Origin: Antedon mediterranea
Lineage: Eukaryota; Echinodermata; Crinoidea; Comatulida; Antedonidae
Reading direction: 5' to 3'
Assembly (NCBI RefSeq): GCF_964355755.1
Contig: NC_092670.1
Coordinates: forward strand, 33,157,795-33,221,794
DNA length: 64,000 nt
The notes under the pieces are model-generated. The model saw nothing but the letters and a program-made list of their open reading frames with translations. It searched no databases and had not been told where the DNA came from. The first letter of the stretch is position 1. Every line of letters begins with the position of its first letter. Positions 1-64,000 of the stretch are shown here, one piece after another. The translations under genes and the position numbers were made by a program.

Positions 1-3000
1 GCAAGAACAGAAGGAAATACATCTACTGGATTCGGTGAGATTTTCAATGGTTCTTTGAAGTTGTCAGTTGCAATAATATCGGCTGAATAGTCAATGGTGG
101 CCGTGGGTTTATTAAAATCAGTTAATACTATCACATTGTTAGACGGACAAGTCAAAACAGGAGGTATGATATCTATGGAAAATGAGTAAAATTGATCAAT
201 CTATATTTATTTTCTTGTAAATAAACGGAGACATCATATGATGTCTCCGTGACGATAGATATTTTTTGTAAAACTACAGCTCCCTTATTAACACAAACAT
301 ATGTCTTACATACTTACACATTTCACATATAGCTACATAACGATTTTCACAGTTGTAATCACCCCAACGTTTTGTCTTTCGAAACCAAGCCACGCAATCT
401 TCGTTATTGCCCCAATTGTTTGGTTCATTGGATTTCCAATCTAAATGATCAATAACTATAATAAAACAAACTCACCAACAGCGTCATCGTCGCCGTCTCC
501 AACGTCTTCGTCGTCATCGTAATCGTCATCGTCATCATCATCATCACCGTCACCGTCACCGTCACCGTCATCGTCATCGTCATCGTCATCGCAAACTACG
601 AGTGAAGTATGACGTCATAACACTGAACAAGTTTACCAAATTCACCATCAACATCATCGTTATGTATTGCCGTGCTTAAAATACAACGAGGCGCATTTGG
701 ACTAGGACTGTTGTGACAGTAACTCCATTACGCGAATATAATATGTACAAGATATAAAAACATAGGCCTACTTGTATAGTTCGATTTTCTTCCTGACAAC
801 CACTCAAAATGTCCTTCTCTTTTTAAATCATTGTATCCAATCCAAGCTTTGTTTAGTGAATTTCGGATAATCAATTGGTTAAGTATCCACAAGTCTTCGC
901 TTTTACTTGAAATTTCAACCAAATTCCCACTAATATTATAGCATACATCTTTCCCGGAATTCCACGTATCAGGTTCATCGGTGAGATGGTAGCATTTAAA
1001 AAAATGAGAGCTATAGTGCCATCCAGGTGGACATCCTACACACAAAATGTATACATACTATGTGTATTGCGAACAAATACATTTGCCTACAGTCTACTGT
1101 AGGCCTAATTTAATTCAATAAAAAATCGTATTATTAGGCGGATTAATAAGAATAAGATATTAATAGAAGGTAAGCTCGCTTCCGGCACTCATCCTCTAAT
1201 AAATGCGGTAGACCTAATTGGTATTTTCAATACTTTATTTTGTTTCTTTTTTTCTTTCGATTTCTAACTTATTAATTTGATATACTAATTTTACAATATA
1301 ATCCGATGATTTATGAATATATTTGATTTGAATTTTATTATTATAAATTGTTTTTGCTAAAATGTCCCAGACTTCGTACAGTTGCGTTCCCTTTAAAATA
1401 TACAAATTCGCACCCAGTTTTAATCCTACGTACAGTTATGTATACCTAACAGTTATTTCAACAACAAAATAGATGTTGTCCATTCCTATATTAGATGTCC
1501 ATATAACCATTCCTATATTAGATGCCCATGTACTTAATAACCATAAAATACTTGTTAATTGTATTTGTCCCAAAAGCACCAAACGATAGAAAGCTAACTA
1601 GTAGGTAGGCCTGCCTAAACAGACAAAAACATGGATTACATGTCGACATCAATCGTCATTGTAGTAGACCGAATTGCCAGGTAATTAAAACAACGTCACA
1701 TAGAGCCTTCTATTTTACTGACTGCCACCGAAGAGGCAGCTAGCGTCAAGTTATATTAAATCATACATATACACGTGTTCCTTATCACTACAATTAGCAT
1801 GCAAATTTAATATGTTTATTGGTCTTGGTTAACATGTTTTGAATCACAGAGCCATGAGTTTAAGTCATGGTTCTGTAACAACATCAGAATTTATCTTACG
1901 ACTAGTTAAGAGGCATTGTCTGTAAGAATCAAAGAAATATCCAAAATGGAAAAAAAAAATTGATTTCTTTAAAATTGTGCACATGGTTGTATATGTGTTG
2001 AGAAAAATCAAATATGAAGTATTTTTTATTTCACACATATAATCCCATGGCAACGGGCAAATTTGTGTTTTTGACAAATTTTGTCATTTTTTAAAGTTTT
2101 TTAAAATAGATATTGGTAGTATTTGATGAACGATATTTTTGTTTTGTTGATTTAATTATAAAAAATAATTACTGTATGTATAGTAACAATGCATTGTCTA
2201 CCTGTTTTATATTTCTTTTTTAATATTTTTGATTTTATACTTTGGGAGATTTATTTAAAAAGGGGTGTTTTTCAGTTTTTTTAAAATATTAAAAACAACT
2301 AAACTTTACTTCACCATAACGCCCAAAATGGGGTATTTTTTTAAGCCGATTTATTACAAATAGGTAGTTGTAATGTATAATAAGTGATTTATAAAATAAA
2401 ATACTGGGGTAATTTAAAAATCAACAAGCAGTGTTGCCAGGAACATAGGTATTTAAAAAAAAAACATTATACCGGTATATTAGAAAACAAATTTATTTTT
2501 CTTTGATTATCTGATTTTAAACCCATGGTCAGAACAATTCTTAATGTTTTATATAATGTTAGTTGGGTTGTGAGAAAAAAAAAACAATATTTTTATTTAT
2601 AGATTCTGTAATTTCCAGTTTTAAAGTCATTTTATAGGTTATGTCCTCTGGAAAGTTCAATAAATTATCAGATCGATGTGAATTTGAATCTTTGCAACAG
2701 CAGCATGCATGCATGCCCCTCCACCACCACTTCCGACTCACCCCCTCCCCCCTCCATCCCAACCCCACAATAACCACAAAAAGACTTGTGTCGATCATCA
2801 ACTATATAGAGAGTAACATTCATAAGATTAAAAAACATTTATTGTTAAAAAATTGTAAAAAAAGAAACGTTACAGAGAATCCCAGATGAAGTTCAGATAC
2901 AATGAACATTGTAGGGAACATAAGAACATGACAGAAACAAGATATTTAGACAAGTAGAAAAAGAAATGTTATAATGGAGTTTGTTATTGTTATCAGTTAT

Positions 3001-6000
3001 TGTAATAACATATTGGCATGTATTTATTTTGTCTGTATGGTATTTATATTTTTGTAATAATTTGTTTGGTAGAATTTACTGAATCTTTTACAGTAATTTA
3101 TTAATTACGATACCTGTGATTTTACATTACCATTGAACATTGAAATCGACAATAGTTTTACAGTTATTTATCAACATTGCCCATGATTCTACGTTATGGT
3201 AGACCACTTCCATTGAAATGTATTTACGGTACCCGTGATTTTACGTTATGGTTGACAAACAGACTTTCAGATTAACAGTAATCTACTGTAGTTCAACAGT
3301 AATTTATTAGAAACGGTACCTGTGATTCTACGTTAGTTGACGTCCGAATTTCAAGTTAACAGTAATTTACTGTAGTTTTACAGTAATTTATTTTCAACAG
3401 TAGCCTACCCGTGATTCTACATTACGGTAGACAACCGACTTTATGACCAACAGTAATTTACTGTAGTTTTAAAGTAATTTATTTTCAACAGTGCCTGTGA
3501 TTCTACATTACGGTAGACAACCGACTTTATGACCAACAGTAATTTACTGTAGTTTTATAGTAATTTATTTTTAACAGTACCTGTGATTCTACATGACGGT
3601 AGACAACCGACTTTATGACCAACAGTAATTTACTTTTATTTTACACAAACCTTTCATTAACAGTACCTGTAAATCTACATTACGGTAAATTACTGGCGTC
3701 CAGATTACCAGTAATTTACCGTTTTTTTACAAGAATTTTTTAAACAGTGTGCAGTCAAGCACCACCCACACTGCCGCTACCATCGCCCCAACCAATAGAC
3801 GGATTCAAACTCATCCGTCACAGAACACCCCCTACCCCAAGTTAAACATTGTAATGCAAGAGATAGGACATAAAGTTAAGTTTTTAGACCCTTGCCTCCA
3901 ACCCCCTAACTATTTCAAAATCCTGGATCCACACTTTCCCCTCCCCAAAATTGAAACAATTAAATGTCAATGATATACTCAGGTATGTTAATGCTACATA
4001 ACAAATATTGAAGCCCTGATGGGAAATTTCATTTCATTTAAGGTCAGCATGTAAAATATTACATTTTATATTTAATATTGGTTTTAATTTTTTTACTGTG
4101 ATTGTTGGATTCAGTAGTAATTATTAATTGCATAGCAACAGTTACTATGGTAACTAAAATAGATATTCTTTGGTCATAACAAATGCCATATCTTGGTTGT
4201 CAATTTTCTTAAGGACAAGTTGGATGATATTATATCGCCTTCTTTTAGTCTGAGTGGTTCCATTTTACAAGTAGTTGATCACATGACGCTTCTTGGTGTA
4301 ATCATTCAAAATGACCTGAAATGGGAACTTAACACTAATAATATTGTGGCTAGAGCTTCTAGACGTTTATTTTCCTTGTGCATTTTGAAGAAAGCAGGAA
4401 TCTTAATTAATGATCTGTTGACTGTTTATATGGCGTATATAAGACCTATTTTAGAATATACTGCCCCTGTTTGGCATGGCGCTATCACTAAGGACATGTC
4501 CAAGTCTATTGAAAAGGTACAAAAGAGAGCATTGCGTATCATGCTAGGTAACAACTATTTGTGCTATGATCATGCATTGTCTGTGACTGGTTTACCTACT
4601 CTTGTTGAGAGAAGAAACAAACTTGTGTTGTCTTTCGGGGAAGGCTTATTAAAATCCGAGCTGTTTAGAGAAATACTTCCCCCTCTTCATAAGCCAGCTC
4701 GGTCTCTCAGATTCAACCGCTTTCTAGAAGTACCTCATTGTAAAACCAGCAGACTTAGGTCGTCTCCAGTTCCCACCATGGTGGATATAATTAATAGGCA
4801 CCACTAGCTCTTTTTTAGATATGTAATAAGTGAATGTTTTTTGGTTTTTTATTCATGTATGTTTTTAATTGTATGGTACGATATCTAATTTCATTAAGAT
4901 GTTTCTATTTTTATAGCAATTTTAACTAATTTTTAGTCATTTGTAATACATTTCATTTCAGTCCTTGGCTGTCGTTTTGTAATATATTTTTATATACCGA
5001 ATAAATAAATAATTATCTTATACAAATTAAAATTTGTAGATTATTAGCAGGAATGCCGAATTTGCATTTTCATATTACCATTTTATAGGGTCAAATTACC
5101 ATTTTATAGGGTCATATTACCATTTTATAGGGTCATATTACCATTTTATAGAGTCATATTACCATTTTATAGGGTCATATTCGTAAGGACTTTCGTTCGT
5201 AAGGAAACCCCGTAATAAAGCAATTGTATTTAGTTACGCATCGAAACAGTTGCTCCTACAATACACTATAGGTCAAATTTGACCTCAATATGTAACATTT
5301 AATCATATTTTTTTCATGAATCCCAATGTTTTATTATTTTTTTAAATTATCCTTATAGAAACAGGTTTAAGATAAGACAAAAGGTCAATTTTTAAACTTG
5401 ATTCAGATTTGTCAGACTTTTTCTCTGAGATTATTAGGATTCAGTATTTAAAGTAAATTTGGGTAAAAGTTGAATTGTAAAACTAAGTGGTATTTATAAA
5501 AAACCCTTATTTTTTAAATATTTTCGCATAGAAACAGTTACTATGGTAAAATGTTGACCTCATTTGACCTAACAATTATTGAATTTCCAAGTTCAAATTT
5601 GTCATTACTTTATGATTATTAGAATGCAGTAGAAGTAAAATTGAGAAAAAGTAAAAATGCAATCAATTCTTTGTATTCATAAAAACATCATATTTTCGTT
5701 TTATTTTATTTTTATTTTTTTTTTATTTTATTTAATCGAAACCAACAGCGATAATTACCGCCACTAACAGGTTTGATACTTAAACAAAGCCAGGACTGTT
5801 TAAAGCACCTTGATTGGTCCTAACATTGATCAAGGGCTTCTCTCGTCCAGTGCCCACCTTGACCAGAGGTCTGAGGCAGATACTAGATGCAGGGGCTACC
5901 ATAAGAGTCAGCAGTGCTGATTTCCATACAGCACCCGTTATTCCCAGATGGTCTCCCATCCAAGCTCTAACCAGGCCCAACATCGCTTAACTTCGGTGAT

Positions 6001-7039
6001 CTGGCGAGAACCGGTGTTTCAACGTGGTAAAGCCGTTTTTGTAATTACTTCCTTAGTTACACACAGAAATGGTTGCTAAGGTAAAACTATAGGTAACAAA
6101 ATGAAATTTGTTGAGAATTTTTCGGAACTATCTTGTAAATTTTTATAAAACATTAATAGTTGAAGTAAAGTGGGACCTGTCCTGTTTTGCACTGTGACTT
6201 CTTTTGAGCTCAAATGACCTATTTACAAGGTCAGATTTTTTGGGACGTCTTTCTGTATTTCTTTACAAAAAATTGATGTCAAAATTTATAAAAAACTTGA
6301 AGGCAATTATTTCAAAGTTTAACATTAATTTCCATCAACTAAATATTCCAATGCAAAATACAGTTTTTCTGGCAATTAATTGAAATAAACCTGGCAACCC
6401 CTTCTTGTATTTTATCTAAACTATTTGTATGACTCTATTAGCATTATGACAAGCCAAATAAATATTTTATTCTGTGAAAAATGCAAAAAACATCAAAATT
6501 TGGATAATTGACCGTTGTCATGGCAACAAAGTTAAAAATTAAAATATGTTGTAGATATGCTTTTTATTAAAGTGTCTATTCATGGTAAAAATTTGAGAAA
6601 AATCCATTTTTTTACATATGCCACCAAATATTTTGATTTTTACAGACAATGGCTCTTAAGTTTGAGTATGTAAATTGATGGATATCGAGTTCTGCGGTGC
6701 TGACGTCACGACGATAGGTGGGGCAGTGTGGACGGTAGGTAGCGCTGCGTGGTTGCTAGCCAACCAAAAATGCGTTCAACCTTCCTGAGTGACGCCAAGG
6801 TCACCGATGGTTTAATAATTTTCAATAAATACAAACTAAAAAACAACCACGCAGCCGATGCGTGGTTGCTCGCAGTGCCATCTATCACACCACAGAACTC
6901 TATGTGTACAACCGACCCGTTACTTCTGGGTAATAATTATGCTATACTAAAGTATAAATATTTCAAACTCACCAGCATCACAAATGACGTAGTATGTACC
7001 AACCAAAATTGACAGTAAAATGCGTTCTTTTGGTTTCAT
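1..7039 (-). CDS. Unit A: CTLD-HYR receptor gene, 5' part (runs off left edge)
   Basis: Four exons on the minus strand: signal peptide 6973-7039 (starts MKPKERILLSIL), CTLD first half 772-1035, CTLD second half 318-440, and the start of an HYR domain from 172 to the window edge. All borders are GT-AG and all junctions are phase 1. The CTLD opens GCPPGWHY and has the WIG-type core (WIGYND), an EPN Ca2+/sugar motif (NEPNN) and the closing Cys of VAIC; the usual WND is WGD. The HYR part shows the family pattern (LTCPSN, then DYSADI, then SPNPVDVFP). Inferred role: secreted or membrane-anchored lectin receptor. The rest of the gene should lie left of the window, probably ending in a GAIN/7TM body as in units B and C. 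The first intron is 5.9 kb and packed with repeats. Close paralogue of unit E. Confidence 0.8.
225..250. repeat. 26-bp perfect palindrome
   Basis: ACGGAGACATCAT followed by its exact reverse complement, in the intron between the CTLD second-half exon and the HYR exon of unit A. The same palindrome is intact in unit E at 55476-55501. Confidence 0.85.
478..595. repeat. GTC/ATC trinucleotide microsatellite
   Basis: Impure run of gtc, atc and acc triplets in the intron between the two CTLD exons of unit A. The paralogous intron of unit E (55728-55806) carries a shorter, differently composed run, so the tract has changed length since duplication. Confidence 0.85.
1036..2814 (-). other. Unit A intron 1, non-repeat part
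   Basis: AT-rich intronic sequence with no convincing exon. It aligns by eye along its length with unit E intron 1 (56262-57932), with small indels only. Short open frames here show no domain and are treated as chance. Confidence 0.6.
2815..3748. repeat. Inserted 86-bp minisatellite block
   Basis: About 930 bp present in unit A but absent from the matching place in unit E (around 57932). From about 3060 onward it is a degenerate tandem array with a unit of about 86 bp, clearest from 3445 to 3650. Each unit carries the self-complementary word acagtaatttactgt plus a block like cctgtgattctacattacgg. It may be a satellite-bearing non-autonomous element or a local expansion. Confidence 0.75.
4181..5010 (+). 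mobile_element. 5'-truncated LINE (jockey/CR1-like), 3' end
   Basis: An open frame at 4193-4807 reads as the C-terminal end of a non-LTR reverse transcriptase: the thumb region with YMAYIRPILEYTAPVWH, then VQKRALRIMLG, ending in a short arginine-rich tail. A 3' UTR and an (AATA)n-type tail at 4999-5010 follow. Catalytic motifs are missing because the copy is 5'-truncated. The paralogous site in unit E (about 58394) has no LINE, so insertion followed the A/E duplication or was lost from E. The exact clade cannot be fixed by eye. Confidence 0.85.
5075..5183. repeat. Five copies of a 21-22-bp tandem repeat
   Basis: The unit attaccattttatagggtca is repeated five times with one or two substitutions. 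Unit E has a single unit at the same place (about 58444-58467), so the array expanded in A after duplication. Confidence 0.9.
5699..6035 (-). mobile_element. 5S rRNA-derived SINE
   Basis: On the minus strand the element begins with a 5S rRNA-like head (6035 to about 5918): ACCACGTTGAAA, then CACCGGTTCTCG, GATCACCGAAGTTAAGC and a GGATGGGAGACC block corresponding to the 5S internal promoter. A roughly 180-bp body and an A-rich (AAATA)n-like tail at 5699-5738 follow. The head identifies a 5S-headed SINE (SINE3 type). The matching place in unit E (about 58785) is empty. It is not a functional 5S gene: the 3' stem is diverged and fused to the SINE body. Confidence 0.85.
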
Positions 7040-7203
7040 TTTGACACCAAACTACTATAATCTGTGTAAATACAACAAGAAAAAATATTGCTGAACTTAT
7101 TCCACTGATTGGAATTTTGATGTGCACTAATAACAAATACGAGAATAAACTAACGAAATGCCACGGATAAAATTAGTAGACGTGTCATAAAATATGATAT
7201 TGT

Positions 7204-7512
7204 TTATTTTATTTTTATTTTTTTATTTTATTTAATTTTCAGGCAAACATACATGACAACACAGCGGTGCAGCACCCTGAGGATTGCCATGAGTGCAAAG
7301 CACTATCGAGATGGCTCTCCATATACTGCACTAGACAAACATATAAGACAAACATATACACAAGATGCTCTACATAGACAAAGACTTATTATTAAGTCTT
7401 TGGGAGTGGAGTTGTAAATTGTCATGAGAAAAAAACCCTGACATATGACAGGACTTGAACCCAGGACCCTTAGATTGGTAGCCAAGCATCATAACCACCA
7501 AGCCACAGCTCT
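7204..7512 (-). mobile_element. tRNA-derived SINE
   Basis: The minus-strand head contains an A box (TGGCTTGGTGG, 7495-7505) and a canonical B box (GGTTCAAGTCC, 7451-7461) at tRNA-like spacing. A non-tRNA body follows, with an A-rich tail (plus-strand tttattttatttttatttt from 7204). It lies just upstream of the unit A signal exon. The paralogous flank of unit E (about 60090) lacks it. The tail is nearly the same as that of the 5S-derived SINE at 5699, suggesting a shared mobilisation mode. Confidence 0.85.
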
Positions 7513-8681
7513 AACAAAGTAGAATATAATATATCGTTTACAATAATTATTAGCTTGTCAATTCCAACTAATATTAGTTACTATCAGCTTCTTCCATGAT
7601 TTGAAAACTGTAGGTTCAGAATGAAATGTATACAAAATGAGCAATTACAATAATACATAGCTGTCAAATATCTTCTCAAACTCACAAACGAGCTATGACT
7701 AGACAATAAGATAACACTGAGATAGAAATCCTTCTTTCTTTTGATTTTTGGAGACATTCCTTCAAGTTTATTACTTGGAGTTCATATTACTATTATTAGC
7801 TTAAAGATGTATTGTACCCAAAACATGAAAATAAAGATAAATTTAAAAAGACTTTGGATAGGCCATTTTGCAGTGTTAATAATGTTCATAACAAATATTT
7901 TCACTATTTAAGATTGTAACCGTATTGATTTCAACCCAGAAGAAATCTTCTTTAATGTTATTACTAATAAATAAATAAATAAATACAAAAATTAACTTGC
8001 ATTCCTACTTTCATCATCATAATTAGATAAAAGTGTAGTGCTATTATATACATTTTTAGTTAAATATTATGTAAATTAGAAAATGAATAAATACAATTTT
8101 ACATAAGTCCATTATAATTATTATACAAATATAATCTGATGTGTGGCAAATGCAGAGTATGAATAAATCATAATTCTAGAGCCACGAAATATTTTTAAGT
8201 ATTGCATCACTGAACTACAATAAAATCCGTATGTGAATATTATCATTTCAATCGACTCAAGCCTTGGTGACATAATGTTTGCATTAGCGTGAAGAAAATA
8301 ACTTTAAATTCAAGTCATTTGCGTTGTCACAGTTGACGTAGTAATTCGGTTTTTCTTAAACCTCTTCTTAAAACATTCGTTTATCTACGAAACGATAAAA
8401 TACCAGTATTATTATAATTGAATTAAATAGCAATCGTACAATCGTTTTCTTATAACAAATACATAATACAAGTCTAAAAGATTTAATCTTCGTAAACTTG
8501 AATCGGAACAAATCATAGTGAGGTAATCTAATGTACGAATAATGGTACGAGATGTGAGAAGGATGCCTGAGTAACTGGTTTTGAGTTATCGTGTCTTTTT
8601 TTTTATAGCAAAACTACATACTCCCAGAATATGATCCTAAATATGATATAATTTGTCATGCGCCACCTGGTTTAGAATATT
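7513..8681. other. Intergenic stretch between unit A promoter side and unit B 3' end
   Basis: AT-rich. I see no exon, RNA gene or clear repeat. It should hold the unit A promoter (upstream of 7039 on the minus strand) and the unit B 3' UTR, but no specific element could be identified. Confidence 0.4.
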
Positions 8682-10678
8682 TTAGGACACTGGTTTTTGT
8701 TGTAATCTTACTGTAGGCCTAAACAGCAATAACGGTAATAATACCTCGTTATCAAGTAGACCGTAGATGACGAATATAAATATGCCTTGGCATCCGTTCA
8801 ACACGTTGAATATGTAATCAACAAATGTTGTATCAGAACTGACAGCGAATGGTCCAATGAGCCACGTGGTACCCATTAGAGGTAGAAGCATTGCAGTTCC
8901 TTTGGCTGCTTTCCTGTACGTTTTAATAATACTTGTAATTAATTGAAATTCTAACGTATATCTAACGAACAATATTCTATAAAATTGATTAATGTAATGG
9001 ACATTGTAATTTTAAAATTATTTCTAACCTCAACTGTTTAAATGTAGTTTTCTCTCCTGTTGATTTTCCTACCATGTTTCCAGATCTTTTGTAGATTGTC
9101 AAGACAACGTAGATCAAAATAGCTGTATTAATCTGAAAAAATTGTACAGTTGATTTTGAATTTGAGGTTGGGATTTCATAATAACAGCCACATTAGTGTA
9201 TAGGCCTATTTGTTTTTGGTATTGACCACAAAATAATTACGCAGTAATGGTGCGGTGTTTCGCATGACCAAAGAAAACAGGTTAAAATCTTATTCGAAAG
9301 ACGGTATCATCTCAACAAATTATATTTTGTCTCCAGTGATCTTTCTCCCTCGCCATTTATGTATACATACTTAACTGTCATGTTAATTGGTCTTACCAAA
9401 GCAATACATGCTGCGGGTGCTACAAACGTCCATATCATGCCTGTTTCTGGACTGAGCCAACATCTAGAATAACAATTTCAAAAAATCACAATTGAATAAA
9501 ATTAAATAGAAGAACTTCAGTGATGCATTGGCTACTACCTATTATTATCTTATTACTGAACCGTAATGTGAACATAAACCATTATAAAAAAAAAAAGAAA
9601 AACAAAGAAAACTTACAGGCTATCGACATTAAACTTAGAAGCAAATGCACCAACAGAAATCGCAACGATCACAAAGGAAACTCCATAACAGATTATGAAA
9701 TAATACCGTAGTAGGTAAAAGTTGGCGTTACTTGACATAGAAAGCTTAGACAGTAAGTATACTGCTTCTGCGCACATCCAAGTAAATGTATTAAGTGATG
9801 TGAAATGTAGAAAAATGCTTATGCATTTACAAACAATCTGAAAAACGTTATTATAATGAAACACGTTGGCTTAGTTTAATAAATGTAAAGTGTTATTTAA
9901 ACAAGAAATATTTCTTACAAGAAACGCCGCTCGACTCATTGACAATTTGAATTTTTATTTTTTCTTAATTAAATTATGCTTTTATTGATATTTCAATTAA
10001 TAAATTAAGAAACAGTGATTATTATCAATACTTGTTTGCTTAACAATCAGTAAACATCTGAAATTCTCTATTTGGTTACGTTGTTTGTTTATGTAATGTG
10101 CATAGACCGTTCACGGGCGCTGAAGTGCATATTATATTATTATCAGCAGATTTTTTCATAGGCTCTCTTCTCCCCGATTTGCTTTTATGTCTGCTCATGC
10201 TCACTCCGAAATGTTTCCATAAACTCTCTTCTCTCAGATGTGCATTAGGGTATGCGCATGCCCAGTGCAATTTTATAAATTCTCATTTTTTGGCCATCGT
10301 AAGTAATAATATATTGTATAATTTAAACGAATAAACGAAATGCCTCCAAATGAAAAAAAAAACAACTTACCTCATTTTCTGTTTTGTCGATTCCAAATAA
10401 GAACAGAGATTGCATTATAATCATATTAATCACCAAGTTCTTATGAATTGAATTGCGCACAGATTTCCACAACTTTCTAAGAATTAAATGTCAAATTATT
10501 ATGTTCGTTTACGAATATACTACGTTGTTAAAATATGCCTTACGCATTAAAAATATAATAAAATCGAAACTTACGAAAACGAGAAGTACATGATGAGTGT
10601 TATCACCAAATAAATAACTGATAGTGATACACAGACTGTTGACATTAAGCTTAGAGTTTCTCTGTTTTCAACAGAAAC
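8682..10678 (-). CDS. Unit B seven-transmembrane module (family B2-like)
   Basis: Six exons. TM1 in 10575-10678, TM2 in 10371-10476, TM3-TM4 in 9617-9837 (TFTWMCAEAVYLLSK matches the conserved W..EA..LY of adhesion GPCRs). Extracellular loop 2 is in 9397-9463 (CWLSPETGMIWTF), TM5 in 9029-9132, TM6-TM7 in 8682-8913 (LLPLMGTTWLIG and FNVLNGCQGIFIF, both family signatures). Exon phases agree throughout. The last exon reads through GAG|GTATTA to a stop at 8682; if that GT is used as a donor, a tail exon exists that I could not find. Expected at the plasma membrane, signalling after GPS cleavage and tethered-ligand exposure. Confidence 0.88.
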
Positions 10679-13600
10679 CTTTATGGATAAATATTGTATT
10701 ATTAATTATAAACTACAACATAATAAGATTATTAGATACAAAGATTAGATTAAAGTAAACTTGGCGTATATTTTTGTGTTGTAAGGTTTACTTTCTGCAA
10801 AATATAATATATGCAATCGTATGGTGGTTAAACATTCGGGATAAACACTTTTTGGGTTAAATATGATTTGGATGGAAGCACTAGCGAAACACGAAAAAAG
10901 TCGAAACAAATATTTTCCATTATTTTGCTAACTTACATTGTCTGTTGTAACTTTCATTAACACGCTAAAACTCGTTAGATGTTCAGAATAACACGACACT
11001 TGATCCATAGAATACGACGTGGTTACCATACCAGCATCACTCCAAGTACTGTACAAGAACAATACCAGAAGGCAGTATTGTTGAGTCACGATAACAAATA
11101 TTTACTAAAGATAAGAGTATAAACACTGAAGAATAGAACATGTTTATGTGTTCGATTCTAGAAAACGAAAATTATTTGAAGTAGAACACGAAGTAAGACA
11201 ATGTCAGGTAACACAAAACTTTGTACGGAATTATACGAGGATATTCTCCATCTTGTGAACAAGATCCTCTAACCGTAATGCATAGGCATTGCAAAAACTT
11301 ACCTTCGTGTTTCGTCCAAGAACACGCAAAACATCTCCCATTTATCCTTGTTAGTCACTGAGGAACTCTAGAAGAAGATTAATTAAACTACTCATTAAAG
11401 AACATAGTACATCGTTTGAGAACAGTAGTGAATTACCCCGGTATACTAGTAGTACACATACAGCCATTGATCATAACTGGGCCCTCTCTGGAAGACCAGT
11501 CTTTGACTGAAGAGGTTGCCCAGTATAAATATATATAAGAAATTCAAAGTTGTTGTACTTACAATTCGCTTGGTCATGGTAAATTCTATTTTCGCTTCCA
11601 AGGGCATTTGGTCATTGAAATCGTAAACGCTACAGGAAAATACCATTCCGTTGAAATATCTAAATGCAATGTTTGCATTAGATCTGATGGAAAGAAATGC
11701 AGAAAAGTAAGATATAGGATTTGTTTTAAAGAGTAAAGTAAACATTATTCTCTTTTAAGAATAATTTTTTTAATCTACATATTTATTAACACTTTATATA
11801 AAGAAATAACTTACAAATTAGAAATATCAACACCTTCATTTACAGCTTCATTCTCGCCCATTGTGTTGTTACTGTAAGATGCTATAATTAGCATATCACC
11901 TTGAAAAAAATAAATTAAAATTACAAATAATAATTAACAAAATAAAATAACGAATCTATATTCTTAGTCATAAAAAGAACATATAATACAAAATATAGAG
12001 AAAAGAAGAATGAATATGTTTTATCTATTTTAAAAATTTATCAAGAAGTGCTATAAGCCGTATGATTATTTATTACTACCAAAATACAGGAAGAATGAAT
12101 GTATGAAGTGTCATTTGTAAAATAAAGTAAAAACAAAAAACATATAGAAATAAATTTAATAGAAAAAAGAAAAATGAGTTTCGTCTGATTAGCAGCATCA
12201 AAGCATTTGACTTTTTTCGTTTGTTGTTTTGTGTCGATATGTTACTTTATATTCAATTCGAATTTCTATTCTATTCTTAGTCCTACCATATTAAAATTTT
12301 GTAATTGTAAGAATGGCACGATCTCCATATTGGTAAACATCTTCAATAAACATAAATAAATAGCAAGTGATAGGTCAAACCTGTATTTTCAGCTTCAATC
12401 TTCAGATCAAAATCCAGCTGATCATCGTCATGTTCAAGACTGCTATTAACGAATATCTCGCTCTCTATCACTAATAATCCAACTACAAAAAAACATAAAT
12501 ATATCATTATGTCTATTTCTAACAACACTACAAGACACTTCCAACACCTGATTGAATATTTATTTTGTTTTGATTATTCACTGCTAAAGACTCCGGTGGT
12601 TTAATTTGACTAAATACTTTTTAGGAAGCTCAAATTGGAAGCTCAAATACATAAAGAACTTGCCATATGTTTCTTCCTCATAAACTTTCCGCGGCTCCAT
12701 TGATTGTAAGTTCGATATTTTGGATAAAACTTCGTGTTCAAACTCGTGGAATTCAGTTACAAATGATTCCATTTTCTAAAAAAATAATTAAGTATGCTGT
12801 AATTACAACTATAATTGTAAGGATCTACTGACGGAATTTTATTCTCTGACGATCACGCATAGATTGGAATTATTTGTTTTAATTGTTATTTAATGTACGT
12901 ATTCTTATATACAAAATAATTTTGAAGAATAAATTGTTAAAAGAGAAACGAATGATATAAAATAACATTAAGTAATGATTAATAGTATGTTGTAATAATA
13001 AATAATCAATAATTAGCCTACCATTTCTGTTTGAAGAATCCACATTGAAGCAAACAAAACAATAATGATAAACTTAAACTTAAAATGAAAATGTATGTAC
13101 GTGTTATAGTTATACAGTTATATGAGTTTAGGCTAAATTGGTATCAATTTCGGTACGTTGAATGGCGGATAACAAAGAATATTTTTACGTCTTGACTACC
13201 TAAATTGCATAAAACAAAATAATTATTCATTGTATAGTTAAAAAATTATTATATAGTTATTTTCTAATGGCTAATCTATACATGACCTTAAACATTACTT
13301 AAATACATTTTTTCAAATAATTTACCCCATTTTCCGAATATCGCTGCCACGTTCAAATCTACCGTTCACACCTATGTGATTAATAAACTTGTTTTCACTA
13401 CAAAATTTAAACCTTATTCTTTCCCTACTTAGGATTACTAACCTCTAAAAGTGATTACGAATGTACAGTTCATAGTATTTCCGGTTTCTATGTTTTTCCT
13501 AAAACAAATGATAATAAATGATACTTGACTTGACTTGACGTTAAATGTAAAAGAATTTTCGCCAACCCACAGCCTTGCTGGAAATATTACAGATGGGTCT

Positions 13601-16600
13601 GGTGAAATGTGAGTAACATCTTCAGAATTATCGTCAGCATCTATTGCACATGAATAGTAAAGACTTGTTGTTGAAGATGATTCAGACTCAATTATCCCAT
13701 CTGATGGAAATTTCAATGTTGGTTCTTCTGTGTCTAATCAAATAGTATAAACTAATCATTCATTTAGGTTCATTGTACACATATTGCTCATTGTAAACTT
13801 GGTACATCTTTCGAGACGAGTAGGGGTTAGCCCGGTGTACTGATACTGATATTATATCACAACCACTGATCATAACTGGGCCATCTGAGAGACTAGTATT
13901 TGACTGAAGAGGTCAGTGAGTATAAATTAATATTAACAAACAATACATACATATACACAACCCACAAAAAATGATAAAATATGTCACCAGGAAATTAACA
14001 ATATTATCTTCCACAAAAGCAACCTAAATTAATAGACTAAAATATCAATTTGCACCAACGATGATACTATATGGCTATTATTATCATGGTACATAATGTA
14101 CATGGTTATGTTATTATGTATACAGACTGATTGTCTTTACGCCATTAAACATTTAAAAACAAATCATCTTTCATAATGCTTTTAAATACGGTACAGCTTT
14201 TCTAAAGATCAGAATAATTTTAATGGCATTTAAAAAAAATGTTTTCAGGTATCTTCTGTAAATGAACTTTTTCAACGCATAATTTAGTTGTTGGTTAAAA
14301 GTAATATCAAAATAAATGATGATATTACAAATATTTAAAAAAAAACGAACAAAGCAATTAACTTCCAATTTATTTGAGTATGTTTTTATATTAAAAATAA
14401 ATATAAGTAATTAATTGTGTAAAAAATATATTAAAAAACTTGTATTAACTTTTGATATAATCACAAATATAAGAAATATACTATTAACAAAACAACTGCA
14501 TTCACTAACACATTATTTTCAGTTCTATGTTCTAATTGTGTATGTACCCACTTTTCTATTTTTAATATAAATAAAGATGAATATTTGATTGTATTTGTAT
14601 TTCCATCATCCTATAATGATTTATGGTTCAATTTGACATTGTTATCGTTAATTACTTTAAGAAATATTAATCAAAAATACATATCCAATAAGTCATTCAA
14701 TTTGACACGTGAAAAATGTACAATAAATATTAAAGAAACATGAGTTCTTGTTAAGACTTATATAGCCTATTATGACCATACGTGTTAGCAATATTCGTAT
14801 TACAAAGTACATTAATTTCAGAGCGTATTTGCAATTTTCGAGACATAATTTTCAACCAAAATAATTTGAAAATTGACTTTAATAATGTTACGATAAATAA
14901 ATTCACAAAATTTTACATGTACACGGAAACACGTCTACCCTCAAATATTTTCTGTTACCGTAATTATAGTTTATAATTTAAAGAATTAAATTAATAATAA
15001 GGAAATAAACAATGCATAATTAAAAGTGACCATTCTGACCTTCGACATTGATTTCAAAGGAACAATTTCCAGTTTTTTTAAACTCATCAGTATAGTTGAA
15101 CTTGAATTCATGTTTTCCAATGCCGAGCTTCACAGGAAATGCTTCAGAAGGAAGCGGTAAGATGTCCATTCCGTCTATTGTCAGTACGCTTCCATTTACA
15201 AATACTGAGTCGGAGTAGTCAACAGATGCAATTGGGTATCCTACGTCAGTATGTACGGTATTGTCAGATGGACACATCAATACCGGCGTGTGAAGATGAC
15301 GTGCTGTAGTTAGATAACAGTGTGTTTGTATTATACCATGGAGGTAATAAATAAATCTTATTAATGTTTGTTCATGACATAAACAATGGAATAATAATTA
15401 ATTGATTTACAAACTGGCTTCTGATATCTAAGAAATGTTCATATGTGAAATAGGATCAGTCGTTAATAGTAACGTTGTCTACACACGTTATGTAAAAAAA
15501 ATGTTTTGCACCGAACCCTGAATGAGCAATATTGCCATACTATTTGAAATCGCAGCTACAGTAGATTTATATTAAACAAATTTACCAAAAGAGTTGAAGT
15601 TTTCAATTCAATGAGATAATATACAATTAATAAATCATTTCTGGCCTCTTTATCAGGCTTCCTGTATTTAAGATAGTAACCACAAAGTACCACTTGTTAC
15701 GTAAGTAGTATGTGTTTTCAATTGTTTTGCAGATATCTAAGAATAGAAATCAACTTACGTTCAACGTTTATTGTAAACGTACAACTGTTTGCATTGTTGG
15801 ATGAGTCTGTAACTGTAAACGTGTACACATACTCCTACTCCAATATTAGATGGGAATATTGAATTAGGAACTGGTGATATAACAAAGTCGTTTGAGTTGT
15901 CATTTGCAGTTATATCGGTGGAGTAGTCAACTGATATGGCGACTGTTGTCGTTTCTATAGTAACATTTGCAGGACATTCCACTGTAGGGGATTCCGTATC
16001 TGTCAAACAATTAACAACATTATGGACATTTCAAAGTGCGCATTAGTCAGTATCAACCTGTAATTTTAAAACGGAAGCGGCTGTCGCAATAATGTATTGT
16101 ATTTCACAAACCTTCAACCGTTACGGTAAAATTGCAGCTTCCTCTATTGTTATAAGCATCTGTAACATTGAATTCAAACAGGTATTTTCCAATCGCAAGA
16201 AAAACGGGAAATACATCTACTGGATTCGGGGAGATTTCCAATGGTTCTTCTGAGTTGTCCGTTGCATTAATGTCGGCTGAATAGTCAACGGTGGCCGTTG
16301 GTATACCAAAATCAGTCACTATAATCAAATTGTCAGCCGGGCAGGTCAAAACGGGCTTTTCGGTATCTAAGAAACAAACAAATAAATATACGTACATCCT
16401 CACAAATAATAATTTGGAAAGTGATACAATCTTAGACCAAAGTTTAAAATGTGTTTCTTCCATGAAAAAAAACAAACAATTTTTTAAACACCTTGGTCTC
16501 TATGGAATGAGAGCTATAATATATTTTTTCACGACATTTAATAGATTTAGAAGCCAATTTTTTTTTACAATTGGGGTTTCCAATGTACGCATGCGCAAGA

Positions 16601-19600
16601 TCATATTCTAATAATTAAGATACACTAACCTTTGACAATTATTGTAAACCTACCTATAATTATCGTAACGATCGTAAACTTCAAAATGAAAATGATGTTT
16701 TCCAATATCTAGATCACCGGGAAATATGTTGACAGGGTTCGGTACAATTGTAACGAAGTCAACAAAGAACTCCTCTACCGTCACTGAATAATGTACATTC
16801 ACATATTCCGTGCCTAAAGCAGTGTCTATGGTCTCATTAGACGGACACATCATATTTGGTTTGTCAATATCTGGAGAAAATTATTGATAATATCATAGTT
16901 AGCAAAACTGATATAAAATATTGTTTTATCAATGTGATGTGAATCTACTAAATGCAATATATTATCACTTACTCTTTTCACATATAGCTACCCACATCGT
17001 TGAACACGGGTTATCATGCCAAGTACCTGTCGTAGGTTTAAAGAGTACAGCACAATCTTCTCCGTTAGATCCGTCGTTGGGTTCAACACCATTCCAATCT
17101 ATAAAAAAAATTGAATTAGAATAGAGAAAATGTTTTCTATTGGTATTACGAACATCTAAGGAATTATAATAAGTGTAGACATGCATTTTAAAAATATACA
17201 ATATATTTATTATATTATATTTGTTGGTAGATTCTCAGGTCTTTTATATGATTCAAAAGTGAGTTTACTAATCTCATGTAGGTACATAATTACCACAGAC
17301 TAATGTAAGGGGTTCTGGTGATGGTTATGGCCTCTATGGTGTTATAGTGTTGGTATGATTTGTTTTGTTTATCCGCACTTAATAGTACGTTCTATTAATC
17401 ATCGAAACTTAGCGATATCAGATACAGATACAGATACAGATAACTTTTATTGTCCAAATAAACTGGAAATTGCATTTGCTCACGTATCATAACAATACCA
17501 TAGTGTATATAATGTACTGTATACAATTAATAGGTTTTACAATACTTAATACATACAAAATTATTGTGCACATGCGTGTTTTTTTTATATTTTATTTTAC
17601 GCAACGCAAGACTGTTGTGCGTTTGAAAATGGTGTAAAAACAATTATTTAATTCTAAACACTCCAAAAACCCTAGGAAAGATAAAATTCCATAACGTAGT
17701 TAATATTGGTAAAGATGGGATCAATATAGTTTCACATTGTAAATATTTAGGTACTGTCTTGAAAACTTATTTGGACCCCCTATACATTTTACATAATGCG
17801 CCAATTACGTAAATTTAATATTGATCCAAAAATTATAGAATTGTATGATATCCAGTGTGATTTTGTTTTGTAGTCTGGGGCGGTAGCCTTACAGCTAATT
17901 ACATGGGTCTCTTAAACAGAATCCGTAAAACAAGGCCATATACATGGCTGCAGTCGCGTGCACAAATTAGTGTTTACCGACCGACTGACCGACCAACCAA
18001 CCAACTAACCGACTGACCGACCAACCAACCAACTAACCGACCGACCGACCGACCGAAATTGCTGAATATGTTTAAACATTTTAGAATTTTTTTAAAACAT
18101 TTATACTTTTTTAATTTACACGTGCGTAGCCTGGCACTTTTGACCTGATCGTATAACGTAATTTCGAGTTGGAAAGTGAATCAAATATGATGACGTTATT
18201 AAAGAAAGGTTGGAAAGCAGAAATCGGGCAAAAAGAGTGCATATTAACGTTTAACTCATTGCAATTTTTTAAACGCTTCAAATTTCCTGAAACGTACTCT
18301 AATTGCATCGAAAATAAATTTGACAATTTAGAAAATGTTAAGCACACGTACGTATGCGTTATACACACTACGCACGTAATTATATTGCCATATGATGAAA
18401 TATGACCTGAAATTTATGAGTATCAATTTTATTTTTAATTGTGATTCATGCTTGTGAAGATATGATTACAAATGTGATTTTGTTAAATCGTGCGTAGACC
18501 GCGTAGTTTTTAATTGCGCACCCTGAGTCCTGGCTATAAGGAATATACTCTGAAAAAATGACTTAGCTAGATGAAACTTATATCAAGACAAGGCCATATA
18601 CAAGTGAGTGTTTACCGACCGACCGACCGACATAGTGAGCTGTATAGTCCCGTTGCACGCGACTAAAAATCTAATAAATATAGCAAAGTTAAACGTTGGC
18701 GACATCATGTCTAAATATGTATTTGTGATCCGAAAAATGGTAGAGCGTATACTCGCACAACCGTCTCATCCATTATTATTGGAATACGAATTTCTCCCAT
18801 CATTAGTCCGTATTAGATCCCTTTACACCCGAACTGGTAGATATAACAAGTAATTTATTCCATCCATAACAATAAAACATCTAGATAAGATTAGTATAAT
18901 GATAATTATATTATAGGATTTTTCTTTTTGCCTCTATGCTTTTGAATATTTTTTTTCATTATCGTGTTTTTTATGTTTTTTTATGCTTTTTTTATATTTA
19001 ATCTTAAGACGTTTTAAACATTTTTATATATTTGAAAATAAATGCTGTGATGCAAGCTGCGCATTCATTCGTTCAAAGCTGTCATGTGGGCGCCGTCTCT
19101 ATTTGACAGAGAAGATTGTTATAAAAATGTGTTATAAAACATTTTAAAGCATTCCAATCTCGAACATTCAGTAGCATCATCACGTTTAGTATCGTTGTCG
19201 ACCCAGTCGTATGTGTTATGCAAGTATTGTTTGGTAGAATAGATAAATGAAAGATAATGAAGACTTAGAAAAGCTTTAACTACAAATGGCACGTTATTTA
19301 CCAAAGGCTCCACGATACACACCCTGCGAAGCCCTTTATGGTGATCTTGGTTCGAAAACAAAGTTATTAAGTTATTATTATTATTAAGTTAATAGATTTA
19401 TAGAAATGGATGTTGGTAGCTGGCCGAATATTGCTCTACACTGTATGGTACAAACTGATTGCAACTTAAATAACCTAAAGTATAAATTAAAGTAGTTGAC
19501 TGATACATTTGACAAATGTACACATGGTGTGAACTTTTATGATAAAGTGTTTAATATCAATAATCTGTCGTTCACACCATTTTCTGTTAGGAATATTGAA

Positions 19601-21122
19601 CAAGCTTTGTCTAAAGCTTATAAATCAGAGTGGTCAAATAATTTACTGAACAAAACTTCTTTCAACATTTATTCCAAATTAAAACCCGAACCAAAATTAG
19701 AAAAAAAAATCTTCTAGACAAAACAAAATTCTATGGCGCCAGTCTAAAGTTTAAGGCTTGATAAAACATCCTACCTCTAGACTGTAAAACAAGTAAATGG
19801 TCAAACGAAACCACGATTTTGCACTCTATGTAATAATGGTGAATCTGAAGATATTAACAAATTTTATTGAACTGTAATGCTTTTGACGAAATCAGAAAAG
19901 AAGAATTAAGAAAACTAGAAAATGAATTGACAATTGTAATGATTTTGGCATCTGGACACAATATTTAAATGCAATGATGAAAGCAAACTAAGTTTTTTCT
20001 TAGGAGGAGAGTTTATTCTTCTCGCTTACAATTCTTACAGCGCATTAATTTGATAAATTTTGTAAAATATATTTAAGCTTGTCATGAAAGAAACGGTCTT
20101 CGTTGAAATATTCCCATTGACTGTTTTGGTTGTATTGTTGCTTGTGTATAGTTTAATTTTCTTTTCGTTTCTTTTTTCTCTCATTATGTTTTCCTTCTTT
20201 TTGTTTCTTTTTCAAATTGTTATGTTTTGTTTTTGAACCGCTGCACCGCATGTTGTGAGTGCCACCGATCCAAAGGTGAATGGTACAATAAATAAAAAAA
20301 ATAAATATTATTTTATTGGGTAATCAATCTAGGCTACTGTTCACAAATATCTTCCTATTTACAAAATGTAAAAGTATCAAATCATTTAGGCCTACTTGTA
20401 TAGGTTGCACTCCTCCCCGACACCCACTGAAATTGGTTTTCTTTGTCTTTATCATTGTAGCCAATCCAAGCTCCATCTGATGTGGAATCTTCTTTAAATC
20501 GGTTAAGTATCCACGAGTTTTCTTCTTCACTTGAAATTTCAACCAAATCACCAACATTCTGGCGGCATATATCTCTTTTAGAATCCCAGCTACCCCGTGA
20601 GTCGGAAACCCAGTAGCATTTTGAAAATACAGCATTGTAATGCCATCCAGTTGGACACCCTGAAAAGAAATGCACCGTCGCCTCGAAATGTTCTAGGTTA
20701 TATCTACTTTTTGCAACCCGAACCCAGCATCACACACAAATATTTTTTTTTGACTAAGTATACTAACAGTTTATGTAGTGTATAACATTAAATTAGTGGA
20801 AGATTTTTGAAGTTTACTTCAATTTAAAAGGATACAATACGAGTATATTTATGAATTCGTGAAATAATCACGACAAAAAATTTATATTGTTTAATAACAT
20901 GTATGGACGTCCGGCATGTGTGAAGGTAGGAGACCGAGACTTAGTATTAAAGCATGCAGCAGCATTAGCATTTATCTCTCGACTTGACTATGGCTTAATC
21001 ACAGCAATGTTGTTGATCACAAAACATAATCCTCGTCTTTAGATACTCTACTCACCAGCATCACAGATGACGTAATGTGTAACAACCAAAATTGAAAGTA
21101 ATGCAAGTCCTCTTGGTCCCAT
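8682..21122 (-). CDS. Unit B: CTLD-5xHYR-GAIN-7TM adhesion GPCR, frame-disrupted
   Basis: Twenty-one exons were placed by splice sites and homology to unit C: signal peptide 21056-21122; CTLD 20396-20659 and 16973-17098; HYR 16630-16870, 16112-16366, 15759-15999, 15040-15303 and 13443-13733; proposed microexon 13022-13026; GAIN 12651-12775, 12381-12482, 11815-11899, 11563-11683, 11303-11367; GPS 10937-11048; 7TM 10575-10678, 10371-10476, 9617-9837, 9397-9463, 9029-9132, 8682-8913. Receptor architecture as in C but with four more HYR exons. HYR 1 and HYR 3 are each 241 nt (not divisible by 3), and the 125-nt stalk exon does not join the next exon in phase. Either B is a recent pseudogene, or the defective phase-1/phase-1 HYR exons are skipped. 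Lectin, GPS and 7TM parts read cleanly. Confidence 0.75.
10937..13026 (-). CDS. Unit B GAIN domain and GPS cleavage site
   Basis: Exons 13022-13026 (5 nt), 12651-12775, 12381-12482, 11815-11899, 11563-11683, 11303-11367 and 10937-11048. The GPS exon contains VSCYSEHLTSFSVLM, with the autoproteolysis tripeptide HL/T and the following hydrophobic tethered-ligand strand. Upstream strands ANIAFRYFNG and KIEFTM are typical of the GAIN beta-sandwich. The first and third GPS cysteines remain (CVFLDE and VSC); the residues normally Cys at GC and CxC are Met and Ser. The 125-nt exon leaves phase 2 at its best donor (12651) while the next exon needs phase 1, so this join is broken or uses an unusual donor. 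Confidence 0.8.
11431..11535. repeat. Short dispersed repeat, copy 1
   Basis: Contains tgatcataactgggcc and tttgactgaagagg, followed by cagtataaat-type sequence. A second diverged copy in the same orientation is at about 13831-13928. It resembles the conserved 3' tail of CR1-group LINEs. Both lie in unit B introns. Confidence 0.6.
13443..16870 (-). CDS. Unit B HYR array (five exons, two frame-shifted)
   Basis: Each exon encodes one hyalin-repeat (HYR) domain, an immunoglobulin-like extracellular fold, with phase 1 at both ends so exons can be added or skipped freely. HYR 2 (16112-16366, 255 nt) is canonical: LTCPAD, DNSEEPLEI, NPVDVFPVFLAIGKY, GSCNFTV. HYR 4 (15040-15303, 264 nt) is intact. 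HYR 5 (13443-13733, 291 nt) has an in-frame expansion next to a tgacttgact mini-repeat. HYR 1 (16630-16870) has lost bases just before its last strand, including the final Cys, and meets a stop. HYR 3 (15759-15999) has a one-base shift after IGVGV; the correct last strand continues in another frame. Both broken exons are exactly 241 nt. Confidence 0.8.
13831..13928. repeat. Short dispersed repeat, copy 2
   Basis: Second copy of the repeat at 11431-11535: cccggtgtact, tgatcataactgggcc, tttgactgaagagg, tataaat. It lies in the intron between HYR 5 and HYR 4 of unit B. Confidence 0.6.
13929..15039 (-). other. Unit B intron, no features
   Basis: AT-rich intron between HYR 5 and HYR 4. I see no exon, RNA gene or recognisable repeat. 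Confidence 0.5.
16973..21122 (-). CDS. Unit B signal peptide and C-type lectin domain
   Basis: Signal exon 21056-21122 encodes MGPRGLALLSILVVTHYVIC, a short N-region followed by a hydrophobic core. CTLD exons 20396-20659 and 16973-17098 read in frame with phase-1 joins: GCPTGWHYN start, WIGYND core, EPN motif (VEPND), WHD in place of WND, closing VAIC. EPN with an acidic WxD predicts mannose-type Ca2+-dependent sugar binding; this is inferred from the family. The intron between the halves is 3.3 kb because two LINE fragments and a (TCGG)n element are inserted in it. Confidence 0.87.
17412..18860 (+). mobile_element. Decayed LINE interrupted by a (TCGG)n element
   Basis: 17640-17935 encodes the thumb region of a non-LTR reverse transcriptase in broken frames (SHCKYLGTVLK, then LRKFNIDPKIIELYD in pieces). 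Coding resumes after the inserted element at about 18640-18860 with DPSHPL-like and LPSLVRIRSLYTRTGRYNK sequence typical of the same C-terminus. Upstream, a gatacagata run and aacttttattgtcc (17412-17450) look like the tail of another, oppositely oriented element. Confidence 0.75.
17945..18650 (-). mobile_element. (TCGG)n-bearing non-autonomous element, copy 1
   Basis: Reverse-complement copy of the element at 45461-46158. Shared landmarks: gtcgcgtg near one end and cacgcgac near the other, CCGA/TCGG tetranucleotide arrays at both ends (17975-18055 and 18615-18632), and a conserved interior (acgcggtctacgcacgattt, tacgcacgtgtaaat, tttttgcccgatttctg). No coding capacity. It interrupts a LINE reverse transcriptase. 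Confidence 0.8.
19490..20310 (+). mobile_element. 3' fragment of a non-LTR retrotransposon
   Basis: Broken frames encode the C-terminal region of a LINE ORF2 (YKSEWSNNL, then a degraded Cys/His stretch near 19830-19900). The 3' UTR ends with a gaatggtacaataaataaaa tail near 20280-20300. Lies in the unit B intron between the CTLD exons. Confidence 0.65.
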
Positions 21123-22405
21123 TTTTACACACATTCAGAAAGCTATATATTAAAAAGCACGGTTTAAAAAAATAGTAATTGGCATCTTTCGTTGCTCTTG
21201 AATATTATAACTAGCGTATACAATACCGACATGCCTGGACTCTTAGTAGAGAATAATGTTGAAGAGTTTAACATCTACTGTAATTCCACAACGCATTGAG
21301 ACGACATTCTTTGGAAAATGCGCTATATAATAAATAAATTAACATTAAACAAAGTAATACAGCACTACGATATATACAATATAATTTTACCTAAAAGGTA
21401 ACCTACATGAATAAATCGAAAAATGATCATGATCAAACGACAGCACGTTTTACCTGTCAAAGAATGGTATTAAATGACACCTGAATAGTGCCGTACTATT
21501 GGTACAATGAATCTCCGCATGTTACCATAGTTTCTCGTTTACACGTCACGAGAAGCATTTATTAAAACGAAATAATAATCTACAAGGCAGTAATATCCAA
21601 TGATAATAATATTAATTGTACTTGTATTGCTTGTATTAAAATCGTTTGCACTGTACATCAATTTAAATTATAATAAATAGCTGATACTTTACAGGCCTAA
21701 TTAGTGCTGGAAATGAACACATGATTGCAGTGCAAGCATGATCTAAAGTAAAGACTCTATTTTAGATCAAAAGAAATTGTAACGCAATTATTGGAAAGCA
21801 ACAATATTTAAAGAATGTTGAAATAATATAATCCAATTCATTGTTGGTTCCGAATGGAGGAAGTTTTTAGATGTCAATAAGCGAAAGTACAACCAAAATG
21901 GATATAGTAGCGCACAGTAGTGGTTAACAAAATCATATTTATTATCACGGTGCGCAAGTACAACAACATAATGCACAGGTTAGATATAATAATAGGATTT
22001 TTTTTTCACCAGAGGAATGACATGAATATTCAAACTAAACTAAGCTTTGTATGTTTGTTTGAGAATGGAAATTAACAACGAAAGAATATTTTTATGAATG
22101 CATATTTACTTACCCACATTAATATAATATGAATTAGTACATATTTTCGCCACATTCTATACTGTGTCAACTCCGGTTCGTTTATTGCGTGAAAACTAAA
22201 TGAATCTTTTAGTGAAATGTTTATCCTTATTAATTTGTACGATAATATTTATCATTCAACATGATGTAAATTACCGTTTCTAATTTAAAATTATTAAATT
22301 TCTCCAATCTAATGTATACAGTAATTTCAAAATGTTGTATCAAATATCAAATGTGTAGTCATATAATTAAGTTTTTTTCATTTATTTATTGCCAGTCCGC
22401 CTGAT
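21123..22405. other. Stretch upstream of unit B
   Basis: AT-rich. It should contain the unit B promoter. A short dispersed repeat (acgcattgagacgacatt, then gcgctatataat, 21285-21335) recurs at 32190-32230 and resembles the 3' end of a SINE or LINE. Nothing else recognised. Confidence 0.4.
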
Positions 22406-23345
22406 AGTCTGATGACTTTCCCTCCTCGGCTTCTTTGCTTATATCTCGGTTATATTTTCTCCAGTCCTGTCTGTTTTTCTGCTATTCTCCGAATCGTTTA
22501 TTCTATTGATCCTAGGGGATCGTGGTCGTTCTCTATACTTTTGTTGATTGTATTTTTCAAAATAATAGTTTATTACTTTATTGGCTGGGACTTCCTTTTG
22601 CAATCTGAGGATGTGTCCGTATATGTTCAATGATATTGGTCTTGCCTTACACCTATCGTATAATTTTATGTTTTTAGTCGTGTGGACGCGACTCTATAGT
22701 TCACTATGTCGGTCGGTCTGTCGGTCGGTCCGGTATCACTATGCGTTTTATCGCTTTTCTGTACTTTTTGAACTGTTTTGATGTACATACAAGTTTTAAC
22801 TATGTCGGTCGGTCTGTCGGTCTGTCGGTCGGTCCAGTATCACTATGCGTTTTATCGCTTTTCTGTACTTTTTGAACTGTTTTGATGTACATACAAGTTT
22901 TAACTATGTCGGTCGGTCTGTCGGTCGGTCGGTCGGTCTGTCGGGTATCACTTTGCGTTTTTCTGTACTTTTTGAATTGTTTTGATGTACAGAAAAGTTT
23001 TAAAGTACATTACTTTTGAAAGTTCATTTTTTTCTGAGAGCACGCGACTGTTGCTTCCGATTAAATATATCGAGTTTTCGTTCTTCTTCTTTTGTTAATC
23101 ACAATGTTGGCGAGTTATACGATAGTATTGGTTTAACTAAGGCATTGTATAACTTTAGTCGAACTTTTTCTTTAACTTTGTCCTTTCGTATCCATATATT
23201 ATGCAAACGGTGAAATGTTACTGACGCGAGTTGCTTGCGGCGTGTGATATCTTCGCTAGCTCCCAGAAGTGATCCTATTTTTTTTCCTCCAAATTCTTCC
23301 TTTTTGTCTCGTTTTATTATGTTCAGTTTTATCTCAGGTTAAACT
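22406..23345 (-). mobile_element. LINE fragment (minus), interrupted by TCGG repeats
   Basis: Reading leftwards, 23345 to about 23030 gives a reverse-transcriptase C-terminus (FGGKKIGSLLGASEDITRRK, then LYNALVKPILSYNSP). After the TCGG insert the frame resumes with the typical GHILRLQKE and RPRSPR stretch (22439-22630). One in-frame stop and the insert show it is dead. Confidence 0.8.
22674..22995 (+). repeat. Triplicated (TCGG)n terminal unit
   Basis: Three head-to-tail copies of a unit of about 100 bp: ctatgtcggtcggtctgtcgg, then ggtatcactatgcgttttatcgc and gttttgatgtacatacaag. The first copy is preceded by the ttttagtcgtgtgg end seen in the element at 45461. A partial, amplified copy of that family. 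Confidence 0.8.
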
Positions 23346-25067
23346 TTAACATATGTTGTTCAATATCATCTATGTTGTTTCTTTTCTTTATGTTTTGTTA
23401 TTAATTCAATTCAATTCATATTTTCTGCTACAAATTCATCCTCAAAAATATAAATCAAGCGCTGGTTACTATTAATGTTGTATTAATTATTCTATTACAA
23501 ATAATGAAAATAATAATACAGACATCTTGTTTGAAATATTAATATACAAATAATTTTATTATAAAACAAACACGTGGTGATGACATAATCAATGATATCA
23601 TGGAAAATATTTCAAATAAGAAGAAATTGTGCTATATTATGTTTAAATGTTTTAATGGAAATGTACCTCTAACGCAATTAGTGGAAATCAACGATATTTA
23701 AAGAACTTTGACATAGAATCTAAAACATCGTTTTAGATGTCAATATATTCATTTCAGCCAAGGGATCCAATACTTCCAAAAGGGGTTGTTTAACTGTTTC
23801 TGAAAGGATTCATAGTAAACATCTTTACAAAAGTATTAAAAATTGAATATAATCTCAAAATTTGAGTCAGTTGCTGCAGTTGGCAAAATTAGCTGACGCG
23901 GTACAAGTAGACGTAACAAATAAATAAATCCTCATGAATAAATTAACTGTCCCATCTTCAATAATATAATAATAATGTTTGTTAAAGAACTGTTACTATC
24001 CTGTACTTTAAACTTGCTAAACTGACTGATTATGCTAGGGGCCCTCATGAGACAAGCTATTGCTTCTAGTGCGGGCCCCAGTTGTTAATAACTGAATAAA
24101 TGTGTATTATGATGATGGGAAAAATGGCTACGCCTGTCTAGAAGGTCTACGCTGGTTGTATTGTACCGGTACTGTACATTGCAGTGAAAATACTAATAAA
24201 CTGATACTGTACTGGAAACTAAACATGATGACATCACCTCCAACTCTTTATGAATATAAGCAGAGCAAACAGAAACAAAAAACAATCATGTGAAAGTAAT
24301 ATGTAAATTAGGTGACCTACTGAGTAAAAAGCAAGTAACCAATCTTGAAAAACTTACTCAAGCATCCATATTTTATATAAATAACAATAATTATCTACAA
24401 TTTTGTTTCAACATCTTAGTATGTTTTTATTCCGTTTAAGACCGGGCTTATTATCCTAAATTGATTTAAAATGGTAAATATGCATTTTCTGCTTTTAATG
24501 TCTGGGTTTGGTAATGCATTAAAACGTCAGTTTGACAGCAACAATGATTTATTTTAAAAAAAACAGTTTCGATCACACCTCTACTAGCTTACTAATTCAT
24601 CAATAACATAATTTTGTGATTTAAAAACACATGATTGAACAACATCAAATTTTAGTAGAATGTAATGATTTGATTGTAGTATTACTGGTGCTTTTTAACC
24701 ATATCTTATGTCTTATGGACATACTAATTTTTATTAAATGTGAATTTCATTGTCACGTTTAAATAGTTTTGTGTCGTATGGTGCCTCGCACGTTTATAGA
24801 GTTGTGTGGTGTGTGATGCCTCACACTGTTGATACAATAGTGCAGTTACACTGAACTCCATGTATCGCAATTAACATGGTTAGGTGGGTTGATGAATTCA
24901 ATGAATATCATGCCACAATTTTTCAACGCAGGTACCATACAATTATGTCATTGTTGACGTAGTAATTTGGTTCCTCTTAAACCTCTTCTTAAAGCATTCG
25001 TTTGTCTATTCAAAGTAAGAAAAACATATCGGTATCACACGTACGTAATTGAAGTAAATTTAAAATA
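23346..25067. other. Intergenic stretch between units B and C
   Basis: No exon seen. A LINE-like 3' end lies at about 24030-24100 (ggggccctcatgagacaagc, a matching cgggcccc, then aactgaataaatgtg). The rest is AT-rich without recognised features. Confidence 0.45.
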
Positions 25068-25551
25068 CCATAAAACCTTGAAAAGAAGCCCATGGGCGTA
25101 AACCTCGAAAAGAAGCCCATCTCAAAAAGAAGCCCCCCTCTACAGTTTGCAAAAGTACTCTCGAAAAGAAGCCCATCTCGAAATGAAGCCCCTGGGCTTC
25201 TTTTCAAGATAGTATGGGTTTCATTTCGAGATAGACTACTCATACTGTATTGAGATGATGACGAAATTATTGTATTTGACGGTGAATAATAGGACTGTTT
25301 TTTTTGCTTTTTATATTGTTTTTTAATTGGTATATTAAACATAATTTCATGGTTTAAATAATTTCTCAAAAGGCCTAGTAGAAATTCAAAACATTTAAAG
25401 AATTCATTTCGAAAAGAAGCCCCCCTCTACAGTTTGCAAAAGTATTCTCGAAAAGAAGCCCATCTCAAAAAGAAGCCCATCTCAAAAAGAAGCCCACCCA
25501 CGAGCACTAAAAAAAGAAGAAGCCCATGGGCTTCTTTTCAAGGTTTTACGG
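25068..25551. mobile_element. 484-bp MITE with TA target site
   Basis: Terminal inverted repeats of about 30 bp: the left begins ccataaaaccttgaaaagaa and the right ends with its near-exact complement ttcttttcaaggttttacgg. Both are flanked by TA, as expected for Tc1/mariner-type insertion. The interior is dominated by tandem gaaaagaagccc words in both orientations. No transposase. It lies just past the 3' end of unit C. Confidence 0.8.
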
Positions 25552-25826
25552 TATATAGGTAGTCTTATAGCAGGTCTAATACAAAGTTAGCCTCACAACA
25601 GTGTGATGATCGTCGTTACAACAATTGTGGTGTTGGTGGTTGTGATATGGGTGATTAAGATTATTTGCTATATCAACTCAAATGTTATGAGTTCATATGC
25701 TTCAACACTGTAAAAATAATTCCACTCCCAAAGACTTAATACACAATATATTATGTAATGTTTACCATGTGCAACCTATTCTATAGCACAGTACTAACAG
25801 TAGAATTAAATAAAAGTATTGTAGTA

Positions 25827-28686
25827 CTAAAATAATGCTAATAATACCTCGTGATCAAATAAACAGAAAATGATAAAAAAAAATATGCCTTGGCATCCGT
25901 TCAACACGTTGAATATATAATCAATAAATGTTGTATCAGAACTGACAGCGAATGGTCCAATGAGCCACGTGGTACCCATTAAAGGTAGAAGCATTGCAGT
26001 TCCTTTGGCTGCTTTCCTGTAACATTTCAAAGAAAAAACATTAATTGAATTCTAACGTATAAATTCTAAAATGTAGAATATGCCCAAATATGGTATTGGT
26101 ATGACCAAATATCGTATTTTCCATATATTTTTGTCAGATTGATAGGGTATATACTTTAGAGCTACGAACAACAACAACATTTTAAGTTGTAACTTTAAAA
26201 TGATAAACTCTAACCTCAACTGTTTAAGTTTAGTTTTCTCTCTTGTTGATTTTCCTACCATATGACCAGATCGTTTGTATATTGTCAAGACAACATAGAT
26301 CATAATAGCTGTATTAATCTTAAAAAAAAAGATTGATGACTACACACCTTATTTTGGGTTTAAGTATCAAAGTTTGAATTTCATATTAACATAACTCTAT
26401 GGAGTAAATTCAATAAAGTCACTGTGAACTCATTTAGCGTTTGCTTTAATAACGGGTTACGTTTATCTACTGGAATCGACTAGTATAATAGGGCAAGTAT
26501 GATGTTTGTAACGAATAACGTTCCCTCATTTTATGAATATCGGAATAACTCAATACATAGTTTTAAGAACAGAATTCATGACAGTTGACTAGTCTGATTC
26601 AAACCATAGTTAACATCCTTTCACAATCCAACCTACATCAGCGTTGATGCAAATTGATATTTTATGATTTTGTAAGTTGGTTTTGTGGAAGTTGCTTATA
26701 TTGTTAATTTCCTGGTGGAATGGTTTCTCCTTTTGTTTTTTTTGTTTGATTTTTATATATAAAGAAAATGAATAAATGAATAATTTACTTGCTGCGTATC
26801 AGATTAGACTTGCCTCAAGTCTTAGTTATAGTTTTTTATGTTAGCCGATTTTTGCCTAAAAATACGAGCTCAATTAGTATACGTATGAAACGCCATATGT
26901 GCCCAAATATGCATATTTTTAGATAAACACTCCGTCTAGAACCTAGTATACGTAGTAGGTATTCATAGTATTTACAGCAGTTTGACATCCAGTCATGCTT
27001 CATTGCTTGTCATGATCATATTTGTCTACAAAACGTTGGCCTACAACAACCAAGGCAAAGTTTTTTGCTCTCATCAATAATCGTGCAGACGACGATTTAC
27101 ACTGCATAGTACGTAAAAGGTCTTACGAGAAGCGTTGACATTCGGTTCGTGTCTTTCTAATTACCCACGAATTACAGTGTTTTGAAATTGTAAGTGAAAG
27201 ACGGTATAATCTAAACAAGTTATTTTGCCAATAACCATACAGCTTGTCACACTGGTTCTTACCAAGGCAATGCAGGTAGCGGGTGCTACAAACGTCCATA
27301 TCATACCTGTTTCTGGACTAAGCCAACATCTAGATTTAGAATTCAAAATTAAAATGAGAAAGCATCATTACAAATGTAAAATACTCTAAAAAAGTGGAAA
27401 TTAGAGTTTAGATAAAGGACATTGATGCATTGGTCATCACTGTTCATACAGAGAATAGAAATAACTTACATTATATCGACATCTAACTTAGAAGAAAACG
27501 CCCCAATAGAAATCGCTACGATAACAAAGGAAATTCCATAACAGAACACTAAATAATATCGAAGTAGGTAGAAGTTGGCGTTACTTGACATAGAAACCTT
27601 AGACAGCAAGTATACTGCTTCTGCGCACATCCAAGTGAATGTATTAAGTGATGAAAAATGGAGGAGAATGCTTATACATTTACACACAATCTGAAAAAAA
27701 AAAATTTTTTCAGGTATACTTTATTAAAATCAAAATTCAATAGCATAACAAACAAGAAGAAAAAGGCTGAAAACGGCTCACACACATAATCAATTACAAC
27801 ATACAATAATATCGGCAATAGTCAGGAGATCTTTTAAAACGCTCATAAAAAAGTTTACTTTGATTATTTAAGTACAAAATGAGGAAACATGTAGCGAAAC
27901 AAATTAGAAACAATAATGTTTTTACCCAAGGACAGATATTTACTGTAGTACAAGTACAAAAGAAACACTTTAACAGTTTGGAGTTGTTTGTGTTTAAACA
28001 GATGGCGCTGTTTCTAATGTACAGTATTAAGAGCCTATTTAATCGTCGTTTCTGCAATGCAACAGCACATAATGTACACTAACAAATGTTGAAACATTTG
28101 TATCTTGTTTAACACCTGAACTCATTATCAATATTATCAAAATTATCATAAATAATAACCATGGATTTATTTAAACACAATTGAACAGTATTGCAAAATA
28201 GAACTTCGACTTCATTAAGAAAAACATAGATGAACTATCATACTAATATTACCTCATTTTCTGTTTCGTCGATTCCAAATATGAACAGAGATTGCATTAT
28301 AAGCATATTTATGACCAGGTTCTTGTGAATTGAATTGCGCACAGATTTCAACAATTCTCTAAGAATGTAATATAACAGTGTAAAAGTATATTTGTTTTCG
28401 CCTTCTATAACTTATTTTATGGTCTTATTCTTTGTATTTGTAAACTATATAATTGTATTTTTTTTTTTTTTTTTTTATATATAATTGTATTCTGCTTCAA
28501 TGTAACACAAGTCATAATATCAAGTTTTTTATATTGGTATACATATTAGATTTGATACAATTTAGTTATAAATAGAAAAACTTACGAAAATGAGAAGTAA
28601 ATGATGAGTGTTATCGTCAGAGCAATGACTGATAGTGATATACACACTGTTGTCATTGAATTCAATAATTTACTGTTTTCAGAAAT
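25827..28686 (-). CDS. Unit C seven-transmembrane module
   Basis: Six exons, in frame. TM1 28586-28686 (SLSVIALTITLIIYF), TM2 28253-28358, TM3-TM4 27470-27690 (TWMCAEAVYLLSK), loop 2 27263-27329 (CWLSPETGMIWTF), TM5 26215-26318 (acceptor is AAG rather than CAG), TM6-TM7 25827-26016 (LLPLMGTTWLIG, FNVLNGCQGIFFF). The last exon reads to a stop a few residues after TM7, leaving almost no cytoplasmic tail, unless the GT at 25847-25846 is a real donor to an unseen tail exon. Confidence 0.88.
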
Positions 28687-31600
28687 CTGTAGAAATACAA
28701 TCGTTCTATTAAAGTTATCACAATAAACGATCGGAGCAAGTATACAACATAATAAGATTATACATTAGCTTAATACATAGCAATGTTTCATTTCTGAGTT
28801 TAATAGAAGAAAGTATATTAAGGTTTTTGGTACAAATTTATTCAGTTAAAAATGTAAACAAACGTACTCAATTAATAGCAAATAAATATAATTTAGACCT
28901 ACATTGTCTTTTGTAACTTTCATTAATACGCTAAAACTCGTTAGATGTTCAGAATAGCACGACACTTTGTCCTGAGAATACGACGTGGTTACAACACCGG
29001 CATCAGTCCAAGTACTGTCAACAAAATAACATGAGAAAAACAGTATTTGTGAGTGACTGTCTCCAAACACCACCAGTAAAAAAAACATGGAACATTTTAA
29101 TTTAATGTCCGATTTCTAAAAGTTGAAACAAAGTCTAATTTATTTGAACGGTTGTCTAACCGTACGACATTGACACAGTACACACTTACCTTCGTTTTTC
29201 ATCAAAGAAAACGCAAATAATCTCCAATTCATCTTTTTTGGTCACCGAGGAACCCTAAAGAAGAAACTATATTAATTAGTAATACATATATCTACTGCTG
29301 TATATCTCCATTTTAAAGTTTAAATAGGCGAATTTTTGTTTTTAAACAAACCTAAATCATAAAAGGTAACACCAATGGAGGCATTCGACTGAAAGTAATA
29401 CAGTACATAGGCCTACTGTATGTCCTGAATAAAATATTCGATACTATTGTTTCAACATAAATTATATAAATAAGACATTTTGTTTATAATAAATGACATG
29501 GCGAATACACACGGTTGGTGATGTGTTACCAAAAAAGAAAATTTCTGTTGTTCTTACACTACAATTGTCTTTTGCATGTATATGTGTTTTTGTATGGTTA
29601 GCCTAATGAATAAATACAGTGAAGTGAAGTGAATAGACACTTTTGTAACACAACCGAAACGAGGAGACGTTTTCAACCATACTTACAATTCGCTTGGTCA
29701 TGGTGAATTCTATTTTCGCATTCAAAGGCATTTGGTCATTGAAATCGAAAACGCTACAGGAGAATACCATTCCATTGAAATATGTAAAGTCGATGTTTGC
29801 ATTTGACCTGATAGAAATACAACGAATAATAATTAATTAGGCCAATAAAAGTAAAGTAAAAATAATATTTGTTATTTATTAATTATTTGTTCATTTGTTA
29901 AAAAACCATTAAATATACTTACAAGCTAGAAATATTAACATTTTCGTTAACAGGTTTATTTGCGCCCAGTGTGTTGTTACTGTAACATGCTATAACAAGG
30001 ACATCATCTTGTTGAAAAATAAATTGATTATAGTTACTACTAATAATAATAATAACAAAAACAAGAGAATGGACGAGAAAGAAGTGTCCTTTGCAACAAA
30101 GAATATAATAAGTGTATGTTGTCTGTTTAGTGGACATTGTCTTGTTGCTGTAAGATGTAAAACTCAATTATAGCTAACAATACTACAACTACAAGCTTGA
30201 ATGTATGAGTAAAGTGTCCTTTGCAACAAACTTGCCTATGTGTAGTCCTCGTAAATAAAAATAAATTGTAATTTTAAGAATGACATGGTCTCTAGATTTC
30301 ATTAAACATAGCAATTGCTGGCAATCAAACCTGTAGTTTCAACTTTAATATTCAGATCAAAATCCATTTGGCTATCGTCGTGTTCCAGGGTAGCATTTAC
30401 TGATTTACTGCTCTCAACGACGGCTAATCCAACTACAAAAATAAAATAAACAAAAGAAAGTTGCTTATAGTATTTGCATATATAAATGATTAGCTAAAAT
30501 AAAGACGCAATCATGTCTCCTTTTTTCAATGATTCAAACACATTCGATGCCTGAATAAACATATAATTATTTATGGCTTATAAATTTAGTTTTGATTTCA
30601 CACGATAGACTCTAGTTTGAATTTATTTAACGACTAAATTTGTTATGAAGCCTACAGGTATTAAATACAAAACTTGCCATATTTTTCTTCTTCATAAACT
30701 TTCCACGTTGATTGTAAGGTCTTTATTTCGGATAAAACTTCTTGTTCAAACTCGTGGAATTCAGTTACGAATAAATCCATTGCCTAGTTAAAAGTAAGTT
30801 ACAATTTAAAGATGTTTTTATTCCTTCAAATTGTTAAGTTACTACTGTTTTATTTTATTAATTTATCTAAAATAAGTCTACTCTAAATCAGCAGTGTTGG
30901 TATGTTGTAATAAATATTTAATTATCCTACCCGTTCTGTTCGAAGAATCCACATTGAAGCAACGATTGAAGTTTATAAAAAAATAAAAAATAAGTATGTA
31001 CAAGTTACAAGTTGGTATAATTGTAATAAATTACCATTCCCTAACATACAGTATCATAGTATCTACATGGACATTCTAGAATAAGAGTATGTTTAGATTA
31101 AAGAAACCATGTATAGGCCTAATTAATATAAAAACAATCAGGAACATTTCAGAAGTGATATTAATAGAAACTGTCATCCAATAGAATAAGAAGTATAAAG
31201 AATGATCTAGAAGGATAGGATCATCTTGTATATAAATGGATGTAAAACTATTGTAAGGTTGTTGGATATTAGATTTTAAAAGTAATTGTGAAGCTGTTGT
31301 TTAAAGTGCTTACTGGATTGATGAAAGTTGAAGTTGATTGAAATTAAAGCTTTGTTTTTTATTTATTTTACAACTTTGTGGATTTTGTGTGTATACTTTT
31401 ATGTCATAAGGGAGTTCCTAAAGCATTTTCAACCGCTAGGAAATATACGTAAAAGGAGTTCATGAAAATAATTGAGTCTAAATATAAAGAAATTAAAAAG
31501 TGCAGTTTACATAAGTTGATATAACTATTACTGTCACTGACCCCATTAAATAAAAATCATATATTTTGTTTTTATAAAATCACATCTTACTAAATGCGTC

Positions 31601-34600
31601 TTAACAGAAGCTTATTAATTTTCATTGGAATATTAATTTGAATGTTGAGTTTACAACATAGATTGGATTGTATGGAATATTTTTTCAAATATATATATTT
31701 TATAGATTGTGTATTTTCTACTATAATGTTAGGTTTGATTGCATTTTATTCTGAACAAAAATATCATGCAAACATAAAACCTATGCATGGGTTTTCAATA
31801 TTTGTAAGAAAATCACTTAAATGTTAATAATCAAAACATCCATATCGACGTACTAACCTTCAACAATTATTGTAAATGCACACGACGTTACGGAATTATT
31901 GTAACGATCGTAAGCTTCGAAGTAAAAATGATGTTTTCCCAAATGTAGATCAACAGGGAATATGTCAACAGGGTTCGGTACAATTGTTACACAGGGAATG
32001 AATCCCTCTTCTATCGTGATTGAATATTTTACATTGGCTGATACTGCAGTACCTAATTCTGTCACTAAAGTCTCGTTAGACGGACACTGAATATTGGGCG
32101 GGTTGATATCTAGAAAAATGATAAGTTTAAACATGTTACAATAATACAGTAATCTGAGAAGCATGTAATTAGAAAATCAAATATCCACAACGCATTGAGA
32201 CGACATTGTTTGTGGAATGCACTATATAAATACTATTGACGTTAATTGTCATTGTACTTTTTTTCTTTCTTTCTTTCCTAGGAACATTGTCTAGGCCATT
32301 TATTATACATAGGTCATGGGCAATACAATAATTATAACATTATAATAACATGGTAAACAGCTGTAACTTGGTGCTTAACATGCTTTCTTTCCAATCCAGT
32401 GTTCAATTCTGACCTACTCCTAAAACGCTAATCGTCGTTAGACATTGCGCGTCTCACTTGTGTTCGCCACTCATTACGTTTTTGAGCAAGCATGTGTATA
32501 GGTCCGCGTGTGAAAAGTTCTGTTTCCTTTTTTATGTTTGCCATCCATGTTGTTTTTGGTCTTCCTTTTGGTTTTTTGGTCTTTCTATGAGCCTCTCCGA
32601 GTGCGATCTTAGCTGGTGTGTTTTCATTTAAACGGAGCAGGTGACCATACCATGTCAGCCTTCTTTTCTTTACGATTAAGTATTAAGTATTATTCTGACC
32701 AGAATTTAACTAACGACTCTTTCAACTCCACTCCATAAGCCTCAAATGAGACTTAGTTTATAAGCACGATAAACTATAAAACAGTTGATCCATCCTGTAA
32801 ATACAATTTTATTTTTTAAAACATAACCGACTTTTAATATAACTAGAATTAACAATTACTGTATGTTCTGAAGTGTTTAATTTTCTCACGTCATGAATTC
32901 TGCACATAACTAACAGATGTATGTAACTATGTGATTTAAAACTTAACCACTCTATAAAACTAAAATGGTTATAAATATTATCTAAATGATTTTGTGATAT
33001 AATAAGTCTACAATTTGCTGACCATGATTTATTATATAATTTTAAAAAGAAGCAAACAAAACAAACTGCAGACAAAATGGATAACTTCTTCAGTCTTCTT
33101 TACTTAATTAATCTGTCGTGCCCACAGATGGTTCTCGATTACATACTAATTTCAGCGTTAAAAAACTGGCGATTTCAAAATACGTACCGCAGGACAATAA
33201 TACATGTCGTTTGCAGGAACGAATAAATAGACACTGTGATTTATGTACTCAACTAAAATTAGCACCCTGGGAATTACTTCCGAAAGAGAAACTTGTCACA
33301 AAATGAGACAATTGTTTAAGTCAAATTTAAACAAACTATATTTGTGTTTTATATGTAACATTAGGGTTGAGGTATGGGGAAGAGGATGAGTGCAAAGAGG
33401 AACAATTTTTAAATATATTCTTTATCCATTTAGTAACGAAATATTAATTGTTTTCATGTTTTACAAATAATATACCACTAAACACAGTAAAACATTGCGA
33501 TGTAATACTTTGTTGAAAATATCACCGTCCTAGTCGATTGAAAAGTACAGTACGTGTAACGGTACATCAATACGACGTGTATATGTTTATATAATGTAAA
33601 ACAATTTGTGAAAACCACCTCTATTCGGGGCAAATCACCAATTCGATTTAATCGTCAAGAAATATTAAATTATCTAACTCAACTTAATTAGTAGGCCTAA
33701 TGGTTTCCAGTTGTTTCTTAGAGCTAATTCATACCTAAGTTGGTTTGTGATGCACTGTAGGCCTATCCTCTACTGGCTTTACAACGCTACTCGTGCCAGT
33801 GAGGAAAGGGTGATGATGTGGGTGGTTTAACTGCAATAATAAAGATTTTTACATAAATATACGGCGACTGAAAACGCTAGGAAAATCTATATCCATCCTC
33901 TGCAGCACAGAATGGTTCGAATTTCTGTTATGAGTATACAGTACTTGCCTTTACGACGCCTGAGGGAATAGACACTTGTGGAACAAAGATTGGAATGTTC
34001 CATTCATCGCAAATCTATACATTTGTATAAACGTATATTAAATCTATCAAAATAGTATTTTTTAAAGAAAATCGGCCTGTCTTCAACATTATGATGCTGT
34101 ACTCGAGCTGTTCAACCGGTTTTCAGCCATTAAAAACAATTATCGTAAGAGGAGATAGGAAAATGCGAAGCATCCTCGTATTATTGTCTGTGGGTATTTT
34201 TTATGATGGACATCCATTAGACAGTGTATACCACGATCGAAAAACACCCCTATCTGGGGCAAATCGTTGAACATAAATTCGTTTTAATTGTCAATAACTA
34301 ATTATCGAACTCAATTTAATTAGTAAACAGGGTTACATCAGGTGGTTTAAATCAGTATCAAAAGAACGAACCAACTTTATATACCATCGAGTAAACATTC
34401 TAGAAATAACGCGCGATTTACCGAATTTTGCCCTTACGTAGATTTATATATAGATTCCGTCGTTTTTCTATCCGTAGTCAATCTACTAAAACATATTGTT
34501 TTACTGTTTTATTTGATTCTTTAAAATTACGAAATTGCTGTACTATCAAATTGCAGTTATTTAAAGTCCTCCTAATTACCAATACGTCGATCTATATTCA

Positions 34601-37600
34601 AGTTGTCAATCACATTCTATTGTTCCATATTCCACAAGTCACTCAATTTTTTAATAACAAATTTAAACGTTATTGATGATTTGCAATACGTTTATTGTTA
34701 CATTTTTGCTCATATTTTATGACGTTTTCTTCCTGTTTTGTATTGTTTTTATAGTTCTATATATTTGTAAAACAAGCAATGCATTTCCGAAAGTATTAAT
34801 AAAGGAATTTTGAATTTGAATTTAACATATTGTTTGACTGTCTTATTTGAATCTTAAAAATTACGAAAATGCTGTATTATCAAATTACAATTATTTAAAG
34901 TCCTGCTAATTACCACTACGTCGATCTATATTCAAGTTGTCAATCATGGTCGGTTTGTCATTTATTAACAATAAGGGAGGAAATCGGTGAATTTTATATT
35001 ATTACTGTACGCGTGTAGTAGATTATAAATACACATGTACATGCTTTGTATTAACTACAACAAATTTGATTAAAAACGAGCGTCTTTTTTTTCGTCAGAT
35101 CCGATTTTAGCTTTATTTTTTATGCTACGTACCATTTATTTACTTTGATAGTCATTGATAATACTACCAAGCTAGATAAAGTCCACAACCATAATATAAA
35201 GGCTCAGATAAATTCCAGAGCCATTATATAATAAAGAGTTACGGTACGGCATTGTGTGGATTTTAGAAAGTCATGTGGTACATTACCGGCCATCTTTGTG
35301 TCTAACTATTGTAATATAATGATATACATTTATAATTAAGAAATCAACCTTTGTATTAGATACAACTAAGTTCACGAACTTGGCCCAGAAAGTCCAGAGG
35401 AGAGTTTGTCCAGGTGTTTTAAAAGTCCATTTAGTTTATAATTTAACCCCTAAAGAAAACACTTAGCTTAACCTTACGACCTCTCCCATCGTTAAACCAG
35501 GAGAGATTGACACTATTTAAGTACAGATTTGACAGTGTTATCCATCACTGAAATACCTTATTATACCGTTAATCACTTCTACTTAAACACCCCTGGATAA
35601 GTTAGGACCAATCATTAGCTCCATAAATGATGTAATGACATATACAAATGAACTGAGCCAATATACCCCCAAGTTTCAGATGAGCCCAGACACACCTCAC
35701 ATCCACTTCTTCAGAAGCAGACCTACACACCTCACACCTCACCGACAGTATCACTGTATCCTCTATTCCTGTTTCTCATTGTATTGTATTGTATTGAGTA
35801 TATAACGTATTATTGAATAAACAATATATGTGTTACTACCGTCAAGCGAGTGGAATCCTCAGTCAGAAACCCCATAACACTATATTACACTATGCCTATG
35901 TAGAGTATGGAGTCGAGTCATTTGCTTAAAAAATGTATCACATTCACAAGGCTTTAAATATCGAATTTAATATCAAAACAATCAATTTGTTTAAAGATTT
36001 TGTTAAGATAATAACGAAATCATAAAGTTACTACTGCGAACATGATTTTAAACAACAAAAAACCATGCATTACTATAGTTACTCTAGTAGCTAGATCAAC
36101 TTTCGTATGCACTTTGAGGTCCAGAGAATTTGACTTCAGAAATTGGTTTAGGATGGTCAAACAATCATTTTTGGCTTGGTTACAGATTTTTAAAATGTGG
36201 CGAAAGGTCAAAAGGTCAGGGTGAAAGGTAATAAGACCAAACACCAATATGTCCTGAAATCTCAACAACCACTGGTCACAGCAAAGTAATTTTGGTTTCA
36301 AATTGATCAGAAGGTATACATTTATATTCAGTCTAATGGGACATTTTAGTTTAAAATGACCGGAAATGCCATTTCTGACCTTTGACCCATAACCCAGGGC
36401 ATGTATTTATCTCCGTAACTACTTGTCGTAGACACTTGAATTTGGTTTTAAATTGTTCGAAATATATATTTTGTTATTTGTTATACATTTTGAAAAATGT
36501 TACAAAAAGGTCAAAGGGTCAGGGTCAAGGGTTATATAAACAAATAAATAAAGGTACTTGTATCTCGGCAACCACTGGTCGCAGCAAGTCAATTTTGTTC
36601 TCAAAATGTTCAAAAGGCATGCATTTATATTCCGTCTAATGGGGCATTTTAGTTAAAAATGATCAGAAATGCCATTTCTGACCTTTGACCCACATACCAG
36701 GGCATCTTCATATCTCTGTAAGTACTGGTCGTAGAAACTTAAATTTGGTATCAAATTGTTCGAAATATACATATTTACATTCATTGTAATAGAAAATGTG
36801 GTTAAAAGATGAACAGAAAATACTATTACTTATGTTTCAAACAAAAAACTATCAAAAATATCTCTACACAACTTAAACTGCCTTAGACAGTAATGTTATG
36901 CAATATGATACTTTAAATTGTTTCAATTTCAAGTAGGCCTACTAGTTATTGTTGTCCACGAGAACATTTTGATATAAACGTCAAGCTCAAAAGTTCTTTT
37001 CAGAATGCTAGAAGTAACTTGCCATGTGTATCCGATTAAACGCCCCGGGCATTTATTGTTCAAAAAGGTTTTTAGGGGGAGGGGAGGCATCCTTTTTTGG
37101 GGTATAATATGGTAACATGTATAATCAAATAAATACCACCTAGATGTAAAAAAATACAGCACAATTAATATCAAAAAATGATAAAATTATGTCAAAATGC
37201 TTGGTAAATTGTAGATTATGGTAGTTAATAAAATGTGTTGTGATACAATTATTTTCTAAATGCATGTGGCGGAGTGTTTATTCCACATGATGTTCTATTG
37301 GAGGGAATGGAAGCTTTTATTCAAAGCGGATTTTAATTTGAATAAATACTCGAGCTCAACAGTTAAGAATGCTAGAAATAACTTACCATAGTTACCCGAA
37401 TAAAAGGTCCGGGTATTTGATTATTCAGGGAAGGCGTTTATTTTGTTTGAGTGTAATAATGGTAACAATACATGTATAATCAAATAAATACACCTCAGAT
37501 AAAAAAAAAATTAATTAATATAATAAGAATAATAACTGGATTAAACCTCATTCTATCCTGTTGCAAGTACAATCATGTAATAAAAGGTATCACAGACAAC

Positions 37601-40600
37601 TATAATAGACCAATTCATTGTCATTATTCCGTAACACTGTTGTTTAATCGGATACACATGGCAAGTTACTTCTAGCATTCTGAAAAGAACTGTTGAGCTT
37701 GACGTTGCTATCAAAATGTTCTTGGGGACAGCAATAACTAGTACTTGAAATTGAAACAATTTAAAGTATCAGTTATTGCATAACATTACTGTCTAAGGAT
37801 AAGTTATGTAGAGATATGTTTTTTGTTTGAAACATTAGTAATAGTATTTCTGTTCATCTTTTAACCACATTTTCTATTACAATGAATGTAAATATGTATA
37901 TTTCGAACAATTTGATACCAAATTTAAGTTTCTACGACCAGTACTTACAGAGATATGAAGATGCCATGTTGTGTGGGTCAAAGGTCAGAAATGGCATTTC
38001 TGATAATTTTTGACTAAAATATCCCATTAGATTGAATATGAAAGCATGCCTTCTGAACATTTTGACACTAAAATCGACTTGCTGCGACGAGTGGTTGTTC
38101 ATATAACCTTTGACCTTGACCCTTTGACCTTCTGTAACATTTTTAAAAATGTGCTACAAATAACAAAATGTTTATTTCAAACAATATAAGACCAAATTAA
38201 AGTGTCTACGATCAGTAGTTACGGAGATACATACATGCCCTGGGGTGTGGGTCAAAGGTCAGAAATGGCATTTTCGGTCATTTTTGACTAAATTTCCCAT
38301 TAGACTGAATATAAATGTATACCTTCTGATCAATTTGAGACCAAAATTACCTCGCTGTGACTAGTGGTTGTCGAGATTTAAGGACCTATTGGTATTTAGT
38401 TTGATAACCTTTCACTCTGACCTTTTGACCTTTCGCCACATTTTCAAAATGTGTAACCAAGCCAATAATGATTGTTTGACCATCCTAAACCAATTTCTGA
38501 AGTCAAATTCTCTGGACCTCAAAGTGCATACAAAAGTTGATCTAGCTACTAGAGTAAGTCCAATCGCTGTAAAAACTGAACGCGCAAGCTTAGAGCATGC
38601 ATGGAGCGCACAGCCAGAGCCGTTCCGAAATTCAATGGATTAAAGCTATTTTTTTTTTGATATAAAATCTTGATAGCAGTAACTTTATAATTCAATAAAG
38701 CTTCTTTATAAATAACTTTAAATGCCTGGGCCTAAAATGTGTATATTACCCCTTTCACACCAAAAGCAAAACTCCGGAGACACTCCTTAGTTGACGCCCC
38801 AGTGTTTTGGTGTGAAAGGTAAAATCAAGCAACTCCGGAGTTTAAAACTGCGGGGTTGAACAGCTGAACATTCTCCGGAGAGAGAACTGCGGGGACACCC
38901 CGGTGTTTTGGTGTAAAAGGTACCAACATTAACTCCGGAGTTTTCAGGTCAAAAGGTCATCCTCACACGATCACTCATTGCTGTAGTATTATTTCAAAAT
39001 ACTTTAAATGTTTGTACAAAATATATAGCGGGTCTAGAAAATAATAAGTAGTATCAATAAAACATTATATGAATTCTGAGACTTTTGAAAATAATTATTA
39101 AATTAAAAATATTATCAATTAAAATCATTCTAATGATCGTCGCTATGTAAACAAATAAAATAGAGGGCGACATTTACATTTTTATTTTATATACCCCGGT
39201 GTTGCTAGGTTGGTTTGAAAGGGGTTTCTCGATGTTTTGAATGGTCGTAAACTCCGGGGTATCTTCGGAGATCACTCCGGAGTTTTGGTGTGAAAGGGTT
39301 ATTAGATTCTATAAATTAATAATAAATTCATCACATTTTACAACTTTAGATGAAGTCTTTAAGAAGTCTCTAACAGGAGCATCCCTACCGAATGCTCTAC
39401 TTTCGGAATCAAATATAGATTATCTTGATCCAAACAAACTGCTTTTTATACCTACAATAGATGGGAACAAGGTATAGAAATGTTCTTATATCAACCTATT
39501 TCACTTAAATCATAATTGTACAGGACCGATATTCTATCTAATACAATAGGCCTAGCTACTAAAAACATTTTAATTGTATTTATCATTTTAAAAAACATAT
39601 ATATTAAACATTTATACATTTGGTAGTAGGTATCAATGGATTTTGATAAAAGTTAAAGGACCCATATACGTATGTTTCTATGTTTCTTTTGGTATTTTAG
39701 CAGATTATGAGTTCCTTCCGTCAACATTTTTATGACAAACTGGACAATATCACGCAACTCAATAAACAGGCGAATATTGCACTAAGTTCAGAGAAAAATG
39801 ACCGAGAAATAATGGAAAGAGAAACTCAACGATTAAAAGAAAAACATGAAGAAGAAATTAAAAAGCTTAAAGAGCAATTCATTAATAAAGAAGACGTATA
39901 TAGAAGGTAGAAAATCATTGATTGTGCGCATGTGTACAATGTAAAGTAGTAGGTAATTTTGAAAAAAAAAGGAGGATAGATTGTTTCTAATGCTATGTCT
40001 GCACTAACAAACTAGTTTGACAAAAAGTGTGAGGTGTATGTATGGTAGTGATATGACGTCATCGGATCCAAATATATGGGCACACCACATTTGTTTGTCA
40101 CATAAAGTTTGGTAGTGTATACAGAGCCTAATACTAAGTTTTCTTTGTAGAATGAATCAGAAACGTGTCGTTTGAGAAAGCGTTATCATTAAAATTAAAC
40201 GTGAATTCAAAGCATCAAAGAAAGAGTTTAAGAGATAATGTGAGATTTTAAACGAAGAATTGGAGAATTTGAAGCAAGAAAGAAGCAATATGAATCAGAA
40301 GATAAAGAACATACTGCAAACAACAAGCGTCAGTATATATTAATATTGAAAGGAAAAGGTAATTCAAATAATTTACGTTTTAATGCTTTCTATGTTAAAG
40401 AGTAGTGACAATGGCATTGCAAAAAAGAAGCGTCAGTGTATATTAATTTTGAAAGAAAAAGGTTACTTAATTAATTTACGTGTTATCGTTTCGGAATATA
40501 TAATACAATATTTTTATAAATAAATAATACTAATCCAATGTCTCCAAATACTGCCAACTCTTAACAATGTATATTTAATTATACTTTGTTTTCACTTTAT

Positions 40601-43600
40601 ATTTCAGGTTGAATGAGAAATGTTGTGAAGTAACCAAAGAGGGGAAAGCCTGTGAAGAACTAGTTAAAGAAAAAAAGAGATAAAATAAAGAAAGTAACTG
40701 ATGAGAAAAGAGAATTAATGAAAGAATTTGAAATGTATAAGCAAGAATCATTGGATTGATTGGAAACAGAAAACACAAAGTAGGTCTTATTGCTATGGAT
40801 TTTGTATATCAAAGATTAGTGACAATGGCATTGCATTTAGCCAATTAGCTAACTGGGATAATTATTTGGTTTTTATCTCTGAAGGAACACTTCTTTGCGA
40901 TGAGGAAATTAGCCTACAAGCTAGGTTAGAATTAGAAGGCAGCAAACAATTGGGATTAAAAGCCATCATGCTAACCACATTAACCACAGTAACATATATC
41001 CCAAAACCTTTAGATCTATTACTAGTCCTTACGATTAGTTATATCAATAGGCCTACATATACGCAATTTCTATTTCAGTTTCAATGATAAAAGCATCAAA
41101 CTGAATGAAAAGAAAAACATATGTGCATTGATAGTGGAGAAGCTTAATGCACAAGGAAAGAATGTATCAATGGAAAAAGATGGATTACTGAATCATCACC
41201 AAACTTTCGAAATTGGAGCAAGTAGGCCTATGGACAACTTGTATAATATACAATTAATTAATGGTTGATTATTCATATTATTATGAACAATAAATCATTA
41301 TTGTCATCACTTAATCATCGATAATAGCGATCTTACGTTTCCTGGATGCGCCACACAGTTATACAGCTTTCGAGTCAAATATTCATTCTAAGTATGCGTT
41401 AAATAATTATTAGACTCAATAGCTGCATCGTTGTGTGAAATGGTCGTTATTATCAGCACAATTGTCACAGACTATTTTAAGATTGTTTATTGAGTATGTT
41501 TGTCAGGATTGCCACCTTAAAGCATGGACCTATGATTTAACGGATAGATCATTAATTTGCTTATGGTTATCCTTTTCCTAGATATAAACAAATTTGTTAA
41601 ATATAAATAATAACATGTGTTGTTTTTTCATAGCTTCATTCAGCAGAATAAATTTCACTGACTAACGTGACAAATTTTTATGCAATTTACCGACCAAAGA
41701 AGATCCGTGAAGTTTGATCATATCTAGCAACAGCAGGAATATATTGTTGCTGCGAAGACAAAACCATAATTAAAGAAGCAATCGGGAGCCATATTACAAG
41801 CAAATTTAAAAGGAGCATGACGTAAGTCTGCAATAACAACATCTTAAGTACTATTATTATTAACAGTACAGTAATATGACTACGGTACATCATATATTAG
41901 GGGAAAAAACAAAAAACGCTTACTATATTAATTGATGTAAAACATACACCTAACACATTTTGATTACGGTTTGAAAAAGTTCTGATTATTTTGGAAAGAT
42001 ACCAATTAAAAGTTCTCCAATACACCCACACACACACACACAACCACACCTCTTAGGCGGAGATGATATAAATAAAGAAAGAATAATAATATCTACAGTA
42101 GCATGTAAATATACCAAACGTAATATAGTCATAATGTATTACTTACATTTGTCACACAACGCTACCCACGCTGTTTCTGCACACGAGATGTCATGCCAAG
42201 CACCGTTTGAAGGTTTATGCAGAACAGCACAATCTTCGTTACCCAATTGGTTGGGTTCACCATCATACCAATCTGAAGAAACGTAAAATATAATTATAAC
42301 AGACCTAAATATATTCTTTTCATTTGATTGGACGATTGTGCAATTAAATGATCTTCTTTAAAATATTCTCGCGTATAGAAACAGTTTTTATTTTTATTTT
42401 TTTTATTAAATCTGCTTTCATTTTTCTTTGCTTTGTTAGCAAGACATAGGTACATTCCGATGCCATCGCTTTAAAAAAAAGCCTGCTATGCACAAAATAA
42501 TGTTAGTGTATTAGTTTGTACAGTATATCTAACAATACCCGCCATTATTATGGCCCTAAGTTGTTGACCCTGTATCAATTACATACTGCTATATTCGTCT
42601 TAAGCTTTGTCTACACTATCAAACAACAAAATGCGATGTGCTCAAATATGTAAGTACTATTTCCAAATAATATGGTAGTGATATGACTTTATGTCCATAT
42701 ATGGGAATATCCCATTTTTTGTTCACATGAAGTTTGATAGTGTAGAGACATAACTTTATGTAGATACAAGGATTAATCTTATCGTGTAAAGGTGTACTAA
42801 ATGTTACCGCCTTTTTATTTTTGTAAGTTTTGGTAGGTTTGTCTGCCGTATCTAGTCGAACGTTTTATCGACCATCAAACCATAACAATCAAGTCGGCTT
42901 AAACACTAAGATTAAACATTAACTATCGGAAATGTAATTCTGTATTGTTATTTTAGTAAATCAATAATATAAGATTATAATGGTAATTTATCTATACGGA
43001 TATAGTTTTCTCTATTTAAAATGTTATAACACCATACGTGTATAGTTCCCACTCATTCCAGACAGCCACTGAAAATAGCCTTCTATTTCGATATCATTGT
43101 AGGCAATCCAAGCTCCATCTGACGTGGAATCTTCAGCAAATCGTTCAAGTATCCACAAGCTTTCTTCTTCAGTTGAAATTTCGATTAAATCACCGGTAAA
43201 ATGTGTGCACATATCTCTTGTATAATTCCACGTGCCAGATGCGTTGGTGACCCAGTAGCATTTTGAAAATGCGGCGTTGTAATGCCACCCAGTTGGACAC
43301 CCTGAAATAAAATAAATTCCCATTTATTTAAACGTTATGTATACCTGATTTGACGACTTTAATGGTATTTCAATGGTATTGTAGAGTAAACTTAGGGGAA
43401 CATGAAGTAAATTATATAATGCAATATCTTTCGTCTATTATTATCTACAACGAAGTATCGAAAAAAGTGGCGATTACAAATTCACGGTCAGATCAGATGT
43501 CCTAAACCTTGTCTACACTATCAAACTTTATGTGACAAAAAATGTGATGGACATGATGATGTCATATTATCACTAATCTCTTTCGTTATACCACTGCCAT

Positions 43601-44393
43601 ATTATTATCTACAACGAAGTATAAACAAAGGAGTGAATAGAAATTTACGGTCAGATCACATGTGTGCAAAAATGATCAAAAATGTAGGCCAAAAACACAA
43701 TTCTCGTCCTTAAGCCTTGTCTACACTATCAAATGATTTTAAACTTGGACTCATGGATTTAGACAAACAAAACTAGGTAGAACAGTTTAAAAGGCATTTA
43801 AAATTAAAGTATTTAAAATTATTTAAATCAGATCAGATTGAATTTAGTTACCATTTATTAAATATTACAGATAGGAAACGTAAAAGAGTTACAACAACAT
43901 TTCGTCTAGGAGTTCTAGATCTCGAAGTTGAAAAGGGCAGATGGAACAAAGTTCCACTACAAGAACGTTTATGTAAAGTTTGTGATTTAGGTTTAATAGA
44001 AGATGAAATTCACTTTATGGTAATTTGTCCTTCCTATAAAAATATCAGAACTAAATATATTCCTAAGTTTTATTAATTTCCTTATAAAGTTAAGTTCAAC
44101 ATTATTAATGATAACAAAAACATTACAGGAGAGGTCGCAAATTTTGTTTTTATTGCCCACGAAAAAAAAAAAAATATTATGCAACATTTAGTATTTACTT
44201 TTGTAAAATATAAGGAGGACCTGAGGCCTATATGTTTGAATAAAATCCCTGAAAAGGGAATTGAATGAATGTAACAAGATATTTAGTTTCTATACTACTG
44301 TATACATAGATACTCACCAGCAACACAGATGATGCAATGTGCAAACATTAAAAATGGCGGCAGTAGGTCTATTGTACGTCCTTTTGGTCCCAT
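25827..44393 (-). CDS. Unit C: CTLD-HYR-GAIN-7TM adhesion GPCR, complete model
   Basis: Seventeen exons: 44318-44393 (signal), 43038-43301 and 42147-42272 (CTLD), 31858-32109 (HYR), 30931-30935 (proposed microexon), 30669-30783, 30331-30432, 29923-30007, 29687-29807, 29190-29254 (GAIN), 28903-29014 (GPS), 28586-28686, 28253-28358, 27470-27690, 27263-27329, 26215-26318, 25827-26016 (7TM). Every junction is phase-compatible and the lengths sum to 2112 nt, i.e. 703 residues plus stop. This supports one intact gene despite a 10-kb intron between CTLD and HYR. That intron contains a plus-strand coiled-coil pseudogene, LINEs, MITEs and a large inverted repeat. Inferred function: sugar-binding cell-surface receptor with GPS self-cleavage. 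A short lectin-only form ending in an exon at 41724-41827 is also possible. Confidence 0.78.
28903..30935 (-). CDS. Unit C GAIN domain and GPS
   Basis: Exons 30931-30935, 30669-30783, 30331-30432, 29923-30007, 29687-29807, 29190-29254, 28903-29014, all phase-compatible. GPS core VSCYSEHLTSFSVLM has the HL/T cleavage tripeptide. As in unit B, the second Cys pair of the GPS is absent (AGVV and CYS instead of the usual GC and CxC). Potential N-glycosylation sites SNNT and NIS occur in the 29923 exon. Confidence 0.85.
31858..32109 (-). CDS. Unit C HYR exon
   Basis: A single intact HYR domain, 252 nt, phase 1 at both ends: IQCPSNETL, VTIVPNPVDIFP, LGKHHFYFEAYDRYNNS, SCAFTIIVEG. It is the orthologous repeat of HYR 1 in unit B, and shows which bases that copy has lost. 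Confidence 0.88.
32430..32690 (-). mobile_element. LINE ORF2 C-terminal fragment
   Basis: On the minus strand, 32690 to 32430 encodes WYGHLLRLNENTPAK, then RPKTTWMANI and a Trp/Arg-rich end, the standard C-terminus of several LINE families (the stretch after the reverse transcriptase). Remnant only. Confidence 0.75.
33127..33306 (+). CDS. Possible terminal exon, unknown protein
   Basis: After an acceptor-like cgtgcccacag at 33117-33127, an open frame of about 59 codons runs to TGA at 33304-33306 with non-repetitive composition (CRLQERINRHCDLCTQ near the middle, PWELLPKEKL near the end). I do not recognise it, and found no partner exon upstream on the plus strand. It may be a chance frame or part of a decayed element. 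Confidence 0.2.
   Translation, partial: DGSRLHTNFSVKKLAISKYVPQDNNTCRLQERINRHCDLCTQLKLAPWELLPKEKLVTK
33307..34419. other. Repeat-containing stretch in the unit C large intron
   Basis: Two diverged copies of a sequence of about 100 bp (gaaaaccacctctattcggggcaaatc at about 33611 and the related cacccctatctggggcaaatcg at about 34243, each followed by a similar AT-rich block and a ttaattagta word) lie 630 bp apart in the same orientation. No exon seen. Confidence 0.5.
34420..34950 (+). mobile_element. LINE 3' end with partial tandem copy
   Basis: 34428-34679 is the tail of a LINE ORF2 (VTQFFNNKFKRY then stop) followed by a 3' UTR ending aataaaggaattttgaatttgaattt near 34798-34823. A diverged second copy of 34490-34620 follows directly at 34826-34947. 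Confidence 0.6.
35340..35875 (+). mobile_element. LTR-like block (possible solo LTR)
   Basis: It has LTR features: a promoter-like and polyA-like segment (attattgaataaacaatata, 35811-35830), followed by ttactaccgtcaagcgagtgg and an end in cagaaaccccataaca (about 35866-35881). No internal retrotransposon coding flanks it. The left end and target duplication could not be fixed, so solo LTR is a guess. Confidence 0.35.
36077..38556. repeat. Large inverted repeat, arms of about 0.9-1.0 kb
   Basis: Left arm about 36077-37043, right arm about 37641-38556, separated by about 600 bp. Arm ends match: ctagtagctagatcaacttt at the left is the complement of aaagttgatctagctactag at the right. Inner ends match at gtgtatccgattaaac. 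The arms contain many direct AGGTCA/TGACCT words. The spacer carries a further partial copy (37360-37510). No transposase. It may be a foldback element or an inverted duplication of a repeat. Confidence 0.8.
38749..39298. mobile_element. 550-bp MITE, PIF/Harbinger-like, TTA target site
   Basis: Ends are cccctttcacaccaaaa and ttttggtgtgaaaggg, with repeated actccggag words inside. The exact flanks are TTA at 38746-38748 and TTA at 39299-39301, the 3-bp duplication typical of PIF/Harbinger insertions. No coding capacity. It sits about 50 bp before the first visible coiled-coil exon. Confidence 0.85.
39350..41268 (+). pseudogene. Coiled-coil protein gene fragment (unknown), decayed
   Basis: Plus-strand exons inside the unit C intron. 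39350-39471 (ends GGGAACAAG|GTATAG) and 39704-39906 (acceptor tttagcag, donor gtagaa) are clean; the second encodes a Lys/Glu-rich coiled coil (MERETQRLKEKHEEEIKKLK). A third coiled-coil exon at about 40190-40365 (ILNEELENLKQERSN) has in-frame stops. A fourth starts after ttcag at 40607 (LNEKCCEVTKEGKACEEL) and shifts frame relative to its copy at 46179. 41081-41268 may be a last exon. No GTP-binding or other named motif is visible; a coiled-coil tail as in AIG1/GIMAP proteins is only a thought. No 5' part was found. Confidence 0.5.
39993..40130. mobile_element. Small palindromic MITE (TCTACACTATCAAA family)
   Basis: Terminal inverted repeats gtctgcactaacaaact...tttgacaaaa and ttgtcacataaagtttggtagtgtat, about 140 bp. 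Relatives: 42603-42752, 48880-49036, and partial copies near 43505, 43710, 49790 and 50005, all with ttgtctacactatcaaa at one or both ends. Confidence 0.7.
41724..41827 (-). CDS. Possible alternative last exon of the unit C lectin
   Basis: After a good acceptor (ttgttattgcag, 41828 upward) a phase-compatible frame of 104 nt continues from the CTLD exon to a TAG at 41724-41726. It would add 34 mostly hydrophobic and Cys-ending residues, giving a secreted lectin of 189 residues (76+264+126+104 nt = 190 codons with stop). In the duplicated copy (about 46985-47083) the acceptor is gag instead of cag and a stop appears early. No known tail motif; it may be chance. Confidence 0.25.
42147..44393 (-). 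CDS. Unit C signal peptide and C-type lectin domain
   Basis: Signal exon 44318-44393 (76 nt, longer than the 67 nt of A, B and E): MGPKGRTIDLLPPFLMFAHC. CTLD 43038-43301 opens GCPTGWHYN, with WIAYND in the WIGL position. CTLD 42147-42272 has the EPN motif (GEPNQ), WHD and closing VALC. All joins phase 1. These exons feed either the 7TM gene far downstream or the short exon at 41724. Confidence 0.85.
43735..44275 (+). mobile_element. LINE 3' fragment
   Basis: Encodes the C-terminal region of a LINE ORF2 (TTFRLGVLDLEVEKGRW, then a Cys/His-type end CKVCDLGLIEDEIHF) with a 3' UTR ending ggcctatatgtttgaataaa at about 44226-44244. Its left about 100 bp are also present at 50030-50131, where the duplication stops and a different LINE begins. 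Confidence 0.75.
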
Positions 44394-45240
44394 TTTGACA
44401 ATAAAATTCACAACGCTATAGAAATATAACTAATACAAAACGTTTGTTGCTGTCGAATATTAAGTAAAATAATACAGCAATACTACAGAATGTCTTTAAT
44501 GTATATCCTACATATATGCCTACTATTATTCTCAAAGCCTGTTTTCACTTGGCGATTTTTTTTGCAGGTGAAAATCGCACTATTGTTTCTCTACTAAAGG
44601 ATTTGTATTTCCACTGTGTGTTTCTGAGCTTTTCGATAAGCATTAGTGTTCATGAACGCATGACAGCTCATTCCTTGAGATCTAATTGGTTGCACAATCT
44701 GTCGCTTCGCAAAAATGATAAACTACTAATTCCGTGTAAAACTGGCTCCCTACCTGAATAAATGAAAACATGATTAAGATCACAATTTACACGCCGAAGA
44801 ATTTGATTAATGGACACCTTCCGATTTAATAATTATTTTTGAACTTCTCAATTATTAACTGCATTCATGATTTCAAAAAGCTTATAAGTTACAATGGGTT
44901 CTCGTTATCAATCGACTTGACGACACAATACAGAATATTAACGGTGACCTAGAATCTGTAGTTTTGTTTGTAACTATTTTAATCGTGACTTTTTAGCCTT
45001 GCCTGATACACATTTTAATTTATATGATGTGTTTGACAATACATTGAACATAAAATGGTTGCATGTAAACGAACTTGGTTGAAGATAACGTCTAAGTAAA
45101 AATGACAACATTGCAGTTCAGATAAATAATAACAATTTTTTTATTTGTGTAAACATCTTATAATGATCTTTGTTACATACATATTATACATATTATACTA
45201 TAAGTAAACAAACAGGTTTGTATTATGTAAACACCAAAAA
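44394..45240. other. Stretch upstream of unit C signal exon
   Basis: Expected promoter side of unit C. AT-rich, with a short open frame without any domain. No recognised element. Confidence 0.4.
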
Positions 45241-45460
45241 CATTTGTAATAATATTAATTAAAGAGTAGTGACAATGGCATTGCAAAAAGTAAGCGTCAG
45301 TGTATATTAATTTTGAAAGAAAAAGGTTACTTAATTAATTTACGTGTTATCGTTTCGGAATACTGTATATAATACAATATTTTTATAAATGAATAATGCT
45401 ACTCCAATGTTTCCAAATACTCCAACCTCTTAATAATGTATATTTAAGTATACTTTGTTT

Positions 45461-46158
45461 TTAGTCGCGTGGAAGCGACTCTATAGTTAACTATGTCGGT
45501 CGGTCGGTCTGTCGGTCTGTCGGTCTGTCGGTCTGTCTGTCGGTCCGGTATCACTATGCGTTTTATCGCTTTCTGACCTTATCTTGATATCAGTTTAATC
45601 TAGCTAAGTCAATTTTTCACAGTATATTCCTTATGGCCAGGAATCGATGTGGTTATGTTTTCACGGTGCGCAATAAAAAATTACGCGGTCTACGCACGAT
45701 TTAACGAAATCACGTTTGTAATCATATCTTCACAACCATGAATCACAATTAAATGCAATTTGGTACTCATAAATTTCAGGGCATGAATCATCATATGGTA
45801 ATACAATTACGTGTGTAGCGCATGTAACGCATGCGTACGCGCGCTTAAAATTTTCAAAATATATTTTCGATGAAATAAGAGTACGTTTCGGGCAATTTTA
45901 AGCGTTTACAAAATTGCCATGAGTGCGCAGATTTTGCGCGCGCACTGCACGTTAAATGTTATTGCGAACTCTTTTTGCCCGATTTCTGTTTTCTTGACTT
46001 ACTTTTCAACTCGAAATTACGTTATACGAGCACGTCAAAAGTGACAGGCTACGCACGTGTAAATTTTTAAACATGTTCAGTAATTTTGGTCAATTGGTAG
46101 GTTGGTCGGTCGGTCGTTAAACACTAATCACGCGACTGCAGCCATCTATATGACCTTG
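45461..46158 (+). mobile_element. (TCGG)n-bearing non-autonomous element, copy 2
   Basis: About 700 bp. It starts ttagtcgcgtggaagcgact, then ctatgtcggtcggtcgg and a tandem gtcggtct run. The interior holds a conserved GC-richer stretch (tacgcgcgcttaaaa, gcgcgcgcactgcac), then ggttggtcggtcggtc near the end and cacgcgactgcagcc. The duplicated segment at 40583-40600 preserves the empty site (tactttgttttcactttat); ttgtt flanks both sides here. Non-coding. Inverted copy at 17945-18650. Confidence 0.82.
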
Positions 46159-46178
46159 TTACTTTATATTTCAGGTTG

Positions 46179-46500
46179 AATGAGAAATGTTGTGAAGTAA
46201 CCAAAGAAAGGAAAGCCTGTGAAGAACTAGTGGAACAGTTAAAGAAAACCAGAGATGAAATAAAGAAAATAACTGATGAGAAAAAAGAACTAATGAAAGA
46301 ATTTGAAATGTATATAAGCAAGAGCTGAGAAAAGCATCGAACTGAATGAAAAGAAAATCATCTGTGGATTGATAGTGGAGGAGCTTCATGCACAAGGAAA
46401 TTATGAAGCAATGCAAAAAATGGATTACCGAATCATCACCAAACTTCCGAAATTGGATATAAGAAGTAGGCCTATGGACAACTTATATAATATTCAATTA
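46179..46500 (+). pseudogene. Duplicate of the last coiled-coil exons
   Basis: Copy of the 40607-41230 region: LNEKCCEVTKERKACEELVE continues in frame as a heptad-like coiled coil until a TGA near 46327. The intron present in the other copy (about 40790-41080) is missing here, so the two exons abut without a clean frame. Either a deletion or a partly processed copy. Not likely functional. Confidence 0.55.
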
Positions 46501-47221
46501 ATTAATGATTGATTATTCATATTATGAACAATCAATCATTAGTATTTTCATCATAATAGCGATCTTACGTTTCCATGATGCGCCACACGGATATACAACT
46601 TTTGCGTCAAAAAGTCATTCTAAGTTTGCGCAAAACGATTGTTAGACTCAATAGCTGCATCGTTGTGTGAAATGGCCGCTATTATCAGCTTAACTGTCAG
46701 AGACTATTTTAAGATTGTTTACTTTAGAGTGTTTGTGTATGTTTGTCAAGATTGCCACAATAAAGCATGGACATATGATTTTAGGATAGACAATTAATTT
46801 GCTTATGGTTATCCTTTTCCTCGATATAAAAAAAATAATTTGTTAAATACAAATAATAAAATGTGTTGTTTTTTTCATAGCTTCATTAAGCAAACAGCAG
46901 AATTAAATTCACTGACTAAAGTGACAATTAATGTTGATGCAATTTACCGACCAAAAAATATCCGTGAAGTTTGATCATCTCTAGCAACAGCAGGAATATA
47001 TTGTTGCTGCGAAGACAAAACCATAATTAAAGAAGCAATCGGGAGCCATTTCAAGCAAATTTAAAAGGAACATGACTTAAGTCTCCAATAACAACATCTT
47101 AAGTACTATTATTATTAACATTGCAATAATATGACTACGGTATAGCATTTATTAAGAAAAAAAACCCCAAAAAACGCCTACTACTATTATTTATTAATTG
47201 ATGTAAAACATACGCCTAACA

Positions 47222-47700
47222 CCAGCCAAACTACTCTGATATCATAATTTTAAGTCAGTAGTCTGAAATATTATTTTAGTTCTTAGAATCATATCATTAT
47301 TTTGTATTTTATATCTTTTCAGATGCCTTGATGTGATGATGTATTGACTAATCATGCAAAACAATTCTTTTTAAATATAAAAAAATAATCATGGACTGTA
47401 CACAAATAATTGAATATGATGAACATTTTTATTTTTCTACTAATTTTAAGTTAAAACTAGAACCTAGTAGACGTTAACTCCAATGAGCTGTACCAATTTT
47501 GACCGAAGTGTTGTAGTGTACGCGGGTCTGTATCACACGCACACATACATTCGACTGAAAATGTTCATATAAATGAATCGTTTCGGTTGTAGTAACGGCA
47601 TGGTATTTAGGTAGGTGTGGCCTAAAGATATCACCAAAGTATCGTTCTACCACATACGTAAGCATACGTCATAAATATTGCGAAGACCTAACTCAATTAA
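47222..47700. mobile_element. Unclassified 480-bp insertion
   Basis: Absent from the paralogous site at about 41950 (cacctaacacattttg). The sequence taacac borders both ends, consistent with a target duplication. No terminal inverted repeat, tRNA box or coding signature recognised. Confidence 0.6.
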
Positions 47701-47757
47701 CACATTTTTATTACGGTTTGAAAAAGTTCAGATTATTTGGGAAATATACCAATTAAA

Positions 47758-48270
47758 TTAAAAAACTTAATATCTTAAAAGTAATAGATTTACATAGACA
47801 ACAAATACTTACTTTTATGTTCCAATATGTTAAAGGTCAACTTCCATTCTCTATAATATAATTATTTAAAAAACCAAAGACTGTCCATAGTTATTATCTT
47901 AAGAACTCAAATTTACTTTATGTTCCTTTTGTAAGACTTAGCAAAAGCCAATTTTTTATTACAGTTCATGGACCTAAATTATGGAATAACTTAAAAGAGA
48001 ATCTAAAAAAATGTGAAAATGCAAAAATATTCAGACATCAAATTAAGTTTAATTATTTGGAAAATTATCATTCATAAATATACTATTATTATTATGCCAA
48101 TTTTACCTAATTTGTACACATTTTTATTTTGTATTTATGTTTTGTTTGGTCTTTCTGAGACAGGCCTTGGCCTCTAAGTCTGATCCAAATTAATGAAATC
48201 ATTATTTGTTTATATTGTTTATATTGTTTAAGTTTTCATTAATTGAATAAATGTGAAATGAAATGAAATG
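47758..48270 (+). mobile_element. 5'-truncated LINE end with 7-bp target duplication
   Basis: Encodes the last part of a LINE ORF2 in broken frames (HGPKLWNNLKENLKK and following residues to a stop), then a 3' UTR with a (GAAAT)n-like tail. Flanked by aattaaa at 47751-47757 and 48271-48277; the paralogous empty site at 42004-42010 has one aattaaa. A clean insertion dated after the C/D duplication. Confidence 0.88.
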
Positions 48271-48417
48271 AATTAAAGGTTCTCCAATACACCCACACAC
48301 ACCACAACCACACCTCTTAGGCGGAGATAATAATAAAGAAATCATAATAATAATATCTAAAGTAGCATGTGTGTAGATATACCAAACGTAATATAGTCAT
48401 AATAATGTATTACTTAC

Positions 48418-49587
48418 ATTTGTCACACAACGCTACCCACGCTGTTTCTGCACACGATATGTCATGCCAAGCACCGTTTAAAGGTTTATGCAGAACAGCA
48501 CAATCTTCGTTACCCAATTGGTTTGGTTCACCATCATACCAATCTAAAGAAACGTAAAATATAATTATAACAGATCTAAATATATTCTTATCATTTGATT
48601 GTTGGACGATTGTGCAATTAAACGATCTTCTTAAAAATATTCTCGCATATAGAAACATTTTTTATTTAATTTATTTTTTATTAAATCTGCTTTCATGTGT
48701 CTTTGCTTTAGACAAGACATAGGTACGAGTTCCGATGCCACTACTTTAAAAAAAGCCTGCTATTCACAAAATAATGATAGTGTATTAGTTCGTACAGTAT
48801 ATCTAACAATACCCGCCATTATTATGGCCCTAATTTGTTGACCCTGTATCAATTACATACTGCTATATTCGTCTTAAGCTCTGTCTACACTATCAAATTA
48901 ATTCGACAAACAACAAAATGTGATGTGCCAAATTTGGCAGTAATATTCCCAAATATGGTAGTGATATGACAACTGTATGTCCAAATATAGGAATATCACA
49001 TTTTTTTGGTCACATAAAGTTTCATAGTGGAGACAGATATTTATGTAGATACAAGGATTAATCTTATCGTTTGAAGGGGTTCTAAATATTACCGCCTTTT
49101 TATTGTTATAAGTTGATAGTTTTGGTAGGTTTGTCTGGCGTATCTAGTAGAACGTTTTATTGACCATCAACACATAACAATCAACTCGGCTAAAACACTA
49201 AGATCAAAATTTAACTATCGAAAATGTATTTCTGTATTGAATTTGTTTTTAAAAAATCAATAATATTATTATTATAACGGAAAAAATTATCTATACGAAG
49301 AGTTCTCTTTAATCAAAATTGTATAAAACCATACGTGTATAGTTGTCACTAATCCCAGACAGCCACTGAAAATAGCCTTCTATTGCGATATCATTATTGG
49401 CAATCCAAGCTCCATCTGATGTGGAATCCTCAGCAAATTGTTGAAGTATCCACAAGCTTTCTTCTTCAGTTAAAATATCGATTAAATCAACGGTAAAATA
49501 TGTGCATATATCTCCACGTACCATATGCGTTGGTGACCCAATAGCATTTTGAACATGCGGTGTTGTAATGCCATCCAGTTGGACACC
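48418..49587 (-). pseudogene. Unit D: broken copy of the C lectin exons
   Basis: CTLD first half 49335-49587 (253 nt) and second half 48418-48543 (126 nt, intact, with GEPNQ, WHD and VALC). The first exon is 11 nt shorter than its 264-nt counterpart in C: aattatacaag after GGCACGTGG is missing, which shifts the frame within the first third of the domain. No signal exon is present upstream; the duplication ends at a LINE at 50131. The equivalent of the possible tail exon has also lost its acceptor. Almost certainly a pseudogene. Confidence 0.85.
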
Positions 49588-50131
49588 CTGAAATAAAATA
49601 AATTTCCATTTATTTAAACGTTATGTATACCTGATTTGATGACTTTAATGGTATTTCAATGGTATTGTACAGTAAACTTAGGGGAACATGAAGTAAATTG
49701 TATAATGCAATATCTTTAGTCTATTATTATCTACAACGAAGTATCGAAAAAGTGGCGATTACAAATTCACGGTCAGATCAGATGTCATAAACCTTGTCTA
49801 CACTATCAAACTCAATGTGACAAAAAATGCGATATGCCCATATATGGACATGATGATGTCATATCACTACCCTCTTTGGTTATACCACTACCATATTATT
49901 ACCTACAACGAAATATAAAAAAGTGGCGAATACAAATTCACGGTCAGATCACATGTGTGCAAAAATGATCAAAAATGTAGGCCAAAAACACAATTCTCGT
50001 CCTTAAGCCTTGTCTACACTATCAAATGATTTTAAACTTGGACTCATGGATTTAGACAAACAAAACTAGGTAGAACAGTTTAAAAGGCATTTAAAATTAA
50101 AGTATTTAAAATTATTTAAATCAGATCAGAG

Positions 50132-53060
50132 TATCTTTCACTTAAACGCACGCAGTCTTGTTAAACATTTTAACGATATCAATGTATGCGTAGGTGCTAT
50201 TAACCATGAATTCTCAGCACTATGCTTCAAAGAAACTTTTTTTAATCATAATACGCCCTTTTCCTTTTATATTATTCTCAATTATAACCTCTTGCATGTT
50301 CCACAAGCTAATAGACCAGGAGGAGGCGTTGCCATTTACCTACACCAGAGATTTAAATATATTCTTCGCCCTGATTTATCATTTATCATTACTAATGGTT
50401 CGGAATCTCTTTTCATTGAAATTGATGCACAACCCAAAAACATAATCCTTGGAGTAGTATATCGTTTGCCTGAATTATCCATTAACACATTTAATAAAGA
50501 TATCTCTAATTTAATTGACACCATTAATAATGAGAAAAAACAGCATATATTTCAGGAGACTTTAATATTAACTTGTTAAATTCTAAAACACACAAATGAA
50601 CTTCTGTTTTTGTTAATACTTTATTTCAATCAAATTATTATCCTCTTATTACTAGGCCAACTAAAATTACGCGTAATTCTGCAAATTTAATCGATATTTT
50701 TTGTAATAATCTATACGATAACATTTCTTCCGGAATTCTATATTCGGACATCTCGGATCACTTTCCTGTTTTCTTGTTAATACATAAATCATCAGAACTT
50801 CTCCAACACCTGAAACCAAATTCAAAATATATATACATAAAAAAAGTCAATGATATTTCAATTTCTCCCTTAAGTAATGATTTTTCAAATGTTGACTGGA
50901 CTAGTATTTATAACTCCAATGAACCCAATGAGGCATACGCATTATTCAACGACATATTTAGTACATTATATAATAACAACATTAAAACCACTCGTTCCAG
51001 ACGCAATATTTGGAAAGAAAAAAAACCTTGGATAACTAAAGGCTTAATTAAATCTATCGACAAAAAACACAAATTATATAAAACATTTCTTATATCTAAA
51101 AAGAAAAAGGACAAAGATAAATATGTTAAATATCGAAATGTACTTACAAAAATCCTTCGTACTTCAGTGACACATTTGAATTCCATAAAAATAACATCCA
51201 AAAAACCTGGCAAACAATAAATGGAGTCCTTGGCAAGAAATCTCGTAAACCGTTTCCTTCTCACTTTATTAACAATGACATTGAATTAAATAATCCTCAA
51301 CAAATTGCAACTGAATTCAATAATTATTTTACTAATATAGGGCCAAATTTAGTTAACAAAATACATGTGTCGGATAATGATAATTATACTTCTACCCTAC
51401 CACGCCCATGTGTGCACTCTCTCTTTCTTAGTCCAGTAACCGAACACGAAGTTGTCAGTATAATACTTTCCCTCAAAGATAATAAATCTCCTGGGTTTGA
51501 TGGGTTTTCCAATAAAATTATTAAACGTGTTTCTAATTTTATATGCAAACCCTTCACTCACATTTTTAATACTTCTTTTCAAACCAGTATTTTAACAACG
51601 ATATTTTAATTCATAAACTTTCCAATTACGGTATCAGAGGCCTTCCTTTAAAACTAATTAAAAGCTACCTTTTCAATCGTGTTCAGTTTACTTCCTTAAA
51701 TAATGTTAACGCTTCCTATTCCCGTTTAACCTGTGGTGTTCCCCAAGGATCGATTCTTGGACCACTCTTATTCTTGATTTTTGTTAACGATATACCAAAC
51801 AGCTCTAAATTACTAAATTTTATCTTATTTGCTGACGACACAAATATTTTTTTCTCACATCGTAAATTAAATACCTTGTTTAAAATTGCCAATGATGAGT
51901 TACTTAAAGTTTCAAATTGGCTCAAACACAATAAATTAACTCTTAATACATTCAAAACGAACTATATCATATTTTCTAAACGTAAAATTTCAAATTCTTT
52001 AAATGAACAAATATACATTGATAATAAAATGATCAAACGAGTTAATGAAACACAATTTTTAGGAGTAACCATAGATGCCTCTCTGACTTGGAAACTACAT
52101 ATAAATAAAATCAGTAATCTAGTTTCAAGAAATGTTGGAATATTGAACAAATTAAAACATATCTTCCCTCAAAAAACCTTATTAACCCTTTATAATACTT
52201 TAGTTTTGCCTTACCTTTCTTATGCCAATTTGTTGGGCAATTACTCTAGATAAATTTTATACGTTATGCCCCTGGAAAAGTCTAGAGAAAACTCAAATAG
52301 ACCGCCGTTTTAAACTACGAAAACGTGCACTTCGGATTTGCGTGGGAGAATCATTTAGAGCCCATACAAAATTACTTTTTAAAAGATTTAACGTTTTAAA
52401 CATTATTTTATGATTTAAATAAATTACAAGTTGCCTCATTTATGTACCGTTTATCTAACAATTTACTGCCTTCACATTTTGGTGCTTTATTTACAAGAAT
52501 TGACGTACGCCATTCCTATAAAATCCGATCCTCTGTTAACAATTATATACTTGATAATTTAAATGTTAAGGCTCGACGATTTTATATTTATTATTTTGGT
52601 CCCAAACTTTGGACTTCACTCTCAAATGAACTTAAACAGAAATCTTCCTTTTCTAGTTTTAAATCTAATTTCAAACACAAAATGGTGTCAGAATATGCTA
52701 CATAATTTTTCGCCGATCGTTTATCCTTATTTATTTAGTGGTGATACATGGCATTAAATCCTTCACCCTGGTATTCAATAATCTCCGCTACATTGTATCG
52801 TTATACTTGTTATTATACAATTATTTAATTATATTTCATATTGTACTCTAATTGTTATCATTATCCCTTTATCATTATATTATATAATTGCCTGGTTTAT
52901 CTTAACTTCTATAATTTAAATTTTTTTTGTTTTTTGATTTTATGTACTTTCACTATTATATATTTATATTTTAGTCTACTCTGTAGCAATGTTAGTATAA
53001 TAGGCATACGGGGGTCACAAATTAAAGTTCAGTGAACTTACTGTGACCTCCATCCACCCA
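50132..53060 (+). mobile_element. LINE with endonuclease and reverse transcriptase (jockey/CR1 group), decayed
   Basis: Endonuclease from about 50145: HLNARSL, then RPGGGVAIYL, GVVYRLPE and, after a frameshift near 50553, GDFNINLL and SDHFPVF (near 50755). Linker KPWITKGLIKSIDKKHKLYK at about 51026. RT begins KDNKSPGFDGFSNKI (51474), then has an internal deletion near 51600 removing the middle of the palm. It resumes with GVPQGSILGPLLFLIFVNDI (51733) and the catalytic FADDT (51828), then thumb and C-terminus to about 52705. The 3' UTR ends near 53060. Several stops; not autonomous. Confidence 0.9.
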
Positions 53061-53079
53061 CATTTAATATATGTTATGT

Positions 53080-53420
53080 AAATGTAAATTATATATACAC
53101 CATTTAAGCTGTTTTTTAGTCTCATTCCAAAATTGTTTATATCGATACCAAGCTACCTTCTTTGTTTCTACTCTTCAGATTCAGACTCCACCCTGGCTCC
53201 TTTTGTTATATTTCTTTTATTCCTGTCCACCCAGGCAGCACTTGCCAGCTTTATACTATGACGTTATCCAAATTCCTTTACTTGCACTGATGAAGGGCTA
53301 GTGTTGCTCGAAAGCTCTGCTAACTTTTCTGGCTGTTTACTTTATCGTTTTGATTTAGCTTTTCGCTTTTTATTTTTGTATCTCCATTGAGATCCAGCCA
53401 CTGATACCCACAGCATTGTC
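53080..53420 (+). mobile_element. Penelope-like or LINE terminal segment
   Basis: Contains ctgatgaagggctagtgttg followed by ctcgaaagctctgc (53287-53320), a stem-loop plus gaaa signature common in terminal repeats of Penelope-like elements. No coding recognised. Confidence 0.4.
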
Positions 53421-53422
53421 AT

Positions 53423-53497
53423 TTTTTTTCAGTAATTTGCCTTTGGATTTATATATACATATATATAAATCCAAAGGCAAATTACTGAAAAAAATAC

Positions 53498-53546
<49 letters not shown>
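53423..53546. repeat. 35-bp inverted repeat followed by (AT)n
   Basis: ttttttcagtaatttgcctttggatttatatata (53423-53456) is followed after six bases by its near-exact complement (53463-53497), then an (AT)n microsatellite to about 53546. Could fold into a long hairpin. Confidence 0.9.
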
Positions 53547-53549
<3 letters not shown>

Positions 53550-54084
53550 TGAGTGGAAAAAATAAATAAACAAAACGAAAATACATTGTTACAAGGTAAG
53601 GTATATAATAATGTTTTTTTTGGAGGGAGACCTTCAAATGTTGTTACTTCTTGAGTTTTGCCTCTTTATTCTTTATATTTAAATTTTTGTTTACACTGAA
53701 AGAGAAAAAAAAAGAAAAAAGAAAATAATGTATTTATTTATTCTATTTATTTTTATTTATTTATTAAATATCTAATATTTATAAGCAGTCGATTTTTGCC
53801 TTCTAGAAATCATGGTAATGATGCTGTCGAATCAGCTGTTTTTAACATTTCCAACTGAGTTTCATGTCAGCAATGAAAGCAGACATTTGATCATTGGATG
53901 GTAAAATCAGCTAATCGTCGTACTTTTATTACATTGAAACATACAATTATATTATACAGTTGTTATCAGTTATTATTCAAATAATCCAAACTGACAAACT
54001 ACGTTGAAATGACTCTCCTAGAAATTGTCAGGTAAAACGTTCCAAAAATATATTAATACAAAAAGCATAGATCTGAAAACTCAC
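53547..54084. other. AT-rich stretch without recognised features
   Basis: Homopolymer-rich sequence between the (AT)n tract and a possible first exon. No domain, RNA or repeat recognised. Confidence 0.4.
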
Positions 54085-54129
54085 CTCTTGCAGGTTCTTT
54101 GATGGATCATCGTGGATCAAAACTTCCAT
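54085..54129 (-). CDS. Possible first coding exon (unknown gene)
   Basis: ATG at 54129 followed by 15 codons (MEVLIHDDPSKNLQE) and a textbook donor, GAG|GTGAGT at 54084. The frame upstream carries no acceptor, so it would be a start exon of a minus-strand gene. No partner exon was found between here and 50 kb. I do not recognise the sequence. Confidence 0.2.
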
Positions 54130-54441
54130 TTTAGTGAATCTGCTTGTAACAGTTGATATCTGGCACTTGGATTCCTTTCGTATATATGTCTTGGCTACCG
54201 TTAATAAAATAAAACGCTAGGCGTGAGTAAACTTTATCTTATGTTTATTGTTATCGAGTAATGAAGATTATTTCAATGTCAGTCTTTAGCTGTTAGGCTT
54301 TATTAGATCTATCAATATGTTTATACATAAACAAATAATGTTCATTCATTTCGAAACCATGGTTTGTCATTTAAAAACAATGTTTTGTCTTCGATAAAAA
54401 AAATACTATATATTGAATAAATTCATCTGGTTCCAAATAAT

Positions 54442-54970
54442 ATTTTTGTGGATTTTTACTTATATGTTGCACCAAAGAAACGATAAGGAATAAATTACCT
54501 TCGTGACGTTTCGCCGACAATCTGTCGGCTGCTTCAGACTAAAGCCTGGGTTGGAAATGCATGTAGAAATAGAAATTCTTCGTCCCATGTTTTACATAAG
54601 TCAGCCATAACTGACCATGCTATAGGGAATGACCATATTCCAAATAGGAATGCGAGAGTTATTGAAAATGAAGCACACACAGACAAAAGAAAGATAAAAG
54701 AATCTATCTGCATAAGAAAAAGACCACATAATATCAACAGAGACATTGGTGGGTATGACCTCCCACATACATATGGCTGGAAAAAGTTGAAGCAGGAGGG
54801 GGGCCAGTGGAGACGCTTTACCGTCAATACCAACCAGACGGCTAGTGGCGCTGTTCAGCGTCACTTACAAAAAAACCAGACCATTCCAACCCAGGATTAC
54901 GAGTTACGAATGTAATTTATTCCTTATCGTTTCTTTGGTTCAACATATAAGTAAAAATCCACAAAAATAC
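54442..54970 (+). mobile_element. Penelope-like element remnant with inverted terminal repeats
   Basis: Terminal inverted repeats of about 60 bp: 54442-54500 (ttttgtggatttttacttat, then aaagaaacgataaggaataa) and its complement at 54911-54970. Next to the left repeat, a stem-loop (gccgacaatctgtcggc, 54514-54530) lies beside the cgtttc block, a hallmark of these elements. The plus-strand frame 54570-54770 reads SAITDHAIGNDHIP, then KRKIKESICIRKRPHNINRD and GGYDLPHTYGW, the C-terminal region following or within the GIY-YIG endonuclease of Penelope-like elements. Confidence 0.7.
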
Positions 54971-55168
54971 TATAGTTTTTCTTCTATAAAACATGATTTT
55001 TTATTAACAAACCATCATTGTCTTTCAAGGGAGACAAACTATGGTTTGTAAAAGCAGACAAGAGTTTGTTTGTAGTGTGTCTGTTGGCGCTCGTAGTAAC
55101 TCGTTTAACTGCACAAGCTTATACTTTAACAGGCATACACTACACTTTTATACTTCTATGTTACTAAC

Positions 55169-58100
55169 ATTTAACTATTATTGCAAAATTACAGCTCCCT
55201 GTGTTGTTATACGCATCCCTAATATTGAACACAAACAGGTGACTTCCAATCGCAAGAACAGAAGGAAATACATCTACTGGATTCGGTGAGATTTTCAAAG
55301 GTTCTTTGAAGTTGTCAGTTGCAATAATATCGGCTGAATAGTCAACGGTGGCCGTGGGTTTATTCAAATCAGTTAATACTATCAAATTGTTAGACGGACA
55401 AGTCAAAACAGGAGGTTTGATATCTATGGAAAATGAGTAAAATTTATCAATCTATATTTATTTTCTTGTAAATAAACGGAGACATCATATGATGTCTCCG
55501 TGACGATAGATAATTTTTGTAAAACTACAGCTCCCTTATTGACACAAACATATGTCTTACATACTTACACATTTCACATATAGCTACATAACGATCTTCA
55601 CAGTTGCAATCATTCCAACTTTGTCTATTTCGAAGCAAAGCCACGCAATCTTCGTTATTTTTCCAATTGTTTGGTTCATTGAAACTCCAATCTAAATGAT
55701 CAATAACTATAAAAACAAACTCACCAACATCATCATCGTTGTCGTCGTCAGCGTCTTCGTCGTCGTTATCATCGTCATCATCATTATCATCATCATCATC
55801 ATCGGCATTTTGCCGTTCGCTCGCAAACTACGAGTGAAGTATGACGTCATAACACTGAACAAGTTTACCAAACTCACCATCATCGTCATGTATCGCCGTG
55901 CTTAAAATACAACGAGGCGCATTTGGGCTAGGACTGTTGTGACAGTAACTCCATTACGGGGATTTAATATTTACAAGATATAAAAACATAGGCCTACTTG
56001 TATAGTTCGATTTTCTTCCTGACAACCACTCAAATTGTCCTTCTCTTTTTAAATCATTGTATCCAATCCAAGCTTTGTTTATTGAATTCCGGATAACCAA
56101 TTGGTTAAGTATCCACAAGTCTTCGCTTTCACTTGAAATTTCAACCAAATTCCCACTAATATTATAGCATACGTCTTTCCCGGAATTCCACGTATCAGGT
56201 TCATCGGTGAGATGGTAGCATTTTAAAAATTGAGAGCTATAGTGCCATCCAGTTGGACACCCTACAAACACAATGTATTTGTACTATGTGTATTGCGAAC
56301 AAATAAATTTGCCTACAGTCTACTGTAGGCCTAATTTAATTCAATAAAAATGCGTATTATTAGGCGGATTAATAAGGAATAAGATACTAATAGAAGGTGA
56401 GCTCACTTCGGGCACTCATCCTCTAATAAATACGGTAGACCTAATTGGTATTTTCAATATTTTATTTCGTTTCTTTTTTTATTTCGATTTCTGACTTATT
56501 CATTTTATATACTAATTTTAATATATAATCCGATGATTTATGAATATATTTGATTTGAATGTTATTATTATAAATTGTTTTTGCTAAAATGTTCCAGACT
56601 TCTTATCAGTTGCGTTCCCTTTAAAATATACAAATTCGCACCCAGTTTTAATCCTGCGTACAGCTATGTATACCTAACAGTTATTTCAACAACAAAATAG
56701 ATGTTGTCCATTCCTATATTAGATGCCCATATAACCATAAAACACTGTATTGTATTTGTCCCAAAAGCACCAAACGCGAGAAAGCTAACTAGTAGGTAGG
56801 CCTACCTGCAGTAAACAGACAAAAACATGGATTACATGTCGAGATCAATCGTCATTGTAGTAGACCGAACTGCCAGGTAATTAAAACAACGTCACACAGA
56901 GCCTTCTATTGTACTGACTGCCACCGGAGAGACAACTAGCGTCAAGTTATATTAAATCATACATATACACGTGTACCTAGGTGACAATTAGCATGCAAAT
57001 GTAAGATGTTTATTGGTCTTGGTTAACATGTTTTGAATCACAGAGCCATGGTTTTATATCATGGTTCTGTAACAATATCATAATTTATCTTACGACTAGT
57101 TAATAGGCATTGTCTGTAAGAATCAAAGAAATATCAAAAATGGAAAAAAATCGATTTCTTTCAAATTTTACACATAGGTGTATATGTGTTGAGAGAAATC
57201 AAATATGAAGTATTTTTTATTTCACACATATATTCCCATGGCAACGGGAAAATTTGTGTTTTTGACAAATTTTGTCCTTTTTAAGGTTTTTTTAAAAAAG
57301 ATATTGGTACTATTTGTTGAACGATATTTTTGTTTTGTTGATTTTATTATAAAAAACAATTATTGTATGCATAAAAACAATGCATTGTGTACCTGTAACA
57401 TATTTTTTTTAATATGTTTGATTTTATACTTTGGGAGATACCATTTATTTTAAAAGGGGTGTTTTTGAGTTTTTTTAAATTGTTAAGAACAACTAAACTT
57501 TACTTCACCATAACGCCCAAAGTGGTGCATTTTTTTAAGCTGATTTATTACAAATAGGTAGTTCTAATGTATAATAAGTGATTTCTAAAAATAAAATACT
57601 GGGGTAATTTAAAAATCTACAAGCAGTGTTGCCAGAAACATAGGCATTTAAAAAAAAACATGGTATATTAGTAAAACAAATTTATTTTTCTTTGATTATC
57701 TGATTTTAAACCCATTGGTCAGAACAATTCTTAATGTTTTATATAATTCTAGTTGTGTTGTGAGAAAAAAAACACAATATCTTTAATTATAGATTCTGTA
57801 ATTTCCAGTTTTAACGTCATTGTATAGGTTATTCAATTCAATCACCACTTCCGACTCCCCCCCCCCCCACCCCCCACCCCCACAATAACCACAAAAAGAC
57901 TTGTGTCGGTCATCCACTATATAGAGAGTAAAATGCATGCAGTCAAGCAGCCACCCACACTGCCGCTACCATCGCCCCAACCAATAGACGGATTCAAAAT
58001 CCTCCATCACACAACACCCACCTCCAAACCCCCCACCTACCCCAAGTTTAAAATTGTAATGCAAGAGATAGGACATAAAGTTAAGTTTTTAGACCCTCGC

Positions 58101-59926
58101 CTCCAACCCCCTAACTATTTCAAAATCCTGGATCCACCACTTTCCCCTCCCCAAAATTGAAACAATTAAAAGTCAATGATATACTCAGGTATGTTAATGC
58201 TACATAACAAATATTGAAGCCTTGATGGGAAATTTCATTTCATTTAAGGTCAGCATGTAAAATATCACATTTTATATTTAATATTGGTTTTAAATTTGTT
58301 GTTAATTTTATATTTTTTACTGTGATTGTTGAATTCAGTAGTAATTATTATTTGCATAGCAACAGTTACTAAACTAGATATTCTTTAGATTGTTCATAAT
58401 TATCTTATACAAATTAAAATTTGTAGATAATTAGCAGGCATGCCTAATTTGCATATTACCATTTTATAGGGTCATATTCGTAAGGACTTTCGTTCGTAGA
58501 GAAACCCCGTACTTAGTTACGCATTGAAACAGATGCTCCTACAATACACTATAGATAAAATTTGACCTCAATATGTAAAATTTAATCATATTTTTTTCAT
58601 GAAAACCCATTTTTTTTTTTTTTTTAAATTATCCTTATAGAAACAGGTTTAAGATAACTCTAAAGGTCAATTTTTAAACTTTATTCAGATTTGTCAGACT
58701 TTTTTCTCTGAAAAAGTAAAGTTGAGAAAAAGTACAAATGCAATCAATTCTTTGTATTCATAAAAATGTCATATTTTCTGGGTTTTTTTTAATTACTTCC
58801 TTAGTTACACATAGAAATGGTTGCTAAGGTAAAACTATAGGTAAAAAAATGAAATTTGTTGAGAATTTTTATGAACTATCTTGTAAATTTTGATAAAACA
58901 TTAATAGTTGAAGTAAAGTGAGGACCTGTCCTGTTTTCCATTGTGACCTCTTTTGACCTCAAATGACCTATTTACAAGGTCAGATTTTTTGGGACGTCTT
59001 TCTGTATCTCTTTACAAAAAATTGATGTTAAAATTTATAAAAAACTTGGAGGCAATTATTTCAAAGTTTTACATTAGTTTCCATCAACTAAATAATATTC
59101 CAATGCAAAATACTGTTTTTCTGGCAATTAATTGAAATAAACTTGGCAACACATTCTTGTATTTTATCTAAACTATTTGTATGACTCTATTAGCATTATG
59201 ACAAGCCAAATAAATATTTGATTCTGTGAAAAATGGAAACAACATCAAAATTTGGATAATTGACCGTTGTCATGGCAACGAAAGCTAAAAATTAAAATGA
59301 ATGTTGTAGATATGCTTTTTATTAAAGTGTCTATTCATGGTAAACATTTGAGAGAAATCCATTTTTTTTACATCTGCCACCAAATATTTGATTTTTACAG
59401 ACAATGGCTCTTCTTAAGTTTGAGTATGTAAATTGTTGGATATAGAGTTCTGCGGTGCTGACGTCACGACGGTAGGTGGCGCTGTGTGGACGGTAGGTAG
59501 CGCTGCGTGGTTGCTAGCCAACCAAAAAATGCGTTCAACCTTCCTGAGTGACGCCAAGGTCACCGATGGTTTAATAATTTTCAATAAATACAAACTAAAA
59601 TTTCAAAAGATCATTAAATATTTGTTTTTAATAATTTATTTATTCTTCAACAACAGTTTAAGTTTAAAAAAACCAAGCTAAGATACATAGTTTGGTAGAA
59701 ATACAGATTTATATAGTTTATCAACATAGCGTTGAACGCATTTCTTGGTTGGCTAGCAACCACGCAGCCGATGCGTGGTTCGCAGTGCCATCTATCACAC
59801 CACAGGACTCTATGTGTACAACCGACCTGATACTTCTGGGTAATAATTTACAAACTCACCAGCATCAGAAATGACGTAGTATGTACCATCCAAAATTGAC
59901 AGTAAAATACGTTCTTTTGGTTTCAT
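55169..59926 (-). CDS. Unit E: signal peptide-CTLD-HYR gene, receptor body not found
   Basis: Exons: signal 59860-59926 (67 nt, MKPKERILLSILDGTYYVIS), CTLD 55998-56261 and 55569-55691, HYR 55169-55423 (255 nt, ends GTTAAAT|GTTAGT). All joins phase 1; CTLD has GCPTGWHY, WIGYND, FNEPNN, a standard WND and VAIC. Near-identical to unit A exon by exon. Compared with A, the signal peptide core has Asp for Val and Ser for Cys, which may weaken secretion. No GAIN or 7TM exon follows before the Penelope remnant and LINE at 50-55 kb. E may therefore be a truncated gene, or may splice onward into distant exons; the C body has compatible phase. Confidence 0.75.
55476..55501. repeat. 26-bp perfect palindrome, E copy
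   Basis: Identical to 225-250: ACGGAGACATCAT and its complement, in the CTLD/HYR intron of unit E. No base change although the surrounding intron differs at several positions. Confidence 0.85.
56262..59501 (-). other. Unit E intron 1
   Basis: AT-rich intron paralogous to unit A intron 1 but without its insertions. Contains a poly-C tract at about 57858-57892 and repeated TGACCT/AGGTCA words (58560-58990). Open frames here (for example 57903-58160) are shared with A but are proline-rich low-complexity and show stops and indels between copies; not called as genes. Confidence 0.55.
59502..59768. repeat. 37-bp inverted repeat flanking about 190 bp
   Basis: Left arm 59502-59538 (gctgcgtggttgctagccaa, then gcgttcaa) and right arm 59732-59768 are reverse complements with one mismatch. 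MITE-like. Unit A (6744-6865) has the left arm and part of the interior but lacks about 150 bp including most of the right arm, so it was truncated by deletion. Confidence 0.8.
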
Positions 59927-60599
59927 TTTGAAACCAAACTACTAAAATCATTGTAAATACAAGCAAACATATCACTGAACTTATTCCACTGATGGTAATT
60001 TTGATGTGCACTAAATAACTAATACGAGAATAAACTAACGAAATGCCAAGGATAAAATTAGTAGACGTGTCATAAAATCTGATATTGTTATATCAAATGT
60101 ACTATAGAATAATATAATTTGTATCGACAAAAGCACATAAAAACGGGACTAACAACGGAATGTACAGCCGGCTGCCGGTGACGTAATTAACACGATCAAC
60201 GGCCAAACAGTAAACAGAGAACATAGTGCAGAGAAGCCAGTTTTTTTTTTCAAGGCTGATCAAATACCAACATGGAAAAGCTTTCTTAGAGATGAAGACT
60301 TATGTATAGCCCTACTAAAAATAATCGCTGCAGAAAGTATAATCGGTGTCCACAAAATACGGAACTTATGGAGAATTTATCTAAATAATAGAAATGAGTG
60401 AAACTAATTACGAATGTACTAAACATTATGAATTGTAATATTACAATACAGGATAACAATCCTTATTTGGCATACAACAACAAAGAAAAAACTAGAATAG
60501 TCATAAGGATATTACAAGTATCAATTGCTGACGTAGAAAGATAGCCTGCAAGTTGAAAGCGCTAGCATGCATACCGGGCTGTCTTTGTTGAAAAGCTAA

Positions 60600-61370
60600 A
60601 ATCGCCAATACCAAGACAGATAATAATAAATGGTTTTAGAGCACGGGCTTTTCACGATGGTCAGGAAGTGAGATGCAACACATGTACAAAGACTGGGCAT
60701 TCAGAATTTCAATGTAAATCTGATATAATCTGTTTCAATTTTCATATACCAAGGCATACTAAGGACAGATGTAATGTTGAAGCGCATAATGTATCATTAT
60801 CTGGTTCACCTGGTGCATAATTATATTAATAAAGTTTGGGAATCAGTATTTAACTTTGACAACCCGAAAAAATGATAAAACTAACTATAACCATTGCGGG
60901 AAAAGATCTACGGTACAATCAGAAACACATGATGAAGTGTGTAGTATGCCTGAAAGTATTGAATCATCAGATAATGAAAATGCGTAGAAAGAAACAAGTA
61001 AAATCAATATAGAAAAACACACATATCACAATGAGCAGGAAGATAATGAAAGAGAGGAGCAAGAAGTGAACGAAAGAGAGGAGCAGGAAGTTGAATAAAG
61101 AGAGGAACAGGAAGTACAAGTAAGAAAAGACCAGAAAGCTAAAAAAAAAAGAGAGGAGTAGGAAGTTGAGGAAAGAGAGGAGCATGAGAAGAAGAAAGTA
61201 ACTGACTACTTTGAAAACAGTATGCAAACAAGTAAAAGTGTTAGCACAAACAAGAAAGCAGCGAGAGCTCCGAAGGAACAGTCCGAAAATGAAGGTAGGA
61301 CAGAAGAAAAAACAAAGAATATTGAAAAAAAAAAGTTTAAGAAACAGAAACAAAAAGTAATAGATTAATC
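60600..61370 (+). pseudogene. LINE ORF1 remnant: zinc knuckle and Glu-rich repeats
   Basis: RARAFHDGQEVRCNTCTKTG precedes HSEFQC, completing a CX2CX4HX4C knuckle (60674-60717). A second, degenerate knuckle follows (its second Cys is Phe). From about 61040 to 61190 a Glu/Arg-rich tract carries tandem copies of EREEQEV (about 21-24 nt units) with stops. RNA-binding partner protein of the LINE, inactive. Confidence 0.7.
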
Positions 61371-62568
61371 TTAATAATATGTTTTAAATATTGTAATTTC
61401 CGTGTGAAGCTCTTTACTCTTATCCTATGAATTTACATTGTATAACACTAAACGTTAGAGGAGCTAGAAATATAAATAAGCAACATAAACTGTTCCAATG
61501 GGTATATGCCTGCTTCAGGAAACCCATCTAACAAATGAGATACTTTTAAGTATTAAAATAAATCAAATTTTGTTTTGGAAGGTGAAGCGATCCATAGTAT
61601 AGGTAATTCACGAAAAGGTCTTGAATGCGAAATTGTTAAAAAGATAACTGATGTTGATGGAAGAAATATATTTCTTAACTTAATTATAAAAAAAAGCATT
61701 GGACAGGATAAATATTTATGCTCCTAATGAAAGCAAAAATAGAAATGCGTTCTTCAGGATCATACACAAATGTTAGAATGACTTTGATGGAGGGAAGAAT
61801 AATTCTATCATTGTAGGCGGAGATCTGAATTGCATCATAAATAGTGACATTGACCAAAAATGTAGCGCAAATAGGTATTATAATTCTGTTTTTAGGATTA
61901 AAAACCTAATAAAAAATTTAAATTTAAATGATATTTGGAGATCCAAAAACATGAATAAGCGACAGTTTACGTGGCGTAAGAAATTTAACAAAAATTTCCG
62001 TAGGCTGGATTACTGGTTAATATCAGAAGATATCTTTTCAAATGGAGATGTTTTAGTCTGTGACATTCGTCCAGCTATTCTCACTGATCACCATGCGGTA
62101 TCAATTAAAATAGATTTGCATGAAAAAAATACGCAGTCCTGGTTTATAGATGTTTAACAATAGGTTCCTGAAATATAAAACTTTTACAAAATTAGTAATT
62201 AAAATAATCGATGTTTCAATACTAAAAAATAATAAAGAACCCGTAAGTGCAAGTTTGTTATGGGAGCTTTTAAAAACAAAAAGAAAAGAATTTTCAATTT
62301 CATACAGAAAACAAAACAAAATAAAATCCTGAATACAAAAAAAAATACAAAAAAACAAATAAAAAACTTAAATGAAACAATTATGAATAATCAAAATTGT
62401 GATATAACCATTGAAAATAAAATTGAAAAATGGGTTTGAAAAATAATGTCATAAACTCTAAAAAAATTAAGACATACCTTTGTAAATCTAATATAAACAA
62501 GCTTTTAGTAATAGAAAATGAAATTGTGAAGGTTAAAAAAATTTGACTGATTTGCGTCCCATTACCCT

Positions 62569-62887
62569 CCTACGTTGAAACACCGGTTCTCGTCAGATCA
62601 CTGAAGTTAAGCAACGTTGGGCCCGGTTGCGTTCTGGATGGGAGACCGTCTAGAAATCGTGGCGAGTGCTGTATATACTGGAGAGTGATGGTAATATCGG
62701 ACTAGCATGTGATAGGCATGGGTTCGAGGTTATCTGTACCATACTAATTGCATCCTTAGGCAAGATGCTTTACTCTCATTGCCTAATCTGGTAGGCGCTG
62801 CACTGTTGGCTGCCGTGGGTCCGTGGAGGGCCTAATCCGAATTTCCTCACTGAGGACTAATATTAATACAAAATACAAATAAAAATA
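62569..62887 (+). mobile_element. 5S rRNA-derived SINE inside LINE reverse transcriptase
   Basis: 5S-like head ctacgttgaaacaccggttctcg, aagttaagcaacgttggg, ggatgggagaccgtctag (about 62569-62680). An unrelated body follows (ggttcgaggttatctgtacc, gtaggcgctgcactgttgg), with an A-rich tail ending at about 62887. It splits the conserved RT motif LRPITLL / NIDYNIL. Same class as the copy at 5699-6035, with a diverged body. Confidence 0.88.
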
Positions 62888-64000
62888 AACATTGATTACA
62901 ACATTCTTGCACATGTATTAAGCAATAGACTTAAAGTGGTTATTAAATCAATAGCAAGTACACACCAACAAGGCTATATAAAAGGCCGTTTCGCCGGTGA
63001 AAACATTCGGTTAATAAAAGACCTGCTTTATTATTAGAGATTTTATGTTCGATGTTCTAGAAAAGTTTAACTTTGGAATGTTCTTTTGTAACAGGGTAAA
63101 AGTGTTATATATTAACGTTGAATGTGTCACAGTTAACAATGGTTGGGTTTCAAACAATTTTTAAATGGAAAGAGGTATTAGACAAGTTGTCCTCTATCTG
63201 CTCTGTTATTTATTTTAGTGATCGAGGTAATGGCATCGAGAAGAAGAAACAAAGATGAATATAAGGGTATTAAACTTCCAATTAATAAAAAAAAACATAG
63301 GAGCTATAATAAGCCAATTAGCCGATGATACTTTTTTTGTATGTTGGTAATGACAAAAGTAAGACAGTGGTCAGTGTAATTGAACTTTTTTGTGAAGTAT
63401 CTGGAATGACACTAAATAAAAAAAAAATGCTTTTTTGATTGGTAAAAGGAAGAACAGAATAGATAGTCCTTTAGAATTAATTTTAGGAATATATGTAGGA
63501 TATTATAAAGAAGAATGTACCAGAAAAAACTGGGATGTTAAATACTAATAGAGCTAGAAAGCTAGAAATCATGGAATGCTAGAAATCTCTCAATTTTTGG
63601 TAGAATAGTAATCCTGAAAAGTCTTGTGCTAGCCTATCTAAATTAACATATGCTGCAAATATAACTGAAAATATGTATATACACAAGTTACAGATCTACG
63701 ATATAATTTTATCTAGAAAAGATTAAAGAAAAACTCTAATTGGTGATGAAGAGATGGGAGGCATTAAAATGCCTGATTTTACTTTTCATGTTAGCGCACT
63801 CATGTGTGGCTGGTTAAAAAGAATTATGAATGATGACGATGCTAAATAAATGGAAGTATTCCAATGTATTATATTAAAAAATGTGTTTGTTAGTTTGTTA
63901 GTTAGTTAGTTTATGTTTTACTTAATATGTCATGTTATAGTATTATGATGTTAATTCATATAATATTCCACTGTTTTACAAAAATGTGATAAAAGTCTAC

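Follow-up and report, generated by a model that had tools for sequence, protein, structure and literature searches.

We know of no ligand for most adhesion GPCRs. The latrophilins (ADGRL) have a lectin fold that is unrelated to the C-type lectin domain (CTLD), and they are not known to have HYR repeats or a tandem array. Their likeness to the locus described here is a rhamnose-binding lectin-like domain on an adhesion GPCR (available part of PMC2430599). In amphioxus a Lectin C-type domain is reported on adhesion GPCRs, as one of several domains new to the family (PMC2246102, in the portion available). For Ciona the figure given is GPS domain only in 21 of 30 adhesion receptors (from part of PMC2396169).

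The window, meaning the whole stretch of 64,000 nucleotides of Antedon mediterranea DNA that was analysed, has a GC content of about 32%. It holds five CTLD units, HYR exons and two GPS/7TM bodies in a single orientation, as given in the initial annotation, and all of them are on the minus strand. The lectin units in window coordinates are A (59,926-55,164), A1 (49,588-48,419), A2 (44,393-42,147), C (21,122-16,973) and D (from 7,039 to beyond base 1). The bodies are B (30,783-24,943) and C (12,775-8,310). The tandem duplication proposed in that annotation is clear, and the array extends past the window. Phase-1 introns flank every intact lectin and HYR exon, also as it claimed, and signal-peptide exons with phase-1 donors are present in B, C, G1, G3, G4, A and D. 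We argue that the window probably sits within a tandem array of adhesion GPCRs with a signal peptide, a CTLD, one to five HYR repeats, a GAIN-like stalk, a GPS and a 7TM region, and we extend this to the full mechanism described below.

Intact and broken receptor genes

Gene B (44,393 to 24,943, minus strand) is the only complete receptor gene inside the window. Its signal-peptide exon (MGPKGRTIDLLPPFLMFAHCIICVA.., 44,318-44,393) has a phase-1 donor and is followed by the two CTLD exons of unit A2 (43,038-43,301 and 42,147-42,272, both phase 1/1), the second with EPN and WHD motifs. A 10-kb intron separates this head from the HYR exon (31,858-32,109, phase 1/1). Next come a 5-nt microexon, AACGG (30,931-30,935, phase 1 to phase 0), and six exons for the GAIN-like region and the GPS with its HL/T site (28,903-30,783, with a GC donor after the first exon). 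Six 7TM exons and a tail exon with the stop (24,943-28,686) complete a frame of 714 aa that contains signal peptide, CTLD, HYR, GPS and 7TM. The lectin at 43/42 kb (A2) can be taken as the head of body B, since A2 and B join into a single open frame and the block is repeated at I and G5. This duplicate keeps the order and includes pieces of the introns. A signal-peptide exon was searched for in the I and G5 copy and was not found.

Genes G1, G3 and G4 (716, 716 and 1,052 aa) are complete too and lie no more than 210 kb from the window. Together with B they are the four of the seven close units whose open frames run without lesions from the signal peptide to the 7TM tail. Chance is a poor explanation for this since the frames extend across 18 to 22 exons. 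At the level of sequence, these open joined frames support the earlier proposal that CTLD, HYR and GPS/7TM are fused. The number of HYR repeats varies as proposed, with five exons detected in G4 and one each in B, G1 and G3. Frame or splice lesions are found in the other three units (C, G2 and G5), and on that evidence a large part of the array may be in decay.

The initial annotation suggested joining the exons of unit C and searching Pfam. Lectin_C, HYR, GPS and 7tm_2 were indeed the names returned for the array exons, but the frame of C is broken in HYR1 and HYR3. The complete exon set is present on the minus strand: a signal-peptide exon (MGPRGLALLSILVVTHYVICDA.., 21,056-21,122), CTLD exon 1 (20,396-20,659), CTLD exon 2 with EPN and WHD (16,973-17,098), HYR1 (16,630-16,870), HYR2 (16,112-16,366), HYR3 (15,759-15,999), HYR4 (15,040-15,303), HYR5 (13,443-13,733), the microexon AAATG (13,022-13,026) and a GAIN-like/GPS/7TM body of 13 exons (8,310-12,775) that is open for 480 aa. 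Compared with G4, HYR1 has lost 8 nt, HYR3 has lost 2 nt and HYR5 has an in-frame insertion or rearrangement. The two frame breaks ruled out C as the model gene, and B, G1, G3 and G4 were used instead.

A 5-nt microexon precedes the first GAIN exon in 8 of 8 copies, and it repairs the phase from HYR to GAIN (phase 1 to phase 0). The motif AACAG-N5-GTAGG, which was derived from these same eight copies, occurs in 297 kb 11 times on the minus strand and not at all on the plus strand, and 8 of the 11 are at microexon sites. We also considered whether the block conserved just ahead of the first GAIN exon might be an alternative start exon (..MWILQTEM). As a start exon it is not conserved, having a 2-nt insertion in G1 and G2b, where the two splice sites and the 5-nt exon itself are unchanged. 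We dropped this reading because of the insertions in two copies and because only the 5-nt exon restores the phase.

Lectin heads and receptor bodies

Lectin_C matches the joined C exons at 4.2e-21 and the whole proteins of B and G4 at 1.5e-10 and 2e-16. The nearest solved structure for the lectin head is the macrophage mannose receptor (E 1.9e-27). When the second CTLD exon of 11 heads is aligned, EPN is seen in eight (A, D, G1, C, G4, A2, I and J). H has EPS, K has QPD and Lc has neither EPN nor QPD. The WND of the sugar site is intact in 4 of these 11 (A, G1, H and J). B, C and G4 have WHD at this position, and D has WGD. For HYR, the whole protein of G4 scores 88.3 bits, with five stretches inside a limit of E 1. 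B has 25.3 bits for the exon alone and 16.9 bits in the whole protein, against a Pfam cut-off of 21.7. In an initial Pfam search only one of the three HYR exons joined for C reached E 0.01.

The bodies are matched by 7tm_2 (E 1.2e-44 in B and 7.5e-47 in G4) and by GPS (34.4 and 35.2 bits, cut-off 22.5) when whole proteins are run against Pfam. The HL/T site and TSFSVLM are identical in all seven bodies. The second and fourth GPS cysteines are replaced in 7 of 7 copies, which leaves two of the usual four. GPS disulfides pair C1-C3 and C2-C4, and adhesion GPCR members vary in their GPS cysteines. Since members vary, we do not treat the missing cysteines as an exclusion from this family. TSFSVLM differs at one fixed position from TxFAVLM, the tethered-agonist consensus (available part of PMC12716839). 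The Pfam GAIN model gave no match with a limit of E 1, and HMMER's filters drop most weak matches. The nearest solved structure for the body in the PDB is ADGRD1 (E 7.4e-43), and the alignments to ADGRD1 and ADGRL3 take in sequence ahead of the GPS, starting from query residues 129 and 118.

Proposed head exchange and its alternatives

G1 is a mosaic of an A/D-type lectin head and a C-type body, with the switch in the intron after HYR. The head groups with A/D/D2 at 100/100 and the body groups with C/G4/G2 at 99/98. Forcing the head to group with C/G4/G2, a group chosen after the dS values had been seen, lowers lnL by 110. The dS between C and G1 is 0.80 for the CTLD, 0.20 for GAIN/GPS and 0.09 for the 7TM region, and the DNA homology of G1 switches between contig positions 32,960,979 and 32,952,844. 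It could be argued that gene conversion homogenised the bodies and that the heads did not move. C, G1, G2 and G4 have bodies that differ little (7TM dS 0.04-0.12) and heads that are far apart, which favours conversion. However, the blocks in which A and D match the G1 head extend to introns and to the signal-peptide exon, whereas C matches the G1 head region in just two places, the first CTLD exon and the HYR exon. The simpler explanation is a head swap. We regard conversion of the bodies as a serious contender, though we lean against it. Even if it did occur, G1 is a mosaic under either a head swap or body-tract conversion.

We tentatively suggest that the array encodes modular glycan receptors. 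Interchangeable heads, membrane-bound or secreted, would be recombined onto near-constant self-cleaving GPCR bodies, and the 5-nt microexon would adapt any phase-1 head. The result might be an innate repertoire produced by germline head exchange and read through tethered-agonist signalling. In the mechanism that we consider most likely for the receptors, the exons of a receptor would be transcribed into one mRNA, and the lectin head at the outer tip would bind glycans in a Ca2+-dependent way, whether on microbes, on cells or in the matrix, with the HYR repeats acting as a spacer. Self-cleavage would take place at HL/T. Once the head is displaced, the tethered agonist TSFSVLM would be exposed and would switch on the 7TM body and a G protein. 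Unequal exchange would diversify the array, possibly as its general route, by moving phase-1 heads at the intron that separates HYR from the microexon, which fits phase 1 to a phase-0 body. If this is true, it would tie lectin recognition directly to G-protein signalling and show exon phase and a microexon permitting domain swapping. With cleavage sites that are identical, bodies that are close and lectin heads that differ, the array is a natural experiment in which head specificity can be compared on a nearly constant signalling part.

It is unlikely, in our judgement, that these are mostly decaying copies under drift, with the variety of heads reflecting relaxed constraint and having no diversifying function. 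Lesions in C, G2, G5, A1 and probably H fit such decay. So does the CTLD omega, mostly 0.2-0.8 in a comparison of omega and dS that left out of a pair any exon read with stops (G2 ct2 and tm1, G5 tm2 and G3 tm2) and did not include G3 ct2. Positive selection on the CTLD was sought in eleven pairs, of which five cover both CTLD exons and the other six a single exon, and no total is significant (lowest p 0.14). For the second CTLD exon, which has the sugar site, p is 0.052 for A-D and 0.043 for G1-D, one-sided and uncorrected. Against drift, four of the seven units are free of lesions, 7TM omega is 0.17-0.37 across 21 pairs and the HL/T and TSFSVLM sites are the same in every body. The frames of A and D also stay open despite differences of 2-11% in most of the surrounding non-coding stretches. 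The diversification that was originally suggested is supported by the divergence of the heads and by the head/body mosaic. Positive selection is not shown.

In marine invertebrates, CTLD and HYR proteins are known from extracellular matrix and from the coats of eggs, which counts for receptors of gamete or inter-individual self/non-self recognition rather than pathogen sensing. Diverging heads are compatible with this role and equally with pathogen sensing. The sequence does not separate gamete from immune or developmental roles, and we consider the gamete or self/non-self role quite unlikely.

Some lectin units have no body. Unit A (55,164-59,926, minus strand) has a signal peptide (59,926-59,860), a CTLD (56,261-55,998 and 55,691-55,569) and one HYR (55,423-55,172). 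Unit D (1-7,039, minus strand) has a signal peptide (7,039-6,973), a CTLD (1,035-772 and 440-318) and an HYR that runs from 172 past the window start. Each is a head-only open frame of 237 aa whose stop comes directly behind the position of the HYR donor, and an AATAAA lies no more than about 200 nt away. Body exons were not found in the sequence covered downstream of A and D (tblastn, E up to 0.05). These two units encode heads alone, which are probably secreted lectins and offer candidates for a soluble ligand or decoy. A1 (48,419-49,588, minus strand) is an orphan head duplicated from A2, with CTLD exon 1 frameshifted. Other orphan heads, J, K and Lc, are contained in one 30-kb stretch, and a body exon was not found there. 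The head-only and orphan units, and the 10-kb intron in B, would suit an arrangement in which lectin-HYR exons form genes for secreted lectins, GPS/7TM exons form adjacent genes for receptors with short heads, and the two merely duplicate together, but this is improbable given that the HYR-microexon-GAIN phases are compatible in B, G1, G3 and G4, the microexon makes sense as the joint between HYR and body, the sole candidate start exon seen is not conserved and the order of A2 and B is unchanged in I and G5.

Comparison with known systems

The combination of domains in our proposed receptors was initially called uncommon. This has to be weakened, since a distant locus in the same genome has a similar order and amphioxus has its own Lectin C-type adhesion GPCRs (PMC2246102, part of the text). 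At C7:24.776-24.795 Mb, on another chromosome, there are CTLD, HYR and GPS profile matches on one strand in an order like that of the array, with about 12 exons that resemble HYR and further exons that resemble 7TM, both as judged by eye. Compared with the array, its sequence is distant, its GPS has more of the usual cysteines and it has HT/T instead of HL/T. A raw count made by eye pairs at least 15 of the 139 GPS matches with a listed HYR match that lies on their own strand and no more than 20 kb upstream. Among the matches listed, these are at C1:6.59-7.30 (eight), C1:39.57-39.64 (two) and C3:27.76, C4:22.20, C8:18.65, C7:24.78 and C7:7.62 (one each). Such genome profile counts, in which at most 150 candidates were scored, are lower bounds, and the weaker HYRs of the window's own family are not among the 150 HYR matches listed.

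A report of CTLD, HYR and an adhesion GPCR together was not found in the literature searched, which comprised the best-ranked matches and few subscription journals, and an HYR passage was not found in the available part of PMC12716839. The amphioxus receptors are like the array in having the CTLD in the N-terminus (part of PMC2246102). The term HYR is absent from the available text of PMC2246102, which describes no exchange of heads and bodies. ADGRD1 and ADGRL3 have in common with the array the probable end of the GAIN region, a GPS with HL/T, a tethered-agonist stretch and the 7TM region, and the aligned chain of ADGRD1 has four GPS cysteines where the array bodies have two. The N-terminal domains of ADGRD1 and ADGRL3 differ from those of the array. 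The macrophage mannose receptor, CD23 and DC-SIGN are not GPCRs. They have a CTLD that is like the array heads by sequence, most of which have EPN, and the difference is that WND is often WHD or WGD in the array.

A tandem array of lectin-headed receptor genes

The initial annotation read five lectin units and two GAIN/GPS/7TM bodies in the window. Mapping of splice sites bears this out, with lectin units A, A1, A2, C and D and bodies B and C, and the mapped exons match Pfam Lectin_C, HYR, GPS and 7tm_2. All exons of the lectin units and bodies are on the minus strand of the window. The end coordinate proposed for the cluster, 59,926, is the start codon in the signal peptide of unit A. The genome searched comprises 354 Mb, and the window occupies C1:33,157,795-33,221,794 of it. 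In a family search that scored 89 of 424 candidates, at least seven close bodies span 32.948-33.188 Mb, and weaker relatives occur on C1 (the contig of the window), C9, C11 and elsewhere. Sixteen lectin heads, some of them broken, lie in 32.895-32.925 and 32.945-33.242 Mb (A, A1, A2, C, D, D2, E, G1-G4, H, I, J, K and Lc). An RVT_1 reverse-transcriptase fragment (window 51570-52250, plus strand, E 6.8e-17) adjoins long plus-strand ORFs from 50,070 that gave no family match. The fragment and these ORFs are a LINE-like insertion with units A and A1 on either side. Tandem repeats are found at window 3229-3687 (86-nt unit, 5.3 copies) and 22708-23003 (104-nt unit, 2.9 copies).

The A2 lectin (43 kb) and body B (32-25 kb) form a single gene of 714 codons with no lesions. 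Its signal peptide (44,393-44,318), CTLD exons (43,301-43,038 and 42,272-42,147) and HYR (32,109-31,858) are followed by 14 exons that reach a stop at 24,943, all on the minus strand. Its head-body order recurs 106-124 kb off, together with pieces of intron, as head I and body G5; a signal-peptide exon was looked for in this copy and not found. The long intron of gene B contains a foldback transposon-like palindromic element at window 36079-38557 (arms of 268 and 251 nt, 93% complementary).

Unit C (21,122-8,310) had been put forward for translation of its joined exons. It has the full exon set including the signal peptide, but measured against G4, a close copy, HYR1 lacks 8 nt and HYR3 lacks 2 nt, and these deletions break the frame. 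Skipping of HYR exons would preserve the frame since they are phase 1/1. Every exon of C has an intact counterpart in G4 (33,050,357-33,030,053), which has 1,052 codons and five HYR exons; Pfam reads five HYR stretches there, with E up to 1. G1 and G3 are also complete, at 716 codons apiece with one HYR detected in each. Four of the seven units are free of lesions (B, G1, G3 and G4) and three are broken (C, G2 and G5). In addition, G2 carries two copies of the microexon described below and of GAIN exons 1 and 2 (C1:32,979,934-32,977,967).

All seven bodies keep the first and third GPS cysteines and EHL/TSFSVLM, and in all seven the second and fourth cysteines are substituted. If the cysteines pair first with third and second with fourth, one GPS disulfide would be absent. 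The nearest solved structures to the body are ADGRD1 and ADGRL3.

The joint between heads and bodies

Phase 1 at the end of an HYR exon meets phase 0 at the start of the first GAIN exon. A 5-nt exon restores the phase. It sits in aacag|5 nt|gtagg, inside a conserved block that precedes the first GAIN exon in 8/8 copies (seven units, with G2 counted twice). The motif was derived from those same eight copies. Over 297 kb the minus strand has 11 instances of it, eight of them at first-GAIN-exon sites, and the plus strand has none. The open frames of the four lesion-free units rely on this microexon. We argue it is the best argument the sequence can offer that heads and bodies would share one transcript. 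The donor of the first GAIN exon is GC instead of GT (gcaagt) in 8/8 copies, including window 12664 and 30678.

G1 combines two histories, that of its head and that of its body. Between C and G1, dS is 0.80 in the CTLD, 0.20 in GAIN/GPS and 0.09 in the 7TM. In trees the G1 head groups with A, D and D2 (100/100), and its body groups with C, G4 and G2 (99/98). Constraining the head to C, G4 and G2, a group picked after the dS values were known, costs 110 log units (p-AU 3e-47). From the upstream flank of the signal peptide to the HYR end, G1 DNA resembles A and D block by block; from just 5' of the microexon to the tail it matches C. In the head region the similarity of C to G1 is confined to CTLD exon 1 and the HYR exon. 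The switch falls inside an intron of ~8 kb, with HYR and the microexon on its two sides. A head swap would give this pattern, and the alternative is gene conversion of the body; G1 is a mosaic under either. Exchange may be a general route of diversification, G1 being the one clear mosaic.

Lectin heads and their predicted sugar site

EPN and QPD mark mannose-type and galactose-type binding. Of the 11 heads aligned over the second CTLD exon, eight carry EPN (A, D, G1, C, G4, A2, I and J). H has EPS, K has QPD and Lc has neither EPN nor QPD; G3, examined apart from this alignment, carries EPK. Heads A, G1, H and J keep WND. Heads C, G4, A2, I and K have WHD in its place, and D has WGD. The QPD of head K (C1:32,904,459-32,903,481), in place of EPN, suggests a different sugar class.

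Omega is 0.17-0.37 in the 7TM (21 pairs) and 0.21-0.81 in the CTLD, except for G1-A (1.16), G1-D (1.69) and A-D (2.19). The sugar-site exon has 15.7 nonsynonymous versus 0.3 synonymous differences between A and D (one-sided p 0.052). Non-coding divergence of this pair is 2-11%, and 28-30% at both ends where homology stops, so we take the excess as a hint and no more.

A and D each encode signal peptide, CTLD and HYR in 237 codons, with a stop directly past the HYR donor position and, by eye, an AATAAA within ~200 nt of it. No body exon was found between A and A1, or between D and 33,075,001. A and D are probably secreted lectins. D is a copy of A by segmental duplication (window 1-7100 versus 55160-60100, ~53-55 kb apart), with 87-97% identity in repeat blocks.

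Relatives in the genome and in the literature

A candidate locus at C7:24,776,001-24,796,000 has a CTLD, then ~12 HYR-like exons, a GPS and 7TM-like exons on one strand. Its CTLD, GPS and one HYR are among the matches listed; the HYR-like and 7TM-like exons were identified by eye. Its GPS reads HT/T, not HL/T. Elsewhere, HYR lies upstream of GPS in 15 of the 139 GPS matches listed (by eye). Eleven GPS matches, ten of equal score, run along the minus strand of C7:2,285,068-2,320,980 at 3-6 kb spacing, and are probably a recent tandem array.

None of the papers listed in the literature searches names a CTLD-HYR adhesion GPCR in its title or abstract. We saw no such receptor in the available portions of a 2025 survey of the GPCRs of animal relatives (PMC12716839) or of a 2026 adhesion GPCR review (PMC13197933). 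Lectin C-type domains are reported in amphioxus adhesion GPCRs (PMC2246102), and this domain is common to them and the window family. Given this precedent and the outcome of these searches, the CTLD adhesion GPCR is a known kind and its combination with HYR would be new.
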